In this document: in pieces, positions 1-64,000 of the stretch
Position numbering within the stretch: position 1 is the first letter of the stretch
Layout: the number at the start of each line of letters is the position of its first letter
The notes under the pieces: generated by a model
Database searches by the model: none
What the model was told of the DNA's origin: nothing
The model's input: only the letters and a program-made list of their open reading frames with translations
Translations under genes and position numbers: made by a program
Source of the DNA: Acutalibacter sp. 1XD8-33
GTDB taxonomy: Bacteria > Bacillota > Clostridia > Oscillospirales > Acutalibacteraceae
Length of the DNA stretch: 64,000 nucleotides
Reading direction: 5' to 3'
Assembly (NCBI RefSeq): GCF_003612555.1
Contig: NZ_RAZF01000005.1
Location: 62,001-126,000, forward strand

Positions 1-5
1 TTACC

Positions 6-1226
6 TCACAGAGAAATTTTGTGGAACACCTTCTTGCCTTTCTTGACCACCAAACCCTCTTTCAGCTGGTCCTCTGTAAAGCTGGCGGCGATATCCCCCA
101 CTTTTGCCTCATTGACGGATACGCCCCCCTGCTGCACCAGCCGACGGCCCTCGCCCTTGGAGGCGGCAAGACCCGCTTTTACCAGCAAATCCAGAATTCC
201 GACCTGGCCGTCTGTGAGATCTCCGGCGGAGAGCACGGTGGTTGGCATATTAGCGGTGTCGCCCCCGGTGCGGAACAGCGCCCGGGCACCCTCCTGGGCC
301 TTTTCGGCCTCCTCTTCCCCATGGACCAGACGGGTGAGCTCGTAGGCCAGAATCTCCTTGGCCCGGTTCAGCTGGCTGCCCTCCCAAGCCTCCATCTCGT
401 CGATCTGTTCCAGGGGCAGGAAGGTAAGCATCCGCAGGCACTTGAGCACGCTGCCGTCGTCCACGTTCCGCCAGTACTGGTAGAAGTCGAAGGGGGAGGT
501 CTTTTCCGGGTCCAGCCACACGGCGTTTCCGGCGGTCTTGCCCATCTTCTTGCCCTGGGAGTCGGTGAGCAGGGTGATGGTCATGGCGGGGGCGTCCTCC
601 CCCAGTTTCCGACGGATCAGCTCCGTGCCACCCAGCATATTGCTCCACTGGTCGTCGCCGCCCACCTGCATGTTACAGCCATAGTGCTGGTACATATGGT
701 AAAAATCATATGACTGCATAATCATGTAGTTGAACTCCAGGAAAGAGAGGCCCTTTTCCATACGCTGCTTGTAGCAGTCGGCCCGGAGCATGTTGTTCAC
801 GGAGAAGCAGGCCCCCACCTCCTGGAGCAGCCCAATGTAATTCAGCTGGGTGAGCCAGTCGGCGTTGTTCAGCATAATAGCCCCGCCCTCTCCAAAATCG
901 ATGAACTTCTCCATCTGACGCTTGAAGCAGGCGGCGTTGTGGTCGATGTCCTCCCGGGTGAGCATGGGGCGCATGTCCGTGCGGCCGGAAGGGTCGCCGA
1001 TCATGGTGGTGCCGCCGCCGATGAGGGCGATGGGCCGGTTCCCCGCCATCTGCAGCCGCTTCATCATGGTAAGGGCCACGAAATGCCCGGCGGTCAGGCT
1101 GTTTGCGGTGCAGTCGAAGCCGATGTAAAAGACCGCTTTCCCGGTGTTCACCATCTCCCGGACCCGTTCCTCGTCGGTGACCTGAGCGATCAAGCCCCTG
1201 GCCTTCAGTTCCTCATAGATCTGCAT
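6..1226 (-). CDS. tyrS: Tyrosyl-tRNA synthetase
   Basis: Charges tRNA-Tyr with tyrosine in the cytoplasm. The 406-residue product has the class I core: a HIGH-like AGHF segment near residue 47, the tyrosine-binding region with QVGGDDQW near residue 190, a KMSKS-type KMGKT motif near residue 230, and a C-terminal S4-like RNA-binding domain (about 340-400). Length fits the TyrS family. ATG follows AAAGGATG at a normal distance. It is the last gene of a three-gene minus-strand unit (acetyltransferase, HAD, tyrS) headed by a T-box leader, so expression should follow tRNA-Tyr charging. The stop codon sits at the left edge of the window and the gene is complete. Confidence 0.97.
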   Translation of the reverse strand: MQIYEELKARGLIAQVTDEERVREMVNTGKAVFYIGFDCTANSLTAGHFVALTMMKRLQMAGNRPIALIGGGTTMIGDPSGRTDMRPMLTREDIDHNAACFKRQMEKFIDFGEGGAIMLNNADWLTQLNYIGLLQEVGACFSVNNMLRADCYKQRMEKGLSFLEFNYMIMQSYDFYHMYQHYGCNMQVGGDDQWSNMLGGTELIRRKLGEDAPAMTITLLTDSQGKKMGKTAGNAVWLDPEKTSPFDFYQYWRNVDDGSVLKCLRMLTFLPLEQIDEMEAWEGSQLNRAKEILAYELTRLVHGEEEAEKAQEGARALFRTGGDTANMPTTVLSAGDLTDGQVGILDLLVKAGLAASKGEGRRLVQQGGVSVNEAKVGDIAASFTEDQLKEGLVVKKGKKVFHKISL

Positions 1227-1232
1227 AAAAAT

Positions 1233-1955
1233 TCATCCTTTCTCGTTTTCATTCAAAATATACTCCATGGCATCCTGTAGGGAGGACGCGGTATACTCCG
1301 GGGCTCCGATAAACTCCGGGACCTCCATGAACCGGTTCACCGGCAGCCAGACCACGGGCATATGGGCGGCGTGGGCGCAGAGGATGTCAAAGGGGTGGTC
1401 GCCCACATAGAGGCAGTCCTCCGGGCTGGCCCCGGCGCGGGCACAGGCCAGCTCCAGAATGGCGGCGTCCGGCTTGCTAACCCCCACCTCCTCGGAGATC
1501 ACCACCGGGTGGAAATAACGCGCGATCCCCATCTCCTCCAGTACGGCGCGGATTCCGGTGTGGTGGTTGCTGACAATGCCCAGGACGATTCCCTGTTCCT
1601 TCAGCCGGTCCAGGACCTCCAGCGCCCCCGGCGCCAAGGAATACTCCTGCCTGTAGTCCCGGGAAAGGGTGTGCGCCACCGTCTGAAAGGCCCCGGCATC
1701 CAGGCCCAGGCTGTCCCGGTAGACCCCGGCCACATGGTCCACAAACTCCTCGTCCAGCATACGGACCCCGGTCCTGTTCTCCTCCATGACCTGATGCCCC
1801 TGCCAGAGCTCGCTCTGGGCATAGGCCTTTTCCACCGCCTCCAGGGGAATCCCCGGATCGAACCCGGCCAGCGTCTCGTGGACCTTCTCCGGAATGCTGG
1901 GCCTCTTCCACAAAAGCGTGTTGTCAATATCAAAAAAGACCGCCTGAATCTTCAT
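1233..1955 (-). CDS. HAD-superfamily hydrolase (phosphatase-like)
   Basis: A 240-residue haloacid dehalogenase fold phosphatase of unknown substrate. All four HAD motifs are visible: FFDIDNTL at the N terminus (nucleophile Asp and Asp+2), SNHHTG (motif II), KPDAAIL (motif III Lys) and VGDHPFD (motif IV). A cap region lies between motifs I and II. A GTG three bases upstream (1958) is in frame; ATG at 1955 is preferred because AGGGGG lies 7 bases ahead of it. It overlaps the end of the acetyltransferase by 26 bases and ends 6 bases before tyrS, so it is co-transcribed and probably translationally coupled. Substrate cannot be told from sequence. Confidence 0.88.
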   Translation of the reverse strand: MKIQAVFFDIDNTLLWKRPSIPEKVHETLAGFDPGIPLEAVEKAYAQSELWQGHQVMEENRTGVRMLDEEFVDHVAGVYRDSLGLDAGAFQTVAHTLSRDYRQEYSLAPGALEVLDRLKEQGIVLGIVSNHHTGIRAVLEEMGIARYFHPVVISEEVGVSKPDAAILELACARAGASPEDCLYVGDHPFDILCAHAAHMPVVWLPVNRFMEVPEFIGAPEYTASSLQDAMEYILNENEKG

Positions 1956-2424
1956 CACAATTCCCCCTCATCCGTTTCTCATAGCCAACCTCATCCATTC
2001 CCGGCTTGATGCTGGTGATCTCCCCGGTACGCCGGTACCCCAGGCTCTCATAGAACCGACAGAGGCCCGGCTCTTGCAGGATCGTCCCCAGGATCCAGCG
2101 GCGGTTCTCCGGGTACATCTTTTCCAGGAGGAGCATGGCCTCGCGGCCCACTCCCCGCCCCTGGCACTCCGGCAGAATGCCAATGGGCGTGACGCACAGA
2201 GCCTCCTCTTTGCGCTTGATGCCGATCAGGCCCACATTCCGGCCATCCAGCTGGATGAAATGGTAGTCCCGCTCCAAGAGCTTGCGCTTCATGGTGGAGA
2301 GCGGCTCCATGGCTGGGTTCGTACCGTAGTCCCGATACTTCTTCAGCAGCGCCTGGAACGCCTGTTTCTGCACGGACAGCAGGGCTTCGGCGTCCTCCAT
2401 ACCCGCAGGTTTTACCGTAATCAA
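1930..2424 (-). CDS. GNAT family N-acetyltransferase
   Basis: An acetyl-CoA dependent N-acetyltransferase of about 164 residues, substrate unknown. The N terminus reads MITVKPAGMEDAEAL, typical of GNAT proteins, and the acetyl-CoA loop is QGRGVG followed by an amphipathic helix; RFYESLGY is the usual C-terminal GNAT motif. A longer reading from GTG at 2433 would place the start inside the ribosome binding site; GGAGG at 2434-2438 lies 8 bases before a TTG at 2424, so TTG is chosen. First gene after the T-box terminator; co-transcribed with the HAD gene and tyrS. Confidence 0.85.
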   Translation of the reverse strand: MITVKPAGMEDAEALLSVQKQAFQALLKKYRDYGTNPAMEPLSTMKRKLLERDYHFIQLDGRNVGLIGIKRKEEALCVTPIGILPECQGRGVGREAMLLLEKMYPENRRWILGTILQEPGLCRFYESLGYRRTGEITSIKPGMDEVGYEKRMRGNCDEDSGGLF

Positions 2425-2448
2425 ATCTTCCACCTCCCGCGCTCACGC

Positions 2449-2497
2449 AAAAAGCCCCCTGCAAAAGCCACGCGTAAAGCCAGCTTTTCCAGAGGGC
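2449..2497 (-). terminator. T-box intrinsic terminator
   Basis: GCCCTCTGGAAAAGC pairs with GCTTTTGCAGGGGGC (one mismatch, one wobble) around a 14-base loop and is followed by TTTTT. The left arm begins just 3' of the T-box motif, as in transcriptional attenuators of this class. Confidence 0.88.
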
Positions 2498-2778
2498 GAT
2501 AAAAATCGCGGTACCACCTCAGTTCGCCGGAGCCTCGCGGCCCACGGCCTCAACAGGTACTGAAAGCCCGGCTTTGGAACCACGGCTTCTCCATACCCTG
2601 GCGGGATAACGTGCGCCGCACGGCTTTCCCTACTGCCCGGGAGTCCGGGGTTCCGGAAAGCGGCTCAGGAAGGTAACTTCAGCCGCCGCTCTGGTCCCGC
2701 TTCCACCAACCGCGGGCTCTCTTTGCCAGGAAAACGACGCTTACAGGGAGAAAAACTCCATTTCCATCATTGCCATTG
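2449..2778 (-). promoter_or_regulatory. T-box leader (probably tyrosine-specific)
   Basis: Untranslated leader of the acetyltransferase-HAD-tyrS operon. The canonical T-box AGGTGGTACCGCG is present at 2519-2507 on the minus strand, and a Stem I-like stretch with AGAGAG and GGTTGGTGGAAGC lies upstream. A TAC (Tyr) triplet at 2675-2673 sits inside GAAGTTACC where a specifier is expected; given tyrS downstream, tyrosine specificity is inferred, but the exact specifier register was not folded. A strong terminator follows. Known mechanism: uncharged tRNA stabilises the antiterminator and permits read-through. Confidence 0.9.
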
Positions 2779-2784
2779 AACCTT

Positions 2785-2813
2785 ATTTTAGCGGAAACCG
2801 GCGGGTTTGTCAA
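2785..2813 (-). promoter_or_regulatory. Promoter of the T-box/tyrS operon
   Basis: TTGACA (2813-2808), 17-base spacer, TAAAAT (2790-2785) on the minus strand. The -35 box overlaps the recN stop codon, so the tyrS operon starts exactly where recN ends. Confidence 0.8.
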
Positions 2814-4465
2814 GTCTTTTTCAGCATTTCCTCCGCCATGTCCAGCTGCAGCTGGGTGATATCCTCCCCGCCGATGATCCGGGCCACCTCCTGCTTGCGA
2901 CCCTCCCAGTCCAGGGGATCCACCTGGGTAAAGGTCCTGCCTTTCACCACATGCTTGCTGATGCGCAAGTGGTGGTCCGCCATGGCGGCAATCTGGGGCA
3001 GGTGGGTGATGCACAACACCTGCCGGTTCTGGCTGACCTGCCGGAGCTTTTCCCCGATTTTATTGGCCGCCGCACCGCTGACTCCCGCGTCTACCTCGTC
3101 AAAAATCAGGGTGTCAACTTTGTCCCGGCCGGAGAGCACGGTCTTCACCGCCAGCATAATGCGGGAGAGCTCGCCGCCGGAGGCAATCTTCGACAGCGGT
3201 TTGGGGGGCTCGCCTTTATTGGCGGAAACCAGGAATTGCAGCTTGTCGCAACCGGTAGGCGTGAGGGGGATCCGCTCGATTTCCACCACAAACTCCACCC
3301 CGGGCATATTCAAAAAGGCCAGCTCGGACTTCACCTGCCCCACAAAGCGCTCTCCTGCCGCTTTGCGCTTTTCAGAGAGTTCTTTCGCCAGGGCAATGGC
3401 CCTGCGCTTTTCCTCCTCATATGCCTCCCGCAGCTTTTCTCTTTCCTCATCGGAGAACTCAATTTTGTGCAGCTCTTCCTGGCAATCCGCAAGATATTGC
3501 AGCATCTGCTCTTCCGTCTCGCCATATTTCAGCCCCAGCCGGTACAGCTGGTCCAAGCGCTCCTCAATGCCGTCCAGCGCCGAAGGGTCAAAATCTACCG
3601 CCAAACCGTGCAGCAGGCTGCTGGCATCCTCCAGCAGAAACCCGGCTTCCCGCAGCTTTTGCAGAGGCTCTTCTAGCTGAGGAAGATAGGCGCTGGCCCG
3701 CTCCAATTCCCCTGCCGCCTGGGAAATATCAGAGAGCGTCCCGCTGCTGTCCTCGTCCCCGGAAAGGAGGGCCTTCACCTGCTCCACCGCTGTGGAAACC
3801 TTCTCGCTGTTGCGTACCAGCTCCCGGTTTTGGGTGAGGGTCTCTCTCTCTCCGGGAGTAATGCCCGCCCCTTCAATCTCATCGATCTGATAGCGCAGCA
3901 AGTCCATCCGGCGGGTTTTCTCCCCCTCGTCCGTATTCAGGGCCCGCAGCTCCCGCTGCAGCTCCCGCAGATGCCGGTAGCTGGCCTGATATCTCTCCAG
4001 AAGGCTCTCCAGCCGGGCAAAGCTGTCAATGTAGTTCATGTGCAACTCCGGCGAGAGCAGCTCATAGCTCTCATGCTGGCCATGGATCCCCACCAGCCGG
4101 GGCGCAATGGTTTTCAGCATGGATACAGTGGCCGGCGCGCCGTTGAGCTTGCAGGTGGACTTGCCTTCCAGGCGGATGTTCCGCTGGATCAGCAAGGAAT
4201 TGTCCTCTTCCGGCACAGAAAGGCTGCTGAGAAGCTCCAGCGTGTCCTGAGAGAGCCCGGTAAAAAGAGCGGACACCGAGGCGGCCGGCTCTCCCGTGCG
4301 CACCAATTCCTTAGAGGTCCGCTCCCCCAGCACCGCATGAATAGCGTCAATGATGATCGACTTTCCCGCGCCGGTCTCGCCGGTCAGCACGGTAAATCCC
4401 TGGTCCAGGTCAATGGACGCGCGTTCAATAACGGCAATATTGTTGATAAACAGCTGTGCAAGCAC
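2810..4465 (-). CDS. recN: DNA repair protein RecN
   Basis: SMC-like ATPase for double-strand break repair, acting on the nucleoid. Visible features: Walker A GETGAGKS at residues 29-36, long central coiled coil, ABC signature ASGGELSRIMLA and Walker B DTLIFDEVDAG near the C terminus, then a His-switch region (LCITHLPQIAA). GTG at 4465 gives MLAQLFINN, matching the family start, and lies 8 bases after AGGGGG; an upstream TTG at 4471 is too close to that site. 551 residues, normal length. It follows argR by 20 bases, the usual argR-recN pairing of Firmicutes. Confidence 0.96.
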   Translation of the reverse strand: MLAQLFINNIAVIERASIDLDQGFTVLTGETGAGKSIIIDAIHAVLGERTSKELVRTGEPAASVSALFTGLSQDTLELLSSLSVPEEDNSLLIQRNIRLEGKSTCKLNGAPATVSMLKTIAPRLVGIHGQHESYELLSPELHMNYIDSFARLESLLERYQASYRHLRELQRELRALNTDEGEKTRRMDLLRYQIDEIEGAGITPGERETLTQNRELVRNSEKVSTAVEQVKALLSGDEDSSGTLSDISQAAGELERASAYLPQLEEPLQKLREAGFLLEDASSLLHGLAVDFDPSALDGIEERLDQLYRLGLKYGETEEQMLQYLADCQEELHKIEFSDEEREKLREAYEEEKRRAIALAKELSEKRKAAGERFVGQVKSELAFLNMPGVEFVVEIERIPLTPTGCDKLQFLVSANKGEPPKPLSKIASGGELSRIMLAVKTVLSGRDKVDTLIFDEVDAGVSGAAANKIGEKLRQVSQNRQVLCITHLPQIAAMADHHLRISKHVVKGRTFTQVDPLDWEGRKQEVARIIGGEDITQLQLDMAEEMLKKT

Positions 4466-4485
4466 CCACAAAGCCCCCTATCTCC

Positions 4486-4941
4486 CTAAACTCGCAGCAA
4501 TTTCCGCAGTGCCTCCTGGGTTTCCCGGGCAGCAGCCTCTGTGCGGCACACCACAAAAATAGTATCCTCCCCGGCAAGAGTGCCCACGAAATCCTTCCAG
4601 TACATGGCATCCATGGATGCGCAGACCGCCTGGGCCATGCCGTTCATGCATTTGATCACCAGCATATTCTGGGCGGAATCCACCGCCAGGGCGGAATCCG
4701 TGAACAGCGCATAGAATTTTGACGACATGTCCGGGGCGCTCTCCCCGCTGCCGGTGGAATATTTATACCGTCCACTGGCGGACAGGGTTTTCACCAGCCG
4801 CAGCTCCTTGATGTCCCGGGAAACGGTGGCCTGGGTCACGTCAAATCCGGCCTCCCGCAAATATTGCAGCAGTTCATCCTGGGTTTCCAAATCGTGCTCA
4901 CTGATGAGCTCTAATATTTTGGCATGGCGTCGGGTTTTCAT
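4486..4941 (-). CDS. argR: Arginine repressor
   Basis: Hexameric arginine-responsive transcription factor controlling arginine biosynthesis/catabolism. The N-terminal winged helix spans about residues 1-70 (ATVSRDIKELRL is the recognition helix region) and the C-terminal oligomerisation/arginine-binding domain contains GTLAGEDTIFVVC, with the GT.AG.DT pattern of the family. 151 residues, normal. ATG is preceded by GGAAAGGGG. Lies between nadK and recN in the dxs-tlyA-nadK-argR-recN minus-strand block. Confidence 0.95.
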   Translation of the reverse strand: MKTRRHAKILELISEHDLETQDELLQYLREAGFDVTQATVSRDIKELRLVKTLSASGRYKYSTGSGESAPDMSSKFYALFTDSALAVDSAQNMLVIKCMNGMAQAVCASMDAMYWKDFVGTLAGEDTIFVVCRTEAAARETQEALRKLLRV

Positions 4942-4978
4942 AGCAGCCCCTTTCCGGCGTTTCCCGCCTCACAAAGTT

Positions 4979-5809
4979 TCACTGGCTTTCCAGCAGCTTC
5001 TGGTTCAGAATATCATAAAAATTATTATCTGTCAGCTTAATAAACCGGGCCCACCGCTCCCCTTTGAAAAAAGAGAGCCGGTCGCCCTCCCTCAGCTCCA
5101 GGGGAGCTTCGCCGTCCACGGTGAGAAAGACTCTTCCCCGGTTCCGGGGCACTTCCACTGTAAGCTGGGTTTCCGGGGCGAAAACCACGCTGCGGTTGAA
5201 CAGGGAGTGGGGGCAGATCGGCGTGTAAATCATGCAGTCCAGGACAGGCTCTACCACCGGCCCCCCGGCGGAAAGAGAATAGGCCGTGGAGCCTGTGGGG
5301 GTGGCAATCATGAATCCGTCGGCCCGGTAGGTATATCCGGGATTGGTTCCGATCGCCATCTTATACTCGATGATCTTGGCCAATTCCGCCGAAACCACCG
5401 CGTCGTTCAGGGCCAAAAAATTTTTGCGGCTGTCTCCTGAATTTACGGTGACAGAAAGCGTCATCCGGCGTTCCTCCCGCCAGTCCCGGCGGGCCAGCCG
5501 GGAGAGCAGCCGCAGCTGCCCAGGCTCCACACCGGCGGTAAATCCCAGCTTCCCGGCGTTTATCCCCAGAACAGGCTTATCCAGCCGGGCGGCAATCTTG
5601 GCGGCGCAAATAATCGTGCCGTCGCCGCCAATCGCTAGAAGCAGGTCGCAGGCGGCAACAGCCTCCACGGCCTCTCGGGCAGGGGGACCGCCATACAGCC
5701 CGTCTGCCAGAACCGCCTGACAGCCGCAGGAACGCAAAATGGCGAGAGCCTCGTCCGTACAGGCCTGAGCCTGCCGTTTTACAAGATTGGGCGCTACTGC
5801 AATTTTCAT
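4979..5809 (-). CDS. nadK: NAD kinase (ATP/polyphosphate-NAD kinase)
   Basis: Phosphorylates NAD to NADP. The catalytic GGDGT motif, LGINAGKLGFT, ALNDAV and DGFMIATPTGSTAYSLSAGGP are all present in family order. 276 residues, typical. It follows tlyA and precedes argR with short gaps, consistent with the conserved Firmicutes operon. The coding strand is purely minus; antisense reading frames here are artefacts of GC-rich codons. Confidence 0.95.
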   Translation of the reverse strand: MKIAVAPNLVKRQAQACTDEALAILRSCGCQAVLADGLYGGPPAREAVEAVAACDLLLAIGGDGTIICAAKIAARLDKPVLGINAGKLGFTAGVEPGQLRLLSRLARRDWREERRMTLSVTVNSGDSRKNFLALNDAVVSAELAKIIEYKMAIGTNPGYTYRADGFMIATPTGSTAYSLSAGGPVVEPVLDCMIYTPICPHSLFNRSVVFAPETQLTVEVPRNRGRVFLTVDGEAPLELREGDRLSFFKGERWARFIKLTDNNFYDILNQKLLESQ

Positions 5810-5886
5810 GAGGTCCGCCTTTCCATTTATCTATGCCGGCTTACGGTTTCCCCGCTTTCAAGGGGTATGATTCCATTCAACGCATC

Positions 5887-6696
5887 CTATTTGTCCAGAT
5901 TGGCGTGGGAATTTGCCACAACCTCTCTGGCTCCGGCGACTGTTTCTGGCATCCGCGCTGTCTGAGACTTTTCCAGATAGATCAGGTACTCGATATTTCC
6001 CTCTGGACCTTTTACCGGGGAATAGTCCAGGCCCAGCACGGAAAAGCCGTTTTCCATGGCGAACACCCGGATTTTTTCAATCACTTCCACATGCGCGTCC
6101 GGATCCCGGACCACGCCCTTCTTCCCCACCTTCTCCCGCCCCGCCTCAAACTGGGGCTTGATCAGGCACACGCCCTGGCCGTTCTCCGCCAACAATGGCC
6201 GGACCGCAGGCAAAATCAAGGTGAGGGAAATGAAGGAGACGTCCACAGAGAAGAAATCCACCGCCTCCGGCACCTGAGCCCGGGTTAGATACCGGGCGTT
6301 GGTGCGTTCCAGGTTCACCACCCGGCTGTCGTTGCGCAGGGCCCAGGCCAGCTGCCCATATCCCACATCCACTGAATACACCTTTTTTCCGCCATTTTGG
6401 AGCATGCAGTCGGTAAACCCGCCGGTGGAAGCGCCGATATCCATACAAACGCGGCTCCGCAGATCAATTGGGAATACCGCCAGAGCCTTTTCCAATTTCA
6501 GGCCGCCCCGGCTGGCGTATTTAAGCCCGCCGCCGCGGTGCTCCAGCGCCGCGTCTTCAGAGAACAGGTCCCCCGGCTTATCCGCCTTCTGGTTGTCCAC
6601 AAAAATTTCCCCGGCCATAATCAGAGCCTTTGCCCGCTCCCGGCTCTCCGCCAGGCCATGGTCCAGGACCAAAATGTCAAGCCTCTTTTTCGCCAT
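5887..6696 (-). CDS. tlyA: TlyA family 16S/23S rRNA 2'-O-methyltransferase (S4-FtsJ)
   Basis: RNA methyltransferase annotated in Firmicutes as TlyA/YqxC, probably methylating rRNA ribose. An S4 RNA-binding domain occupies residues 1-65 (RLDILVLDHGLAESRERAK) and the FtsJ-like SAM domain starts at DIGASTGGFTDCML. ATG at 6696 follows GGAGGAGGG; longer upstream reading lacks family similarity. It overlaps the end of dxs by 20 bases, so translation is coupled. About 269 residues. Confidence 0.92.
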   Translation of the reverse strand: MAKKRLDILVLDHGLAESRERAKALIMAGEIFVDNQKADKPGDLFSEDAALEHRGGGLKYASRGGLKLEKALAVFPIDLRSRVCMDIGASTGGFTDCMLQNGGKKVYSVDVGYGQLAWALRNDSRVVNLERTNARYLTRAQVPEAVDFFSVDVSFISLTLILPAVRPLLAENGQGVCLIKPQFEAGREKVGKKGVVRDPDAHVEVIEKIRVFAMENGFSVLGLDYSPVKGPEGNIEYLIYLEKSQTARMPETVAGAREVVANSHANLDK

Positions 6697-8560
6697 CCCC
6701 GGCTCCCTCCTCCGCGCAAAACTCCAATACCGTCCGCTCAATCCCCCCCGCGCTGAATCCCAGCTGTTCCAGCGCGCGGAACATAGGGGCGTGTTTCACA
6801 AAGGGGTCCTCAATCGCCCGGAGCACATATCGTCCCCCAAACCCGGCCTCCAAAAGCAGGCACCCAAAATGCTCCCCGATGCCGCCCCGCCGCAGTCCTT
6901 CTTCAAAGAAAAACACCTTTTCGCAGCCTGCCGCCGCCTGGATCGCGCCGCTGTCCACCGGGATAATACGGTTGAGCTTCACCAGCCGGACCGCAATCCC
7001 CTGCTTTTTTAGGCGCTCTGCCGCCTCCGCGGCAAAGGAAAACATTCTTCCGTATGTCACCACACAGATTTTCCCGCCGCCATAGACGGAAAAAGGCGCT
7101 GTCGTGCTGCAAAAACCGTCCGGACGAAACAATTCCCGGCCTCTGGGATACCGGATAGCGCAGACCCCCTGACCTTTCTCCACCAGAAAGGCCAGCTGCT
7201 CCCGCAATTCCTGGAAATAGGCAGGAGAATACAGCGTGACCCCCGGCACCGTTTGCAAAAATGCCGGGTCGAACAGTCCCTGGTGGGTTTTACCATCCTC
7301 TCCCACAATTCCCGCCCGGTCAATGGCCAGAATCACCTTGGTACTCTGCATCGCCACATCGTGGATCATCTGGTCGTAGCTACGCTGCAAAAAGGTGGAA
7401 TATACCGCGAACACGGGCAGCATCCCCCCCACAGCTAAGCCGCCGGAAAAGGCAACCGCGTGCTCTTCCGCGATTCCCACATCGTAAAACCGCTTTCCAA
7501 ACCGTTGGCGGAATTCCGAAAGCCCCGTCCCCTCTGCCATCGCCGCGGTAACGGCGCACAGCTTTTCATTTTTTTCCGCCAGGGCACAGAGAGTCTGACC
7601 AAAAACATCGGAAAAGCTCTGGGCTTTTTCGCCGGTAGCCCCGGTGTCCACATCAAACCCCGCCAGGCCATGATAGAGTGTTGGCGACTGCTCGGCGTAC
7701 TGATAGCCCTTGCCCTTGTAGGTTCGCACATGGAGCAGCACCGGTTTATGGATCAGCTTGGCCGCTTCCAGGGTATCCGTAAGCTCCTTCAAATTATGCC
7801 CGTCAAAGGGACCGTAATAGGAAAAACCTAGATCTGTGAAAACGTTGGGATTGTACAGCAGCTTTTTCAAGTTCCGCTTCACCCGGCGGATAGAGGCCGC
7901 AATGGGTTTTCCCACCACCGGCAGACGGCGCAAAGCGTCCTCCACATTGCCCTTCACCTTGATATATCCCGGCCTGGACCGCATATGGGACAGGTATCGG
8001 GCCAGAGAGCCCACATTCTTGGAGATAGACATGGCGTTATCATTCAGAATGACAATCAAATTGCGCCGGAGCTGACCCGCGTTATTCAGTCCCTCAAAGG
8101 CCAGGCCACCGGTAAGGGCGCCATCGCCGATAACCGCCACCACATGGCCCGGGCAGTTTTGCAGATGGTTCGCGGCAGAAAGGCCCAAGGCCGAAGAGAT
8201 GGAGGCGCTGCTGTGGCCGCTGGTAAACTTATCGCAGGGGCTCTCTTCCCGGCAGGGAAATCCGGAAATCCCCCCCTCCTGACGGAGCGTGGAAAAATTC
8301 TGATAACGCCCGGTGAGCAGCTTATAGGAGTAGCTCTGATGGCCCACGTCCCACACGATGGCGTCCCGGGGAGGCTGAAAGGCCAGGGCAAGGGCCACCG
8401 TGAGCTCCACCACCCCTAAGTTGGAGGCCAGATGTCCGCCGTTGTCCGAAACCGTCTGAATAATCACGGCGCGCAGCTCCTCACAAAGCTTGTCCAGCTC
8501 TTTCCGGCTAAGCCCCTGCAAATCTTCGGGCGAATGAATTTTCTCCAGTAAATTTCCCAT
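6677..8560 (-). CDS. dxs: 1-deoxy-D-xylulose-5-phosphate synthase
   Basis: First step of the MEP isoprenoid pathway: pyruvate plus glyceraldehyde-3-phosphate to DXP, TPP-dependent. Visible: GDGALTGGLAFEGLNNAG (TPP/Mg binding), the transketolase pyrimidine domain with EEHAVAFSGGLA, DRAGIVGEDGKTHQG, and the C-terminal domain. 627 residues, normal. Shares a minus-strand operon with tlyA, nadK, argR and recN, a classical clostridial and bacillar arrangement. Slight C-terminal extension is Glu/Gly rich. Confidence 0.96.
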   Translation of the reverse strand: MGNLLEKIHSPEDLQGLSRKELDKLCEELRAVIIQTVSDNGGHLASNLGVVELTVALALAFQPPRDAIVWDVGHQSYSYKLLTGRYQNFSTLRQEGGISGFPCREESPCDKFTSGHSSASISSALGLSAANHLQNCPGHVVAVIGDGALTGGLAFEGLNNAGQLRRNLIVILNDNAMSISKNVGSLARYLSHMRSRPGYIKVKGNVEDALRRLPVVGKPIAASIRRVKRNLKKLLYNPNVFTDLGFSYYGPFDGHNLKELTDTLEAAKLIHKPVLLHVRTYKGKGYQYAEQSPTLYHGLAGFDVDTGATGEKAQSFSDVFGQTLCALAEKNEKLCAVTAAMAEGTGLSEFRQRFGKRFYDVGIAEEHAVAFSGGLAVGGMLPVFAVYSTFLQRSYDQMIHDVAMQSTKVILAIDRAGIVGEDGKTHQGLFDPAFLQTVPGVTLYSPAYFQELREQLAFLVEKGQGVCAIRYPRGRELFRPDGFCSTTAPFSVYGGGKICVVTYGRMFSFAAEAAERLKKQGIAVRLVKLNRIIPVDSGAIQAAAGCEKVFFFEEGLRRGGIGEHFGCLLLEAGFGGRYVLRAIEDPFVKHAPMFRALEQLGFSAGGIERTVLEFCAEEGAGDGEKEA

Positions 8561-8615
8561 ACCCAGCTCCTCTTCCCGTTCCAGTTTGAGGGAGTATCAA
8601 AACCGTGTGTTTATT

Positions 8616-8700
8616 GGACGATGTTTTGGAGTCTCGTCAGTCGACTCGGTCGGGTCAGAACTCTCCTCTCAACCCCCTTGCTTTGGACACTCACCGCTTT
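8616..8700. repeat. Mosaic intergenic repeat, partial copy
   Basis: Positions 8616-8661 closely match 48217-48262 (46 bp with about six differences), including CTCGGTCGGGTCAGAAC. It lies in the dxs-folD gap and is the smallest complete module of the family described under findings. Confidence 0.75.
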
Positions 8701-8718
8701 GAGGGCAATCCAGAGCGC

Positions 8719-9573
8719 TTACAGCAATTCATTCTGCAGCTTCGCCGCCGTCACCGTGTTTTTCATCAGCATGGCGATGGTCATGGGCCCCACGCCGCCG
8801 GGCACCGGGGTGATCCATCCGGCGGTTTTGTCCGCCTCTGAGAATACCACGTCCCCGCAGAGCTTCCCCTCCTGATCCCGGTTCATGCCCACATCAATGA
8901 CCGCCGCGCCGGGCTTTACCATGGCGCCGGTTACAAAACCCGCGCGCCCTACAGCGGAGACCAAAATGTCCGCCGTGGAGCAGATCTCCTCCAGGTTCCG
9001 GGTTTTGCTGTGGCAGATGGTGACAGTACCGTTGTTTTGCAGCAGCAGCAGCGCCATGGGCTTGCCCACAATATCGCTGCGGCCAATCACCACACAGTGT
9101 TTCCCGGAAATTTCTATCCCGCTGTACCGGAGCAGCTCGATCACTCCGGCGGGCGTGCAGGGCTGAAAAATCTGCCTGCCCTGGGTCAGTTTGCCCACGT
9201 TATAGGCATGGAACGCGTCCACATCCTTCTGGGGGGCGATCATCTCCACCAGGGCGGCTTCGTCCAACCCCCTGGGCAGAGGCGACTGCACCAGGATCCC
9301 GCTGATTTCCGGAGCCTTGTTGAGCTTTTCTACCAGCTCCAGCAGCTCCGCCTGAGAGGCGTTCGCCGGCAGAGCGTATTCCTCCGAGTAAATGCCTACC
9401 GTCTCACAGGCTTTCTTTTTGTTGTTCACATAGATCCGGGAGGCCGGGTCGTCCCCTACAATCACCACCGCCAGGCCGGGTGTGATTCCCTGGGCCTTCA
9501 GCTGAGAAACCTCCTGCGCCACCTGGGCTTTTACCTCGGCTGCGATCGCCTTTCCGTCAATCATCTTCGCCAT
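8719..9573 (-). CDS. folD: Bifunctional methylene-THF dehydrogenase/methenyl-THF cyclohydrolase
   Basis: Interconverts 5,10-methylene- and 10-formyl-tetrahydrofolate with NADP. Family landmarks: YVNNKKKACE (catalytic Lys), QSPLPRGLDE, GRSDIVGKPMA and the C-terminal PVPGGVGPMT. ATG at 9573 (MAKMIDGK) follows GGGGGAGG; an upstream ATG gives 14 non-family residues. 284 residues, typical. Works with formate-THF ligase (16432-18108) in one-carbon metabolism. It starts 16 bases after lgt ends. Confidence 0.95.
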   Translation of the reverse strand: MAKMIDGKAIAAEVKAQVAQEVSQLKAQGITPGLAVVIVGDDPASRIYVNNKKKACETVGIYSEEYALPANASQAELLELVEKLNKAPEISGILVQSPLPRGLDEAALVEMIAPQKDVDAFHAYNVGKLTQGRQIFQPCTPAGVIELLRYSGIEISGKHCVVIGRSDIVGKPMALLLLQNNGTVTICHSKTRNLEEICSTADILVSAVGRAGFVTGAMVKPGAAVIDVGMNRDQEGKLCGDVVFSEADKTAGWITPVPGGVGPMTIAMLMKNTVTAAKLQNELL

Positions 9574-9589
9574 ACAGTTTTCCTCCCCC

Positions 9590-10591
9590 TTACTCTTTTG
9601 GCTCCTCAGGTTCATCTTCCGATTCTAGCTGGACCTCTGTCTCCTTGGGCTCCTTTTCTCCGTCGGATTCAGCCGCTTCCTCTTCAAAGGGGGGAAGATC
9701 CCCGAATATAGTGCTGGTCCGGAGTTCAGGATCCACCTTCTTGTTTACCATTCCGGTGGACTCCAGCACATGGCGGCTTCCGCATCCGAACAGGCTGGTC
9801 TTATGCCGGAACAGAAACAGCAGCAGCGCGCCTACGGCCACACATGCTGCGGCCACGATCTGAGAGATCCGGAAGCGTCCCAGCATCAGGCTGTCCGTGC
9901 GGGTTCCCTCAATAAAGAACCGCACCGCCCCATACCAGACGATATACAAGAGGAAGGTCTGTCCATCATAGCGGCGGTACCGACGGGTAAAGATATGCAG
10001 CAGCACAAACCCCAGCAGGCACAGCAGAGACTCATAGAGAAAGCAGGGATGTACCGGGCTGTCCGGGAACATGGCGCGGGTGTTGTCGCTGCTCATTCCC
10101 CAGGGCAGGCCTGTGGCCTCGCCAAAGCATTCCTGATTTACAAAGTTTCCCCAGCGCCCCACTCCCTGGCCGATGAGAAATCCCAGGGCGGCCAGGTCCA
10201 GCACAGCGGGCACCCGCAGGCCCCGGCGTTTCGCCACCAGGCTTCCAAGTCCAAAGGCGCCAAGAATTCCGCCATATATGGCGATTCCTCCATCATGAAT
10301 ATACAAGATAGAGATGGGATCGTTCCAATATTTATCCCCCGGATAAAAGATCACATAGTATAGCCGGGCACAGACAATTCCCCCCAGCGTTCCGGCAATG
10401 ACCGCATCCATCAGCCTGTCCGGGTCGATATCCATCTTCTTCACGCTTCGGAAAGCGTATACCACGGCAAGGAAAAAGCCGAAGGCAATGATCACTCCAT
10501 ACCACCGGATATCATAGCCGCCGATGGAAAAGGCCACCTCGTTCACTCGAAAACTGAGCCCCAAGCCGGGGAAGTCCACAATATGGCTCAT
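9590..10591 (-). CDS. lgt: Prolipoprotein diacylglyceryl transferase
   Basis: Integral membrane enzyme that transfers diacylglyceryl to the lipobox Cys of prolipoproteins such as the TlpA-like lipoprotein in this window. Seven hydrophobic segments and the Lgt signature GRWGNFVNQECFG are visible. At 333 residues it is longer than usual because of an acidic Glu/Pro-rich C-terminal tail of about 65 residues, presumably cytoplasmic. Its ATG overlaps the stop of the preceding M16 gene (ATGA), showing translational coupling. Confidence 0.95.
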   Translation of the reverse strand: MSHIVDFPGLGLSFRVNEVAFSIGGYDIRWYGVIIAFGFFLAVVYAFRSVKKMDIDPDRLMDAVIAGTLGGIVCARLYYVIFYPGDKYWNDPISILYIHDGGIAIYGGILGAFGLGSLVAKRRGLRVPAVLDLAALGFLIGQGVGRWGNFVNQECFGEATGLPWGMSSDNTRAMFPDSPVHPCFLYESLLCLLGFVLLHIFTRRYRRYDGQTFLLYIVWYGAVRFFIEGTRTDSLMLGRFRISQIVAAACVAVGALLLFLFRHKTSLFGCGSRHVLESTGMVNKKVDPELRTSTIFGDLPPFEEEAAESDGEKEPKETEVQLESEDEPEEPKE

Positions 10592-11883
10592 TGGGTTTCA
10601 TCCTTTCTTGCAGATTTCAGCGGTCGGATTACAGAAAGCACGCTACGGTCCTCCCGCAGATCTTTCAGTTTTTCCTCCGCCTGTTCGATGGTAAGCTCTG
10701 CCAAAGCGTCGATATACGTAAAAAGCTCCTGGCCCTGAAAAGCAAAATCAGTGAGCCATTGGGCGACGCCCGCCGCGCTGTTCAGGGACGAGACACAGTC
10801 TCCATAGAGGCTGCGCTTAGCCCAGTGGAAGGCTTCCTCCGGAATGCCCTTGGCCCCCATCTCCCGTACCTCCTCCTGAATCAGCCGGGCCGCCCGTTCG
10901 GGGTCTTTGGACTCGCCGCCAAATATCACCGTGGCATAGCCTGTACCTTCAAAGTATTGATAGCTGAAGCTGGATTCGTTAATCAGTTCCTGGTCCAGAA
11001 GCCGGCGGAAAAGCGGGGACGCATCCGAAGCCAGAACAGACAGCAGAACACCCATAGCCGCCAGGTCCTTCTCGTCCCGGGGCGCGCCGCCGCATTTATA
11101 GCCGAACTGGAACACCGGTATGGCTACGGAAAGCTCTTGCTCTATCCTGGACCGCGCCACCGTTTCCGGTTCGTCCGGAAAGAGCGGCTCCACCCTGGAA
11201 GCCGGGACAAGACGGAACATTTCATCGCACAAGGCCGCCACCTTATCCCGATCGAATTTGCCGACGATGGCCAAAATCATATTGGACGGGGAATAGAAAG
11301 CCTCATGGCACCGGTATAAATGTGCCGGCGTGATCCGGGCGATGCTCTCTCTGGTGCCCGCCACATCCTCCCGCACAGGATGGACATGGTACATGGCCCG
11401 CAGGTAGTTGAAGAAAACCCGCCAGCTGGGAGAATCCTGGTACATGGTAAGCTCCTGGCCGATAATCCCTCGCTCCTTCGCCACGGTCTCCTCGGTAAAA
11501 TAAGGGGACTGGACAAAGTCCAGCAGGATCTTCAGGGAATCGTACAGCCGGTCCGTGCAGGAAAACACATAGCAGGTGGATTCCTCCCCTGTGTAGGCGT
11601 TTGCGTTGGCCCCTGTCTCCGCAAACCGGGCAAAGGCGTCCTCTTCCTCGCTTTCAAAGAGCTTGTGCTCCAGATAATGGGCCGCGCCCTCGGGCATTGC
11701 CTCTGGAGCGGATTCTCCCTCCCACTGGAAGCTGTTGTGGACAGAACCGTACTTTACCCCCAGAACAGCTTGCGTACTGCTGCCGGTTTCCTTTGGATAC
11801 AGGATAATCTCCAAACCCGAGGAATGCCTGCCCCTATAATAGCAGTCTCCCACCCTGGGGCTGGCAATTCTCTCCCACTCCAT
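10588..11883 (-). CDS. ymfH: M16 family peptidase-like protein (YmfH type)
   Basis: About 431 residues, pitrilysin/insulinase fold. The inverted zinc motif HxxEH is present as HYLEH near residue 80, with a downstream Glu-rich region, so it could be an active zinc peptidase. Pairs with the upstream YmfF-like gene; in Bacillus this pair is linked to EF-P 5-aminopentanol modification. ATG at 11883 overlaps the stop of the upstream gene (ATGA); longer upstream reading is antisense-like and rejected. Stop overlaps the lgt start. Confidence 0.88.
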   Translation of the reverse strand: MEWERIASPRVGDCYYRGRHSSGLEIILYPKETGSSTQAVLGVKYGSVHNSFQWEGESAPEAMPEGAAHYLEHKLFESEEEDAFARFAETGANANAYTGEESTCYVFSCTDRLYDSLKILLDFVQSPYFTEETVAKERGIIGQELTMYQDSPSWRVFFNYLRAMYHVHPVREDVAGTRESIARITPAHLYRCHEAFYSPSNMILAIVGKFDRDKVAALCDEMFRLVPASRVEPLFPDEPETVARSRIEQELSVAIPVFQFGYKCGGAPRDEKDLAAMGVLLSVLASDASPLFRRLLDQELINESSFSYQYFEGTGYATVIFGGESKDPERAARLIQEEVREMGAKGIPEEAFHWAKRSLYGDCVSSLNSAAGVAQWLTDFAFQGQELFTYIDALAELTIEQAEEKLKDLREDRSVLSVIRPLKSARKDETQ

Positions 11884-13139
11884 CAGCACTCGCTTCCTTT
11901 CAGCCGGTATACCACGGCGGGGACCAGCCGGTTCGCGGCCTCCGCCACATCGGCTGCGGTATATTTCATCAGATTTTCCGCCGCCTGTTCCGGGGTAAGC
12001 TCTTCTTGGGCAAAGCTCTGGCCCAGATACCAGCCCTCTACCCCATGGAGCGAATCCCCCACAGAGCGCAGGGAGTTGCATAAATACAGCTTGGCCCCCC
12101 GCAGCTCCGCCTCCGTAATCTCTCCGTTGCGCAGGGCGGACAGCTGTTCCAGCACAGCCGCCTCCACCCGGTCCAGATCCTTCGTCTCTACGCCGCTCTC
12201 AACAAAGAGCGCGCCGTTCACCCAGGAAAAGGCCGAGTCGCAGTAATAGCAGAGGCCCCGTTCTTCCCGAATCTTCTGAAACAGCTTGGAGCTGGTAGGC
12301 TCCCCCAGCACGGCGCTCATCAGCTGAAACAGTTGCCTGTCCTCCGGCGGAACGTCCGCCCGAAACGCCATGGCCAGCTTGGACTGGGCTATCGTCTGTT
12401 CCTCCGTCACCCGGCGGAAGTCCGTCCGGGTATAAGGCACCGGGCCCAGAGCCCTGTTCCCGCCTATTCCGGAAAACCGCTCCCGGAACCATTCCAGGTC
12501 CGGAGCGCAGCCTCCCAGCACGAAAATTTCCACCTTTGCCTGGTCCAGAAGCTCCTCCCAGGCAGAAGCCAAATCCTCCCGCCGGAGGGCCTCAATCTGT
12601 TTCCTACCGCCCAGGCGGTCGATTCCGGCGGGACCGCCCTCAAAGAGGAGCTCATGGCAGCGCTGATGGGCATAGATCATCTTGTCACTGAAATCCGAGT
12701 CCTTCTGCTCCAGCTGCTGGCGCTTTTCTTGAAGGAAGCCATCCAGAGGGAAGAGCCCGTCGCTGTCTTTTAGTGGATCAAAAACCACATCCAGCAGCAG
12801 GCCGGCAAGCTCCGCAAACATGTTCTCGCCCCCAAAGGCATAGCAGCTGGCAATCCCGTCCACGGAAACGCTCAGCACCTGGTATTCCCCGATTTTTTGG
12901 ACGCTGGATCCCAGACTGGCCCCATACAACTCCGCCAGCCGGCCCCCTAAGGCGGTATAATCCGGATACCGCCGGGTTGCCCGGGTGACCAGGTAGGGCA
13001 GAAGCCCATAGGCTGCCGCCCTGTCCTCCCGCGCCGGCACCAACAGATTCACCGAAATGCGCATCGTCTTAAAAGCGGGGGCCAGAAAGGTCCGAAGCGT
13101 GACTCCTTCGCTGAGTGCATAGGTTTTCACTTGGCTCAT
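11883..13139 (-). CDS. ymfF: M16 family peptidase-like protein (YmfF type, non-catalytic)
   Basis: 418 residues with the pitrilysin fold. The position of the zinc motif reads GLLPYLVTRAT, with no HxxEH, so this partner is expected to lack catalysis and to form a complex with the HxxEH-containing neighbour, as is usual for the YmfF/YmfH pair. First gene of a coupled minus-strand set ymfF-ymfH-lgt-folD. Upstream gap of about 800 bp holds mosaic repeats. Confidence 0.87.
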   Translation of the reverse strand: MSQVKTYALSEGVTLRTFLAPAFKTMRISVNLLVPAREDRAAAYGLLPYLVTRATRRYPDYTALGGRLAELYGASLGSSVQKIGEYQVLSVSVDGIASCYAFGGENMFAELAGLLLDVVFDPLKDSDGLFPLDGFLQEKRQQLEQKDSDFSDKMIYAHQRCHELLFEGGPAGIDRLGGRKQIEALRREDLASAWEELLDQAKVEIFVLGGCAPDLEWFRERFSGIGGNRALGPVPYTRTDFRRVTEEQTIAQSKLAMAFRADVPPEDRQLFQLMSAVLGEPTSSKLFQKIREERGLCYYCDSAFSWVNGALFVESGVETKDLDRVEAAVLEQLSALRNGEITEAELRGAKLYLCNSLRSVGDSLHGVEGWYLGQSFAQEELTPEQAAENLMKYTAADVAEAANRLVPAVVYRLKGSEC

Positions 13140-13164
13140 GGCGGCGCTCCTTTTTTTGTGAAGT

Positions 13165-13880
13165 ACGTTTTGGCCTCCGGCGGCCAGGGTTTCACCCCGG
13201 ACTGGACCAAACTTTTACCCTGGTTAGCTGGGTGCGTTTGCTCCCAGCTTGGTAGAGTTTTGTGAAGCAAAACTCATGACACACGGCGAAATCCCGCCAA
13301 ATCCTCCTACCATTCTTTGCGCCGTGTGCATTGACCGATCCAGCTAGCCAACGTAAAAGATTTGCAGACTTCGCTCTGCGAAGTCTTAGCTTTTTTCAAA
13401 AGCTCGCAGGATGTGGGGTGAGCGTTCTGCCGGATACTTGGCAAAGCCAAGTATTGCAGACAATGCTGCGAACCGACCGAAGCGGGGAAGCTCCCCAGTG
13501 GAGAAGAGTTCATGCAAGCATGAACTCTCCCGACCGAGTCGGCAGACGAGACCAGCTGAGACTCAACGCCCTCAAGGTCTTATCTCTTGACCTTAAACTC
13601 CTGAGAAGCGTATTTTTGAAGTGGTGAATCATAGTTAATGCTCGCTTCGCTCGATTAACTATCCAAGAGGGGGACGGAGAGTTCATCTCACCGTGCGAGA
13701 TGAATCTCTTTTACAACTGAGAAAAAGTTTCCTAGTCCCGGAACCAGCCAGCTCTAGGCGCAGGGAATCAGCCGAAAGGCCCACCCGGCCCTGTGCTCCG
13801 CAATCAAGCAGCGCGCGCACCCACGCGCCCCCCAAACCATTCCCAAAAAGCGTCCGATCCGCCACAGGCGACGGCTTCCC
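13165..13880. repeat. Mosaic intergenic repeat block, 13 kb copy
   Basis: No gene is supported in the 805-bp gap between ymfF and upp. It contains GCCTCCGGCGGC (near 13175), CTTTTACCCTGGTTAG (near 13213), a segment shared with 59232-59315 (GTTTTGTGAAGCAAAACTC), AAGACTTCG hairpins, a TTTTTTCAAAAGCTCGCAGG module, GAGTTCATGCAAGCATGAAC, CCGACCGAGTCGGCAGACGAG in inverted orientation, and a tail (13611-13780) closely matching 24786-24960 that ends in CCAGCCAGCTCT. Small reading frames here cross module borders and have no start signals. Confidence 0.85.
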
Positions 13881-13944
13881 GCGCAATCTCCTCCAAAAAG
13901 TATACCACATTTTCCCCAAAAGGGAAACCCTTCCGGGCGTCGCC

Positions 13945-14583
13945 TCAAATCGTGCCGAAGATCCGGTCCCCCGCGTCCCCCAGGCCGGGGAGGATGTAGC
14001 CGTTCTCGTTGAGCTTTTCGTCCACCGCCGCGCAGTAAATCTGCACGTCCGGGTGGGCCTTGGTGAGGACCTCCAACCCCTCCGGCGCGGCGATGATGCA
14101 CAGGAACTTGATGCTCTTGGGCTGGCTGCGCTTGACGATGGTGATGGCGTCCATGGCGGAACCCCCCGTAGCCAGCATGGGGTCCAGCACGATCACGTCC
14201 CGCTCGGTGATGTCCTGGGGCAGCTTGTTGTAGTACTCCACGGGCTTCAAGGTGTCGTGGTCCCGGTAGAGCCCGATGTGCCCCACCTTGGCCGAGGGCA
14301 CCAGATTCAGCATGCCGTCCACCATGCCCAGCCCCGCCCGGAGAATGGGCACAAAGGCCAGCTTCCGCCCGGCAATCACCTGGGTGGTGGTCTTTTTCAT
14401 GGGCGTCTCCGTCTCTACGTCCATCAGGGGCAGGTCCCGTGTGGCCTCGTAGCACATGAGGTTGGCGATCTCGCTGACCAGCTCCCGGAACTCCTTGGTC
14501 CCCGTGTTCTTGTCCCGAAGGAAGGTGAGCTTGTGCTGAATTAAGGGATGGTCCATCACAAATACATTCTGATAGTCTTCCAT
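13945..14583 (-). CDS. upp: Uracil phosphoribosyltransferase
   Basis: Salvages uracil to UMP using PRPP. PRPP-binding loop [12 protein letters not shown] and the uracil-binding C terminus [13 protein letters not shown] are visible. 212 residues, typical. Lies 12 bases downstream of rpiB on the minus strand, so probably one transcript; the pairing of ribose-5-phosphate metabolism with nucleotide salvage is common in clostridia. Confidence 0.95.
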
Positions 14584-14595
14584 AGTGATCCTCCT

Positions 14596-15042
14596 TTATA
14601 GTTCCCCCGCCTCGATTTTTTCGATCTGTCCCACCCGCCGGGCATGGCGGCCGCCCTCAAAGTCAGTGGTGAGAAAGGCCTCCAAAATTTTCAGCCCCGT
14701 CTCCTGATCCACCACCTTGCCGCCCATGCAAAGCACGTTGGCGTTGTTGTCGTTGCGGGTCAGCCGGGCGCAAAGCTCGTTGGTACATACCGCCGCGCGC
14801 ACGCCCTTTACCTTGTTGGCCGCGATAGAGATACCGATCCCTGTGGAACACACCAGCACGCCCAGGTCGGCCTCTCCGGCGGCTACGGATTTCGCCACCT
14901 CCACCGCGATCAAGGGGTAGTCCACAGATTCCGGGCTGTTCGTACCGTAATCCAGATACTCGATCTCGTGATCCCAAAGATATTTCCGTATTGCCTCGGT
15001 GAGCTCAAAGCCCCCGTGGTCGCAGCCAATTGCTAACCGCAT
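14596..15042 (-). CDS. rpiB: Ribose-5-phosphate isomerase B
   Basis: Interconverts ribulose-5-phosphate and ribose-5-phosphate. CDHGGFELTE at the start and CSTGIGISIAANK with the active-site Cys/Thr are family hallmarks; NANVLCMGG follows. 148 residues, usual length. ATG is preceded by GGAAAGGATG. Upstream is a mosaic repeat, so the rpiB-upp transcript starts in or beyond it. Confidence 0.95.
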   Translation of the reverse strand: MRLAIGCDHGGFELTEAIRKYLWDHEIEYLDYGTNSPESVDYPLIAVEVAKSVAAGEADLGVLVCSTGIGISIAANKVKGVRAAVCTNELCARLTRNDNNANVLCMGGKVVDQETGLKILEAFLTTDFEGGRHARRVGQIEKIEAGEL

Positions 15043-15077
15043 ATCGATTCATCCTTTCCATTTAGACTTCCTGGGAA

Positions 15078-15276
15078 AATATTGTTCTCGAGTAATAGAA
15101 GGCCTCCGGCGGCAGAAACCGTGGTCTCGGCTGCCGCCTCGGTCGGTTCGCAGCGTGTCTGCCACCGGCAGACGCTCACCCTGCGGCAAGACCTTGGGAC
15201 GTTGTCCCAAACCCTACCATGGGGCCCCGAAACTTGGCAAAGCCAAGTTTTCCGCACCTGGACCGCGCAATTTGCC
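15078..15276. repeat. Mosaic intergenic repeat, 15 kb copy
   Basis: The rpiB-tsaB gap carries GCCTCCGGCGGC, TCGGCTGCCGCCTCGGTCGG, a hairpin GTCTGCCACCGGCAGAC, the pair CTTGGGACGTTGTCCCAA and AACTTGGCAAAGCCAAGTT. The same parts occur in other orders at 18, 21 and 48 kb. The last codons of tsaB approach this block. Confidence 0.75.
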
Positions 15277-15999
15277 TCATGTTGTCGATTTCGCAAGAGG
15301 GCTGCCGTGGTTTTCCAATTTCCTCTTTAACTCCCGCTCCGCTTGGGGCATCCGCAGGTACACCGGTAGCAGCCCGGCCGGGTCCGTCCAGGCCCGGCCC
15401 ATGGCCAGCAGGGCCACGCTGCCCGCCCGCTGGAAACGGAGATTTTCCGGAGCCAGCCGGGCCCCCCAGCCGGAAAAGGACTGATGGCACAGCGCCGCCC
15501 CGTCTCCCAGCAGCAGGACCCGGTCCCCATACGGGCGGCACTCCTCGCCGAGCGCCTGGATGGAGAGGGCCCGGTCCTCTGTGAGCCGGGCTAGGGTGTT
15601 TCCGTCTGTCTCAAAAAGAGCGTTGTACACCTGCCCGCATCGGGCGTCCATCACCGCGCAGAGAAGGCTTCCCTTACAAGCAAGCCCGCCAAAAGCGATG
15701 GCCTCCAAGGTAGAGACACCCCGGCAGGGGGTATTCCCCGGCAGAGCCAGCCCCTTCGCGCAGGCCACGCCAATGCGTACGCCGGTAAAGGACCCCGGCC
15801 CGTTGGCCACGGCGATGCCGTCCAGATCCCGGCAGGCCAGCCCTAAATTGCCCAGCAAGGCCTCTATCATGGGCAAAAGCGTCTGGCTGTGGGTCTGCTT
15901 TGTATTGACAAAGAATTCTCCCAGGAGCTTTCCATCCTCCACTACGGCCGCAGAAGCCGCAGAAGCGGAACATTCTATTCCCAAAACCCGCATATTCAC
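15277..15999 (-). CDS. tsaB: tRNA threonylcarbamoyladenosine biosynthesis protein TsaB
   Basis: Scaffold partner of TsaD in t6A37 tRNA modification. An ASKHA-type N terminus (LGIECSASAASAAV) and GPGSFTGVRIGVACAKGLA are diagnostic. 240 residues. ATG overlaps the tsaE stop (15996-15999), so translation is coupled. The last dozen residues (after LKRKLENH) are not conserved and abut a repeat, suggesting that the stop codon was supplied by repeat-derived sequence. Confidence 0.93.
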   Translation of the reverse strand: MNMRVLGIECSASAASAAVVEDGKLLGEFFVNTKQTHSQTLLPMIEALLGNLGLACRDLDGIAVANGPGSFTGVRIGVACAKGLALPGNTPCRGVSTLEAIAFGGLACKGSLLCAVMDARCGQVYNALFETDGNTLARLTEDRALSIQALGEECRPYGDRVLLLGDGAALCHQSFSGWGARLAPENLRFQRAGSVALLAMGRAWTDPAGLLPVYLRMPQAERELKRKLENHGSPLAKSTT

Positions 16000-16424
16000 A
16001 GCTCCCCTTCCCAGCCTAAAATCGTAATGAGCCGCTGGCTTTCCTCCGGGCCCGGCCGGATCTCTACCCGGATTACGTTATCCGGCAGAGCGGCCTCGAT
16101 GTTCTCGCTCCACTCCACCGCCAGCACCCGGTCCGTGTCCAGATAGTCGAAGAAGCCCGTGGAGTACAGGTCCTCCCAGCTCTCGATCCGGTACATGTCG
16201 AAGTGCTCCAGCACCAGCCGGCCGGAATACTCGTTCACCAGGGCGAAGGTGGGGCTGCTGGCCACGTCCCCGGCCCCCAGGCCTATCGCCAGCCCCCGGG
16301 TGAAGGCCGTCTTGCCCGCGCCCATTCCCCCGTAGAAGGCGATGACCTCGCCCCCCTTGAGGCTTTCGGCCAGCCTCTGTGCCAGCTCCATGGTCTCCTG
16401 GGGGGAATTGGTTGTAAAGGTCAT
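15996..16424 (-). CDS. tsaE: tRNA threonylcarbamoyladenosine biosynthesis ATPase TsaE
   Basis: P-loop ATPase of the t6A complex. Walker A GGMGAGKT, SSPTFALVNEY and HFDMYRI are family motifs. An in-frame ATG at 16445 lies inside fhs; ATG at 16424 (MTFTTNSPQET) fits the family N terminus better, although neither has a strong ribosome site, so coupling to fhs is likely. About 142 residues. Operon order fhs-tsaE-tsaB. Confidence 0.92.
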   Translation of the reverse strand: MTFTTNSPQETMELAQRLAESLKGGEVIAFYGGMGAGKTAFTRGLAIGLGAGDVASSPTFALVNEYSGRLVLEHFDMYRIESWEDLYSTGFFDYLDTDRVLAVEWSENIEAALPDNVIRVEIRPGPEESQRLITILGWEGEL

Positions 16425-16431
16425 TTTCTTG

Positions 16432-18108
16432 TCAGAACAGCCCATGGATCACCGAATGGTCGTCCACGTCGATCTTCTCCGCGGCGGGGACCTTGGGCAG
16501 GCCGGGCATGGTCATGATGTCCCCCGCGTAGGCCACCACAAATCCCGCGCCGGAGGAGAGCTTCAGGTCTCGGATGGTGACGTTGAAGCCCTGGGGCCTG
16601 CCCAGAAGGGAGGGGTCGTCCGACAGGGAGTACTGGGTCTTGGCGATGCACACAGGCATCTTGTCCCCGCCCAGGGCCTTGATCTCCTTGAGGGATTTCA
16701 GGGCCTGATTGGTAAAGGTGACGCCCTCCGCGCCGTAAATGGTCCTGGCGATGGTTTCGATCTTCTCCTCCACCGGGGCCTCGTCGGGATAGACCGGGGC
16801 AAAATGGGTTTTCCCGGCGTTCTCCTCAATCACCCGGCAGACCGTCTCCGCCAGCTCTCTGCCGCCCTCGCCGCCCTTGCCGAACACCTCGGACAGAGCG
16901 TAGCGAACCCCCAGCTCTTTGCAGCAGTCGTCGATCACCTGGAGCTCGGCGTCCGTGTCGGTGCCGAAGCGGTTGATGGCAACCACCACCGGCACGCCGA
17001 ACTTAGCCATGTTTTCCACATGGGCCTTAAGGTTCACGGAGCCCTTCCGCAGGGCCTCCACGTTCTCGGCGGAGAGCTCGGCTTTGGGTACGCCGCCGTT
17101 GTATTTCAGCGCCCGCACCGTAGCCACCACCACCACGCAGTCCGGGGCGAGGCCGGCCATGCGGCACTTGATGTCCATGAATTTCTCCGCGCCCAGGTCG
17201 GAGCCGAAGCCCGCCTCGGTGATGCAGTAGTCCGCCAGCTTCAGGGCCAGACGGGTAGCCCGCACGGAATTGCACCCGTGGGCGATGTTGGCGAAGGGCC
17301 CGCCGTGCATGATGGCGGGGGTGCCCTCCAGGGTCTGCACCAGATTGGGATTCACCGCGTCCCGGAGCAGCGCGGCCATGGCCCCCTGGGCCTTGATATC
17401 CCTGGCGTAAACAGGCTGGCCCTGGTAATCATAAGCAATGAGGATGTTCCCCAGGCGCTCCTTCAGGTCGGGCATGTCCTTGGCAAGGCAGAGGATGGCC
17501 ATCACCTCGCTGGCCACAGTGATGATGAAGTTGTCCTCCCGAGGCACGCCGTTGATCTTGCCCCCCAGGCCCACCACCACGTTCCGCAGGGCCCGGTCGT
17601 TCATGTCCAGGCAGCGCTTGATGAGGATCCGCCTGGGGTCGATGCCCAGGGGGTTCCCCTGCTGCATGTGGTTGTCCAGCATGGCGCAGCACAGGTTGTT
17701 GGCGGCGGTGATGGCGTGCATGTCCCCGGTGAAGTGCAGGTTGATGTCCTCCATGGGCAGCACCTGGGCGTAGCCGCCCCCGGCCGCGCCGCCCTTCACG
17801 CCGAACACCGGGCCCAAAGAGGGCTCCCGCAGGGCGATGACGGCGTTTTTGCCAATCTTTGCCATGGCCTGGCCCAGCCCGGCGGTGGTGGTGGTTTTCC
17901 CCTCTCCGGCGGGGGTGGGATTGATGGCGGTGACCAGCACCAGCTTGCCGTCCGGCCGGCCGGCCAGCCGCTCAAAGGCCCCAGCGGTGATTTTGGCCTT
18001 GTACTTTCCGTAATACTCCAGCTCGTCCTCCAGAAGCCCCAGCTCCTCCCCGATCTCCTTGATGGGCCTCATATCCGTGCTCTGGGCGATCTCAATATCC
18101 GTCAGCAT
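16432..18108 (-). CDS. fhs: Formate--tetrahydrofolate ligase
   Basis: ATP-dependent formation of 10-formyl-THF from formate; feeds purine synthesis (purA/purB nearby) and, in acetogens, the methyl branch. The nucleotide-binding [38 protein letters not shown] and C-terminal [17 protein letters not shown] are diagnostic. 558 residues, normal. A 600-codon antisense frame across it is a GC artefact. Promoter located at 18154-18182. Confidence 0.97.
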
Positions 18109-18153
18109 ACGCTTCCCTCAACACCTTTCCAGCATATTTTTCTTGCTTCCACC

Positions 18154-18182
18154 ATTATAAATGACTTTCGGCAATTAGTAAA
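18154..18182 (-). promoter_or_regulatory. Promoter of fhs operon
   Basis: TTTACT (18182-18177), 17-base spacer, TATAAT (18159-18154) on the minus strand, about 46 bases before the fhs ATG. Confidence 0.65.
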
Positions 18183-18199
18183 GCCCGAATCAAAAAAAC

Positions 18200-18228
18200 T
18201 TGCTTAACTGGTTTCGATATGCTATACT
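18200..18228 (+). promoter_or_regulatory. Promoter reading towards rodA
   Basis: TTGCTT (18200-18205), 17-base spacer, TATACT (18223-18228) on the plus strand. It is divergent from the fhs promoter and would give a leader of about 480 bases crossing the mosaic repeat. Confidence 0.6.
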
Positions 18229-18244
18229 TTAGTTAAGAGTATTG

Positions 18245-18660
18245 ATGGCCTCCGGCGGCTCAGGGGCGTTGGGTCTCAGCTGCCGCTTCGGTCGGCGACG
18301 GGAAATCGCCACTGGCGATTTCCCGTCGCCCCCTAAAAACCCCGCAGCCTTTGAGAAAGGCAAGACTTCGTGAAACGAAGTCTACGAAACATTTTGCCCT
18401 GGTTAGTTTTATCGCACTCAGCTGGCCAGCGTAAAAGTTTTGCTCGAGCTTTTTCAAAAGCTCGCAGGGTGTGGGACGGAGTCCCACGGTCTTGCCCTTG
18501 ACCTTAACGCCTGAGAAGCGCATTTTTTGCGGGGTGAATTGGTAGGCGAAGCCTGCCAAGAGGGGTGCTTTTTGCAAGAATAAAAAGCACCCCTGGAAAC
18601 CGGAACCAGCCGCCCCGCGGGCCGAGAGCCAGCCCAACGCGCTATGCCCGGGGCGCGTCT
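18245..18660. repeat. Mosaic intergenic repeat block, 18 kb copy
   Basis: Opens with GGCCTCCGGCGGC; then a near-perfect hairpin GGGAAATCGCCACTGGCGATTT, CGACGGGAAATCG and CCCCCTAAA; the CCTTTGAGAAAGGC and ACTTCGTGAAACGAAGT hairpins; TGCCCTGGTTAG; TTTTTCAAAAGCTCGCAGGG; GGGACGGAGTCCC; GAGAAGCGCATTTTTT; GGTGCTTTTTGC...AAAAAGCACC; and an end GGAACCAGCCG. The order matches 46.7, 48.3 and (reversed) 60.8 kb. No gene is supported here. Confidence 0.85.
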
Positions 18661-18718
18661 CAAAACCTGTCATATCCTGGTTAACATAAATTTACAATGG
18701 ACAATAAGGGACTATTCT

Positions 18719-19936
18719 ATGCTCAATAGCATTTTTAAATCGGTTTTTGATTACCTGAAAAAGGCAGACATCATCCTCTGGCTGTTGCTGGCGGCGATTT
18801 CCGCCTATAGTTTGGTGCTGCTAAAAAGTGTATCCCGGGCTACCCCCGCGGACTATTTCCGGGCCCAGCTGTTCCCCTTGGCTCTTGGGTTGTTGGGGGC
18901 CGTCATCATCAGTACCATGGACTATGCGGAGATCTCCAATTTCTGGTACCTCATAGAGGGCTTCTGCATCTTCTTGATGATATTCACCCTGTTCTTCGGA
19001 GAGCGGATTCAAGGTTCGGGAGGCGTGGACGCCCGGGCCTGGATCCAAATCGGCGGGCGCACCTTCCAGTCCTCGGAGCTGGTGAAGATCGCCTTCATGG
19101 TCACCTACGCCAAACACCTGGACGTGCTGAACAAGCGCGGCAGCATCAACAACCCCGTCCAGGTGGTCCTTCTGGGGCTGCACGCCCTGCTCTATGTCTT
19201 TCTCTGCCAGCAGCAGGGCGATATGGGCGCTGCCATTGTGTTCTTCGCCATGTTTATCACCATGAGCCTATCCGGCGGGGTCAGGCTGCGGTATTTCGCC
19301 ATTCTGCTGGCGCTTATTATGATAGCTTTGCCCATTGCCTGGCGCTTTTTCATCCCGGACTACCAAAAACAGCGGTTTGTCGCTGTGTTTAACCTGGATA
19401 CCGATCCGGACGTAAAAATGGGCAGCGGACACCAGCAGTATCAGGGACGAATCTCCATCGGCAGCGGAAAATGGAAGGGCCAAGGGCTGTTCCAAGGCTC
19501 TCGAGTGGCCAGCAACGTGGTGCCCTTCCAGCAGAGCGACTACATTTTCTCCGTGGCGGGAGAGGAGCTTGGATTTTTGGGATGCTCTCTAATCATTCTG
19601 CTCCTGCTGCTGTTTATGATAAAGGTGCTTCATGTGGCGGGTAGCTCCCGGGACGAGCTGGGCCGGTATATCTGCTTCGGCTTTTTCGGGATGATCGCCC
19701 TGCAGGCCGTGTGGAATATCGGCATGTGTCTGGCCCTGCTGCCTGTTATGGGGATTACCCTGCCCTTTTTCAGCGCCGGCGGATCCTCCTCCATGTGCCT
19801 GTATCTGGGCTTCGGGCTGGTACAGAGCGTACACATGCGCCGAAAGGAGATCGACGGGCTGCACCTTCAGAGGCGAACGCCCCTGCGCTTCTCCTATAAG
19901 CAGATGAAGCGGGCAAGGGAAATCAAAAAATTGTAG
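18719..19936 (+). CDS. rodA: FtsW/RodA/SpoVE family peptidoglycan glycosyltransferase
   Basis: SEDS family membrane enzyme polymerising lipid II in wall elongation, division or sporulation. About 10 membrane segments; WIQIGGRTFQSSELVKIAF is the SEDS hallmark (catalytic-site Asp lies later in the family), with AGEELGFLG and a C-terminal GITLPFFSAGGSS. 405 residues. ATG at 18719 follows AAGGGA; the longer upstream reading enters the repeat. RodA versus FtsW or SpoVE assignment is uncertain without a tree. Confidence 0.88.
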   Translation: MLNSIFKSVFDYLKKADIILWLLLAAISAYSLVLLKSVSRATPADYFRAQLFPLALGLLGAVIISTMDYAEISNFWYLIEGFCIFLMIFTLFFGERIQGSGGVDARAWIQIGGRTFQSSELVKIAFMVTYAKHLDVLNKRGSINNPVQVVLLGLHALLYVFLCQQQGDMGAAIVFFAMFITMSLSGGVRLRYFAILLALIMIALPIAWRFFIPDYQKQRFVAVFNLDTDPDVKMGSGHQQYQGRISIGSGKWKGQGLFQGSRVASNVVPFQQSDYIFSVAGEELGFLGCSLIILLLLLFMIKVLHVAGSSRDELGRYICFGFFGMIALQAVWNIGMCLALLPVMGITLPFFSAGGSSSMCLYLGFGLVQSVHMRRKEIDGLHLQRRTPLRFSYKQMKRAREIKKL

Positions 19937-19979
19937 CAAGGAGAATTGCCTTATGATATTACCGCTCTGTATTCGCTTC

Positions 19980-20053
19980 GCGCCATGCAAGGTTTGAGGA
20001 CGGTGCATGGCGCATAGGAGGATCGGCGTTTTCTAAGGACCTGTGTTCACAGC
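19980..20053. repeat. Hairpin plus terminal-repeat remnant between rodA and MFS gene
   Basis: GCGCCATGC (19980-19988) pairs perfectly with GCATGGCGC (20005-20013). Nearby GGACCTGTGTTCACAGCC (about 20036-20053) resembles the inner end of the element at 41726-41830, suggesting a decayed relative. Confidence 0.5.
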
Positions 20054-20118
20054 CTATAAATGCCGCCAGTCCTCAGACTTTGCCTTTTGACCCAAAACAT
20101 CAAAGGAGCGAAGTCAAA

Positions 20119-21399
20119 GTGAAAAAAGAATATATCCACTTAAGACCCTATCTCCTCTTATGGGGCACGCAGTCTCTGTCCGGCCTGGGCAGCGCGATGA
20201 CCAATTTCGCATTGGTTATCTGGTTGTATCAAAGAAGCGGTTCCGCCCTGGAAACCGCCCTGCTGTCCATTTGCAGCTACGCCCCCTATGTATTAACCAG
20301 CATTTTCGCCGGGGCCCTCAGCGACCGCTGGAACAAAAAGCGCACCATGCTGGCCTGCGACTCCCTCGCGGCTCTGTGTACTATCCTGGTGCTGGCGCTG
20401 CTGAAAGCGGGCCGTCTGGAGCCCTGGCATATGTACCTGCTCAACGGGGTAAACGGACTGATGAACACCGTGCAGCAGCCCGCCGGCGATGTGGCCGCAA
20501 CCCTGCTGACTCCCAAGGAATATTACCAAAAGACCAGCGGCCTGCGGTCCCTTTCCCAGTCGCTGATTACCATTTTAACGCCGGCAATCGCCACGGCTCT
20601 GTTTTCCTTCTCCGGCATGGATCTGGTGATCGCTGTAGATCTGTGTACCTTTGCCATTGCCTTCTGCGCCCTGGCCTTCTTCATCTCCATCCCCGAGCCT
20701 CCTCAAAAGGAGAAAGCCCAGGAGAAGCTGCTGTCCTCTGCCAGGGCAGGACTGCGGTGGCTGCAAAAGAACCCTCTGATTTTGCACCTGATTCTGTTTC
20801 TGGCCTGTATCAATCTGGTTGCTTCCGCCTTCAACGCCACCCTCCCGGCTTTCATTCTGCCCCGGGAAAACGGCGGAGAAACCATTTTGGGCCTGGTAAA
20901 CGCCTTTGAGGGCATCGCCGCCTTGGCAGGCAGCGTAACGGCCACTCTTCTGCCCAAGCCGAAGAACCGGATTCGGGTGATCTGCCTATCTCTGATAGTT
21001 TCCATGAGCACAGAAAACTTCCTGCTGGCCTTTGGCCGGTCGCCTTGGATCTGGTGCCTGGGCAGTATTCTGGGGTGGCTGAGCATCCCTTTGATGAACG
21101 CCAATCTGGACGTGGTCTTTCGCAGCTCCATCCCTACGGAAATGCAGGGCAGGGTCTACTCCTGCCGGAATACCCTGCAATTCTTCACCATCCCCCTGGG
21201 CTACTTTCTGGGGGGCCTGTTGGTGGACCGAGTTTTCGAGCCTTTTCTGTCGGTCCATCCCTCCGGTCTGCCCGCGCTACTTTTCGGCTCCGGTAAGGGC
21301 GCCGGCGCGGCGGCGATGCTATTCGTCTTAGGAATCTCCGGGGTACTCGTGTGCGCGGTTTTCCGGCACATTTTGAAAGACTATACTTTTCTAGAATAA
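20119..21399 (+). CDS. MFS transporter
   Basis: A 12-segment major facilitator, about 426 residues. The cytoplasmic loop motif A reads GALSDRWNKKRT and substrate-exporter-like TM5 is present; the architecture resembles macrolide/drug exporters (MefA-like), but substrate is inferred only. GTG at 20119 is preceded by AAAGGAG; an upstream TTG at 20080 lacks a ribosome site. Stands alone on the plus strand, with a mosaic repeat just downstream. Confidence 0.87.
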   Translation: MKKEYIHLRPYLLLWGTQSLSGLGSAMTNFALVIWLYQRSGSALETALLSICSYAPYVLTSIFAGALSDRWNKKRTMLACDSLAALCTILVLALLKAGRLEPWHMYLLNGVNGLMNTVQQPAGDVAATLLTPKEYYQKTSGLRSLSQSLITILTPAIATALFSFSGMDLVIAVDLCTFAIAFCALAFFISIPEPPQKEKAQEKLLSSARAGLRWLQKNPLILHLILFLACINLVASAFNATLPAFILPRENGGETILGLVNAFEGIAALAGSVTATLLPKPKNRIRVICLSLIVSMSTENFLLAFGRSPWIWCLGSILGWLSIPLMNANLDVVFRSSIPTEMQGRVYSCRNTLQFFTIPLGYFLGGLLVDRVFEPFLSVHPSGLPALLFGSGKGAGAAAMLFVLGISGVLVCAVFRHILKDYTFLE

Positions 21400-21765
21400 T
21401 ACTGTGTGGCCTCCGCCGCAAAGGATGCGGCTACGGCAAGATCGTGGGACTCCGGTCTCGCCTAGTCTCGTCTGCCCACTCGGTCAGTTCGCAGCGTTAT
21501 CTGCAATACTTGGCTTTGCCAAGTATCCGGCAGAACGCTCACCCCACACCCTGCGAGCTTTTGAAAAAAGCTAAGACTTCGCAGAGCGAAGTCTACAAAA
21601 CTTTTACCCTGGTTAGCTTGTGAAAAACATCAAAATGTTCACGACGAATGAAATGAGGAGTCACAGTAAAAGTTTCGTCAACCTTTTCAAAGGTTGCGGT
21701 GGTTTGGAGACAGAGTCTCCAAGGTCTTAAAAAGTATACTTTTAAGGTTTTTGACGATGGGCAGC
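21400..21765. repeat. Mosaic intergenic repeat, 21 kb copy
   Basis: Contains AATACTGTGTGGCCTCCG (shared with 24702-24720), TCGTCTGCCCACTCGGTCAG, TACTTGGCTTTGCCAAGTA, CTCACCCCACACCCTGCGAG, TTTTGAAAAAAGCTAAGACTTCG, ACTTTTACCCTGGTTAGC (near 21600) and hairpin AACCTTTTCAAAGGTT. Adjoining TlpA start at 21804; no gene in it. Confidence 0.8.
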
Positions 21766-21803
21766 GGCGCTGTCACATTTCTCAAGAAAAGGATGGTATT
21801 TCT

Positions 21804-22352
21804 ATGCGGCTCAAAAGAATCTTTTCCCTGGGGCTGGCGGTTATCCTGAGCCTCACCCTGCTGGCCGGATGTTCCGAGGACAGCTCACTGAACTCCTTCT
21901 CTACCAATACGTTGGACGGCGGCACATTCACCCAAGAGGATATCAAGGCCAAGGACGTGACCGTCATCAACTTCTGGGGAACCTTCTGCGGCCCCTGCCG
22001 GGCTGAGATGCCTGACCTGGCGGCATATGCCAAAGCCCTGCCGGAAAATGTGCAGCTGGTTACCGTCTGCGTCGATTCCATAGGCAATACGGAAAGCGCC
22101 AAGGAAATTCTCCAGGAAGCCGGTTTTGAGGGCGTTACGCTGCTGGTGGAGAAAACCAGCTCGGAGGATTTTCTGGCCCTCTGCGCGTCTGTACAGGCTG
22201 TGCCCACCACGATTTTTATGGATCGCAAGGGAAATATTATGGGAGATGCCCTGATAGGGAGACAGAAAGACCTGGCGGAGAGCTTTACCAAAGGCGTGAA
22301 CGCTGTGCTCAAAAGCAGTGGAAAGGCGGAGATCACCGTTGAAGTCCAATAG
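21804..22352 (+). CDS. TlpA-like thioredoxin-fold lipoprotein
   Basis: Exported thiol-disulfide oxidoreductase. Signal peptide with lipobox LLAGC (Cys23) and thioredoxin-like domain with active site FCGPC (Cys62/Cys65), preceded by NFWGT; cis-Pro region VPTT. 182 residues, anchored to the outer membrane face by lipid. Followed within the same transcript by a CXXC micro-protein, a NapH-like ferredoxin and two ChrA proteins. Electron supply from the ferredoxin partner is an inference. Confidence 0.88.
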   Translation: MRLKRIFSLGLAVILSLTLLAGCSEDSSLNSFSTNTLDGGTFTQEDIKAKDVTVINFWGTFCGPCRAEMPDLAAYAKALPENVQLVTVCVDSIGNTESAKEILQEAGFEGVTLLVEKTSSEDFLALCASVQAVPTTIFMDRKGNIMGDALIGRQKDLAESFTKGVNAVLKSSGKAEITVEVQ

Positions 22353-22491
22353 AAAATTTCCGCTGCTTCTGCGCTTTAGCGTGTTAGTCCTTTCTGTGGC
22401 GCTCATTGGAATCGGACTCTGGAGGCGGGAGCCTCTGGAAGTCCTTCAAAAGGCGGTGACGATATGTCTGGAATGCATCGGAATCGGGTGA
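22339..22491 (+). CDS. 50-residue CXXC membrane micro-protein (CD1871A-like)
   Basis: A short reading frame missed by length-limited calling. TTG at 22339 follows GGAG by 7 bases; stop at 22489-22491. Predicted product MKSNRKFPLLLRFSV... has one hydrophobic helix (about residues 8-25) and a C-terminal CLEC (CXXC) motif ending in IGIG. It overlaps the TlpA gene end by 14 bases and the NapH-like gene start by 28 bases, so it is translationally embedded between them. It resembles the family called CD1871A-type in clostridia, located in the same neighbourhood; assignment is from memory and context, not a search. Confidence 0.72.
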   Translation: MKSNRKFPLLLRFSVLVLSVALIGIGLWRREPLEVLQKAVTICLECIGIG

Positions 22492-23366
22492 AAAAAGGCC
22501 GGCTCTCTTTTCAGCGGACCATGCAGCTGTTTGCCGCCGCCCTGTTTAACGGGTATGCCCTGGGGTTTGGAAAGGGAAAAATTTTCACTGGACCCAGCAA
22601 GTCTCTCTGCGTCCCCGTGCTCAACTGTTACTCCTGCCCCGGGGCTCTGGGGGCCTGTCCTATTGGCTCTCTTCAGGCGGCATTGGGCGGCGCAAACCGG
22701 CGCTTCCCTTTCTACATCGCTGGCACACTCCTGCTTTTCGGAGTCTTGCTGGGTCGGGCTGTCTGCGGTCTCTTATGCCCCTTTGGTCTGATCCAGGACT
22801 TGCTCCACAAAATCCCCGTGCCCAAAATCTCCATACCCAAAAAGTGGGACCGTCCTGCCCGGTATCTGAAATATGTCGTTCTCTTCGGGATGGTCCTGTT
22901 GCTCCCGGCCTTAGCGGTCACGGAAACCAGCGTGGGTACTCCTTTTTTCTGCAAGTATCTCTGCCCAGCCGGAACCCTGGAGGGCGGAATCCCCCTTCTC
23001 CTGTCCAATCCCCTGCTCCGCCAGGCGGCCGGACTGCTGTTCAGCTGGAAACTGCTTGTGTTGGGAATCATCCTAGCCGCCTCCGCCCTTATACACCGTC
23101 CATTTTGCAAATATCTCTGTCCACTGGGGGCTCTTTATTCTCTGTTCCACCGGTTCAGCTTCTATCAGATGCATCTGGACAAAAATAAATGCGTTGACTG
23201 CAAGGCGTGCGAACAAGCCTGCCCCATGAACGTGGAGATCACAAAAACCATCCAAAGCCCGGAATGCATCCGCTGCGGAAAATGCAAATCCGTCTGCCCC
23301 CACAAGGCCATTTCTTCCGGTTTTGCCTTGGACAGGAACCGGCCGGATTCTGGAGGAAACCCATGA
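22464..23366 (+). CDS. 4Fe-4S membrane ferredoxin, NapH/YccM-like
   Basis: About 300 residues with membrane segments and iron-sulfur motifs: CYSCPGALGACPIGS near residue 50, CPFG, CKYLCPAG, CKYLCPLG (NapH-type CX3CP), and two C-terminal 4Fe-4S ferredoxin motifs CVDCKACEQACP and CIRCGKCKSVCP. The family moves electrons from quinol or cytoplasmic donors across the membrane. Here it probably supplies electrons to the TlpA/CXXC pair (inference). ATG overlaps the micro-protein; its stop overlaps the chrA start (ATGA). Confidence 0.9.
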   Translation: MSGMHRNRVKKGRLSFQRTMQLFAAALFNGYALGFGKGKIFTGPSKSLCVPVLNCYSCPGALGACPIGSLQAALGGANRRFPFYIAGTLLLFGVLLGRAVCGLLCPFGLIQDLLHKIPVPKISIPKKWDRPARYLKYVVLFGMVLLLPALAVTETSVGTPFFCKYLCPAGTLEGGIPLLLSNPLLRQAAGLLFSWKLLVLGIILAASALIHRPFCKYLCPLGALYSLFHRFSFYQMHLDKNKCVDCKACEQACPMNVEITKTIQSPECIRCGKCKSVCPHKAISSGFALDRNRPDSGGNP

Positions 23367-23920
23367 AGCTGCTTCTGGAACTCTTTCTCACTTTTGCGAA
23401 GATCGGTCTGTTTACCTTTGGCGGAGGTTACGCCATGATCTCCGTGGTGGAGGACAACTGCGTCGAGAGGAAAAAGTGGATCACCCACGAGGAGATGCTG
23501 AATATGACCGTAGTCGCGGAGTCTACTCCCGGGCCCATTGCCATCAACGCGGCCACCTATGTGGGATTCCAACGGGCGGGCGTGCCCGGCGCCGCGGCCG
23601 CCACCATCGGCGTGGTACTTCCCTCCTTTGTAATTATCTACGCCGTCTCCCTGTTTCTGGACCGCTTTCTAGAGCTGGCCATTATTGCCAACGCGTTTCA
23701 GGGAATCAAGGTGGGGGTTGGTATCCTGATCTTCAGAACCGGGCTGAATATGGCGAAAAAGCTGCGGCGAGAGCCTCTTCCTATGGTTATCTTCCTCTGC
23801 GCTTTTCTGTGTCTGCTGGCAATCGAGATTTTTTCCCTGCGCTTCTCCTCCATCGCCCTGCTGTTGATCGCGGCGGTGGTGAGTTTGGCGGTATTCTTAT
23901 GGAAAGGCGGCGGCAGATGA
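23363..23920 (+). CDS. Chromate transporter-like half protein, N-terminal type
   Basis: 185-residue half of the CHR family, with GLFTFGGGYAMI near residue 15 and ESTPGPIAINAATYVG near residue 60. Full ChrA is a two-domain fusion; this and the next gene encode the halves separately and must form a heterodimer. ATG at 23363 overlaps the ferredoxin stop. Role in chromate, sulfate or thiol transport is not known from sequence; in this operon a redox-linked anion role is plausible. Confidence 0.88.
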   Translation: MKLLLELFLTFAKIGLFTFGGGYAMISVVEDNCVERKKWITHEEMLNMTVVAESTPGPIAINAATYVGFQRAGVPGAAAATIGVVLPSFVIIYAVSLFLDRFLELAIIANAFQGIKVGVGILIFRTGLNMAKKLRREPLPMVIFLCAFLCLLAIEIFSLRFSSIALLLIAAVVSLAVFLWKGGGR

Positions 23921-24471
23921 TTTATTTAGAGTTGTTTTTCGGCTTTCTCAAGGTAGGATGCTTTTCCTTTGGCGGCGCTTACGGGGCAATCCCTCTTATC
24001 CGGGACGTGGTCCTGGATTACGGCTGGATGACCGACGAACAGCTGACATACATGATCGCGGTAAGCGAATCCACCCCTGGCCCGATTATGGTGAATCTGG
24101 CTTCTTATGCCGGTTTCACACAGGCAGGAATTCTTGGCGGTTTGGTGTCCACTCTTGCTGTAATTCTTCCCGCATTTTTCATCATTCTGTTGATCTCCTC
24201 TCTGCTTAAGACTTTCATGAAAAATCCCTTTGTCCAGGCTGCCTTTCAGGGCTTGATCCCCTGCATCACCGGCATCATTCTGGCCACGGGCGGATATATG
24301 ATCTTGGAGCATGCTCTGCCTCAGTGGAGGCCGGACCTTCCGGCCATTGCCCTCGCCCTGCTGCTCACGGCCATCTTGATCCTCGCGAAAAAATTCTGGA
24401 AAAAGCGGGTTTCCCCTATCTCCCTTATTGGCATTTCCGCAGTGCTGGGCATTATCGTATATGGATGGTAA
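23917..24471 (+). CDS. Chromate transporter-like half protein, second half
   Basis: 184 residues, CHR family half with CFSFGGAYGAIPLI and ESTPGPIMVNLASYAG. ATGA overlap with the first half (23917-23920). Last gene of the five-gene coupled operon that starts at 21804. The two halves carry the same FGG and STPGP motifs, a sign of ancient duplication. Confidence 0.88.
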   Translation: MIYLELFFGFLKVGCFSFGGAYGAIPLIRDVVLDYGWMTDEQLTYMIAVSESTPGPIMVNLASYAGFTQAGILGGLVSTLAVILPAFFIILLISSLLKTFMKNPFVQAAFQGLIPCITGIILATGGYMILEHALPQWRPDLPAIALALLLTAILILAKKFWKKRVSPISLIGISAVLGIIVYGW

Positions 24472-24490
24472 CCGAGCCATTTGATAGGTA

Positions 24491-24548
24491 TTATAGTTGA
24501 GGCTGTTTAAAAGAGGGAGAATGTCCTTTTTGAACTGCCTTAACTCTA
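24491..24548. repeat. GTTAACGC-family palindrome, 24 kb copy
   Basis: TATAGTTGAGGCTGTTTAAAAGAGGG...TTGAACTGCCTTAACTC resembles the outer arms of the element at 51731-51865. Decayed copy. Confidence 0.5.
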
Positions 24549-24593
24549 GAGCGCGGCGGAAGCCGTTGGTCCCGTAGCCGCAGGGAGAGCATA

Positions 24594-24627
24594 AACCGGA
24601 AGCTGGACAAAAATCCAGCCTCCGGTT
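24594..24627 (+). terminator. Hairpin after the redox operon
   Basis: AACCGGAAGCTGGA pairs with TCCAGCCTCCGGTT around CAAAAA (one bulge-like mismatch each side). The following CTTCTCTT is only moderately T-rich, so it could be a terminator or an mRNA end stabiliser. Confidence 0.45.
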
Positions 24628-24694
24628 CTTCTCTTAGATGATACGGAGCGACCTTTGCCGCGAACATATTTTCAAAAGGGATGCTTTTCAAGAG

Positions 24695-25035
24695 TAATAC
24701 TGTGTAGCCTCCGTCACCACAGAAGAGTTCGCGAGCGAACTCTCGGCGGCTCCGGCAGGAGGGGATTCGAGTCTCGCCTGCGCGCATTTTTGAAGTGGTG
24801 AATAACAGTGAATCCTCGTTTCACTCGGTTAACTGTTGCTTCGCAAAACATCGGCAAGAGGAAACGGAGAGTTCATCTCGTAAAACGAGATGAATCTCTT
24901 TTGCAACTGAAAAAAAGTTTCCTAGTCCCGGGGCCAGCCAGCTCTGGGCACAGTATCTCAGCTCAAAGTTCCCGTCCGGCTGTGTGCCTGTCACCAAGCT
25001 GCCCCGCGCGCCGCCGCCCCCCTATACAAACTCTT
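24695..25035. repeat. Mosaic intergenic repeat block, 24-25 kb copy
   Basis: Contains AATACTGTGTAGCCTCCG, GAGTTCGCGAGCGAACTC, then a tail (24786-24960) closely matching 13611-13780: GGAGAGTTCATCTCG...GAGATGAATCTCTTTTGC, AAAAAGTTTCCTAGTCCCGG and CCAGCCAGCTCTGGGCACAG, and ends GCCCCGCGCGCCGCC. The remaining 24.5-25.27 kb gap shows no gene. Confidence 0.8.
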
Positions 25036-25229
25036 AAAACCTATACCATGAATACCATAGTTTTGCGCTTTTGTGCAGTATCCTTTGTAATGCGCGGTAA
25101 GAGCCTCTCTCAAAAAGGATAATAGGTTCGAGAGTGGTGGTGGAGCTTCCTTGCCGGCTTGGGCGGATCAGAACAATTCCAATATTTTTAACGAATTTTG
25201 CATTTTATCTAGAAAATTTCCTCGAGAAA

Positions 25230-25238
25230 TGATATAAT
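25230..25238 (+). promoter_or_regulatory. Extended -10 promoter of the cohesin-like gene
   Basis: TGATATAAT (TG at 25230, TATAAT 25233-25238), 36 bases before the gene at 25274. No good -35 at 17 bases, as expected for an extended -10 type. Confidence 0.6.
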
Positions 25239-25273
25239 ATTGGTAAAACGTTGCAGAGCTGGAGGGGAAGAAA

Positions 25274-26548
25274 ATGAAGAGGGCTTTAATAATTGGGATT
25301 TGGATGCTGGCGCTGCTGCTTTTTTTGCCGGTATCCGCCGGCGCGAAGGATCATCTGGGTTTCCGTGCGGAATTGAGCAGAGACCAGTGTTTCCAGGGAG
25401 AGACTGTGGACTTGACGTTGGACTACGACGGCAGCGTGGGAGAGGTTAGCGCGCTGGTGGCAGAGCTAGAATACGATGCCGGCTGTTGGGAACTTGTCCA
25501 TGGTGATGAGATTTCCGATGGGTATGTAAGTACAGTGACAGGGAACGGCTTCGTGCGCTGGATCTACTCCTTTAGCGAGGGAGAAAATCTCTTTCATAGC
25601 GGTGGGATGAAGTATACGTTTAAGGCCGTTGCGCCCGCCAGCGGCGGGAATTTTAAGCTGGATCTGAGCCAGGGAGCCACGGCGGATGGGCGCATATTTG
25701 ATCCCGAGGATTTTATCTTGCCGGTGGAGGTTTTAACGCCGCCCGACAGTTTGGCCGGGCTCCTGTCGCTTGCCCCTTCCAGTGGAACGCTGACGCCGGA
25801 TTTTTCCCCGGAAGTGGAGGCTTACCGGATCTCCGTGCCATATGAGGTGACAGAGATGCATTTTTCCGCCCGTACCTTATCAGGTGGAAGTTACCGGGTG
25901 AACCGGAAGAATCTGGGGGCGGGCGGCACGGAGACGGAATTTACCATTACGGTAACCGCGGAAGATGGCAAGACCAAAAGAGCATATACTGTGACCGTTT
26001 ACCGGGAGATGAAACCGGCTGTCACGCCTAAGCCTACTGCTACTCCAAAGCCCAGCGGAACACCCAAGCCTACAGCAACACCGAAACCCAGCAAGACGCC
26101 CAAGCCCACGGCAACGCCGAAACCCAGCCAGACGCCCAAGCCCACGGCAGCGCCGAAACCCAGCCAGACGCCCAAACCCACAGCCACCCCAAAGCCCAGC
26201 CAGACGCCCAAACCCACAGCTACCCCAAAGTCCAGTAAGACTCCCAAGCCCACGGCGACCCCAAAGCCTAGCCGGACTCCTAAGCCTACGGCTAGTCCGA
26301 CACCAAGGGAGCCTCCGGTGTATTTGGGAACGAGTCCGGAGCCGCCTGGCGACTCTGATTCGGAGCAGGGAAATGGATCGGGGCTTTTTCATGTGGTGGA
26401 GGGAGCACCTCAAAACTCCAGTCAGAATCTGTTTATCATAGGCATCAGCGCATTCTTCTTGACCGTTGGCATGATAGGAGGCAGAATTGCCGCAAAAATC
26501 CGCAGAGAGATCGGGCTCGGGCGGAAAGGGCCGAAAGATTCCAAGTAG
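25274..26548 (+). CDS. Secreted surface protein with cohesin-like and cadherin-like domains and Pro-Thr-Lys stalk
   Basis: 424 residues: signal peptide (1-24), a cohesin/Big-type beta-sandwich (about 30-155), a cadherin-like beta-sandwich with YTVTVYRE (about 165-245), an eight-unit [12 protein letters not shown] stalk (about 250-345), a low-complexity Ser/Gly linker and a C-terminal membrane helix ([15 protein letters not shown]...) followed by positive residues. No LPxTG seen. The stalk would hold the beta-domains off the wall. No homologous cellulosome dockerin was seen nearby; ligand unknown. Confidence 0.75.
26024..26311 (+). repeat. Eight 36-bp in-frame tandem repeats ([12 protein letters not shown])
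   Basis: Period is exactly 36 bp (12 codons) from 26024; units differ at the third and twelfth codon (Gly, Lys, Gln, Gln, Gln, Lys, Arg, Glu). The last unit is degenerate. Silent changes between copies show age rather than very recent expansion. Confidence 0.9.
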
Positions 26549-26559
26549 ATATGGTTATA

Positions 26560-26607
26560 GTTAACGCATTTGAAACGGGGTAAAACCTCTCTTTTCAAAT
26601 GTGGTTA
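26560..26607. repeat. GTTAACGC-family palindrome, 26 kb copy
   Basis: GTTAACGCATTTGAAA...TTTTCAAATGTGGTTAC: imperfect inverted repeat flanking a short core, ahead of the 26612 terminator. Resembles 51731-51865. Confidence 0.5.
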
Positions 26608-26611
26608 CAAT

Positions 26612-26646
26612 AAAAACTCCGTAAGTCCCATGCTTACGGAGTTTTT
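26612..26646. terminator. Bidirectional terminator between surface protein and icd
   Basis: AAAAACTCCGTAAG (26612-26625) pairs perfectly with CTTACGGAGTTTTT. A run of A on the left and T on the right makes it work for both converging genes. Confidence 0.9.
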
Positions 26647-26663
26647 ATCTTGGAAGGCAGTGA

Positions 26664-27881
26664 TTACAACAGCTGTTCCAGCCGCTCCTTGATGGCCAGC
26701 AGGAAATCCTGGGTGTTCACCTTGCGCACCTCCGGCAGGGTGGACATGGCCGCCAGGTCACCGGTCATCACGCCGGATTCGATGGTGTCCAGGGTAGCCT
26801 GTTCCAGCTTGCCGGCAAAATCCTCCAGGCGGGTGTTGCCATCTAGCTGGCCTCGCTTACGCAGGGCACCGGTCCAGGCAAAGAGGGTAGCTACCGAGTT
26901 GGTGGAGGTCTCCTCACCCTTGAGATGCTTGTAGTAGTGGCGCTGCACAGTGCCGTGGGCGGCCTCATACTCGCAGGTGCCGTCCGGGGCCACCAGCACG
27001 GAGGTCATCATGGCGAGGCTGCCGAAGGCCGTGGCAACCATGTCGCTCATCACGTCGCCGTCGTAGTTCTTGCAGGCCCAGATGAACCCGCCCTCGCTGC
27101 GTACCACTCGGGCCACCGCGTCGTCGATAAGGGTGTAGAAGTACTCGATCCCTGCCGCCGCGAACTTTGCTGCGTATTCATTATCATAGATTTCCTGGAA
27201 AATATCTTTGAACCGGTGGTCATATTTCTTGGAAATTGTATCTTTGGTGGAGAACCACAGGTCCTGTTTGGTGTCCAGGGCAAAGTTGAAGCAGGACCGG
27301 GCGAAGCTCTCGATGCTCTTGTCCATATTGAACTGTCCCTGGAGCACGCCGGAGCTCTCCTCAAACTGATGAACAGGATATTTCCGCTCGGTTCCGTCCG
27401 CACAGGTCACCAAGAGCTCGGCCTTGGCCCCGGCGGGGACGATTGCCTCAGCGTTCTTGTACACGTCGCCAAAGGCGTGGCGGGCGATGGTGATGGGCTT
27501 TTTCCAGTTGGGAATATAGGGAGTGATGCCCTTCACCAGGATAGGGGCCCGGAACACGGTGCCGTCCAGAATGGCCCGGATGGTGCCGTTGGGGGACTTC
27601 CACATCTCCTTGAGGTCGTATTCCTTCACACGGGCGGCGTTGGGGGTGATGGTGGCGCATTTCACCGCCACGCCGTACTTTTTGGTGGCCTCGGCGGAGT
27701 CGATGGTCACCTGATCCCCGGTCTTATCCCGGTTGGGGAGCCCCAGGTCGTAGTATTCCAGGTTCAGGTCGATATAGGGCTCCAGCAGCAGATCCTTGAT
27801 CATCTGCCAGATCACCCGGGTCATCTCGTCGCCGTCCATTTCCACCAGGGGCGTTTTCATGGGAATTTTTTCAAAGCTCAT
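26664..27881 (-). CDS. icd: NADP-dependent isocitrate dehydrogenase (type II)
   Basis: Oxidative decarboxylation of isocitrate to 2-oxoglutarate. 405 residues, of the eukaryote-like type II ([15 protein letters not shown], then [18 protein letters not shown] and SPNGTIRA). Substrate-site arginines and the C-terminal GTVQRHYY segment are present. Follows aconitase (28181-30112) on the same strand, giving a partial oxidative TCA branch to 2-oxoglutarate, feeding glutamate synthesis together with gdhA at the right end. Confidence 0.95.
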
Positions 27882-27904
27882 AGGTTTCTCCTTTTTGTGT
27901 ATTT

Positions 27905-28175
27905 TCCTGCCTCCGGCGGCTGAACCCCCAAAGACTTTTTGCGTCGCGCTTTTGGCTCACAGTGTTCCCAGGCTTTTCTCCACGCGGAGCAGGCGGGGCG
28001 GTTTCGTGGGGCTTCTCGAGTCTCAACTCGGTTTGTCTCTCCGTTTTCCTTCGCAAAACTTCCGCCAAGCTGGATATAAAGCGCACATAGCCAACCAGGG
28101 TAAAAGTTTTTGATCCAAACTTTTTTCAAAAAGTTTGGTGGGGTCCAGGGGTGAAACCCCTGGCCGCCGGAGGCC
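27905..28175. repeat. Mosaic intergenic repeat, 28 kb copy (reverse orientation)
   Basis: GCCTCCGGCGGC (27910), TCTCGAGTCTCAACTCGG, then CCAACCAGGGTAAAAGTT (reverse of the 18-base module, near 28091), hairpin AAACTTTTTTCAAAAAGTTT, GGTCCAGGGGTGAAACCCC and GGCCGCCGGAGGC. The block is bounded by the same GCCTCCGGCGGC module at both ends in inverted orientation, so it can form a long terminal inverted structure. Confidence 0.8.
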
Positions 28176-28180
28176 ATGCC

Positions 28181-30112
28181 TCACTCCGCCTGCTTGGTAT
28201 AGTTCAAGAGGCCGCCCGCCAGCACCATATCCCGCTGCCGGGGGGTGAGGACGGCGTCCAGCTTGATCCGCAGGTTCTTGGTCTTGTTCTCCAGGGTGAC
28301 GGCCTCCCCGGCGGCGATCTCTTTCCGCGCGTCCGGCAGGCAGAGCTCGTCCATCTGGCCGATCTTGTCATAGTCCGCCTCATCCTGGAACCGCAGGGGC
28401 AGGATGCCCGTGTTGGCCAGATTGGCCGCGTGGATCCGGGCGTAGCTCTTGGCGATCACGGCCTTCACCCCCAGATAGAGGGGCACCAGCGCCGCGTGCT
28501 CCCGGGAGGAGCCCTGGCCGTAGTTCTGCCCGGCGATCACAATGCCGCCGCCCTCTGCCTTGCACCGGTCCGGGAAGTCCTTGTCGCAGACCCCGAAGCA
28601 GAACTGGGACAGGTAGGGAATGTTGGACCGGTAAGGCAGAATCTTCGCCCCGGCGGGCATGATATGGTCCGTGGTGATGTTGTCCCCCACCTTCAGCACA
28701 GCCTTGCGGGCAATGCTCTCCTCCAGGGGCCCGGCGATGGGCAGAGGCTTGATGTTGGGCCCGCGCTTCACCTCCACGGTCTCCATCAGGGCCTCCTCGA
28801 TGGGGGGCACAATCATGTTGTCGTTGATGAGGAAGCTCTTGGGCATCTCAATCCCCACGAAGTCTCCCAGGGTGCGGGGATCGGTGAACACCCCGGCGAT
28901 GGCGGAGGCCGCGGCGGTCTCCGGGCTCACCAGATAGACCTGGGCGTCGGCGGTGCCGGAGCGGCCCTCGAAGTTCCGGTTGAAGGTGCGCAGGGAGACG
29001 CCGGCGGAGTTGGGGGACTGGCCCATGCCGATGCAGGGCCCGCAGGCGCACTCCAGAATCCGGGCCCCGGCGGCGATCATGTCCGCCAGAGCGCCGTTCT
29101 GGGCCAGCATATTGTAGACCTGCTTGGAGCCGCAGCCGATGGTCAGGCTCACGTCAGGGTGCACGGTCCTGCCCTTGAGGATGGCGGCCACCCGCATCAT
29201 GTCCAGGTAAGAGGAGTTGGTGCAGGAGCCGATGCAGCACTGGTCAATCTTCATGCCCGCAAGCTCCGCCACGGGCTTCACCGCGTCCGGGCTGTGGGGG
29301 CAGGCGGCCAGGGGCTCCAAAGCGGAAAGGTCGATCTGGATGATCTCATCATAGCTGGCGTCCGGGTCTGAGGAGAGCTCCACCCACTGGTCCCCCCGGC
29401 CCTGGGCCTCCAGAAACTCACGAGTGATCTCGTCCGAGGGGAAGAGGGAGGTGGTGGCCCCCAGCTCCGCTCCCATGTTGGTGATGGTGGCCCGCTCAGG
29501 CACGGAGAGGGTTTTGATCCCTTCGCCGCCGTACTCGATGATCTTGCCCACGCCGCCCTTGACGCTCATCTTCTCCAGCACGGCCAGGATCACGTCCTTG
29601 GCGGAGACCCAGGGGGAGAGCTTCCCCGTGAGGTTCACCTTGGTCATGCTGGGCATGTTGATATGGTACTCGCCGCCGCCCATGGCCACGGCCACGTCCA
29701 TGCCCCCCGCGCCAAAGGCCAGCATCCCAATGCCGCCCCCGGTGGGGGTGTGGCTGTCGGAGCCGATGAGGGTTTTCCCCGGGGCACCGAAGCGCTCCAG
29801 ATGGATCTGGTGGCAGATGCCGTTGCCCGGACGGGAGAAATAGATCCCGTGCTTCTGGGCCACGGTCTGGATGTAGCGGTGGTCGTCGGCGTTTTCAAAG
29901 CCGCTCTGCAGGGTATTGTGGTCAACATAGGCCACACTGCGCTCTGTTCGAACCCGGGGCACGCCCATGGCCTCGAACTCCAGATAGGCCATGGTGCCGG
30001 TGGCGTCCTGAGTGAGGGTCTGGTCAATGCGGAGGCCAATGTCCGCGCCTACGGCCATTTCGCCGCTGACCAGGTGGCTCTCAATGATTTTTTGCGCGAT
30101 GGTTTTTCCCAT
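28181..30112 (-). CDS. acnA: Aconitate hydratase
   Basis: Isomerises citrate and isocitrate via a 4Fe-4S cluster. About 643 residues, the shorter bacterial/mitochondrial-like type. The three cluster cysteines are in GSCTNSSYLDM and CACGPCIGMG, and SLIGSDSHTPT and GQNYGQGSSREHAAL (substrate-site residues) are seen. ATG at 30112 gives MGKTIAQKIIESH; longer readings enter the GH5 gene. Lies 14 bases from the GH5 stop and upstream of icd, probably co-expressed. Confidence 0.93.
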   Translation of the reverse strand: MGKTIAQKIIESHLVSGEMAVGADIGLRIDQTLTQDATGTMAYLEFEAMGVPRVRTERSVAYVDHNTLQSGFENADDHRYIQTVAQKHGIYFSRPGNGICHQIHLERFGAPGKTLIGSDSHTPTGGGIGMLAFGAGGMDVAVAMGGGEYHINMPSMTKVNLTGKLSPWVSAKDVILAVLEKMSVKGGVGKIIEYGGEGIKTLSVPERATITNMGAELGATTSLFPSDEITREFLEAQGRGDQWVELSSDPDASYDEIIQIDLSALEPLAACPHSPDAVKPVAELAGMKIDQCCIGSCTNSSYLDMMRVAAILKGRTVHPDVSLTIGCGSKQVYNMLAQNGALADMIAAGARILECACGPCIGMGQSPNSAGVSLRTFNRNFEGRSGTADAQVYLVSPETAAASAIAGVFTDPRTLGDFVGIEMPKSFLINDNMIVPPIEEALMETVEVKRGPNIKPLPIAGPLEESIARKAVLKVGDNITTDHIMPAGAKILPYRSNIPYLSQFCFGVCDKDFPDRCKAEGGGIVIAGQNYGQGSSREHAALVPLYLGVKAVIAKSYARIHAANLANTGILPLRFQDEADYDKIGQMDELCLPDARKEIAAGEAVTLENKTKNLRIKLDAVLTPRQRDMVLAGGLLNYTKQAE

Positions 30113-30126
30113 AATACTCGCTCCTT

Positions 30127-31491
30127 TTATATAGATTGGATTGGTTCGCTGAGGATGCCGGCGGTCATGCGCTGAAGCAGGGCCGCGTATTCCGGATAGA
30201 ACTGGCAGTTTTCCAGCAGAAAGGATTTGGGCAGCTCCAGAAGCTCCTCCTTGGAATACTCCCGAAGCAGGGGTTCCAGGATGCATTCCCGCTGGAAGCG
30301 GTACAGGATAGCCTGCTGCCGGAAACGCATGGCCTCCTTCAGGGCTTCCGAGGCCAACGAGAACTCCGGGTACTCCCCAATATGGCCGATCATCTGATAG
30401 GCCTGTTGGCGTTCTTTATAGTGGTCCCAGCGCTTGCGGGCCCGCTCTGCCAGCCGCATCCAGGGGGAACCGCTTTTGGGGTAGGCCAAGCCCATGAACC
30501 GGGCGTCCTTATAGCACCACAGGGTCCAGGAAATCTCCCTGTCGTTGAAGAGGGAAAGGGTCTCCTCCAGAAGCTCCATGGAATGGGCCACATCATTGGG
30601 GTCAATGTCGTACCCGGCCTCTCCGCAGAGGACCGGCCGGTGGAGGTCCTCCCGAACAGAGGCGATTTTCTCCAGAATTTCCCGGAACTTCTCCTGCCGG
30701 CCGGCCTTGTCATAGGCCTTGCCAAACAGCTCCGGCTCCCACACCGTGGGGTAGTAGTGGAAGCTCAGGGCCGTGTTGGGGTCCGTGATTTCGCCGATGC
30801 AGTCAAAGCGCATGGCGAAATTGTCCCCCTCCAGAAAGATGATATGGTTCTGGTCCACACAACGGATGGCCTGGGTGACCTCCTGGTAAAACTCCGGCAG
30901 CAGGGCGGGAGCGTCCATCAGGTAGGGCTCGTTGAGCAGATCGTAACCCAACAGGTATTCTCGGTCCTTCCAATGCTCCGCAATGTGTCCCCAGAGCCCC
31001 ACAATCTGGTCCCGGAAAACCTTGTAATGCCAGAACTGAGGGATGCCGCTGTTGTTGTCCGAATGCCAGTCCGGGTTCTGCCCGCCGGGGACTGTGTGCA
31101 GGTCGGGAAGCAGATAGATCCGGTATTTCTCACAGAGATCCATCAGGCTATCCAGATAGGCGAAGCCCTCCGGCTTGTACGCGCCGGGGGCGTTGTCGTC
31201 GATAAAAAGCCGGTAGTTGAAGGGGACGCGGACCACGTTTACCCCCAGGCTTTTCAAAAAGGAAAAATCCTGCTCCGTGACAAAGGAGCGGATAAAGGCG
31301 TCAAAAAAACGGCGGGCGGTTTCCTCTCCAAAGACGCTCGCCACGGCCTTGCGCAGCTGGTTGTCCGGGGTAGGGAGGCCCACCATAAAATGCTCCAGGT
31401 TCAGCCAGCTGCCAATACCCAGCCCCCGGAACAGGACCGGTCTGCCCGCCTTGACGAATTCCGTTCCCCTTACCTTTACGAAATCTTTCAT
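30127..31491 (-). CDS. Glycoside hydrolase family 5 (cellulase superfamily) enzyme, cytoplasmic
   Basis: 454 residues, TIM-barrel GH5. Acid/base Glu188 is in NEP (LLNEPYL), the nucleophile Glu291 is in VLCGEAGYD, and the N-terminal region LGVNVVRVPFNYR is typical. No signal peptide: ATG at 31491 gives MKDFVKVRG after GAAGG. So it probably acts on imported oligosaccharides. The C-terminal 100 residues (helical) do not match the barrel. It overlaps the HAD gene by 4 bases. Substrate specificity unknown. Confidence 0.85.
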   Translation of the reverse strand: MKDFVKVRGTEFVKAGRPVLFRGLGIGSWLNLEHFMVGLPTPDNQLRKAVASVFGEETARRFFDAFIRSFVTEQDFSFLKSLGVNVVRVPFNYRLFIDDNAPGAYKPEGFAYLDSLMDLCEKYRIYLLPDLHTVPGGQNPDWHSDNNSGIPQFWHYKVFRDQIVGLWGHIAEHWKDREYLLGYDLLNEPYLMDAPALLPEFYQEVTQAIRCVDQNHIIFLEGDNFAMRFDCIGEITDPNTALSFHYYPTVWEPELFGKAYDKAGRQEKFREILEKIASVREDLHRPVLCGEAGYDIDPNDVAHSMELLEETLSLFNDREISWTLWCYKDARFMGLAYPKSGSPWMRLAERARKRWDHYKERQQAYQMIGHIGEYPEFSLASEALKEAMRFRQQAILYRFQRECILEPLLREYSKEELLELPKSFLLENCQFYPEYAALLQRMTAGILSEPIQSI

Positions 31492-32270
31492 ATGCACGGA
31501 ACCTTCTTTTCGGTGATTTCGGATAGCTCTTCCAGGGCGTCCGCCAGCTCCCGCCATGCGGAAATTTTCAGGTATGGGAAGTCCCCGCCTCCCGGCGGGG
31601 CCCCGCCGCCCCCCATCCACACGGGGAAGAGCCCGGCCCTGTGCGCGCCCTCCACGTCCGCCTCCCAATTGTCCCCGCAGTACCATACCTTTTCCGGGGG
31701 CAGGCCCGCCTTTCGCAGGGCGATTTGAAAGAGAAGCGGGTCCGGCTTACGGATGCCGTATTCGCTGGAGGCCAGGACGAACTGGAACTGGTGGGCCGGG
31801 AAGAGCTTTGTCAAGCGGTGGGCCAGCGCCTGACCCGACCAGCCAATATTGCTGATCACGCCTGTGGGAATGCCTTGCGTTCGCAAAAAGTCCAACATTT
31901 CCGCCGTGCCTGGGTGGGGGTGGCTGGGGCATGAGCTGTCCATCAGCACAGTCTCCACCTCCGGCAGGGAGAGGGAAAATTCCAGTCCCAGCGCCTCGGA
32001 CACGGTTCGAAGCTGGTGCCATTCATGGATTTCAAAGCCGCCCTTTTTTGAGGCGGAGAGGCTTCGGGAGTGGGAAAAGCGCCGCCAAAGGCTGTCGGCA
32101 AGCGCTTGCGCCTGTTCCGGGCCGACGTCCGCCGGTTTCTCGCGGACAAATTGAAAGACCGTCCGCCATCCCCGGAGAAAATCGGGGATAGGCTCCCAAG
32201 CCAGCGTGTCCCCATAGTCGAAAAGTACCATCTCCGGCTTTGGAATGGAGCGCAAATCAGAAGAAAGCAA
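31488..32270 (-). CDS. HAD-superfamily hydrolase
   Basis: 260 residues with HAD motifs I LFDYGDTL (Asp nucleophile, Gly instead of the usual second-position Asp), II SNIGW, III KPDPLLF, and IV CGDNWEADVEGA. The DYGDT variant occurs in some phosphoglycolate-phosphatase-like proteins. The start is uncertain: TTG at 32270, TTG at 32255 or ATG at 32231; no clear ribosome site, but overlap with the carrier gene suggests coupling. Between GH5 and the carrier. Confidence 0.8.
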   Translation of the reverse strand: MLSSDLRSIPKPEMVLFDYGDTLAWEPIPDFLRGWRTVFQFVREKPADVGPEQAQALADSLWRRFSHSRSLSASKKGGFEIHEWHQLRTVSEALGLEFSLSLPEVETVLMDSSCPSHPHPGTAEMLDFLRTQGIPTGVISNIGWSGQALAHRLTKLFPAHQFQFVLASSEYGIRKPDPLLFQIALRKAGLPPEKVWYCGDNWEADVEGAHRAGLFPVWMGGGGAPPGGGDFPYLKISAWRELADALEELSEITEKKVPCI

Positions 32271-33195
32271 AATAATTCAACCCCCAAATCCACAAAAACA
32301 TGGTTCCGATGGACAGCACAGAGCTGAACACCACCAGCTGCCCCGCCAGCTGGCCGTCGCCCCCCATCTGCTGGGCCATGGTGAAAGAGGAAACCGCGAT
32401 GGGCGAACCAAACAATGTGAGCAGCACCGCCAGCTCCGGCCCCCGAAATCCCAGCAGGATAGCGGCGGCAATGGCGGCGAAAGGATAGAGAATCAGCTTG
32501 ACCGTCAGAGTCAGCAGAAGGGGTTTCGCGCACCGCCCGGTTTCGCCAAAATTCAGGGAGGCGCCCAGAATCACAAAGGCCAGAGGCGTGGCGATGCCGG
32601 CCAGGGTAGAGGCGGCGTCATATACCACATGGGGCAGGGTCAGGGCGAAATAATTGCAGAGGATTCCGGCGGCGGAGGCCAGAATCAGGGGGTTGGTCAG
32701 GATTCCCTTAAGCACCTGCCAGAGATTGGGCCGTTGGCCGTTGAACATCTCCAGCGCCAGCACGGCCAGGGCGTTGAACAGAGGGATGATCACGGCGATG
32801 AGGATGGAGGCCATCCCCGCGGCGGTATTGCCGAAAAGCGCCATGCTGATGGGGATGCCGTAGAGGACGAAATTGCTGCGGAACATTCCCTGAAGCATCA
32901 CGCCCCGGCGGGCATTTTCCTGCTCGGTAAGGAGAACCAGCACCAGGGCAATGAGAAACTCGATCAATACCCCGGCTACGGAGAAAAAGATCAGGTCGCT
33001 GCGGAAATTCACCGCCAGGTCGGAGTCATATACATTGATAAACACCAGCAGGGGCAGAAAAATCTTGAAGATCACCTTGTTTACCTGCTTGCAGGAGGTC
33101 TCGTTCAGAAGCCCTGTGAGCTTCACAAGAAAGCCCACGGCCATCATGATAAACAGGGGCAGAACGGTATTCAGGGCGATAAAAAGGCTTTCCAT
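32257..33195 (-). CDS. AEC family (auxin efflux carrier-type) transporter
   Basis: About 312 residues, ten hydrophobic segments in two repeats; LPLFIMMAVGFLVKL and a central NPLILASAAGIL are family-like. In bacteria these proteins export organic acids or amino acids (for example malate). ATG at 33195 (MESLFIAL) is chosen over the upstream one as it has MWRDP only before it. A promoter with 17-base spacing is upstream. Substrate unknown. Confidence 0.85.
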   Translation of the reverse strand: MESLFIALNTVLPLFIMMAVGFLVKLTGLLNETSCKQVNKVIFKIFLPLLVFINVYDSDLAVNFRSDLIFFSVAGVLIEFLIALVLVLLTEQENARRGVMLQGMFRSNFVLYGIPISMALFGNTAAGMASILIAVIIPLFNALAVLALEMFNGQRPNLWQVLKGILTNPLILASAAGILCNYFALTLPHVVYDAASTLAGIATPLAFVILGASLNFGETGRCAKPLLLTLTVKLILYPFAAIAAAILLGFRGPELAVLLTLFGSPIAVSSFTMAQQMGGDGQLAGQLVVFSSVLSIGTMFLWIWGLNYFAFF

Positions 33196-33238
33196 GGGGT
33201 CCCTCCACAAAAAGATAAACGATGAAACGATACATCAC

Positions 33239-33267
33239 ATTATATCACAGAAGTGATTTCTTGGCAA
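33239..33267 (-). promoter_or_regulatory. Promoter of AEC carrier operon
   Basis: TTGCCA (33267-33262), 17-base spacer, TATAAT (33244-33239), minus strand, 44 bases from the ATG. Confidence 0.75.
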
Positions 33268-33367
33268 GCGCGAAACGGAATAGACGAATGAGCACTTTTA
33301 AGCCGGCCGCGTTGCCGCCTGGTTCAAAAGAGAAAACTCTGCGCGTATATTTCCTGAGAAAAGCGGA

Positions 33368-33390
33368 AGGGCCGGAAATTCTCCGGCCCT
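33368..33390 (-). terminator. Terminator after the PilZ gene
   Basis: AGGGCCGG (33368-33375) pairs with CCGGCCCT (33383-33390) around a 7-base loop; minus-strand transcript continues TCCGCTTTTC. It ends the GGDEF-PilZ operon. Confidence 0.65.
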
Positions 33391-33436
33391 GTTTCTGGCG
33401 TTTTCACTTTTCTGGCGGCTCATGCCGCAAAGAACG

Positions 33437-34126
33437 TTATGATCGTCTCCGCTTCTCCAGCTGAGCCGCGAAGATATTCTGGGAGATTTTGTCTTGGTCA
33501 TCCTCGGTGAGCCCCAGAAACTGGCACCCGTATTCAAACTGCCCGTCCTCTTTTTCCTCCACGCGCAGTACTTGACAATACATCACAGACTCCGGCGCGC
33601 TTTCCCGCAGGCGGGACTTCAACAGCAGCTTGTCGCCCTCTTGATATCGTTCTTTCGAGCGGACGCCCGCCCCGCCCACACTGATATTCAGAAGCCTGCA
33701 GGGAATTTCCCCCGCGGAAAACCCGCCAAAGGCGGTAAGGCTGGCGTCAAGGTCTACGCTCAGCCGGAAGAAAGCCCGGGCGTTTTTGATCTCGTCTACC
33801 GTCAGCTCGCTGGCCCGCCACAGATTTTCTCCTTCTGGCAAAACGAGCCCCTGCAAATAGACCGCCTTGCGCTCATAGTCGCTGTATCCCCGGATCTTTA
33901 CCAACATAGGCTCTTCTGGGGAGATCCCAGCGGCGGAACGCAGGTGCAGTTCCGCCGTGTTTCCCCGCAGACCCGCAAGCTTCGCAATAAAGAGGAATTG
34001 CCCATCCTGAGCCGTTACCTCCACGCGCATGCCAGAATACATTTCCATTTCCGCAGTCATGTCTTTCTTACCAGTATCTGCGGGTTTTGCAATCGCCTTT
34101 TTGCCAAACAGATTGAACAGCTTCAC
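33437..34126 (-). CDS. PilZ-domain c-di-GMP receptor
   Basis: 229 residues. N-terminal YcgR-like domain (about 10-110) and C-terminal PilZ domain: RxxxR as RAFFR (Arg117, Arg121) and D/NxSxxG as NISVGG (Asn147), the full c-di-GMP-binding motif. GTG at 34126 follows AGGAGG by 6 bases; an upstream GTG at 34147 precedes that site. Sits just after the diguanylate cyclase on one transcript, so signal maker and receiver are coexpressed; target (flagellar motor, exopolysaccharide) cannot be told. Confidence 0.88.
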   Translation of the reverse strand: MKLFNLFGKKAIAKPADTGKKDMTAEMEMYSGMRVEVTAQDGQFLFIAKLAGLRGNTAELHLRSAAGISPEEPMLVKIRGYSDYERKAVYLQGLVLPEGENLWRASELTVDEIKNARAFFRLSVDLDASLTAFGGFSAGEIPCRLLNISVGGAGVRSKERYQEGDKLLLKSRLRESAPESVMYCQVLRVEEKEDGQFEYGCQFLGLTEDDQDKISQNIFAAQLEKRRRS

Positions 34127-34188
34127 AAAATGCCTCCTCTTGTCCACTGTGCTTGCTTTACTTGCTTTCCCGCAGCTGCTTCATGGTT

Positions 34189-35079
34189 TCATTCATCCAA
34201 ACCACCTGATTGCGCCCTGTTTTTTTTTGCGTCATACAGCATGTTGTCCGCCATCTTTACCACAAAGTCAAAGGAAAGCTCTTCCTTCGGCATGACCGTA
34301 ACACCTCCGATACTGACCGTGACCCACTGGGATACAGCGGGATCGTGGGGGATATGCAGGCTTTCTACCGCCTGGCGGATTTCTTTGAGATAAGCAAAGG
34401 CTTTTCCCGACTCATCCCCCATGAGGAACGCCACAAACTCCTCACCGCCGTAGCGGGCAAAGAAATCCGTGCTCCGCCGCAGATAGGATGATACAGTTTT
34501 CGCCACGGCGGCGATAACCTTGTCCCCGGCAGGATGTCCAAAGGTGTCGTTATACACCTTGAACCGATCGATATCAAACATGCAGACGGAAAAGGGAACA
34601 CGCAGGCGGGCGGCCTCTTTCCACTTTTGAGCGCTGTAGCTGTCATATTGCCGCCGGTTCGCCACCCCGGTGAGCTGGTCCGTCCGGGATTGGTGCTCAA
34701 TCTGCTTGCGGTATGTATATAACTTCACATGGGTGTTGACCCTGGCCTTTACGATCAGCGGATTAAAAGGCTTGATGATGTAGTCTACGGCGCCCAGAAT
34801 AAGCCCTGTCTGCTCGTTTTGCACATCGGCAAGGCTGGTAATTAAGATAACGGGGACATTCTGGGTGATGATTTCCTCCTGGAGCTTTTTTAGCAAGGTA
34901 AAGCCGTCCATCCCCGGCATCACGACGTCCAGAAGGATCAGGGAAAAATGCCCTTCGCTGGCCAGAGTGAGCCCTTCCTCCGGCGAGTGAGCCACCGTGA
35001 TTTCGTATTCCTCCTCCAGTATGGATTTCAGTTTTGCCGCTTGCAGGATGCTGTCGTCCACAATCAGAATTTTTTCCAT
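34189..35079 (-). CDS. Response regulator with GGDEF output (diguanylate cyclase, PleD-like)
   Basis: 296 residues. REC domain (1-120) with phosphorylatable Asp51 in LLDVVMPGMDG and Lys103; GGDEF domain with GGEEF active site at 211-215. RSTD at 202-205, five residues before GGEEF, is the product-inhibition I-site. Thus an enzyme of the c-di-GMP maker type controlled by phosphorylation and feedback. ATG at 35079 lies 7 bases after GAGGAG (the earlier ATG is 1 base from it). Followed by the PilZ gene. Cognate kinase is not in this window. Confidence 0.93.
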   Translation of the reverse strand: MEKILIVDDSILQAAKLKSILEEEYEITVAHSPEEGLTLASEGHFSLILLDVVMPGMDGFTLLKKLQEEIITQNVPVILITSLADVQNEQTGLILGAVDYIIKPFNPLIVKARVNTHVKLYTYRKQIEHQSRTDQLTGVANRRQYDSYSAQKWKEAARLRVPFSVCMFDIDRFKVYNDTFGHPAGDKVIAAVAKTVSSYLRRSTDFFARYGGEEFVAFLMGDESGKAFAYLKEIRQAVESLHIPHDPAVSQWVTVSIGGVTVMPKEELSFDFVVKMADNMLYDAKKNRAQSGGLDE

Positions 35080-35164
35080 AAACATACTCCTCGTTGCAGG
35101 CTGTTTGGACCAACAGAGATGCGCAGGATCCTTGCGCCTGTGGACAGCCAATCTCTCTCTAAAA

Positions 35165-35193
35165 ATTATATAAAAAAAGCGAGCGATTTGCAA
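35165..35193 (-). promoter_or_regulatory. Promoter of GGDEF-PilZ operon
   Basis: TTGCAA (35193-35188), 17-base spacer, TATAAT (35170-35165), minus strand, about 85 bases before the start. Confidence 0.75.
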
Positions 35194-35381
35194 GCTCTTT
35201 TAAAAATAAAGATTCAAAATCAACCGGGGGAAAGTTCCGGGACGGTAAGGCCATGCCCTCAGACGGTGGCAGAGTAGACGCGTTTAAAAATTGAAAGACT
35301 CATTTGCTGCTTATTTTCCGCAATTTTTTGACATAATGATGTTCAGCGTTAATTTCCGCTTTATCATTTCAATTGAGAAAC

Positions 35382-35535
35382 TCATTTACAGAAACCTAAC
35401 TCATTTCCCTCTGGATCAGCTATTGCAAATTTGAGGACCCCCAAAAGAGTATCATAAAGCGGTACAGCTTCTAAAAACGGCAAAAATAAAGATTCTCCGG
35501 CTTTTGCCAGAGGATCTTTGTTCTCCGCGAATTTT
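35382..35535 (-). pseudogene. Possible remnant of a VOC (glyoxalase-fold) protein
   Basis: The minus-strand frame ends in AIADPEGNELGFCK, which resembles the conserved C terminus of VOC/glyoxalase family proteins. It overlaps the end of the flavin reductase frame and has no start of its own. The stretch is more AT-rich than neighbours. The rest of the 35.2-35.5 kb gap shows no gene. Confidence 0.35.
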
Positions 35536-36153
35536 CTACCGGATAAAATTAGTCCACTGAGAGGGTTCCTTTTCCGGCAGGCCAAATTCTTTTTTGCCCA
35601 ATTGAATGCTCTTCATCAGAAAAACCATGTTCCGGGCCAGGGTGCGCATCATCTGCAGGCCCTCGGCGTCCTGTTCCGCCTGGCCGGGGGTTTGGCCATG
35701 GATCCCATTCCAATATTGGCCGCTGGCAATGGGCATTCCGGCGATGCCAAAGAATTTGTTCAGCTCGTCGTAGGTAGCGGTCAGGCCACCCCGGCGGGCG
35801 GCGGCCACAGCCGCGCCCACTTTCATGGTCTTGGGGAAAGGCGTGCTGTAGAATAGGCGGGTAAGAAGGGCCACCAATGTGGCGTTGGCGGAGGCGTAAT
35901 AAACAGGGCTACCTACCACCAGGCCGTCGCAGACCTCGAATTTGGGGGCGGTTTCGTTTACCAGATCCTCGAACACGCATTTTCCCAGTTCGGTGCATTT
36001 CCGGCAGGCAATGCATCCCCGAATGGGCTTGTTTCCAATATGCAGAATCTCTGTCTCGATCCCCTCTTCATGGAAGATCTTCTCCATCTCGTGGAGGGCG
36101 GTATACGTATTCCCCTGGGCATGAGGGCTTCCGTTGAGCATTAGCACTTGCAT
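35536..36153 (-). CDS. Flavodoxin-family NAD(P)H-dependent FMN reductase-like protein
   Basis: 205 residues. Flavin-binding loop LNGSPHAQGNTYTAL, then SPVYYASANATL (second FMN loop). A cysteine cluster CIACRKCTELGKC near residue 50 is characteristic of iron-sulfur flavoprotein-like members. ATG at 36153 (MQVLMLNGSPH) after GGAGGAAAA; longer upstream start enters a MITE-like repeat. Likely reduces quinones, nitro compounds or disulfides; substrate unknown. Confidence 0.87.
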   Translation of the reverse strand: MQVLMLNGSPHAQGNTYTALHEMEKIFHEEGIETEILHIGNKPIRGCIACRKCTELGKCVFEDLVNETAPKFEVCDGLVVGSPVYYASANATLVALLTRLFYSTPFPKTMKVGAAVAAARRGGLTATYDELNKFFGIAGMPIASGQYWNGIHGQTPGQAEQDAEGLQMMRTLARNMVFLMKSIQLGKKEFGLPEKEPSQWTNFIR

Positions 36154-36191
36154 TCTGTTTTCCTCCTGACTCGATATGGTTTTTAGCACTA

Positions 36192-36354
36192 AGAGCCTAT
36201 CCCAAAATAATCCGCACACAGCTTGCTTGCATATTTCCCGCCATAGCACATAGCTTTCGCTTGCCAATCGCGAGATTGGCCGCGCTCAATCTATGCACTC
36301 TAGCAGAAAATCTGACGGCGTAATCTACGCGCGTCTTATTTCGGGATAGGCTCT
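36192..36354. mobile_element. MITE-like element with TA-flanked AGAGCCTATCCC ends
   Basis: 163 bp, 19-bp terminal inverted repeats (AGAGCCTATCCC[A/G]AAATAA), flanked on both sides by TA. No coding capacity. Its core 36214-36316 aligns in opposite orientation with 42294-42396 of the second element at about 82 percent by eye, while the ends share nothing beyond a leading AG. Confidence 0.75.
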
Positions 36355-36394
36355 TATTTTCCGGCACTTACATGGTATGATGGATTCCTGCGGT

Positions 36395-37645
36395 TTACGC
36401 CTGAAGGGATTCCGCCGCCTGGGCTAGGGTCAGGCCGTTTTCCCGAGCAATCCGGGCCAAGTCCTCATACTCCGGCTTTTTTCGCTCTACGCCCCAGCCC
36501 CGGGACTCTTTCACCCGCACGGTTCCGTATTGGGTGGAAACAGCGCTTTCCGTCCGGCGCAGGGTATAGCGGCCGCACAGGCTCTCCCGGATTCCCAGGG
36601 TGGTGGTGTGGGCGAACATCAGCCGCGTCATGGTCTCCCGGTCCTCCAGGCGGCACAGACAGGTGAGCAGAATCCCCGGCCTGCTCTTTTTCATGCCGAT
36701 GGCAGTGGTGAACACATCGAATGCCCCGGCCTCCAGCAGCCGTTCCGCCGCGAAGGCGATTGCCTCAGGGGTCATGTCGTCCAGATTGCACCGCAGCTCC
36801 GCCGCCTGCGTTTTTGCCTCATCCATCTCGCCCAACATAGCCCGCACCGCGTTCATTGCCTCAAAATCCTTGGTCCCCATGCCATAGCCGGTCTTTTCCA
36901 CCCGCATCATGGGAGCGGGACCGAACTCTCCCGCAAAATGTCGGAGCAGCGCCGCTCCGGTGGGCGTGCACAGCTCGCCCTGGACCTGGCCGCCATAGGT
37001 GGGCACGCCCTGCAAAATGTGGGCTGTCGCCGGGGCGGGAACCGGCAGAATTCCATGGGCGCACCGTACTTGGCCGCTGCCTACGTGTATCGGAGAGCAG
37101 ACCACCCTTTCCGGAGCCAGCTCGTGCATCAGCATACATACTGCCGTCACATCCGCCACGGCGTCCAGTGTTCCCACCTCATGAAAATGGATCTCACTCA
37201 CCGGAGCCCCATGGGCATAGCTCTCCGCCTGGGCGATCAGGCCGTATACCGCCAACACATCCTCCCGCACCTTTTCCGGCAGGTCCAGGTGAGAGACAAT
37301 GTGCTGGATGTCATGCATCCCAGAATGGTGGTGGTCATGGTCATGGCCGTGTTCATGGTCGTGATGGTGTTCGTGCTCATGATGGTTATGGTCATGATGG
37401 TGCTCGTGCGTGTGGCCGGGAGAGACATCATGGCTGTGCTCTTCCTGGCCATGGACAGCGACCGAGACATGGGTGCCGGTCACGCCGCATTTCACCGCCG
37501 GGGCGGCACTCACCTGGACGCCGGGCAATCCCAGGCCGTTCAAACGCCGGAGAAAGCCTTCCCGGTCCGGGTGGAGCTCCAGCAGCGCGGCGGTAAGCAT
37601 GTCCCCTGCGGCGCCCATATTGCATTCAATATACAGTGTTTTCAT
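36395..37645 (-). CDS. larC: Nickel insertion protein LarC
   Basis: CTP-dependent nickel insertase of the nickel-pincer (NPN) cofactor pathway. 416 residues in a single frame, whereas some species need a ribosomal frameshift between LarC1 and LarC2. N terminus NMGAAGDMLTAALLELHP, a His-rich stretch (residues 70-108, likely Ni-binding) and HFHEVGTLDA, GYGMGTKDF, CNLDDMTPE in the second half. Directly downstream of larB; larE and larA not seen here. Confidence 0.9.
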   Translation of the reverse strand: MKTLYIECNMGAAGDMLTAALLELHPDREGFLRRLNGLGLPGVQVSAAPAVKCGVTGTHVSVAVHGQEEHSHDVSPGHTHEHHHDHNHHEHEHHHDHEHGHDHDHHHSGMHDIQHIVSHLDLPEKVREDVLAVYGLIAQAESYAHGAPVSEIHFHEVGTLDAVADVTAVCMLMHELAPERVVCSPIHVGSGQVRCAHGILPVPAPATAHILQGVPTYGGQVQGELCTPTGAALLRHFAGEFGPAPMMRVEKTGYGMGTKDFEAMNAVRAMLGEMDEAKTQAAELRCNLDDMTPEAIAFAAERLLEAGAFDVFTTAIGMKKSRPGILLTCLCRLEDRETMTRLMFAHTTTLGIRESLCGRYTLRRTESAVSTQYGTVRVKESRGWGVERKKPEYEDLARIARENGLTLAQAAESLQA

Positions 37646-37656
37646 TTTTTCTCCTG

Positions 37657-38403
37657 TTATAGATGGTTAATCATACTGGCCAGGTATCCTGCGCCAAAGC
37701 CGTTATCAATGTTTACCACGCTGACCCCGCTGGCACAGGAATTCAGCATGGAGAGCAGGGCAGAGAGCCCGCCGAACGAGGCGCCATACCCCACGCTGGT
37801 GGGGACGGCGATCACCGGGCAATCCGCCAGTCCGCCGATCACGCTGGCGAGAGCCCCCTCCATTCCCGCGATCGCGATAATTACCCGGGCGCTCATAATG
37901 TCCTCCAGATGGTTGAGCGTGCGGTGCAGCCCGGCCACGCCCACGTCGTACAGGCGGGTGACCCGGTTGCCCAGCGCCTGGGCGGTAAGGGCCGCCTCTT
38001 CTGCCACGGGCATGTCGCTGGTGCCACCGGTAGCCACAACGATGGTTCCCGCGCCGGAAGGCTCCGGTATTTCCCCCACAATGCCGACCCGGCCCAGCTT
38101 GTCATAGTGCAGAGGCATTGCCGTTCCCACGGTCTGAGCCGCTTCGAGGCTCATGCGGGTAATCAGCACTGTTTTTTCCCCGTCCTCCCGCATGGAGGCG
38201 GCAATGTCCCGGATCTGCTCCGGCGTTTTTCCCGCGCCGTAGATCACCTCTGCCGCGCCTTGGCGCAGGCCCCGATGGCGGTCGATTTTTGCGAAGCCCA
38301 AATCCTGAAACGGCTCCATCTTCAGCTCCAGCACCGCCTGGTCTACCGGACAATCTCCGGCCTTTACCCGCTCCAATATACGGCGTACATGCTCTTGGTC
38401 CAT
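37657..38403 (-). CDS. larB: NPN cofactor biosynthesis protein LarB
   Basis: Carboxylates and hydrolyses nicotinic acid adenine dinucleotide to P2CMN, first step of the NPN cofactor. 248 residues with DLGFAKIDRHRGLRQGAAEVIYGAGKT and ATGGTSDMPVAEEA (the AIR-carboxylase-like PurE fold). ATG at 38403 has AAAGGAG upstream; longer N-terminal reading is unsupported. Ends 11 bases before larC. Confidence 0.92.
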   Translation of the reverse strand: MDQEHVRRILERVKAGDCPVDQAVLELKMEPFQDLGFAKIDRHRGLRQGAAEVIYGAGKTPEQIRDIAASMREDGEKTVLITRMSLEAAQTVGTAMPLHYDKLGRVGIVGEIPEPSGAGTIVVATGGTSDMPVAEEAALTAQALGNRVTRLYDVGVAGLHRTLNHLEDIMSARVIIAIAGMEGALASVIGGLADCPVIAVPTSVGYGASFGGLSALLSMLNSCASGVSVVNIDNGFGAGYLASMINHL

Positions 38404-38534
38404 TGGGTCAGCTCCTTTAAGGGGATTTTTTGAAACCGGACTGGTTTTGAAACGCGGTGGTACTGGTAGTTTTTTCGCCAATTGGCCTTGGAAGAGGCCT
38501 TTGCCAGAAAATATGCTTTATGAAAACTCAATCT

Positions 38535-38581
38535 AGCCCGCAAAGTCTACATCATAGAAGGAAAAAGGAGTTTTGCGGGCT
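38535..38581 (-). terminator. Terminator after ectB
   Basis: AGCCCGCAAA (38535-38544) pairs perfectly with TTTGCGGGCT (38572-38581), loop of 27 bases rich in A/G. The 3' end on the minus transcript has only a few T, so efficiency is uncertain; it separates ectB and larB. Confidence 0.6.
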
Positions 38582-38589
38582 CAAACAGA

Positions 38590-39864
38590 TCAACCGATTG
38601 CCTTTGTGACAGCTCCCTTCAGGATTCCCAAACCCTTGCGGAGGGTTTCCTCATCAATGAGCAGCTCGGGCATCACCTTGATCACGGTATTCCCCCGACC
38701 GACCCGTTCCACGATCAACCCGTTTTGAAAACAGATATCCAGCACCCGTTTGCTGGCCGTACCAGGAGCGGCTCCGCCGTCGCATCCGGCCAAGTCTACC
38801 CCCCACACAAAGCCAATGCCTCTGGTCTGAATTTTTTCCGGCGCAAGAGTGGAGATTTCCTCCATGGCTTCGGCAATGACCTTTTCCTGCTCCCGAACTT
38901 TCTTCTCCACTTGTCCGCTGAGCATCATCTCCAAACCGGCTTTGGCCGCCACCATAGACAGCTGATAGCCCCGGAACGTGCCGTTGTGCTCGCCGGGTTC
39001 CCAGACGTCCAACTCCGGCTTGATAAGCACCAGGGCAAAGGGCATCCCATAGCCTCCGATAGACTTGGACTGGGTGACGATGTCCGGCACGATTCCCGCC
39101 CGTTCAAAAGAGAAGAACCAGCCTGTCCGGGCACAACCCACCTGCACGTCATCCACAATGAGCAGGATGTCGTGGCGGTCGCAGAGAGCCCGCAGGCCCT
39201 TCAGCCAGTCCACCGGCATAGGATAAATGCCTCCGTCCGCCTGAACCGTCTCCAAAATAATGGCGGCGGGCTTCTCCACCCCGGAGTGGTCGTCGGTGAG
39301 AAGTGTCTCGATATACCGCAAGGTATCCAGCTCCGGGAACATATAGGGCGCGGGCACATGGGTCACGTTTTCCAGGGGAACCCCGGCCCCAGCCCGGCTG
39401 GCAGCATCGGTGGTCAGAGCGATAGATCCCAGCGTCATACCGTGAAAAGCCCCCATCAGGGCGAAAATATTCCCGCGCTTTTTGACCTTTCGGGCCAGCT
39501 TCAACGCCGCCTCCACGGCATTGGTGCCGGTAGGTCCAGGAAATTGCAGCTTATAGCAGAGGCCCCGGGGCTTTAATACCTGGCTCTCATAAAACTCAAT
39601 AAACTCCCGCTTTGGCTGGGTGTACATATCCAGGGCATGCATAACCCCGTCCTTCCGCAGGTAGTCTACCAGCCGGTCCCGGATGAAATCCGGATTGTGC
39701 CCATAATTCAGCGCTCCCGCGCCGCAGAAGAAGTCGATATATTCCCGGCCCGCCTCATCGTAGAGGAAAGGGCCCTTGGCGGTGGTAAACACCGTCGGAA
39801 AATTGCGGCAATAGGAGCGCACCTCGGATTCATAATTTTCAAAAGCCTGCGTGTTGATACTCAT
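38590..39864 (-). CDS. ectB: Diaminobutyrate--2-oxoglutarate transaminase (EctB-like), orphan
   Basis: PLP enzyme interconverting aspartate-semialdehyde and 2,4-diaminobutyrate. 424 residues, full length: FFCGAGALNYGH, QFPGPTGTNAVEAALKLARK, and the PLP lysine in TQSKSIGGYGMP are of the EctB family. ectA and ectC are absent, so ectoine is unlikely; diaminobutyrate or 1,3-diaminopropane may be used in cell wall peptides or siderophores (inference). Own strong promoter and terminator make it a monocistronic unit. Confidence 0.9.
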   Translation of the reverse strand: MSINTQAFENYESEVRSYCRNFPTVFTTAKGPFLYDEAGREYIDFFCGAGALNYGHNPDFIRDRLVDYLRKDGVMHALDMYTQPKREFIEFYESQVLKPRGLCYKLQFPGPTGTNAVEAALKLARKVKKRGNIFALMGAFHGMTLGSIALTTDAASRAGAGVPLENVTHVPAPYMFPELDTLRYIETLLTDDHSGVEKPAAIILETVQADGGIYPMPVDWLKGLRALCDRHDILLIVDDVQVGCARTGWFFSFERAGIVPDIVTQSKSIGGYGMPFALVLIKPELDVWEPGEHNGTFRGYQLSMVAAKAGLEMMLSGQVEKKVREQEKVIAEAMEEISTLAPEKIQTRGIGFVWGVDLAGCDGGAAPGTASKRVLDICFQNGLIVERVGRGNTVIKVMPELLIDEETLRKGLGILKGAVTKAIG

Positions 39865-40006
39865 TTCTTACCATCCTTTCTACCATGGGAGCTGCCCATG
39901 ATTCAGCGATCAACGCCCGGTGTGCGGGCGGGGCTGTTCGCCTCTCAAAAAAGAGGCCAGCGGCAATCAAGCCAATGCTCATCGCATTAGATTTTGGCTT
40001 AGCGTT

Positions 40007-40035
40007 ATTTTAGCACACCCAGCCTGGAAAAGCAA
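40007..40035 (-). promoter_or_regulatory. Promoter of ectB
   Basis: TTGCTT (40035-40030), 17-base spacer, TAAAAT (40012-40007), minus strand. The leader of about 135 bases contains a hairpin GCCTCTTTTTTGAGAGGC (about 39933-39952), maybe regulatory. Confidence 0.7.
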
Positions 40036-40148
40036 GGGAAAGAAAAGAATCGGCTCCACTGCAAAGGCTTCCAGAGGTCTCACAGATCCGTTTTAATCCT
40101 CTTGAAAGGCTGCGGCGGAAGAACGGAAAGCCCCTTCCAGGGCTTCGG

Positions 40149-40916
40149 TCATACTGCCGTGAAAGGCGGCTTCTCTGCTTTACTAATCAGGAAGGCTGTA
40201 TCCGGGATCCGCTTTTTCAGGTATGCGGCCAGGAATTCCGCGAACACGATCTCCGTCTCATAGTGCCCGGCGACAACGCAGCTGAGTCCGGTTTTGGCGG
40301 CCTCCAAAGCCTCATGCTGCTTCATCTCCCCGGTGAGGTAAGCGTCCGCCCCCCGGCATGCCGCCAGGGCGGGGCCCTCGCCTCCGGCGCCGCTGCACAG
40401 AAAGACCTTTTTCACCGGCCGGCCCCCGTCGATCAGCTGAACTGTTCCGGCCCCCAGGCGGTCTTTCACCAGTCGGGCAAATTCCCGGGGCTCCGTCTCC
40501 CGCTCCAGCTCTCCGGCAAACAGGATAAACTCCTCCCCGAACACATCCTCCGGGTGCACGCTCCGCAGGCCGATTTTCGCCGCCAGAGCCACGTTCACCC
40601 CGCACACCGGAGACCGGTCCAGGTTGGTGTGGCAGCACAGGGCCGCGATCCCGTTCTTGGCCAGCAGATAGGCAGGGCTGCGGCTGTTCAGAGCCTTGAG
40701 AGGGTCGAAGATCACCGGGTGGTGACTGATGATCAGGTTGGCGTTAATGGCGGAGGCCTCCTCCACCACAGCCCCGGTAATGTCCAGACAGAGCAGGGCC
40801 CGAGTGACTTCCGTGGCGCCGTCTCCTACCAGCAGGCCGGAATTGTCGAACGCCATCTGGGACTCAAAGGGCGCAACCGCGTTGATTATATCGTAAATAT
40901 CACAAATTCTCGCCAT
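40149..40916 (-). CDS. Nif3-like dinuclear metal-centre protein
   Basis: 255 residues, hexameric GTP cyclohydrolase 1 type 2/Nif3 family. Metal ligands in LIISHHPVIFDP and CHTNLD are present, and the C-terminal HYETE segment matches. It overlaps trmK by 17 bases (40900-40916); the pair is commonly adjacent in Firmicutes. Function remains uncertain, with suggested links to iron or DNA. Confidence 0.9.
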   Translation of the reverse strand: MARICDIYDIINAVAPFESQMAFDNSGLLVGDGATEVTRALLCLDITGAVVEEASAINANLIISHHPVIFDPLKALNSRSPAYLLAKNGIAALCCHTNLDRSPVCGVNVALAAKIGLRSVHPEDVFGEEFILFAGELERETEPREFARLVKDRLGAGTVQLIDGGRPVKKVFLCSGAGGEGPALAACRGADAYLTGEMKQHEALEAAKTGLSCVVAGHYETEIVFAEFLAAYLKKRIPDTAFLISKAEKPPFTAV

Positions 40917-41616
40917 AATTTTCTCCTAAATTTCCATAAAATAACAGATAGTTTTCCGCCAGCTCCCAGAGGATCTCTTGAAGCTCCTTGGCTGTCTTTT
41001 CATCCCCCACATGCGCCGCCCCCCGCAGACGGTTCTCCAGGCCCCGGACCGTTTTCGCGGTATAGGCCTCCACGGCCGGCTCTCCGGGGCGCAGCATTCC
41101 CATATAGGGATAGAGCCGGGGGTAAGGCGGCAAATCCCCCCTGTACTCCACCGAAAACGCGGAATACACCTTGCCCCCGTCCTCCACGGCCCGCTCCTCC
41201 AGAATGGAAAAGCCCAGCTTCCAAAGCCCGGCCCGGAGCCTGTCCGCCATGGACATGGGCTGCAAGATCAACCGCCTCTCCGGCTCCCGCAGCCAAGGGG
41301 TTTCTTCCACGATGCGCAGAATCAGCTCGCCCCCCATGCCCGCAATGGACACATCCTCTCCATCCTCCGGAGGAACCTGGGCCAGGCCGTCACTTCGCAC
41401 TAGCCTCAGCCGGTCCTCCACACCATAGAATCGGGCGTTGCGCCGGGCGGCCTCCAGAGGGCCGGAATTGATATCACAGGCCAGGGCGCGGGGAATCTTC
41501 CCGGTCTTCAGCAGCCAGATGGGCAGGTAGGCGTGGTCCGTGCCCACATCCGCCAGGACACTGCCAGGCCGGACCAGTTCCCCGCACAGGGCCAGCCGGG
41601 GTTTCAGGGAAAGCAC
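40900..41616 (-). CDS. trmK: tRNA (adenine22-N1)-methyltransferase TrmK
   Basis: Methylates A22 of tRNA. 238 residues, SAM motif DVGTDHAYLPIWLL, CDINSGPLEAARRN, MGGELILRIVE. GTG at 41616 follows AGGAGG by 8 bases. Overlap with Nif3 gene indicates one transcript. Confidence 0.9.
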   Translation of the reverse strand: MLSLKPRLALCGELVRPGSVLADVGTDHAYLPIWLLKTGKIPRALACDINSGPLEAARRNARFYGVEDRLRLVRSDGLAQVPPEDGEDVSIAGMGGELILRIVEETPWLREPERRLILQPMSMADRLRAGLWKLGFSILEERAVEDGGKVYSAFSVEYRGDLPPYPRLYPYMGMLRPGEPAVEAYTAKTVRGLENRLRGAAHVGDEKTAKELQEILWELAENYLLFYGNLGENYGENL

Positions 41617-41725
41617 CGCAAATTCCTCCTAAACGCCGTATGCCGTCCGGCAGATGGAATCCCGCCGGACGGCTGACAGCTGAATTGTAGTCAAAAACAG
41701 CAAAATCACAGCTTTTTTGCCTACT

Positions 41726-41830
41726 TAGAGCCTGTATTCATACCCGAATTTGTCGGATGAGCGGGAATTTTTAGATGTGCTTGAAAAAGGCCGCTCAGCC
41801 GGTGATTGCGGGCTGTGAATATCGGTTCTA
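41726..41830. mobile_element. Candidate decayed MITE with imperfect TIRs
   Basis: GAGCCTGTATTCATA and GAACCGATATTCACA (reverse complement of the right end) are imperfect inverted ends (11 of 15), flanked by TA on both sides. Length about 105 bp. Lies in the trmK-DUF1858 gap, which holds no gene. Confidence 0.4.
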
Positions 41831-41909
41831 AAGCCGCAATAATTTTGCGAAAGGTAAAACCACAACTTAAAGGACGCTTTTCAAGTTAATCGGCTATATC
41901 TTAGGAAAA

Positions 41910-42119
41910 TTATTTCCCGCTCAGGTGCTCGTTGATCTTCTTTACCAGCTCCTCCGGGTCCACACCGTGGACGGCGCAGGCTTGCTCTAAAGTTTCCCCC
42001 CGGGCAGAGGGGCAGCCCAGGCAATGCATCCCCATTTCCAGAAAATAAGGGGCCGTGGACTGATCCAGATCCAGAATCTCCCCGATGATCGTATCTTTGG
42101 TAATCGTGGCGGTAGCCAT
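41910..42119 (-). CDS. DUF1858 redox-disulfide protein (hybrid-cluster-associated type)
   Basis: 69 residues. Motif HCLGCP near residue 35 and the flanking TIGEIL...ETLEQAC pattern fit the prismane-associated redox-disulfide/DUF1858 family. Small cytoplasmic helix bundle that may shuttle disulfides. ATG at 42119 (MATATITKDTIIGE); longer starts are not conserved. Single gene with no operon partner. Confidence 0.85.
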   Translation of the reverse strand: MATATITKDTIIGEILDLDQSTAPYFLEMGMHCLGCPSARGETLEQACAVHGVDPEELVKKINEHLSGK

Positions 42120-42253
42120 TTTGCATTCCTCCATTTTACGGCGCGGAAAGCCGCGCTTAATTTGCATAGTACCATTATAATCCCCTTTGGGCAAGGATGC
42201 AATACCTGGCAAAAAAAGTTTTTATCCTGCTTTTTACGGGGAAACGCGGGTTC

Positions 42254-42433
42254 TTAAGGAAGCACTGATTAAATCTGGTGCGCAAATCGCACGGTCAGAT
42301 TTTTCGTCAGAGTGTATAGATTGAGCGCAGCCAATCTAACGATTGGCAAGCGAAAACTGTGCGCTATGATGGAAAACATGCAAGCGAGTTGTGTGCCAAG
42401 CCTCTAGGCGCGATTTAATCAGTGCTTCCTTAA
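42254..42433. mobile_element. MITE-like element with perfect 22-bp ends TTAAGGAAGCACTG...
   Basis: 180 bp; perfect terminal inverted repeats of 22 bp, beginning TTAAGGAAGCACTGATT (both ends), TA-flanked if the repeat is read from AGGAAGC. No coding capacity. Core (42294-42396) aligns with the element at 36192-36354 in opposite orientation. Confidence 0.8.
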
Positions 42434-42475
42434 GCTGGCGGCTGAGGAGGGATCTCCTCCCCGCCGCTTTAAGAA
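42434..42475. repeat. Palindrome GGCGGCTGAGGAGG, 42 kb copy
   Basis: GGCGGCTGAGGAGGGATCTCC-type palindrome (GGCGGCTGAGGAGG...CCTCCCCGCC) matches the inner arm of 51788-51823. Rest of the gap 42120-42515 has no gene. Confidence 0.5.
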
Positions 42476-42515
42476 GGAATGGACCGGCTTCCTTTGCGGT
42501 ATCCCCTTCCAGTCG

Positions 42516-44775
42516 CTAGGAATACACGCTGCGCACACGGAGCCCCCGGGGCTCCCCCCGCAGTATCTTCACCCGCCGCTCTCCCGGCAGCATGTCGAAG
42601 TAATTGTCGTCCAGCACCAGGTCCTCCCCGGCGTTTTGTATCTCTACCCCCTGGGCATAGGCTCTGGCTGTCACCACAATCTCGTCCTCTTCTACCCGGC
42701 AGGCAAGACCCGGGGCCAGAAAGCTGTAATGCTTGGCCGGGACAAACAGCGCCGTGGCAAAGCTCGTCCTCCCGCCATTTTCCCAGAGCTCATAGCTGAT
42801 AAAATCCGCCCGGGGATTCGCCTCCGGCAGAGCAATCGGGTCCAGCCAAACGCTGCTCAAGGGCGGCACGGTTAAGGCAATTGTCTCCTCCCGCCTCACC
42901 TGACTGCGCTGGTCCCGAAGAGCCCACTTTACTAACACATGGCGGGGAGCTCGGGTTTCGTTGGCAACGGAAAAGCGCAGGCCTCGTTCCGTTCCTTCCC
43001 GCCCCATCAGGTCCTCCTGGCAGGAGAGCAGCACCGGGGTATAGAACCTTCTGGCAAAATAGTGCAGAGCCTTCCACCGTCCGGTATAGTCTATAGAAGA
43101 GCAGGAGGCTCCGGGCCAGCAGTCATTCAGGTGCCAGTATAAGGCCCCCATACACCGCCCTCGGTTTTGGCGGAATCCCTCCGCCATCCGACGCGCTTCC
43201 TGCGCCTGGAGGAGCTGTCCCGCATATAGCGCCGACTCAAAATCTTTTGGCCACAAAAACCGCTTTTGCAATCGGGCCGCCATTCGGGCAGCGCTCTCTT
43301 CGCTGGGTTGGCGTCGGTCCATGACATAGGAGGACAGGTTCCGGTCTCCCGGCTGGGTAAATGTCTCCACTGTGGACAGGCAGGGCCAGCTCTCCATGCC
43401 AAAAGCCGATGCATACCGCGCGCCGCTCTCCCGGTGGTCCTCCCCCACCGCGTGCATATCCCCCCGATCCCAGCCGTTGGGGTCATCGAAGCCCCCTCCG
43501 CTGGAAGGGCTGGAGGGCCAGTAGCAAGCATCCGGGTCCACCTCTTCCAGCGCCTGTGGAATCAGGTATTCGAACAGCCGGATATGGTCTGCCTTCTGTC
43601 TGGCGGAACGCCCCTCCTGTTCCACCTGGCTGCCGCCGCACCACAAGGCGACGCAAGGATGATGACGCACCCGCCGGACGTTGTCCTCCACCTCCGCTCG
43701 CACCTCCCTGGCAAAGGATGGGGTCAGCGGGTAGGCTTCTTGGGCGAACATGAAGTCCTGCCACACCAAAAGCCCCAGTTCATCACAGATATCATAGAAA
43801 AAGTCCTGGGGATAACACCCGCCGCCCCACACCCGGACGCAGTTGAAATGAGCGGCGGCGCAGTCCTCCAGAAGCCGCCGGGTACGGGCGGGCGTCACCC
43901 GGGAGATAAGCCGCTCCCATGGCGAAAATTTTCACTCCGTTAATCTCGTGGACAAAGGCTTCCCCAAACTGGTCCTTCTCCACCAGCAGCCGGGCGGTAC
44001 GCAGGCCGGTCCGCCCTTCCCAGCGGTCCAGCACCCTGCCTTCTCTTTGGGCCCAGACCCTCACCGTATATAAGGGCTGCTCTCCGTAGCCCCTGGGCCA
44101 CCACAGCCGGGGGTTCTCCACCGTCAGCGTCATAGGCCGCTCCGGAAAGGCCACGATATGCCCCTGAGGATCCACTAGCTCCGCCCGGTACTCCACGCCG
44201 TCTGCTGTGGACCGAGCACTCAGCCCCAGAGAGAGCTCCACCCTGCCGTTCTCATGCCTTTGACGGACGCGAACATCCGTGATCCGCGCCTCTTCCACTC
44301 CCAGCAACTCCACCGGACGCCAGATCCCGGCGTCCCAGCCAGGCAGAAACCATGCTTTCCGCAGGGCCTTCCGGGAGCGCCCCGCCGGGGAGCCGAGTTC
44401 CACCGTCAGAACATTCTCCCCTGATCGCAGCAGGTGAGTCACGTTAAACTCATAGGTCCTGTGCATATTTTCCACATGGCCCAGAGGGGACCCGTTCAGG
44501 ATGATCTCCGCCGCCGTATCCACCCCAAAAAAACGCAGCAACGCCTCCCCGCATTCTAGCACCGCCTTCTCCGGTGTAAAACGGCACTGGTAAGTAAAGC
44601 GGTTCTTCCTCATCCAGTCCAGAGCCACTTCCTGGTTGTCCCGCCAGAAGGGATCCTCCATTCGTCCGGCGGCCAGCAGGTCCCTATACACAGACCCTGG
44701 CACGGCTGCGGGAAGCTCCTCCTGCTCCTGGTTCACTCGCAGGGTCCAACTTTCCTGGAGCATTCTCCTAATCAT
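42516..44775 (-). pseudogene. Glycoside hydrolase family 2 beta-mannosidase, frameshifted and catalytically dead
   Basis: Residues from two frames together give a nearly full GH2 enzyme. N-terminal part (43910-44775, starting MIRRMLQES after GGGGAGG) ends in IFAMGAAY; the C-terminal part picks up in another frame at ISRVTPARTRRLLE. The junction (about 43905-43910) lacks about 17 nt encoding the usual YIPED segment, so it is a deletion frameshift. Independently, the acid/base position GNNE reads GGSQ (43627-43644) and the nucleophile SEFG reads SAFG (Ala codon at 43404-43406). Barrel and sugar-binding domains are otherwise intact. Recently lost function is likely. Confidence 0.85.
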
Positions 44776-44822
44776 AGCTTCCTCCCCATTTTCATAGACT
44801 CTCCGCGTTCTCAGGTCCCCTT

Positions 44823-45338
44823 CTATACCGGGTTCTTTCCCGTATCAAAGAAGAATACATCTGCGGGAGAGCCGTCCGGATAGGCGATCTCTCCGCCCAT
44901 GCTCTCCAGACGGAAGTGACCTCCGGTATACTCTCCCACCACCCGGTCCCAGAAGGCCACGGAGGGCAGGTTCCCCGGGTGGCGCTTCAGCTGCCAGGTG
45001 CCTTGGAACCGGTCAAACAGCTGGAACGCCGCCCATTTTCCCAGGCCGCACCGCCGGTATTTGTGCATAACGAAGAACTCTGACACGCAGTAGTCCGTCT
45101 TTCCCGCTTCGGGATAGTCGTTCACCATGGCAAAGCCCGCCAGCTTTCCGTCCGCCTTCAGGAAGAACGCCCAGCGGCCCTCTTCGGTCCAGTAGCCGTC
45201 CAGCCAGGAGTAGCCGTAAAGCCCCAGTGGGTTCACATCCTCCAGGTCGTACTGGGAAAACTCATAGAGATATTTTTCCAGGAGATTTCGGAGGATTTCC
45301 TTTTCCTCCTCCTTCACCGAAACGATCTCAAACTCCAT
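44823..45338 (-). CDS. GNAT family N-acetyltransferase
   Basis: 171 residues, GNAT fold with acetyl-CoA loop YRRCGLGKWA and N-terminal MEFEIVSVKEEEKEI. Similar proteins are often called aminoglycoside- or peptide-acetyltransferase-like; substrate unknown. Directly follows the SLH amidase gene (11-bp gap), same strand. Confidence 0.85.
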   Translation of the reverse strand: MEFEIVSVKEEEKEILRNLLEKYLYEFSQYDLEDVNPLGLYGYSWLDGYWTEEGRWAFFLKADGKLAGFAMVNDYPEAGKTDYCVSEFFVMHKYRRCGLGKWAAFQLFDRFQGTWQLKRHPGNLPSVAFWDRVVGEYTGGHFRLESMGGEIAYPDGSPADVFFFDTGKNPV

Positions 45339-45349
45339 TTCGTTTCTCC

Positions 45350-46705
45350 TTATCTTTTTCTGTACAGGCCCGCCGCTTTTGAGATAGCGCCCGCCACGTT
45401 GGTGTTCAGCAGCCTGCGATTCACCGTCTCGGCAATGTCCCCGTGGCGGTTATAGAGGTAGTCGCCGGGGCAGGACTTGTTGGCGAACCACCGGTGGACG
45501 GTCATGTTCTGCTTGTCCACCTGGCCGACAAGGCTCTTGTCTCCCTGCCACAGGAGGCGTTCAATGCCGTTGCGCCGGCAGATGTCTGTCACCAGGTCGA
45601 TCAGGGCGGAATAGGCCTGCTGAGATACTGGCCACAGGGGAGCGCCGCCGATGTTGGCCACCTCAATGGTCACCGCCCGGTTGTCATTCTCTGCCGAAGA
45701 GGAGCACCAGGACCGGTTCCATTCGTCCACATACAGGGCGATACGCCCATCGCTGCCAACGCCGTAGTTGCTGCTGGCCTGATAGTTGGGGTCGGCGAAC
45801 TGCTGGCCGCAGCGCTCCACGGTCCAGTCCTCCGCCATGCAGTGGATGGTGATGGTGTCGATTTTGTGGGTCCGCTGGCCCGAATGGTTGGGCGAGAGCT
45901 GGGTGTAACTCACCAGCGGGCTGTTCCGGGGAGTATCCAGGCTTCCGCCAAAGTTCCCGCCGCCGGACGGGCCGTCTCCATCCCCCTGGGGCGGGTCCTC
46001 CGGCATCTCCGGAACGGTAGGCTCATAGTAGTTTTTGATGAACTGGGCCAGCTGAGCCCGGGTGCAGGTGCCTTTGGGAGCCAGGGTGTTCTTTCCTGTG
46101 CCGGACATCACCCCGGCCTGGACCGCCCAATTGACCCCCTCTCTGGCCCAGGAGCTGATAAGAGCCCGGTCGGTGAAAGAGTCCAGGTAAGAGCCGTCCA
46201 GGTCCATGGGCTCTCCCAGAGAGTGCTCCCGGTAGCACTGGAACATCACCGCCGCCTGCTCCCGGATGACGGCGGCGTTAGGGGCAAAGGCCTGGGCCCC
46301 GATGCCGTTGACGATCCCGGCGTTATATGCCCAGATCACGGCCTTTTCCCCCCAGTGCCCGGCAATATCCAGAAAAGGGGAATCCATACCCTCGGTTTCC
46401 GGGGACCCGGCCATATTGTACAGTGCCTGAACCACCTGGGCACGGGTGACGGTGGCGTTGGGTTGGAAGGCCCCGGCGCTCACGCCGTTGAGATAGCCCC
46501 GCTCCACGCAGTACGCAATGGCGGGCCTGCCCCAATGGAACTCTACGTCCGGGAAAGGGGCGGGCTCCAGGGGCTCGGCGGCAGGGGGAAGCTCATCTGC
46601 GGCCAAGGCGCAGGCGGCGCATCCCATGCAGACGGCCGCCGCCAGGCACAGCGCCAGAAAACAGCTGAACAGTTTATAAATTTTGCTTTGCTTCATTGGG
46701 CTCAT
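45350..46705 (-). CDS. SLH-domain N-acetylmuramoyl-L-alanine amidase
   Basis: Exported peptidoglycan hydrolase, 451 residues: signal sequence (about 1-35), three S-layer homology domains (about 50-225) binding secondary wall polymer, acidic linker with PEDPPQGDGDG, and Amidase_2 domain (about 265-400) with TITIHCMA, GYHYxx-like VGSDGRIALYVDE, and Zn ligand His in MTVHRWF and CPGDYL. Start: MSPMKQSK at 46705 or the ATG three codons later (46696). Confidence 0.87.
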   Translation of the reverse strand: MSPMKQSKIYKLFSCFLALCLAAAVCMGCAACALAADELPPAAEPLEPAPFPDVEFHWGRPAIAYCVERGYLNGVSAGAFQPNATVTRAQVVQALYNMAGSPETEGMDSPFLDIAGHWGEKAVIWAYNAGIVNGIGAQAFAPNAAVIREQAAVMFQCYREHSLGEPMDLDGSYLDSFTDRALISSWAREGVNWAVQAGVMSGTGKNTLAPKGTCTRAQLAQFIKNYYEPTVPEMPEDPPQGDGDGPSGGGNFGGSLDTPRNSPLVSYTQLSPNHSGQRTHKIDTITIHCMAEDWTVERCGQQFADPNYQASSNYGVGSDGRIALYVDEWNRSWCSSSAENDNRAVTIEVANIGGAPLWPVSQQAYSALIDLVTDICRRNGIERLLWQGDKSLVGQVDKQNMTVHRWFANKSCPGDYLYNRHGDIAETVNRRLLNTNVAGAISKAAGLYRKR

Positions 46706-46734
46706 AGAGAAAAATATCCTTTCGATTTTTTTGG

Positions 46735-46912
46735 AGGCCTCCGACGGTTTAGGGGCGCTGAGTCTCGTCTGCCGACTCGGTCAGCGACGGGAAATCGCCA
46801 CCGGCGATTGTCGCCCCCTAAAGATTCCGCAAACTTTTATCCTGGTCAGCCCGGCGGGAAAATTGGCGAAACTTTCTCCTGGCCAGCTGGGCGAGTTTTG
46901 CGGAACAAAACG
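46735..46912. repeat. Mosaic intergenic repeat, 46 kb copy
   Basis: GGCCTCCGACGG, CTCGTCTGCCGACTCGGTCAG, GACGGGAAATCGCCACCGGCG, CCCCCTAAAG, AACTTTTATCCTGGTCAG and GTTTTGCGGAACAAAAC. The order matches 18.25-18.42 and 48.28-48.44 kb. No gene between the amidase and prfB. Confidence 0.8.
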
Positions 46913-46913
46913 G

Positions 46914-46947
46914 AAAGATAAACCGAGTTGTGCGAGTGTTTATCTTT
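46914..46947 (-). terminator. Terminator after prfB
   Basis: AAAGATAAAC (46914-46923) pairs perfectly with GTTTATCTTT (46938-46947), 14-base loop; T-run on either strand. Ends prfB, which stops at 46970. Confidence 0.7.
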
Positions 46948-46969
46948 TTGTCACTACTGCGAAACCCAG

Positions 46970-48112
46970 CTATATCCTTTCGTCATTGTTCGCGTCGTGT
47001 GCCAGGGCGTTCTGGCTCTTGGCCGTGAGGTACGCATTGATAAAGCCGTCCAGGTCCCCATCCATAACGGCGTTCACGTTTCCCGTCTCATGGCCCGTGC
47101 GGTGGTCCTTCACCATGGTATAGGGCATAAAAACATAGGAGCGGATCTGGCTGCCCCAAGTAATTTCTTTCTGCTCGCCCTTGATATCAGAGATCTTCTC
47201 CAGGTTCTCCCGCTCCTTGATCTCTACCAGCTTAGAGATCAGCATTTTCATGGCCACGTCCCGGTTCTGGTACTGGCTGCGTTCCACCTGGCAGGACACC
47301 ACAATCCCGGTTGGGATATGGATCAGCCGCACGGCGGAGGAGGTCTTGTTCACCTTCTGCCCGCCCGCGCCGGAGGCCCGGTAAACCTCCATCTTGATGT
47401 CGTCCGGGTTGATCTCTACGGAGTTATCCTCCTCGATCTCCGGCATCACCTCCAGGGAGGAAAAGGAGGTATGCCGCCGTCCGGCGGCGTCAAAGGGCGA
47501 CACCCGCACCAGCCGGTGGACCCCGGCCTCGCTCTTCAGATAGCCGTAGGCGTTCTCCCCTTCCACCAGAATAGAGGCGGATTTCAGCCCGGCTTCGTCT
47601 CCGTCCAGATAATCCAGGGTAGTCACCTTAAATCCCCGGCGCTCGGCCCAGCGGTTGTACATGCGGAAGAGCATCTCCGCCCAGTCCTGGGCCTCGGTGC
47701 CGCCGGAACCCGCATGAAAGGTAAGGATGGCGTTGTGGCCGTCATACTCCCCTGTGAGCAGAGTGGTGAGCTTCATGGCGGCTACCGCCTCCCGAACCCC
47801 GTCGATCTCCCCCTGGATCTCCTCCACAAGGGACAGGTCCTCGGCCTCGTCTCCCAGCTCAATCAGGGCGGCTGCGTCCTCGCATCGGGCGCAGAGCTTC
47901 TGATAGCGCTCGTCCTTGTCCTTGAGGCCGGCCATACGTTGGGTGATTTTCTGGGCCTGTTCCATGTTGTCCCAGAAGCCGGGCTCGGCGGTTTTCAGTT
48001 CCAGCATCTCCACCTCTTCCCGCAGGCGGGGAAGTCCCAGAGCCTCCTTCAGCTCCTCCAGCGCGGACTGCTGTTCTTCCACTTGTCTCTTCAGTTCTTC
48101 AAATTGCAGCAT
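46970..48112 (-). CDS. prfB: Peptide chain release factor 2, without programmed frameshift
   Basis: Reads UAA and UGA. 380 residues in one frame from ATG 48112 (MLQFEELKRQVEEQQ). GGQ motif in GAGGQKVNK, and SPF recognition in RVSPFDAAGRRHTSF. The usual in-frame UGA frameshift site after about 25 codons is absent: the reading frame runs straight through, so autoregulation is lost. Upstream ATG at 48136 is less supported. Downstream of mosaic repeats. Confidence 0.94.
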   Translation of the reverse strand: MLQFEELKRQVEEQQSALEELKEALGLPRLREEVEMLELKTAEPGFWDNMEQAQKITQRMAGLKDKDERYQKLCARCEDAAALIELGDEAEDLSLVEEIQGEIDGVREAVAAMKLTTLLTGEYDGHNAILTFHAGSGGTEAQDWAEMLFRMYNRWAERRGFKVTTLDYLDGDEAGLKSASILVEGENAYGYLKSEAGVHRLVRVSPFDAAGRRHTSFSSLEVMPEIEEDNSVEINPDDIKMEVYRASGAGGQKVNKTSSAVRLIHIPTGIVVSCQVERSQYQNRDVAMKMLISKLVEIKERENLEKISDIKGEQKEITWGSQIRSYVFMPYTMVKDHRTGHETGNVNAVMDGDLDGFINAYLTAKSQNALAHDANNDERI

Positions 48113-48204
48113 GATCCTTCCCTCTTTCCAAAGCACATTCCTTTTTATTATAGCGAATTCTTTCTAAAAAGTAAAGAGCCAGAAAATTCCGGGAATGTCC
48201 AAAA

Positions 48205-48680
48205 CGCGCATTTTTAGGACAATGTTTTGGTGTCTCGCCGACCGGCTCGGTCGGGTCAGAACGTTCCCCACTGGGGAACTTCCCCCTCCGGCGGTTTAGG
48301 GGCTCTGAGTCTCGGCTGGTCTCGTCTGCCGACTCGGTCGGCGACGGGAAATTGCCACTGGCGATTATCGCCCCCTAAAGCCCCCGCAACCTTTGAGAAA
48401 GGTACAACTTCGCTTAACGAAGTCTACGAAACTTTTACCCTGGTTAGCTATGTGAGCCCCAACGAAACACATTACGCGGTCAAGGGGCGGGGAAAATCGC
48501 CAGTGGCGAAGAGTTCATGCCTGCATGAACTCTCGTTCTGACCCGACCGAACCGGCAGATGAGACAGGCCCCTTGTGGGGTTTGGGGGTGAGTGTCTGCC
48601 AGTGGTAGACAAGCTACGAACCGACCGAAGCGGCAACTGAGACCCAACGCCCCAAGGTCTTGCCGGAAGGCCCCCCTACT
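48205..48680. repeat. Mosaic intergenic repeat block, 48 kb copy
   Basis: Carries GGACAATGTTTTGGTGTCTCG (matches 8616), CCCACTGGGG, TCGTCTGCCGACTCGGTCGG, GACGGGAAATTGCCACTGGC, CCTTTGAGAAAGG, ACTTCGCTTAACGAAGT, ACTTTTACCCTGGTTAGC (48427), GAGTTCATGCCTGCATGAACTC, and reversed CCGACCGAA. Longest mosaic copy; no gene in the 738-bp prfB-DUF4097 gap. Confidence 0.85.
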
Positions 48681-48850
48681 ACTTCAAAGAAACCACGTTT
48701 TGGACACTCCCACAATCCCACCCAAAAAAACGCAAAAGAAAACGCGGAAGCCCTTTCCCTAAAGCAAGAAAGCCGGTTCCTCCGCATTTTCATACTAAAA
48801 GCCCTATTTCCTATAGCAAGCAAGTTCCCCGGTTTCCCAATGGTAGGCGC

Positions 48851-49837
48851 TCAATTTATCCTCTCCACCGCCATCTGTCCCGAGGTAGTGCTCATCCGAA
48901 TCTGAGCACCGCCGGAACCATACCGGACTTTCCCCGCGCTGTCCTTCACCAGAGCGAAATCAGAGACAAACTCTCCGGACACGCTGGAATATTCCGCCGT
49001 GAACCCGCCGTTCTCCGGCAGCTCCAGCCGCAGATCCCCGGAAACCGCCTCCATATGGGCCTCTTCCGGGCAATTTGCCGCACTCACGCGCATAGCTCCG
49101 GACACTGTGGAAACGTGCAGCTTCTCCGCTGCGCCCTCATACACACATCCGCCGGAAACCGTGCTGATCTCCAATTCCTGGGTATGGCCGCCCGTAATAT
49201 TCACCGCGCCGCTGGTAGTACCCGCAGTCAGCTTCTCTGTGCCCTGGGTCCTCTCCAGAATCACGTCCCCGGAAACCGTATTCGCCTCCAGGCGGTCCGC
49301 CGTGCATTCTTTTATCGTTACAGTTCCGCTGACGCTGGACACCCCCAGCTTCTCCGCCCCGCAATCCGCCACAGACAGGGAGTCAGACGTGTTCTCCACC
49401 TGGATCCCTTCCATATTCTCCGCCACGTCCCGGGGCAGCAGCACCTCCAGCTCCTTGTTCAGCTGCCCGAACCAGCCCAGGGTGATCCACCGGCGGAACC
49501 ACTTGCCGTCCCACCGCACAGAGAGCTTTCCGGCGCTGAGGCTCACCTCCATCTGGTCCCCTTGGCCCAGCGCCTTGTAGGAGCGTTCGGTAACGTGGAC
49601 CTGCCCGTCCAGGCTGAGGCCCACCGTCACCGGGCCGTCCAGCCATTTCACCTCCAGGCTGCTCATCTCGTCCTCGTCCAGGTTAATGTCCTTGGTATTG
49701 CTGTATGTACGGGGGCCCTTTGCTTCCAGGGGATTGGGCCCCGCGCCACTAAGTCCTGCCGCCAGCACTCCCGTGAGAAGCACCGCAGCGACGCCGCAGG
49801 CTGTAATGGTAAAGATCTGAGATTTTTTCAGTTTCAT
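48851..49837 (-). CDS. DUF4097 family surface beta-strand repeat protein
   Basis: 328 residues: N-terminal membrane anchor (about 8-30) followed by repeating beta-strand arcs with SSVSGTVTI, NTVSGDVILE, TTSGAVNIT and STVSGAMRVS, typical of the DUF4097 (polymer-forming-like) family. Function is unknown; in this cluster it follows a PadR regulator and a permease-prefix protein, a standard three-gene set. Confidence 0.85.
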   Translation of the reverse strand: MKLKKSQIFTITACGVAAVLLTGVLAAGLSGAGPNPLEAKGPRTYSNTKDINLDEDEMSSLEVKWLDGPVTVGLSLDGQVHVTERSYKALGQGDQMEVSLSAGKLSVRWDGKWFRRWITLGWFGQLNKELEVLLPRDVAENMEGIQVENTSDSLSVADCGAEKLGVSSVSGTVTIKECTADRLEANTVSGDVILERTQGTEKLTAGTTSGAVNITGGHTQELEISTVSGGCVYEGAAEKLHVSTVSGAMRVSAANCPEEAHMEAVSGDLRLELPENGGFTAEYSSVSGEFVSDFALVKDSAGKVRYGSGGAQIRMSTTSGQMAVERIN

Positions 49838-49846
49838 CCTGTCCTC

Positions 49847-50530
49847 CTATTTCTGCTGGTCCATCATGGCCTTCAAAAGGGTGTTCACAATCACATCCAC
49901 CGCCGGGGCAATGAGGAATACCACCCAGGTGATGTACCATTTCCCCGTGGCGAAGCTGATGAGGAAGTAGAAGGCCAGCACCAGCGGCCAGAAAGCCCCG
50001 TTGAAGGCTGCCACCCAGTGCTTTTTCCGGGCCTTTTTCCCCTGCCACTGGCGGAAATCCTCCACCACCGTGCCCGGGACGGGCTGGTCCGTCTTGGGGT
50101 GGGTGATCCGGTCGTAGACCAAAAGGCCCGTGGCCGCGGCGATCATCGCGAACATACCCACCACGCCGATACCGTCCAGCCCCAGCTGCTCCATCAGAAT
50201 CACCGGCGTCACGCTGAGGATGTATAGCATCACCGCCAGCACCCGGATCATGGCCCGCTTCTGGTTGGGCTGCTCCTGGGGATAATAGACGGGCTGGGGC
50301 ACCGGGTTCCCCTCTTCGTCGTCCTCCAACTGGACGAAGAGCTCCCGCACGTCTCCCAGGCTCATCACCGTGAGGTTGTAGGCGTCCTCCGGCTCCTTGC
50401 CCTCCCCCACCAGAGCGTAATATTTGTCGATCAGGTTCTGGGTGAGTTCAATCTTCATCTCATAGGCCCGCTGGGTGCGGGGGGCGGTCTCGAAAAGCTG
50501 GTCCATATAGGCGCGAATCTTGTACTCCAT
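49847..50530 (-). CDS. Permease-prefix domain 1 membrane protein
   Basis: 227 residues. N-terminal helical domain (about 1-70) matches the permease-prefix type, then acidic linker, four membrane segments. Usual middle member of PadR-prefix-DUF4097 clusters. Starts 63 bases after PadR ends, nine before DUF4097 starts. Confidence 0.8.
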   Translation of the reverse strand: MEYKIRAYMDQLFETAPRTQRAYEMKIELTQNLIDKYYALVGEGKEPEDAYNLTVMSLGDVRELFVQLEDDEEGNPVPQPVYYPQEQPNQKRAMIRVLAVMLYILSVTPVILMEQLGLDGIGVVGMFAMIAAATGLLVYDRITHPKTDQPVPGTVVEDFRQWQGKKARKKHWVAAFNGAFWPLVLAFYFLISFATGKWYITWVVFLIAPAVDVIVNTLLKAMMDQQK

Positions 50531-50593
50531 CTTGGATTCTCCTTTGGGTTAAGTAAGTTTTGGCCGTTCGTCTTCCATTTGGAACAACTGAAT

Positions 50594-50920
50594 TCAGGGC
50601 GTAATGAGCTTCTGAAGCAAAGCCTGAGACTGCTCCCATTCTGCCAGCATCCGGTCGTACATCTCCAGCCCCGCCTGGGTGATGGAATAATACCGCCGCC
50701 GGGCCCCCGTGTTCTCATCTCCCCAATAGGAGGTGATGCAGCCCATCTGCTCCAGCCGCCGGAAGGCGGTGTAGAGAGTGGCCTCCTTGAGCTCGTACTG
50801 GCCCTCTGTTTTCTCCTGGATGGCCCGGTTGATCTTATAGCCATAGCTGTCTCCCTGGATCAGCTGGGCCAGGATGATGGCGTCGGTATGCCCGCGGATC
50901 ACGTCTGACGCAATGGACAT
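50594..50920 (-). CDS. PadR family transcriptional regulator
   Basis: 108 residues, winged helix (about 1-85) with YGYKINRAI and TLYTAFRRLEQMG, the PadR hallmarks; short C-terminal helix. Represses its own operon in homologues. A consensus promoter lies upstream with TATACGCCTATA across its spacer. Confidence 0.92.
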   Translation of the reverse strand: MSIASDVIRGHTDAIILAQLIQGDSYGYKINRAIQEKTEGQYELKEATLYTAFRRLEQMGCITSYWGDENTGARRRYYSITQAGLEMYDRMLAEWEQSQALLQKLITP

Positions 50921-50943
50921 GATATCCCTCCTTTTCTGTGTTT

Positions 50944-50972
50944 ATTATACGCCTATATACTTCACCTGTCAA
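50944..50972 (-). promoter_or_regulatory. Promoter of PadR operon
   Basis: TTGACA (50972-50967), 17-base spacer, TATAAT (50949-50944), minus strand, perfect consensus. The near-palindrome TATACGCCTATA in the spacer is a plausible PadR operator (inference). Confidence 0.8.
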
Positions 50973-51032
50973 TGTATCTCTCTCAAAAATATCTTACGGA
51001 ATTCTTTCAGCCGCTACCGTCTGAGAGCTGAG

Positions 51033-51707
51033 TCAAAAGTCGATGGCAGAGATGGCGGGATAGTCCTCCATCAGGGCCAAGGTATCCTGAGTAGTAAATT
51101 CTTTAGGAAACACCACGGTCAAGCAGACCTGAATGCCATCGCCGTTTTCCACTTTCAGCTGGGCGGAGACGGTCTGGATACTTCGGGCAGCCAGACCGTC
51201 GGCCAGCTTCTGCTGAACATCCTCTCCCTTTTGGGTATGCAAAATGATCTTTCCGGTGTTGTTGGCGTAGAAGATCCTCAGGTTCCGATGGAACAGACAC
51301 TGGATCACCAGCAGCATGACCGTGCTGCCAATACCCAGGACCCACATTCCCGCCCCAATAGACATGCCGATGCCCAGGGTGGCCCACACGCCCGCCGAGG
51401 TGGTGATGCCGCTGATGTTGCTCTTCCGGTTCAGGATGATTCCCGCCCCCAAAAAACTGATGCCCGTCACTACGCCGGCGGCAATGCGGGAGGCGTCCAC
51501 AGAGACGCTGTCATATTGGATGACATCGAAAAAGCCGTATTTTGAGATCACCACCATCAGGGCGGCGGCCATGGCGATAATTGTATGGGTGCGAACCCCG
51601 GCCAGCTTCATTCTGGACTCCCGCTCATAGCCGATAATCAGGCCGCAAATTCCAGCCACAAGCACCCGTAAAAGGTAATCCCCCTGCTCCAAGAGGAATT
51701 CTTTCAT
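51033..51707 (-). CDS. MgtC/SapB family membrane protein
   Basis: 224 residues with five N-terminal membrane helices (GLIIGYERESRMKLAG, then RTHTIIAMAAAL) and a soluble C-terminal ACT-like domain. MgtC family members affect Mg homeostasis or virulence in other bacteria; physiological role here unknown. Confidence 0.85.
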   Translation of the reverse strand: MKEFLLEQGDYLLRVLVAGICGLIIGYERESRMKLAGVRTHTIIAMAAALMVVISKYGFFDVIQYDSVSVDASRIAAGVVTGISFLGAGIILNRKSNISGITTSAGVWATLGIGMSIGAGMWVLGIGSTVMLLVIQCLFHRNLRIFYANNTGKIILHTQKGEDVQQKLADGLAARSIQTVSAQLKVENGDGIQVCLTVVFPKEFTTQDTLALMEDYPAISAIDF

Positions 51708-51730
51708 GGAAATCGCCCCTTTGAAAAATT

Positions 51731-51865
51731 TTTCTCAATGCATAGTAAACGCACTTGAAAATCGGTATCTACCGATTTTCAAGCTGGGCGGCTGAGGAGG
51801 TCGTGACCTCCCCGCCTGGTTCAAAAGAGGGATCCTACCTCTTTTAAACTGCGTTAACTATAGCA
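51731..51865. repeat. Nested triple palindrome bounded by GTAAACGC/GCGTTAAC
   Basis: Outer arms AGTAAACGCA and TGCGTTAACT enclose three hairpins: CTTGAAAATCGGTATCTACC-type (51750-51780), GGCGGCTGAGGAGGTCGTGACCTCC (51787-51818) and AAAGAGGGATCCTACCTCTTT. Relatives at 24491, 26560, 42434 and 55445. Confidence 0.7.
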
Positions 51866-51924
51866 TATTCCCAGGGAAATGGCAAGGCCGGGGCCACGCA
51901 GTATCACTCTCAAAAACTTATGCC

Positions 51925-51953
51925 TTGCAAAACATTCCGGCCTGATATAGAAT
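51925..51953 (+). promoter_or_regulatory. Promoter of the histidine phosphatase gene
   Basis: TTGCAA (51925-51930), 17-base spacer, TAGAAT (51948-51953), plus strand, 49 bases before the ATG. Confidence 0.65.
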
Positions 51954-52001
51954 AGAAGAAAGCAATGAAAATATTCCAACATAAGGAAAGGTCTGATTCC
52001 T

Positions 52002-52730
52002 ATGAAGCTGCTCATCGTCCGCCACGGCGACCCGGATTACTCCATCGACTCCCTTACGGAAAAAGGCTGGCGGGAGGCGGAATATCTCTCCGAGCGCCTG
52101 GTGAAGATCCCTGCCGCCGCCTACTACTGCTCCCCTCTGGGCCGGGCCAAGGATACCGCCAAAGCCACCCTAGAAAAGTTGGGCCGCACCGCAGAAGAGT
52201 GTCCCTGGCTGCGGGAATTCCAGGGCCTTATCCATCGCCCCGACCGGGAGGAGGAGACCATCTGCTGGGACTGGCTCCCTCAGGACTGGACCAGCGACGA
52301 ACGCTTCTTCGGCCGGGAATCCTGGCTGGAGCAGGAAGCCATGGCCGCCGGGACCGTGGCGGAGCAATACCGCTGGGTCACCACCGGCCTGGATGAGGTC
52401 CTGGCCCGCCACGGCTACCAGCGAGAGGGGAATTTCTACCGGGCTATGGCTCCCCACAATGATACCATCGTGTTTTTCTGCCACTTCGGGGTGGAATGCG
52501 TCCTGCTCAGCCATCTGCTCAACATCTCCCCCATGCAGCTGTGGCACGGAACTGTGGCCCTGCCCACCTCCGTCACCACCCTGACCACCGAAGAACGCCG
52601 CCAGGGCGTGGCCTATTTCCGCATGAGCTCTTTCGGAGACCTGTCCCATCTCTACGCCCACGGCGAGACTCCGGCCTTTGCCGGCCGCTTCTGCGAGTGT
52701 TTCGGAAATCCCGATGAACGCACCGATTGA
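52002..52730 (+). CDS. Histidine phosphatase (phosphoglycerate mutase-like)
   Basis: 242 residues. RHGD at the N terminus (LLIVRHGDPDYS) gives the catalytic His; CHFGVECVL contains the second His. Family includes phosphatases of diverse sugars and nucleotides; substrate unknown. Single gene with its own promoter and a terminator at 52738. Confidence 0.88.
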   Translation: MKLLIVRHGDPDYSIDSLTEKGWREAEYLSERLVKIPAAAYYCSPLGRAKDTAKATLEKLGRTAEECPWLREFQGLIHRPDREEETICWDWLPQDWTSDERFFGRESWLEQEAMAAGTVAEQYRWVTTGLDEVLARHGYQREGNFYRAMAPHNDTIVFFCHFGVECVLLSHLLNISPMQLWHGTVALPTSVTTLTTEERRQGVAYFRMSSFGDLSHLYAHGETPAFAGRFCECFGNPDERTD

Positions 52731-52737
52731 CCCAAAA

Positions 52738-52766
52738 AGGGAAGCAGGCCATCCGCCCGCTTCCCT
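52738..52766. terminator. Bidirectional terminator
   Basis: AGGGAAGC (52738-52745) pairs with GCTTCCCT (52759-52766), extended by GG/CC inner pairs; A-run on left and CTCTCTTTTC on right. Sits between converging histidine phosphatase and HTH genes. Confidence 0.75.
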
Positions 52767-52772
52767 CTCTTT

Positions 52773-53324
52773 TCAACTGATTCCATATTTTCCGGCGAAC
52801 TCCCCCACGACCTCCGCCCAGTGGGGGAACTGGAACCCGGTTCGAATATCCTCCGGGTCCATATACGCCCCGTTCATCATGGCCTGAATTGCCGCCTCGG
52901 CCACCATGCACTCTTTGGCATAGGGGTCCTGGAGAGACTTGTCCAGCTCCATGTTCATGCGCAGGTCCACCCCGCCTACGGCGCCGATATAGAACAGGCT
53001 TTCCTTACCCAACAGCTCTCCTATGCGTTGGAAACACTCGATGCCCTCCCGCATCTGGGCCACCGTCACCCTGCGGGCAAATTCCTCCGGCTTTCTTTCC
53101 ATCGTCTGTCTCTCGCCTCCTAACAAAATATTATCTATACTGGTTTCCAATGCCTGTGCCAACTCTGGCAACAGGCTCACGTCCGGCAGGGTTTCCCCCC
53201 TCTCCCACTTGCTCACCGCCTGGAAGGATATGTGCAGTTTCTCCCCCAGCTGATTTTGTGTCATGCTCTTCATTTTCCGTAAAAGACAGATTTGCCTGCC
53301 TACCTTTCCCGGCTCCACGCTCAT
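52773..53324 (-). CDS. XRE-type HTH regulator with helical C-terminal domain
   Basis: 183 residues. N-terminal HTH (about 5-65: KMKSMTQNQLGEKLHISFQAVSKWERGE), then MERKPEEF...TVAQMREG and a helical region (about 80-180) of unknown ligand. Transcribed towards the histidine phosphatase gene. Confidence 0.87.
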   Translation of the reverse strand: MSVEPGKVGRQICLLRKMKSMTQNQLGEKLHISFQAVSKWERGETLPDVSLLPELAQALETSIDNILLGGERQTMERKPEEFARRVTVAQMREGIECFQRIGELLGKESLFYIGAVGGVDLRMNMELDKSLQDPYAKECMVAEAAIQAMMNGAYMDPEDIRTGFQFPHWAEVVGEFAGKYGIS

Positions 53325-53471
53325 AGGCCTCTTCCTCCAGTTATCATGATTTTCAAAGCACCTTGCATTTCCATAAGTATACTCCCGGCGGAGATCCTCC
53401 GCAATAACGCCTCCGGCGAGTTTTTTCGCGAGAGCTCAACGGGCAGGTGAGTTTCTTTTCCCAAATTTTCC

Positions 53472-53500
53472 TTGCCAGTATCTGGAAAAAGGGCTATAAT
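53472..53500 (+). promoter_or_regulatory. Promoter upstream of the polysaccharide deacetylase gene
   Basis: TTGCCA (53472-53477), 17-base spacer, TATAAT (53495-53500), plus strand; transcription would begin near 53507, giving a leader of about 210 bases. Confidence 0.7.
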
Positions 53501-53526
53501 GATAGAGTCAGCGTAATGAAGTTTAT

Positions 53527-53646
53527 TTGGAGACTCTCTATAGCGCGCCGCCCAGTATGATCATCCGGGTCAACGGCCATCCCCGGACCAAACCCATCTC
53601 CATGGACAGAGTCAAATCCGTTCTGGCCCGGTTGGGAGTTCTATAG
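53527..53646 (+). CDS. Possible small leader ORF
   Basis: TTG at 53527 opens a 39-codon frame (internal ATG at 53557) that ends at 53646: about METLYSAPPSMIIRV... with basic residues and a hydrophobic tail. No ribosome site was found; it lies between the promoter and the deacetylase. Could be a leader peptide, a remnant, or chance. Confidence 0.25.
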   Translation: METLYSAPPSMIIRVNGHPRTKPISMDRVKSVLARLGVL

Positions 53647-53717
53647 TCAAAAAAGCCTCAAGGGAATCCCAAATGAATCTCCCATATGAAATTTTAATGA
53701 TAAGGAAGGAATGTCCT

Positions 53718-55445
53718 GTGAAACGGTTTCTCTCTGTGTTTCTAAGTTTCGCTCTGCTGCTGGGCCTTTCCCAATTTCTTTGCCCCGGTCTTGCCGCCCA
53801 GGCCGCCAACTCCAAGCTCATCGCCATCACCTACGACGACGGTCCCGGCTACTACACCGAAGACCTCCTGGACGGCCTGAAGGCCCGGGGCGTGAAGGCA
53901 ACTTTCTTCATGCTGGGTTCCAACGCCGCCCGGTATTCCTCCACCGTCTCCCGGGTCTACCGGGAGGGCCACCAGATTGCCAACCACAGCTATGACCATC
54001 CGGATCTGACCACCCTTTCGGCCAATGGCGTGCGCGGCCAGATCCAGCGCACCAACGCCCTGCTGGACAAGGCCTGCGGAAAAGGAAGCCGGTATCTGGT
54101 CCGCGCGCCTTACGGCAGCGTAAACTCCACAGTGTTTCAGAGCGTGGGGGCTCCTCTGGTGCTCTGGTCAGTGGATCCTCTGGACTGGAAGTACCGCAAC
54201 GCCGAAACGGTGAAAAGCAATATTCTCAGCCAGGCCCACGATGGCGCCGTCATCCTGGTCCACGACATCCACTCTACCACCATCCCCGGCTCTCTGGCGG
54301 CAATTGACGTTTTGAAGTCCCGGGGATATGAATTTGTCACCGTGTCGGAGCTGTTCCGCCGCCGGGGCAAATCCATGAGCAACGGCGTGCAGTACCGCTC
54401 CTGTCCGCCCAACGGCACAGACCTGGGTCCTGTTAAGGCCCCCTCCGTCACTGTCCAGCCCGAGGGGGACAAGCTGCGGGTCACCCTTGCCGCCCAGGCC
54501 GGCGCTTCCATCTACTATTCCACCGACGGCTCCTCCCTAAACCAGTCCAGTTCCCGCTATCAGGGCTCTTTCTTAATTTCCGTGCCTTGCACCCTGCGGG
54601 CCTGTGCCAGCTTCCACATGAATGGCAGCCGCAGCGAGACAGTGGAACAGGTCTTTACCCAGCCGCCGGTTCAGGAGCCCCGGATCCAGGTGGAGGACGG
54701 GCTTTTGCGTTTGGCCTCCGCCACCTCCGGGGCCACGCTCTCCTATATCCTCCAGGATGAAGAAGTCCAAACATATACCGGCCCGGTTCCCATAGAGCCC
54801 GGCACGGAAATTTCCGCCTGGGCCCGCAAAGAAGGCTGGCTCACCAGTCCCAAGGTGCGGGCCTCCTACTCGCCCCGGGGGAACCTGTTCCTAGACGTGT
54901 TCCCCAGCCAGTGGTTCTATGAGGCCATGGACCGGGCCGTCTCCTCCGGGTATATGGGAGGCGTGGGAAACAACCACTTCGCCCCCGCCGCCCCCATCAC
55001 CCGGGGCCAATTGGCTGTTCTGCTCTACCGCTGCGGCGGGGATGCCCCCAGCCCTGAGACAGTAGATTCTCTTCCCTTTTCCGATGTCCCGTTGGACGCC
55101 TACTATCGGGAGGCCGTGGCCTGGGCCTATGAGGCGGGCATCGTGGGGGGCGCGGGCGAAAACCGCTTTCAGCCGGACCGAAGCGTGACCCGCCAGGAAA
55201 TGGCGAAAATGTTCGCCGGCTATCTCCGGAACCAGGGGGCCCTCCCCGCGGATACCGCCGGGGCAGCGGACGGCTACTCGGACCGGGGAAAAATTGACGG
55301 CTGGGCTCTGGAATCTGTAGAACAGGTTACCGCCCTTGGCCTGCTCTCTGGCCAAGGCGGCTCGTTCCTTCCCAAGGAAACTTCCACCCGCGCCCAGGCC
55401 GCCGCTGTGCTCATGCGCCTGGCAGACTATCTTAATCGCACTTAG
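53718..55445 (+). CDS. SLH-anchored NodB-type polysaccharide deacetylase
   Basis: 575 residues: signal peptide (1-29), NodB deacetylase domain with TYDDGPG (38-44), HSYDH (90-94), RAPYG; then chitobiase/CHB-HEX-like beta domains (about 250-400, SIYYSTDGS), then three SLH domains (about 395-570). Acts on wall polysaccharide or peptidoglycan GlcNAc while anchored to secondary polymer. GTG at 53718 follows AAGGAAGGA; ATG at 53673 lacks a ribosome site. Confidence 0.9.
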   Translation: MKRFLSVFLSFALLLGLSQFLCPGLAAQAANSKLIAITYDDGPGYYTEDLLDGLKARGVKATFFMLGSNAARYSSTVSRVYREGHQIANHSYDHPDLTTLSANGVRGQIQRTNALLDKACGKGSRYLVRAPYGSVNSTVFQSVGAPLVLWSVDPLDWKYRNAETVKSNILSQAHDGAVILVHDIHSTTIPGSLAAIDVLKSRGYEFVTVSELFRRRGKSMSNGVQYRSCPPNGTDLGPVKAPSVTVQPEGDKLRVTLAAQAGASIYYSTDGSSLNQSSSRYQGSFLISVPCTLRACASFHMNGSRSETVEQVFTQPPVQEPRIQVEDGLLRLASATSGATLSYILQDEEVQTYTGPVPIEPGTEISAWARKEGWLTSPKVRASYSPRGNLFLDVFPSQWFYEAMDRAVSSGYMGGVGNNHFAPAAPITRGQLAVLLYRCGGDAPSPETVDSLPFSDVPLDAYYREAVAWAYEAGIVGGAGENRFQPDRSVTRQEMAKMFAGYLRNQGALPADTAGAADGYSDRGKIDGWALESVEQVTALGLLSGQGGSFLPKETSTRAQAAAVLMRLADYLNRT

Positions 55446-55490
55446 AAGCTGTATTCTACCTCTTTTTAACCGCGTTAACTTATAATCTGG
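55445..55490. repeat. GTTAACGC-family half palindrome, 55 kb copy
   Basis: TACCTCTTTTTAACCGCGTTAACTTATA resembles the right arm of 51731-51865 (ACCTCTTTTAAACTGCGTTAAC). Follows the deacetylase stop. Confidence 0.45.
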
Positions 55491-55541
55491 AGGCCGTGGA
55501 CGTCCTTTCCGCGGAAGTCTCCGGCCAGTTCGGATGATTTG

Positions 55542-55976
55542 TCACCTCAACCGGATAATCCACTTGTCCTTGCGGCCCTCCGCATACTCCACCAGCTTTA
55601 CCGCATTGCTCCCCGGCTTCCATGCATAGGCGATCAGGCACTGGCTGCTGTCCACGCCATAGTGGTTGGCCTTGACAATAGCATAGCGCCTAGGCGTTCT
55701 TTCCAGGCCGGGGGGATAGAGGCTTCCGTCAAAGTCTGGGAGCAGATCCACCTGCCGCTGGGCCGGATGATAAGGCAGCAAAAGCAAAAGCGTCACCTCC
55801 GGGCGGCGCTTTTTTACGTGGGTTACCGCCTGAGCCGCCATTCGGTCATATCCACCGTATCCTCCCACCAAAAACTCTTGGATCCCCGCCTCTTCCACCT
55901 GCCGTTCCACTTGGTCAATCAACTGCTCCAGCAGTTCGCCAGGTGCATCCCGATGTCCGATAAAAAAGCAGCGCAT
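55542..55976 (-). CDS. SLOG-superfamily (DUF1273/YpsA-like) protein
   Basis: 144 residues. FIGHRD near the start and GGYGGYDRMAAQAV near residue 40 are the GHR/GGxGxD nucleotide-binding signature of SLOG proteins; PYHP motif follows. Such proteins may bind nucleotide second messengers or ligands. Divergent from a small HTH gene with a perfect palindrome between; could be a toxin-like or stress module (inference). Confidence 0.65.
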   Translation of the reverse strand: MRCFFIGHRDAPGELLEQLIDQVERQVEEAGIQEFLVGGYGGYDRMAAQAVTHVKKRRPEVTLLLLLPYHPAQRQVDLLPDFDGSLYPPGLERTPRRYAIVKANHYGVDSSQCLIAYAWKPGSNAVKLVEYAEGRKDKWIIRLR

Positions 55977-55989
55977 AGTCTCACCTCTT

Positions 55990-56003
55990 AACTCTTTTGA
56001 GTT
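55990..56003. promoter_or_regulatory. Palindrome AACTC-tttt-GAGTT
   Basis: AACTCTTTTGAGTT, perfect 5-bp arms, adjacent to the 56007 palindrome in the divergent intergenic region; a second candidate operator. Confidence 0.4.
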
Positions 56004-56006
56004 ATT

Positions 56007-56024
56007 TTAACCCAAATGGGTTAA
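56007..56024. promoter_or_regulatory. Perfect 18-bp palindrome, candidate HTH operator
   Basis: TTAACCCAAATGGGTTAA between the divergent SLOG-like and HTH genes. Perfect dyad typical of XRE-type operators; the HTH product is the likely ligand (inference). Confidence 0.6.
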
Positions 56025-56075
56025 CCTTTTCAAGAGGAACCCGGTATTCTTTTTGAGAAGGAGAGAATATAGCCT

Positions 56076-56318
56076 ATGGAAGTTGGTAAGGCCATTACAA
56101 ACCGGATCTTAAATCTCTGCCAAGAACACGGCTTAAGCATCAACAAGCTGTGCATCCTAAGCGGCATAACCCAGTCTACTGTAAACAATATCGTCAACGG
56201 CCGCAACCACAGCACCACAGTATCCACGATTCAAAAGCTCTGTGACGGCCTGGGCATTACAGTCCGGGAATTTTTCGATGACCCCCTGTTTGAAAACCTG
56301 GAACAGGCGATAAAATAG
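56076..56318 (+). CDS. Small XRE-type HTH regulator
   Basis: 80 residues: a single HTH domain (about 8-68) with SINKLCILSGITQSTVNNIVNGRNHSTT and LCDGLGITVREFF, like the minimal Cro/CI-type proteins of Firmicutes. Divergent from the SLOG-like gene; likely regulates both via 56007. Confidence 0.87.
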   Translation: MEVGKAITNRILNLCQEHGLSINKLCILSGITQSTVNNIVNGRNHSTTVSTIQKLCDGLGITVREFFDDPLFENLEQAIK

Positions 56319-56392
56319 AGAAAGGCGGCCCAAAAGGACCGCCAAAAACCTGGTCAATCACCCAGCACTACAACACCCATCATCTATCTTCC

Positions 56393-57184
56393 CTATGCTA
56401 GGTGCTCCCCCAGCTCCTCCAGGTCACGGGCCGCAATGTCTGGCTGGACCCGGCTCTCCGCCAGCATTTCCGGGGTAGTTTCCCCGCTCATCACCAGGAT
56501 GGAGAGGACCCCCGTCCCCGCCGCCACAGCGATGTCGGTATACAGCCGGTCCCCAATCACTGCCAGTTCTTGGGGACCGCGTCCGGTGTGCCGCAGCATA
56601 TAGTCCAGCGTGTGGCGGGAGGGCTTCCCGAAAAACTCGCACTGCACCCCCGTGGAGGCCTTCACCAGGGCCGCGATGGACCCGCAGTCCGGGATGAAGC
56701 CCCCCTCCACCGGGCAGTTCCAGTCCGGATTCACCCCGAAAACCGGCCTCCCCCGGCGGATCAGATCGCAGGCAACCCGGAGCTTTTCATAGGTAAGAGT
56801 TGTATCGAAGCCCAGCACCACATAGTCCCCGTTTTCCGAGAGGGGAATCCCCGCCCGGCGAAAATCCTCCAGAAGGGGCGGCGTGCCCACTACATAGGCG
56901 GACTGCCCCGGACGATTTTCCCGCAGCCAGTTCAGGAGCACGTCATTGGCCACCAGCATCTTCTCGGGGGGCAGGAAAATTCCCATGCGGCTGAGCTTTT
57001 CCAGGTAGGCGACGCGGTTCTTCGAGCTGTTGTTGGTGAAAAAGCAGAAATCCCGGCCCGTGGCCTTTACCCTCTCCAAAAAGCCAATGGTATAGGGAAA
57101 GAGCCGGTTCCCCAGATAAATGGTGCCGTCCATATCCAGGACAAAGGTCTTGACGTCTCTCAGCCGCTCGATGGCTCCTTTCAT
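56393..57184 (-). CDS. HAD-IIA family phosphatase (NagD-like)
   Basis: 263 residues. LDMDGTIYLG (motif I), FFTNNSSKN (motif II), C2 cap, and GDRLYTDIAVA (motif IV). Related to nucleotidases and para-nitrophenylphosphatases. Follows glmS by about 105 bp on the same strand; a role in amino-sugar phosphate turnover is possible but unproven. Confidence 0.88.
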   Translation of the reverse strand: MKGAIERLRDVKTFVLDMDGTIYLGNRLFPYTIGFLERVKATGRDFCFFTNNSSKNRVAYLEKLSRMGIFLPPEKMLVANDVLLNWLRENRPGQSAYVVGTPPLLEDFRRAGIPLSENGDYVVLGFDTTLTYEKLRVACDLIRRGRPVFGVNPDWNCPVEGGFIPDCGSIAALVKASTGVQCEFFGKPSRHTLDYMLRHTGRGPQELAVIGDRLYTDIAVAAGTGVLSILVMSGETTPEMLAESRVQPDIAARDLEELGEHLA

Positions 57185-57194
57185 GAGTATCCTC

Positions 57195-57245
57195 CCTTTT
57201 TACGACCTTGGGGTTGTCTCCCCCAAACCCCACAAACTTTTCCCT
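57195..57245. repeat. Mosaic repeat fragment, 57 kb
   Basis: ACGACCTTGGGGTTGTCTCCC, CCCAAACCCCACAAACTTTTCCC matches the reverse complement of 61205-61246 (GTTTGTGGGGTTTGGGGC...CCAAGGTC). Confidence 0.6.
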
Positions 57246-57289
57246 GCTTCCTCACTTCGTTTGTCGCAGACAATCAAATGAAGCGGAGG

Positions 57290-59140
57290 TTATTCCACGG
57301 TAACAGATTTGGCCAGGTTCCGGGGCTTGTCGATGTCGCAGCCCTTCATGGACGCCACATAGTAGGCAAAGAGCTGCAGGGGCAGGATGCTCATGGAGGG
57401 CAGCATAAAGTCCGGGACCTTGGGCACGCAGAACTGCCAGTCTGTCTCCTGGGCCAGCTTCGAGCGCATATCCTCCGTGCCGATACCCAGCACCACCGCG
57501 CCCCGAGCCTTTACCTCCCGGATATTGGCCATCATCTTGTCGAAGAGCTTGCCATAGGTGCAGATGGCGATCACCAGCACCCCATCCTCAATCAAGGAAA
57601 TGGGACCATGCTTCAGCTCGCCGCCGGTGTAGGCCTCGGAGTGGATGTAGGAGATCTCCTTCAGCTTCAGGGAGGCCTCCAGAGACGCGGCATAGTCCAC
57701 GTTCCGGCCGATAAAGTACATATCCCCCGCGTTGAAATACTGGGCGGCAAAGTACTGGATAGCCTCCTTGCCCTCTTCCAGGCACCGTGCCGCCATCTGT
57801 GGAAGCTCTTCCAGCGCCTCCACATACCCCGCCAGCTCTTCTTCCGGCAGGACCCCCAACTCCTGGACCATATACAGGGCGATAAGATAGATCATGGCCA
57901 GCTGGGTGCTATAGGCCTTGGTAGACGCTACGGCAATCTCCGGCCCTGCCCAAGTGTAGAGCACCCCGTCCGACTCGTTGGCGATGGTGCTGCCCACCAC
58001 ATTCACAATGGACAGCGTCCGGGCCCCCTGGCGCTTTGCCTCCCGCAGAGCGGCCAAGGTGTCCGCCGTCTCCCCGGACTGGCTGATGATGATCACCAGG
58101 GTTTTCTCGTCCAGAATAGGGTCCCGGTAACGGAACTCGCTGGCCACGTCCACCTCGATGGGCAGGCGCAGGAGCTTCTCAAAGGCGTACTTGGCTACAG
58201 CTCCCACATGGTAAGAAGTACCGCAGGCCACAATGAAAATCCGGCTGATCCCCTGGATATCCTCCCGGCTCAGGGGGATGTCGTCCAGCTGGATCCGTCC
58301 CTCCCGGATCCGGGGAGAGATGGTCTTTCTCAGGGCCTCGGGCTGTTCGCAGATCTCTTTCATCATAAAGTGCTCATAGCCGCCCTTTTCCGCCGCGGCC
58401 ACGTCCCATTCCACCGTCTCTTCGGGCTTCTCTATGGGATACAGGTCACCGTCGAAAAAGCTGGCCCCGTCCCGCTCCAGCACGGCGATCTCCCTGTCCT
58501 TCAGGCGGCAGATCCGCCGGGTGCGGCTCAATATCGCCGTCACATCCGAGGCGATGAAGTTCTCCCGGTCTCCCAGGCCCACGATCAGCGGGCTGTCCTT
58601 ACGCACGGCGAACACCTTTTCCGGGCAGTCGGCGCAGATGATGCCCAGGGCATAGCTACCTTCCACCCGGTCGGTCACCTGCTTGATGGCCGCCAGCACA
58701 GGGTCAGGGCCCTCGCCATTCCTGCTGTAGTAGTACTCCAGCATCTGGGCCACTACCTCGGTATCCGTGTCGGAGACGAACTCCACACCCCGGCGCTTCA
58801 GGTGGTTTTTCAGGTAGAGATAGTTCTCTATGATGCCGTTGTGCACCACGGCGAAAGTTCCGCCATCGCTGACCTGGGGGTGGGAGTTTACATCCGAGGG
58901 CGCGCCGTGGGTAGCCCAGCGGGTGTGCCCAATGCCCACCGTGCCCGGGAGCGTCTCCCCTTTGTGGAGAATCTCCTCCAGCACCGCCAACCGCCCCTTG
59001 GACTTCACAACATGAAGCCCAGAGTCGTTGTGCACCGCCACGCCGGCGGAGTCATACCCCCGGTACTCCAGCTTCCCAAGGCCCTCCAGCAGCACCGGGG
59101 CCGCCTGCTCCTCTCCAATATAGCCTACAATTCCGCACAT
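57290..59140 (-). CDS. glmS: Glutamine--fructose-6-phosphate aminotransferase
   Basis: First step of UDP-GlcNAc synthesis for wall. Cys2 nucleophile (MCGIVGYIG), glutaminase domain, then two SIS sugar isomerase domains (FIVACGTSYHVGA, QSGETADTLAAL) and C-terminal KSVTVE. 616 residues from ATG 59140; the upstream reading to 59230 enters the repeat. No glmS ribozyme core was recognised upstream. Confidence 0.96.
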   Translation of the reverse strand: MCGIVGYIGEEQAAPVLLEGLGKLEYRGYDSAGVAVHNDSGLHVVKSKGRLAVLEEILHKGETLPGTVGIGHTRWATHGAPSDVNSHPQVSDGGTFAVVHNGIIENYLYLKNHLKRRGVEFVSDTDTEVVAQMLEYYYSRNGEGPDPVLAAIKQVTDRVEGSYALGIICADCPEKVFAVRKDSPLIVGLGDRENFIASDVTAILSRTRRICRLKDREIAVLERDGASFFDGDLYPIEKPEETVEWDVAAAEKGGYEHFMMKEICEQPEALRKTISPRIREGRIQLDDIPLSREDIQGISRIFIVACGTSYHVGAVAKYAFEKLLRLPIEVDVASEFRYRDPILDEKTLVIIISQSGETADTLAALREAKRQGARTLSIVNVVGSTIANESDGVLYTWAGPEIAVASTKAYSTQLAMIYLIALYMVQELGVLPEEELAGYVEALEELPQMAARCLEEGKEAIQYFAAQYFNAGDMYFIGRNVDYAASLEASLKLKEISYIHSEAYTGGELKHGPISLIEDGVLVIAICTYGKLFDKMMANIREVKARGAVVLGIGTEDMRSKLAQETDWQFCVPKVPDFMLPSMSILPLQLFAYYVASMKGCDIDKPRNLAKSVTVE

Positions 59141-59169
59141 ACGCACGCCTCCCTTTTGAGTATTACGTG

Positions 59170-59345
59170 TAATGAAAAGCCTCCGGCGGCTTAGGGAACT
59201 TTTTGGAAAAAGTTCCCTAAGAACCCTCAAAAACTTTTACCCTGGTTAGTTGTGTACGCTTCACATTCAACTTGGCAGAGTTTTGTGAAGCAAAACTCAT
59301 GACACACCGCGAAACCCAGCCTGGGCATTTCACCCCGCTTGGCGC
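59170..59345. repeat. Mosaic intergenic repeat, 59 kb copy
   Basis: GCCTCCGGCGGC, hairpin GGGAACTTTTTGGAAAAAGTTCCC, AACTTTTACCCTGGTTAG (59236) and GTTTTGTGAAGCAAAACTC-ATGACACACCGCG (shared with 13211-13295). Gap glmS-purA has no gene. Confidence 0.8.
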
Positions 59346-59406
59346 GGTGTGCCGGAGGCCTTTCATCACAATAAAACATTTCACAAAACTTTATCAATCC
59401 AAAGCA

Positions 59407-59429
59407 AGAAACCCCTCAGCGGGGTTTCT
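59407..59429 (-). terminator. Terminator after purA
   Basis: AGAAACCCC pairs with GGGGTTTCT around TCAGC; minus-strand transcript continues with TTGCTTT. Ends purA, which stops at 59439. Confidence 0.75.
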
Positions 59430-59438
59430 CAAACGGTC

Positions 59439-60719
59439 TCAGCGGTAGATGATGTCATCCCGGGCGGGGCCGTTGGAGACCATGGTTACCGGCACGCCCA
59501 GGGCCTTCTCGGCGAACTCCACGTAGCGGCGGGCGTTCTCCGGCAGGTCCTCGTATTTTTTGATGCCCCGGATATCGCATTTCCAGCCGGGCAGCACCTC
59601 CAGAATAGGCTTGCACTTTTTCAGCTGAGCCGTAGGCGGGAAGTTGTCGATCCGCTTGCCGTCCAGCTCGTAGGCCACGCACACCGGGATTTCATCCAGA
59701 TAGCCCAGGGCGTCCAGCACGGTGAAAGCCACGTCCGTGGCGCCCTGGACCATGCACCCGTACCGGGCGGCCACCAGATCCAGCCAGCCCACCTGCCGGG
59801 GACGGCCTGTGGTCGCGCCGTATTCTCCCTTGTCGCCGCCGTGCTCCCGGAGAGCCTCGGCCTCATCGCCAAAGATCTCGGACACGAACTCCCCCGCGCC
59901 CACGGCGCTGGAATAGGCCTTGACCACGCAATAGATCTTCTGGATGGCATAGGGCGGGATGCCTCCCGCGCCCACCGCGCCGTAGCCCGCCAGAGGCGAG
60001 GAGGAGGTGGTCATGGGATAGATGCCCATGTCCGGGTCCCGCAGGGAGCCCAGCTGGCCCTCCAGGAGGATGGTCTTGCCCTCCTTCACAGCGTTGTGGA
60101 GCAAGGCGGTGGTGTCCGCTACATAGGGGGTGAGAATCTCCTTGTACTCCATCAGCTTGTTGTAAAGTTCGTCCCGGTCCAGGGGATCCCGGTGGTAGAG
60201 CTGGGTGTAGAGCACGTTCTTGATGCCCAGCACATGGTCGATGCGCTCGTAGATGGCCTCCTTGGTATCAAAGAGGTCGCTGATCTGGAAGCCAATTTTG
60301 GCGAATTTGTCGGAATAGAAGGGGGCGATGCCGGACTTGGTGGAGCCGAAGGCCTTGTCGGCAAGACGGGCCTCTTCCAGGCCGTCCAGCTCCTTGTGGT
60401 AGGGCATGAGGACCTGGCAGCGGTTGGAAATCAAGATCTGGGGGGCGGGCACGCCGCTCTCCACCACATAGTTCAGTTCCTTAACGAAGTTTTCCACAGA
60501 CAGGGCCACGCCGTTGCCGATGATATTGACGATATTCTGCCGGAAGATCCCCGAGGGCAGCTGGTGCAGGGCAAAGCGGCCGTACTCGTTGATGATGGTG
60601 TGCCCGGCGTTGGACCCGCCCTGAAAGCGGATGACGATGTCGGAGTTCTCCGCCAGCACGTCGGTGATCTTTCCCTTGCCCTCGTCGCCCCAGCAGGCAC
60701 CCACAATTGCTTTTACCAT
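59439..60719 (-). CDS. purA: Adenylosuccinate synthetase
   Basis: GTP-dependent conversion of IMP and aspartate to adenylosuccinate. 426 residues; GDEGKGK P-loop-like N terminus, GSNAGHT, TTTSSSPLAG and GRPRQVGWLDL motifs. One-gene unit on the minus strand; purB lies 1 kb away on the same strand. Confidence 0.96.
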   Translation of the reverse strand: MVKAIVGACWGDEGKGKITDVLAENSDIVIRFQGGSNAGHTIINEYGRFALHQLPSGIFRQNIVNIIGNGVALSVENFVKELNYVVESGVPAPQILISNRCQVLMPYHKELDGLEEARLADKAFGSTKSGIAPFYSDKFAKIGFQISDLFDTKEAIYERIDHVLGIKNVLYTQLYHRDPLDRDELYNKLMEYKEILTPYVADTTALLHNAVKEGKTILLEGQLGSLRDPDMGIYPMTTSSSPLAGYGAVGAGGIPPYAIQKIYCVVKAYSSAVGAGEFVSEIFGDEAEALREHGGDKGEYGATTGRPRQVGWLDLVAARYGCMVQGATDVAFTVLDALGYLDEIPVCVAYELDGKRIDNFPPTAQLKKCKPILEVLPGWKCDIRGIKKYEDLPENARRYVEFAEKALGVPVTMVSNGPARDDIIYR

Positions 60720-60784
60720 TTTTCTCCTAGCCTTTCTGAAAAAACTTATGCCAATACTAAAATAATTTGTTGAACTTTTATGCT

Positions 60785-61260
60785 TTTTAAGAGATTTCTA
60801 TGGGGGGAACGGCGCGCGCGGAGGCCCGGTGCGGCCGAGCACCAAGTCCGGGCGGGCGAATCAGCTGGGATACTGCGCCCACAGCCAGTTGGTTCCGGTT
60901 TCCAGGGGTGCTTTTTATTCTCACAATCGGTCCGCTCCGGAGCCCAGGGGACTTTTTTCTCTTGAAAAAAGTCCCCTCTTGGCGCTTCGCGCCAATTCAC
61001 CTTCAAAAAATGCGCTTCTGAGGAGTGAAGGTCAAGGGCAAGACCGTGGAGCTCCGCTCCACACCACGCCACTTTTGAAAAAGGCGCTGGTCTCCGGTGG
61101 AGACCGTCAAGCGCCGACCGAACCGGCAGGTGAGACGACAAAACTTTTACTCTGGTTAGCTCAGCTCAAAAAAGATAAAACGTTCACGACGAACGAAGTG
61201 AGGAGTGGGTAAAAGTTTGTGGGGTTTGGGGCAAAGCCCCAAGGTCTTAAAAAGTATACG
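60785..61260. repeat. Mosaic intergenic repeat block, 61 kb copy (reverse)
   Basis: Reversed copy of the 18 kb and 25 kb block: GGCGCGCGCGGAGG, CAGCTGGGATACTGCGCCC, GGTTCCGGTTTCC, CAGGGGACTTTTTTC...GAAAAAAGTCCCCT, GCGCTTCGCGC, AATGCGCTTCTGAGG, CCGACCGAACCGGCAGG, AACTTTTACTCTGGTTAG (61143) and GTGGGGTTTGGGG. No gene in this gap. Confidence 0.8.
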
Positions 61261-61762
61261 TTTCCCTGCTTACGGCGAGATGCAGCAGGCCGTTTTCTTC
61301 CTTTTCCACCTGGAACCCCGCCGCCTGATGGATGCGCAGGGCGGCCTCCCGGCCGGGCTCGAAGCAGTTGGTGACCCTCTTGGCCCCCAGCGCCCCAAAG
61401 GCGTGGCCCAGCAGCAGGCGGAGCCCCTCCCGGGAGTACCCCTTCCCCCGCTGGGCGCTGTGCAGCACAATGCCCATCTCATACACGCCGGGCCCCTCCG
61501 TTTGAAAAAGATTGACCTCGCCCAGAAAATCCCCGGTCTCCCTCAGCCGCAGATAGGCGTAGAAGCGGGCCGGCTCCGCGCCCACCCACCGGGCGTGCCA
61601 ATCCGCCCAGGCCTCCTCTGGAAAGTCTATGCAGCCGGTGTCGTTATGATACGTGGGGCTCTCCAGCCCGCAGCCCCGGTTATAGCCCATGGTGGCCGGG
61701 TCCCCCAGCAGCAGCAGCCGGAACCAGAGGTCCTCGCGCTCCGGCACGTACAGCTCCGTCAT
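61247..61762 (-). CDS. GNAT acetyltransferase (RimJ/RimL-like)
   Basis: 171 residues. GNAT fold of the RimJ/RimL type: RGKGYSREGLRLLLGHAFGALGAKRV (acetyl-CoA loop then helix). ATG overlaps the stop of purB by 4 bases (ATGA). The C terminus ends in the mosaic repeat (SRETYTF). Substrate unknown. Confidence 0.83.
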   Translation of the reverse strand: MTELYVPEREDLWFRLLLLGDPATMGYNRGCGLESPTYHNDTGCIDFPEEAWADWHARWVGAEPARFYAYLRLRETGDFLGEVNLFQTEGPGVYEMGIVLHSAQRGKGYSREGLRLLLGHAFGALGAKRVTNCFEPGREAALRIHQAAGFQVEKEENGLLHLAVSRETYTF

Positions 61763-63195
61763 ACGGTGACCTCCTCCTCCCCGGATTCCACATTCTGATA
61801 TTTCTCCAGCACCGGGTCCACCTCTTCCGAGAGGAACTCCCGGGTCTGCTCCGGGGCCCGGCCCACGTACTTCTCCGGCTGGAGGATGCCCTCCAGCTCC
61901 TCCCGGCCCACGCCGAAGAGGGGGTCCCCGGCGATCCGGTCCAGCAGGTCGTTCTCGCCGCCCTCGGCCTTCACCACCCGGGCCGCCGCCATGGAGTGGA
62001 CCCGGATGGCCTCGTGGAGCTGCTGGCGGTCGCCGCCCCGCTTCACCGCGTCCATCATGATGTTCTCCGTAGCCATGAAGGGCAACTCCTTGCGCAGCCG
62101 CTGCTCAATCACCTTGGGATAAACCACCAGGCCGCCGGCCACGTTGGCGTACAGGGTGAGGATGCCGTCCACCGCCAAGAAAGCCTCGGGCACACTGATC
62201 CGCTTATTGGCGGAATCATCCAGGGTGCGCTCGAACCACTGGCCCGCCATGGTAAAGGCCGGGTTCAGGGCGTCCACCATCACGTACCGAGCCAGGGAGG
62301 CGATGCGCTCCGTGCGCATGGGGTTGCGCTTGTAGGCCATGGCGCTGGACCCGATCTGCCCCTTCTCGAAGGGCTCTTCCACCTCCTTGAGGTGCTGCAA
62401 AAGGCGGATATCATTGGAGAACTTGGCCGCGCTCTGGGCAATTCCAGACAAAATATTCAGCATCTGGCTGTCCAGCTTTCGGGAATAGGTCTGTCCCGAC
62501 ACGGCGAAATTTTGGAAATACCCCATTTTTTTTGCAATTTTTTCATCAAGCTCTTTCACTTTTTGGTGATCTCCGCCGAAAAGCTCCAGGAAGCTGGCCT
62601 GGGTGCCCGTAGTGCCCTTGCTACCCAGGAGCTTTGCTTTCGAGAGCTGGTGCTCCACATCCTCCAGGTCCATCAAGAGGTCCTGCATCCACAGGGCAGC
62701 GCGCTTGCCCAAAGTAGTGGGCTGGGCCGGCTGAAAGTGGGTAAAGGCCAGGGTGGGCAGCCCGGCGTGGTCCCGGGCAAAGGAATAAAGGGCCCGCAGC
62801 ACCCCTACCAATTTATCGCGAACGAGCCGGAGAGCCTCGGTCATAATAATAATATCCGTATTGTCCCCCACATAGCAGGACGTGGCCCCCAGGTGGATAA
62901 TGCCCGCCGCCTTGGGGCACTGCTGGCCGTAGGCGTAGACGTGGCTCATTACATCGTGGCGGACCTCCTTTTCCCGGGTCTCGGCCACCTCGTAATTGAT
63001 GTCGTCCTGGTGGGCCTTGAGCTCGTCCACCTGTTCCTGGGTGACGGGCAGGCCCAGCTCATGTTCCGCCTCCGCCAAGGCGACCCACAGCCTCCGCCAG
63101 GTGCGAAATTTTTTATCCGGGGAGAACAGGTATTTCATTTCCTTTCCGGCATACCGGGCGGAAAGAGGCGATTCATAGCAGTTTCTATTGCTCAT
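61759..63195 (-). CDS. purB: Adenylosuccinate lyase
   Basis: Splits SAICAR and adenylosuccinate. 478 residues; the fumarase/aspartase signature appears as GSSAMAYKRNPMRTER, with catalytic HT...FQ earlier (TFTHFQPAQPTT). ATG at 63195 gives MSNRNCYESPLSARYA; the longer frame (63321) has no family match and overlaps the promoter. Strong promoter upstream. Confidence 0.95.
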   Translation of the reverse strand: MSNRNCYESPLSARYAGKEMKYLFSPDKKFRTWRRLWVALAEAEHELGLPVTQEQVDELKAHQDDINYEVAETREKEVRHDVMSHVYAYGQQCPKAAGIIHLGATSCYVGDNTDIIIMTEALRLVRDKLVGVLRALYSFARDHAGLPTLAFTHFQPAQPTTLGKRAALWMQDLLMDLEDVEHQLSKAKLLGSKGTTGTQASFLELFGGDHQKVKELDEKIAKKMGYFQNFAVSGQTYSRKLDSQMLNILSGIAQSAAKFSNDIRLLQHLKEVEEPFEKGQIGSSAMAYKRNPMRTERIASLARYVMVDALNPAFTMAGQWFERTLDDSANKRISVPEAFLAVDGILTLYANVAGGLVVYPKVIEQRLRKELPFMATENIMMDAVKRGGDRQQLHEAIRVHSMAAARVVKAEGGENDLLDRIAGDPLFGVGREELEGILQPEKYVGRAPEQTREFLSEEVDPVLEKYQNVESGEEEVTV

Positions 63196-63227
63196 TGGCA
63201 GGATTCTCCTTCCAAAAACTTTTCTGG

Positions 63228-63248
63228 CCTGCCTATCATGGGAATAGG
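63228..63248 (-). promoter_or_regulatory. Leader hairpin of purB
   Basis: TGCCTAT (63242-63248 on minus) pairs with ATAGGCA, loop TCCCATG, shortly after the expected start. Could be an mRNA 5' stabiliser or attenuator; no riboswitch fold recognised. Confidence 0.4.
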
Positions 63249-63259
63249 CATACAATGAT

Positions 63260-63288
63260 ATTGTAAACACTCTGTCCGGTTCTGTCAA
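63260..63288 (-). promoter_or_regulatory. Promoter of purB
   Basis: TTGACA (63288-63283), 17-base spacer, TACAAT (63265-63260), minus strand. Confidence 0.8.
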
Positions 63289-63369
63289 GCCAGATTCTTT
63301 CTTCTCTGAGGAATTTTGCATTTTTATTTTGCTTTTTTTCGGAAACTCGAATTTTTTTCCGCTTACCCC

Positions 63370-64000
<631 letters not shown>

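Follow-up and report, generated by a model that had tools for sequence, protein, structure and literature searches.

A 64-kb stretch of the genome of the gut bacterium Acutalibacter sp. 1XD8-33 (positions 62,001-126,000 of NZ_RAZF01000005.1, hereafter the window) contains intergenic islands built of short repeated modules, and we wanted to know what these modules are and how they came to be there. A preliminary description had named twelve such sites, with modules changing order and orientation from one to the next. A self-comparison that covered the window and another 400 kb of this genome placed a repeat island at each of the twelve or no more than about 0.2 kb away (Table 1), and the order and orientation of the modules do vary between sites. 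The accompanying statement that the family occupies nearly every large gap was too strong, as the gaps at 36.2, 42.3 and 51.8 kb contain other inverted-repeat elements. It had also been considered that the modules might be confined to the window or be copies of a single insertion sequence (IS); they in fact occur throughout the genome, and they do not consist of copies of a single IS.

Table 1. Repeat islands and modules in the window, in order of position.
Feature	Position	Strand	Basis and remarks
Small island with divergent H copy (8629-8675)	8590-8675	+	Self-comparison repeat 8631-8661; structure model
Island 1, ~0.76-kb mosaic	13145-13909		Self-comparison repeat 13189-13830; left edge by eye; right edge resembles an inverted-repeat end (TATACTTTTTGGAGG, 14.6 bits, minus strand)
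E (AACTTTTACCCTGGTTAG)	13209-13239	+	One of seven listed family copies in the window, identity 71-87%; others at 21598, 46831, 46868, 48429, 59231, 61141
J hairpin ACTTGGC-NNN-GCCAAGT, co-varying foot	13430-13455		Further copies at 15226, 21502
H	13484-13554	-	47.6 bits; in P2 loop of another H
Island 2	15101-15260		Self-comparison repeat 15101-15217; right edge by eye
H	15122-15180	+	57.2 bits
Island 3, begins at promoter-like TATA region	18220-18668		Self-comparison 18249-18611; edges by eye
H	18271-18327	+	53.9 bits; host hairpin AGGGGC..CCCCT
K (GAGAAGCGCATTTTT .. hairpin .. GGAAACCGGAACCAGCC)	18505-18611	+	Between copies, the stem varies as a whole
Island 4	21380-21741		Self-comparison 21397-21729; inverted-repeat-like ends, 10.4 (left, degenerate) and 22.1 bits
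H	21463-21528	+	22.2 bits
Island 5	24680-25045		Self-comparison 24707-25033; edges by eye
Island 6	28043-28176		Self-comparison
Island 7	46738-47002		Self-comparison repeat 46754-47002
H	46760-46815	+	65.2 bits
Island 8, four H copies, both orientations	48191-48690		Self-comparison 48227-48664; right edge by eye
H	48230-48285	+	58.0 bits
H	48317-48372	+	65.8 bits; preceded by P2 half of another H
H	48489-48567	-	45.0 bits; holds inserted 24-bp palindrome AGAGTTCATGC..GCATGAACTCT
H	48587-48645	-	44.8 bits
Small island fragment	57231-57271		Self-comparison
Island 9	59189-59361		Self-comparison
Island 10, element bounded by inverted repeats TATGCTTTTTAAGAG / GTCTTAAAAAGTATA	60779-61258		Self-comparison 60890-61249; 22.1 bits at each end
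H	61083-61138	-	75.7 bits; at 5' foot of CTTTTTCAAAAG hairpin

The module that we named H is about 52-75 bp long and consists of GTCTC, a 3-bp stem of the form R-N-C[TGCC]G-N-Y, TCGGTCGG, and a weak stem (P3) around a 5-7 bp hairpin with an ACY tip (P4), with a second hairpin in some copies. Its core, GTCTC..TCGGTCGG, occurs in 149 exact copies genome-wide, about one per 24 kb. When up to two mismatches were allowed, the window gave 11 matches and 100 shuffled versions gave none; a structure model likewise returned 11 window matches, with E-values of 1.3e-4 or better. H was detected in 18 of the 28 other genomes of the genus and, across the order Oscillospirales, in at least 45 of 295 sampled genomes; the exact pattern is missing from 10 of 29 same-genus genomes. 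The unpaired letters of H, some of which were set by the search pattern, are conserved across the order, and the stems are largely free in sequence while keeping their complementarity. The modules had been described as absent from coding regions, which holds in substance, although 12 of 65 H matches in 464 kb overlap a predicted open reading frame (ORF) of at least 200 aa. A fuller ORF list raises the overlaps to 14, each lying no further than 170 nt from the start of an ORF, or 111 nt from its stop, and simple ORF prediction is uncertain at such places.

The modules differ in age. H is order-wide, but AACTTTTACCCTGGTTAG (module E), with 112 copies in this genome at up to one mismatch, was found elsewhere only once, in the near relative G024, and in none of 149 other genomes of the family.

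A literature search returned no earlier description of H. Screening with Rfam covariance models gave no family over cut-off in the window and, at five H loci, nothing over cut-off except a true tRNA. Below cut-off the matches are weak and unrelated: the 24-bp palindrome hits whalefall-1 at E 0.09, and a 201-base stretch of locus L119 hits several models, miRNA ones among them, with E-values of 0.02 upwards.

The two arms of the H stems change together: covariation was 0.434 versus 0.124 after shuffling in 40 sequences hand-picked from 93 selected ones and pre-filtered for the P4 hairpin, and 0.533 versus 0.139 in 119 distinct rows fitted to the model. P2, which played no part in the selection of rows, has both of its variable pairs standard in 114 of 122 H copies from outside, 86 of these being one combination. 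P2 and P4 together contain 1699 Watson-Crick cells, 23 G-U cells and 25 A-C cells. A tRNA acceptor-stem control, small at 12 informative cells, gave 10 G-U versus 2 A-C. The absence of a G-U excess over A-C in P2 and P4 suggests that H pairing is kept at the level of DNA. P3 leans the opposite way (26 G-U, 17 A-C), with 189 other mispairs.

We considered whether the islands are mobile. Three islands that were checked are missing at the matching gaps of nine same-genus genomes, a comparison that left out G024, a relative with more shared modules whose assembly is 60% complete. Islands 1 and 3 are each missing from the corresponding gap in all nine, and at the Island 2 gap of relative G022 the aligned flanks are separated by 5 bp; the flanks of the relatives are too diverged for reading the insertion scars of whole islands. 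For H itself, an "empty" counterpart was found for 42 of 147 copies, at least three of the 42 being tandem copies and not true empty sites. In these pairs, H stands in place of, or directly beside, a portion of an older hairpin, frequently the tip; a few host bases are replaced, within a search blind to losses of more than 6 bases between matched flanks, and none of the 42 pairs has an overlap indicating target duplication. The junction lies within 1 nt of the apical loop in 21 of 37 cases versus 12.7 expected, in rows that are not independent, and away from it in the other 16; a stricter rule places 5 of 38 at the loop. H was also found nested within the P2 loop of other H copies. All 12 H copies of the GT..AC stem type in this genome are nested in another H, as against 2 of 38 copies of other types, and much of the nesting may therefore stem from one old composite copied repeatedly. 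In two other genomes H sits at the variable-loop position of tRNA-Pro-like fragments, as placed by eye.

The preliminary description recognised no REP, BIME or ordinary IS remnants in the modules and offered three functions for them: mRNA elements, satellites grown by recombination and non-autonomous mobile pieces. The last fit best, because of the clean presence or absence, the empty orthologous gaps and the nesting in loops. An mRNA element is less likely, since the two well-aligned stems have no G-U excess and with respect to co-directional genes H lies in sense 13 times and in antisense 21 times, which is no significant bias (p 0.23). We give about an even chance to the reading in which each island is a composite of gene-less DNA hairpins that seek out loops, lodging in the loop or at the foot of a hairpin already in place and so coming to nest in one another. 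A folded single strand, for example of the lagging-strand template, would be handled by an enzyme or by the replication machinery, the stems would be maintained by arm-to-arm copying or by selection at the DNA level, and lineage-confined modules may have been amplified recently by the same route. A bolder version, which we put forward tentatively and hold to be on the improbable side, makes H the founder of a class of mobile DNA without genes that has not been described before. H would be recognised as a folded single strand through its conserved loops (GTCTC, TGCC, TCGGTCGG and ACY), and it would insert without target duplication into the unpaired tips of other DNA hairpins, among them further H copies and tRNA genes, with an as yet hypothetical enzyme spreading it through the Oscillospirales.

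Conserved loops with variable stems are the usual pattern of a structured RNA, and this weighs against mobile DNA. H, and perhaps other modules, could be a structured RNA in mRNA leaders, spacers or tails (a processing or protein-binding site, a ribozyme or a small RNA) that was spread by recombination because it is useful, which we regard as unlikely but a serious contender. The order-wide conservation of unpaired letters agrees with this, as do z-scores of -6.1 to -8.1, marking strong folding, from three folds covering two islands, the lean of P3 towards G-U, and the location of 48 of 87 classed islands between co-directional genes, against a background of 182 of 312 for all neighbouring ORF pairs. 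The wobble counts of P2 and P4, the lack of a sense bias, the occurrence of both orientations in one island and the Rfam result argue against it, and so does a density of about one exact copy per 24 kb here in a genus where 10 of 29 genomes have none by the exact pattern.

Growth of the islands might also be passive, with replication template-switching and recombination between copies making, correcting and inserting hairpins without a dedicated enzyme. The few host bases replaced without target duplication would fit, as would the near-perfect arms with few one-sided changes and stems that vary as units. However, neither the fact that the unpaired letters of H are conserved throughout the order nor the distribution of AACTTTTACCCTGGTTAG, abundant here, present at least once in G024 and missing from the 149 other family genomes, is readily explained in this way, and we consider this origin quite improbable.

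The inverted-repeat elements raise the question of whether the islands are ordinary MITEs, that is, TA-target elements moved by an IS630/Tc1-type transposase, with an interior that is only incidentally rich in hairpins. These elements, 51 bp or 242-638 bp long, have TATACTTTYTRAGAG-like ends with TA at most tips (seven long and eight 51-bp ones at 20 fetched places), and Island 10 has both ends. Yet only 22 of 166 island ends reach 10 bits, where the wrong orientation, as a control, gives 6; both ends reach it in 5 of 83 islands; the exact end occurs in 1 of the 28 other genus genomes, in contrast to 18 for H. The insertion of modules within modules is left unexplained. No clean empty site was found for the TA-ended elements, and no autonomous partner with matching ends emerged when DDE_3 and end-pair spacing were examined, the sole DDE_3 transposase found being without such ends. 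We judge this explanation very unlikely.

Comparison of Y1 transposases with H across the 29 genus genomes identified no mobilising enzyme. Y1 matches occur in nine of them and do not track with H: G023 (55 H, 86% complete) and G043 (40 H, 85% complete) are H-rich with no Y1 match, and G010 has two Y1 matches and no H. By eye, the 3.4 kb around L059, the intact Y1 gene of this genome, contains no H or island module, only a copy of another MITE-like repeat. We find it scarcely credible that such a transposase moves H as a REP-like palindrome, despite the many mostly intergenic palindromic copies of H, its complementary changes and a 5' tag beside a hairpin (GTCTC here, GT(A/G)G in REPs; PMC2817692): neither the H pattern nor the alignment contains a GTAG/CGTC tag.

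If the mobile-hairpin reading is right, some percent of the genome consists of hairpins colonising hairpins, perhaps in related gut and rumen bacteria too, and H would be a conserved, searchable handle for tracing the enzyme. The islands would also offer a bacterial system for how folded single-stranded DNA is copied and joined in vivo. Co-varying intergenic stems would then by themselves be no proof of a functional RNA, and counting G-U against A-C would be a simple check.

Among known bacterial repeats, BOX is built as A-B-C, and neisserial intergenic mosaic elements are composite repeats. In both, the modules lie in line, unlike the loop-nested modules here, a comparison made by description and not by sequence. 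Composition from intergenic sub-modules is shared with both, BOX being a modular repeat of Streptococcus pneumoniae (PMC3049150). The REP/BIME/REPIN repeats with RAYT transposases (PMC2817692) resemble the islands as short, mostly intergenic palindromes in more than 100 copies that form mosaics, with complementary changes and a 5' tag adjoining the hairpin. The islands differ in having no GTAG/CGTC tag, several unrelated modules and no associated Y1 gene found, and H in being multi-helix, with conserved internal letters, and nested inside hairpin tips. Some IS elements use REP palindromes as targets (PMC1525189) and are likewise mobile DNA inserting at palindromes, whereas H is gene-less and itself a hairpin. 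Like bacterial MITEs (PMC10969869), the modules are non-autonomous, and some islands, a minority, finish in inverted repeats that mostly end in TA; the majority show no such ends, and the internal hairpin grammar and the order-wide H set them apart. A further comparison is with the repetitive and double-hairpin elements of mitochondria and the GC clusters of yeast (PMC2800124, PMC4478555). These too are hairpins that do not code, and they have spread into the DNA between genes, into RNA genes and to positions beside other hairpins. The sponge elements have conserved stems and variable loops (PMC2800124), the reverse of H, and H lies in a bacterial chromosome and is order-wide. With this class the islands share presence or absence at orthologous sites and insertion at or inside other hairpins.

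The islands are a real and unusual system of nested hairpins that extends through the whole genome, with one structured module found across the order. The preliminary description had reported that repeat mosaics assembled from a small vocabulary of modules fill at least twelve intergenic sites, and had proposed a self-alignment. We compared the window and a further 400 kb from elsewhere in the same genome (G000; 3.62 Mb, 106 contigs), 464 kb together, with themselves. With an island taken as at least five overlapping repeat matches, 116 islands were found, in the window as well as in the wider genome, which together make up 32.5 kb, or 7.0% of the 464 kb; this density is biased upward because the 20 additional stretches were picked partly for holding matches, and the tally takes in copies of a separate MITE-like repeat. 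All 12 named positions coincide with islands, and the modules proved, by eye, to be real and mostly small hairpins with short tips. Nor are they confined to the window: the core of the most widespread module, named H (about 52-75 bp), has 149 exact copies in the genome, and AACTTTTACCCTGGTTAG has 112 at up to one mismatch. Extrapolation from the exact H counts (39 in the 464 kb analysed and 149 in the whole genome) suggests about 290 H copies, with 3-4% of the genome in islands. Neither the self-comparison nor a scan with the H model detected an island or an H in a 53-kb prophage-like stretch (C17:1-53983, loci L031-L033) with portal, terminase, tail and VapE-like genes, as is expected if the modules accumulate in resident DNA.

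Exact copies of H were identified with the pattern GTCTC-R-N-CTGCCG-N-Y-TCGGTCGG, the reversed form of which gave no match in G000. No earlier description of an H-type element was found in the literature searched. Alignment of the copies showed stems P2 (3 bp), P3 (3-4 bp) and P4 (5-7 bp, the tip usually ACY), with an optional extra hairpin. Conservation of the fixed pattern letters follows partly from the construction of the search, and variants found by the structure model instead of the pattern still keep most of these letters. The covariance test proposed in the preliminary description bore out a conserved fold: 16 of 19 pairs changed on both sides, and covariation was 0.434, compared with 0.124 for shuffled and at most 0.095 for slid alignments, in 40 hand-picked rows in which P4 is favoured, since rows were pre-filtered for a P4 hairpin (passed by 93 of 101 outside copies and 40 of 50 own copies) and the 40 were picked from the 93 left after a further filter on tip and length. 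For P2, to which no row filter applied, both variable pairs are standard in 114 of 122 outside copies, one combination accounting for 86 of the 122. A wider set of 119 distinct rows, in an alignment fitted to the model, gave 0.533 against 0.139. A putative host stem closing round H, P1, was rejected as part of the module, as the longest closing stem barely exceeds that of shuffled pairings (6.8 against 6.5 in outside copies and 7.1 against 7.0 in own copies). A known RNA family was likewise rejected, the only Rfam match above the cut-off in the window and in five H loci being to true tRNA. Divergent forms of H were also seen, namely GTCTCCGCT(G)CCGCTYCGGTCGG and GTCTCGCCTGCGGGCTCGGTCAGG (L207-L223, L201 and L202), the latter with a differing 3' end.

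Of 29 same-genus genomes, G000 counted, 19 have the exact H pattern. A scan of bacterial and archaeal genomes matched at least 111 stretches, and the hosts among the matches listed are rumen Ruminococcus MAGs, Acutalibacter, Caccousia, Neglectibacter, Eubacterium coprostanoligenes, two Lachnospiraceae and one record titled Alistipes. Neglectibacter sp. X58 and strain D16-76 are cultured carriers among them. The Alistipes record (L117, uncultured Alistipes sp., another phylum) has one exact match, for which a binning error or transfer is possible. With the structure model, the window gave 11 strong matches and the additional 400 kb gave 65 (E up to 0.1). Among genomes sampled evenly over the order, at least 45 of 295, and at least 31 of 148 genera, have H; both are lower bounds because scoring was limited to 18 candidates per genome. 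A wide spread through the phylum was rejected: matches occurred in seven of 398 sampled genomes, with strong ones only in G000 and the class-mate G542 (five), and the remaining five genomes had single weak matches, seen as alignment rows only (four, from other classes, score 28.6-32.1 bits, and one, from the same class, 32.3). Viral carriage was rejected as well, the viral collection having given only seven matching stretches. In rumen Ruminococcus-type loci (L075, L081, L102, L112, L171 and similar ones), H often lies inside a recurrent hairpin unit, by eye CCCTCCGTC..GCCACC (H) ..AAGGGAGG.

The other modules showed a different range. AACTTTTACCCTGGTTAG was absent from 149 other genomes of the family, just one of which (G010) is of the same genus; the near relative G024 has an exact copy (L051), that is, the AACTTTTACCC module exists outside G000 too. 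Patterns for modules E, J, D, K and G gave no match in the H-bearing or island-gap loci (3.0-21.9 kb per genome) of eight other genomes of the genus; these loci did contain H, and G005 had the GCCTCCGGCGGC module as well. In other genera, some loci have simple C1, J and A hairpins. From the contrasting ranges of H and of AACTTTTACCCTGGTTAG, E, J, D, K and G, it follows that H is old and shared, and that several modules of the preliminary description look like amplifications within the G000 lineage.

Many modules are placed, by eye, within another hairpin's loop or at its foot. The 11 copies of the K hairpin keep a constant core, TTTT..AAG..AAAA, and have seven different 5' arms, each matched by its exact complement opposite over 7-9 bases. 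Two islands that were folded are far more stable than shuffles (z -6.1 for the first; -8.1 and -6.2, one per strand, for the second). A 24-bp palindrome, AGAGTTCATGC..GCATGAACTCT (window 13506-13528), had a sub-threshold match to Rfam whalefall-1 (E 0.09) that is probably due to chance.

Genes flanking the islands are collinear in relatives. Between the aligned flanks, the same-genus genome G022 and G000 have 72 versus 790 bp for the island at 13.2 kb of the window, 5 versus 254 bp at 15.1 kb, and 120 versus 505 bp at 18.2 kb. None of 14 module patterns was found in the nine relative stretches fetched for these three gaps, where the relatives' flanks are too diverged for scars to be read. For 42 of 147 H copies there is a partner site without H in which at least 29 of 40 flank letters are alike; at least three of these pairs (L099, L153 and L200) are tandem copies and not true empty sites. 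An overlap that would signal target duplication was found in none of the 42, in a search that allowed up to six bases between host flanks and trimmed seven per side, with larger losses out of its reach. In the clearest pair (L135), from one rumen MAG with identical flanks, the empty site is GCAAGGGC-AGC-GCCCTTGC, and the filled site has the same stem with the tip swapped for four bases, H and one base. When 37 empty sites were folded, 21 had the junction at most one base from an apical loop, where other positions would predict 12.7 (p 0.005), the rows being not independent and two of them (L099 and L153) tandem copies. This distance rule was adopted after a stricter rule, which scored junctions one base within the stem as stem, had called 5 of 38 junctions apical; the difference of one row is a self-matching tRNA that was removed. 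Some non-apical junctions fall at a hairpin's 5' foot. H lies inside the TGCC loop of another H in 12 of 12 own copies with the GT..AC stem and in 2 of 38 of other types, a nesting that may be one old composite, many times copied. By eye, H occupies the variable-loop position in tRNA-Pro-like fragments, both in G542 (L200:1440-1900) and in Lachnospiraceae AC2029 (L134 near 6432-6500). The place is apparently the same in both genomes; L200 carries a head-to-tail H pair twice, and a true tRNA-Pro gene adjoins its H copies.

Over all rivals we favour the reading that H and the islands are DNA hairpins that seek loops and carry no genes, for which mobility is predicted, and we consider it about as probable as all else together. 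A structured RNA role for H is conceivable but rather unlikely. Pairing that serves RNA should tolerate G-U and reject A-C, and across 180 distinct rows, 61 of them own and 119 outside, stems P2 and P4 contain 1699 Watson-Crick, 23 G-U and 25 A-C cells (binomial p 0.89), though the model itself should favour G-U. The control, the acceptor stems of tRNAs in the fetched loci, gave ten G-U and two A-C (p 0.04) in 23 usable of 33, ten having been dropped for forming fewer than five of seven pairs. The more poorly aligned P3 gave 26 G-U and 17 A-C. Amid co-directional genes, H is sense in 13 cases and antisense in 21 (p 0.23). Because G-U does not exceed A-C in P2 and P4 and there is no sense bias, the data argue for, without proving, pairing maintained at the DNA level, which would be through selection on a folded strand or through one arm being copied from the other. 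That the hairpins have merely grown passively we hold to be improbable.

Ordinary MITEs are a very unlikely explanation of the islands, as recognisable ends are present on both sides of only 5 of 83, and as an IS630-type transposase is represented by a single DDE_3 match without matching ends. The end concerned, TATACTTTYTRAGAG, occurs 95 times in G000 at up to one mismatch, against four for the reversed control; its exact form was found once, in one of 28 other genomes of the genus. At up to two mismatches, such ends bound eight 51-bp and seven 242-638-bp elements in 20 fetched places, with TA at most tips. Given the 5 of 83, they are one vehicle and not the general rule, and the idea that all islands are inverted-repeat elements is true of a minority only. 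Some of the 51-bp palindromes directly adjoin pieces of the separate MITE-like family. The separate inverted-repeat element listed in the table looks like an ordinary TA-ended MITE, and the first listed place of the other small family is flanked by TAAGAGCCTATCCC / GGGATAGGCTCTTA ends. Seven in-register copies of a 36-nt direct repeat (window 25988-26347) lie within a long ORF (25274-26548).

Inverted-repeat elements in the window and elsewhere in G000
Feature	Location	Remark
Island with both TATACTTTYTRAGAG-type ends	window 60779-61258	further example of the long element
51-bp palindromic elements with TATACTTTYTRAGAG ends	G000 C12:14258-14308, C39:139362-139412, others	
Separate inverted-repeat element, about 105-120 bp (TATAGTTAACGC.. 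/ TATAGTAAACGC..)	window 51742-51862	many G000 copies
Partial relatives of the separate element	window 24492-24535, 26556-26598	
Another small inverted-repeat family	window 36190-36356 and 42280-42396	117-nt inverted match, 80% complementary

A REP/RAYT system is scarcely credible, since the tests of H for a REP tag and for the transposase were both negative. The Y1 (IS200/REP-type) transposase was rejected as a driver, its presence not tracking H among the 29 genomes. Apart from these two tests, the nested hairpin system works like that of REPs, and it works like that of mitochondrial hairpin elements.
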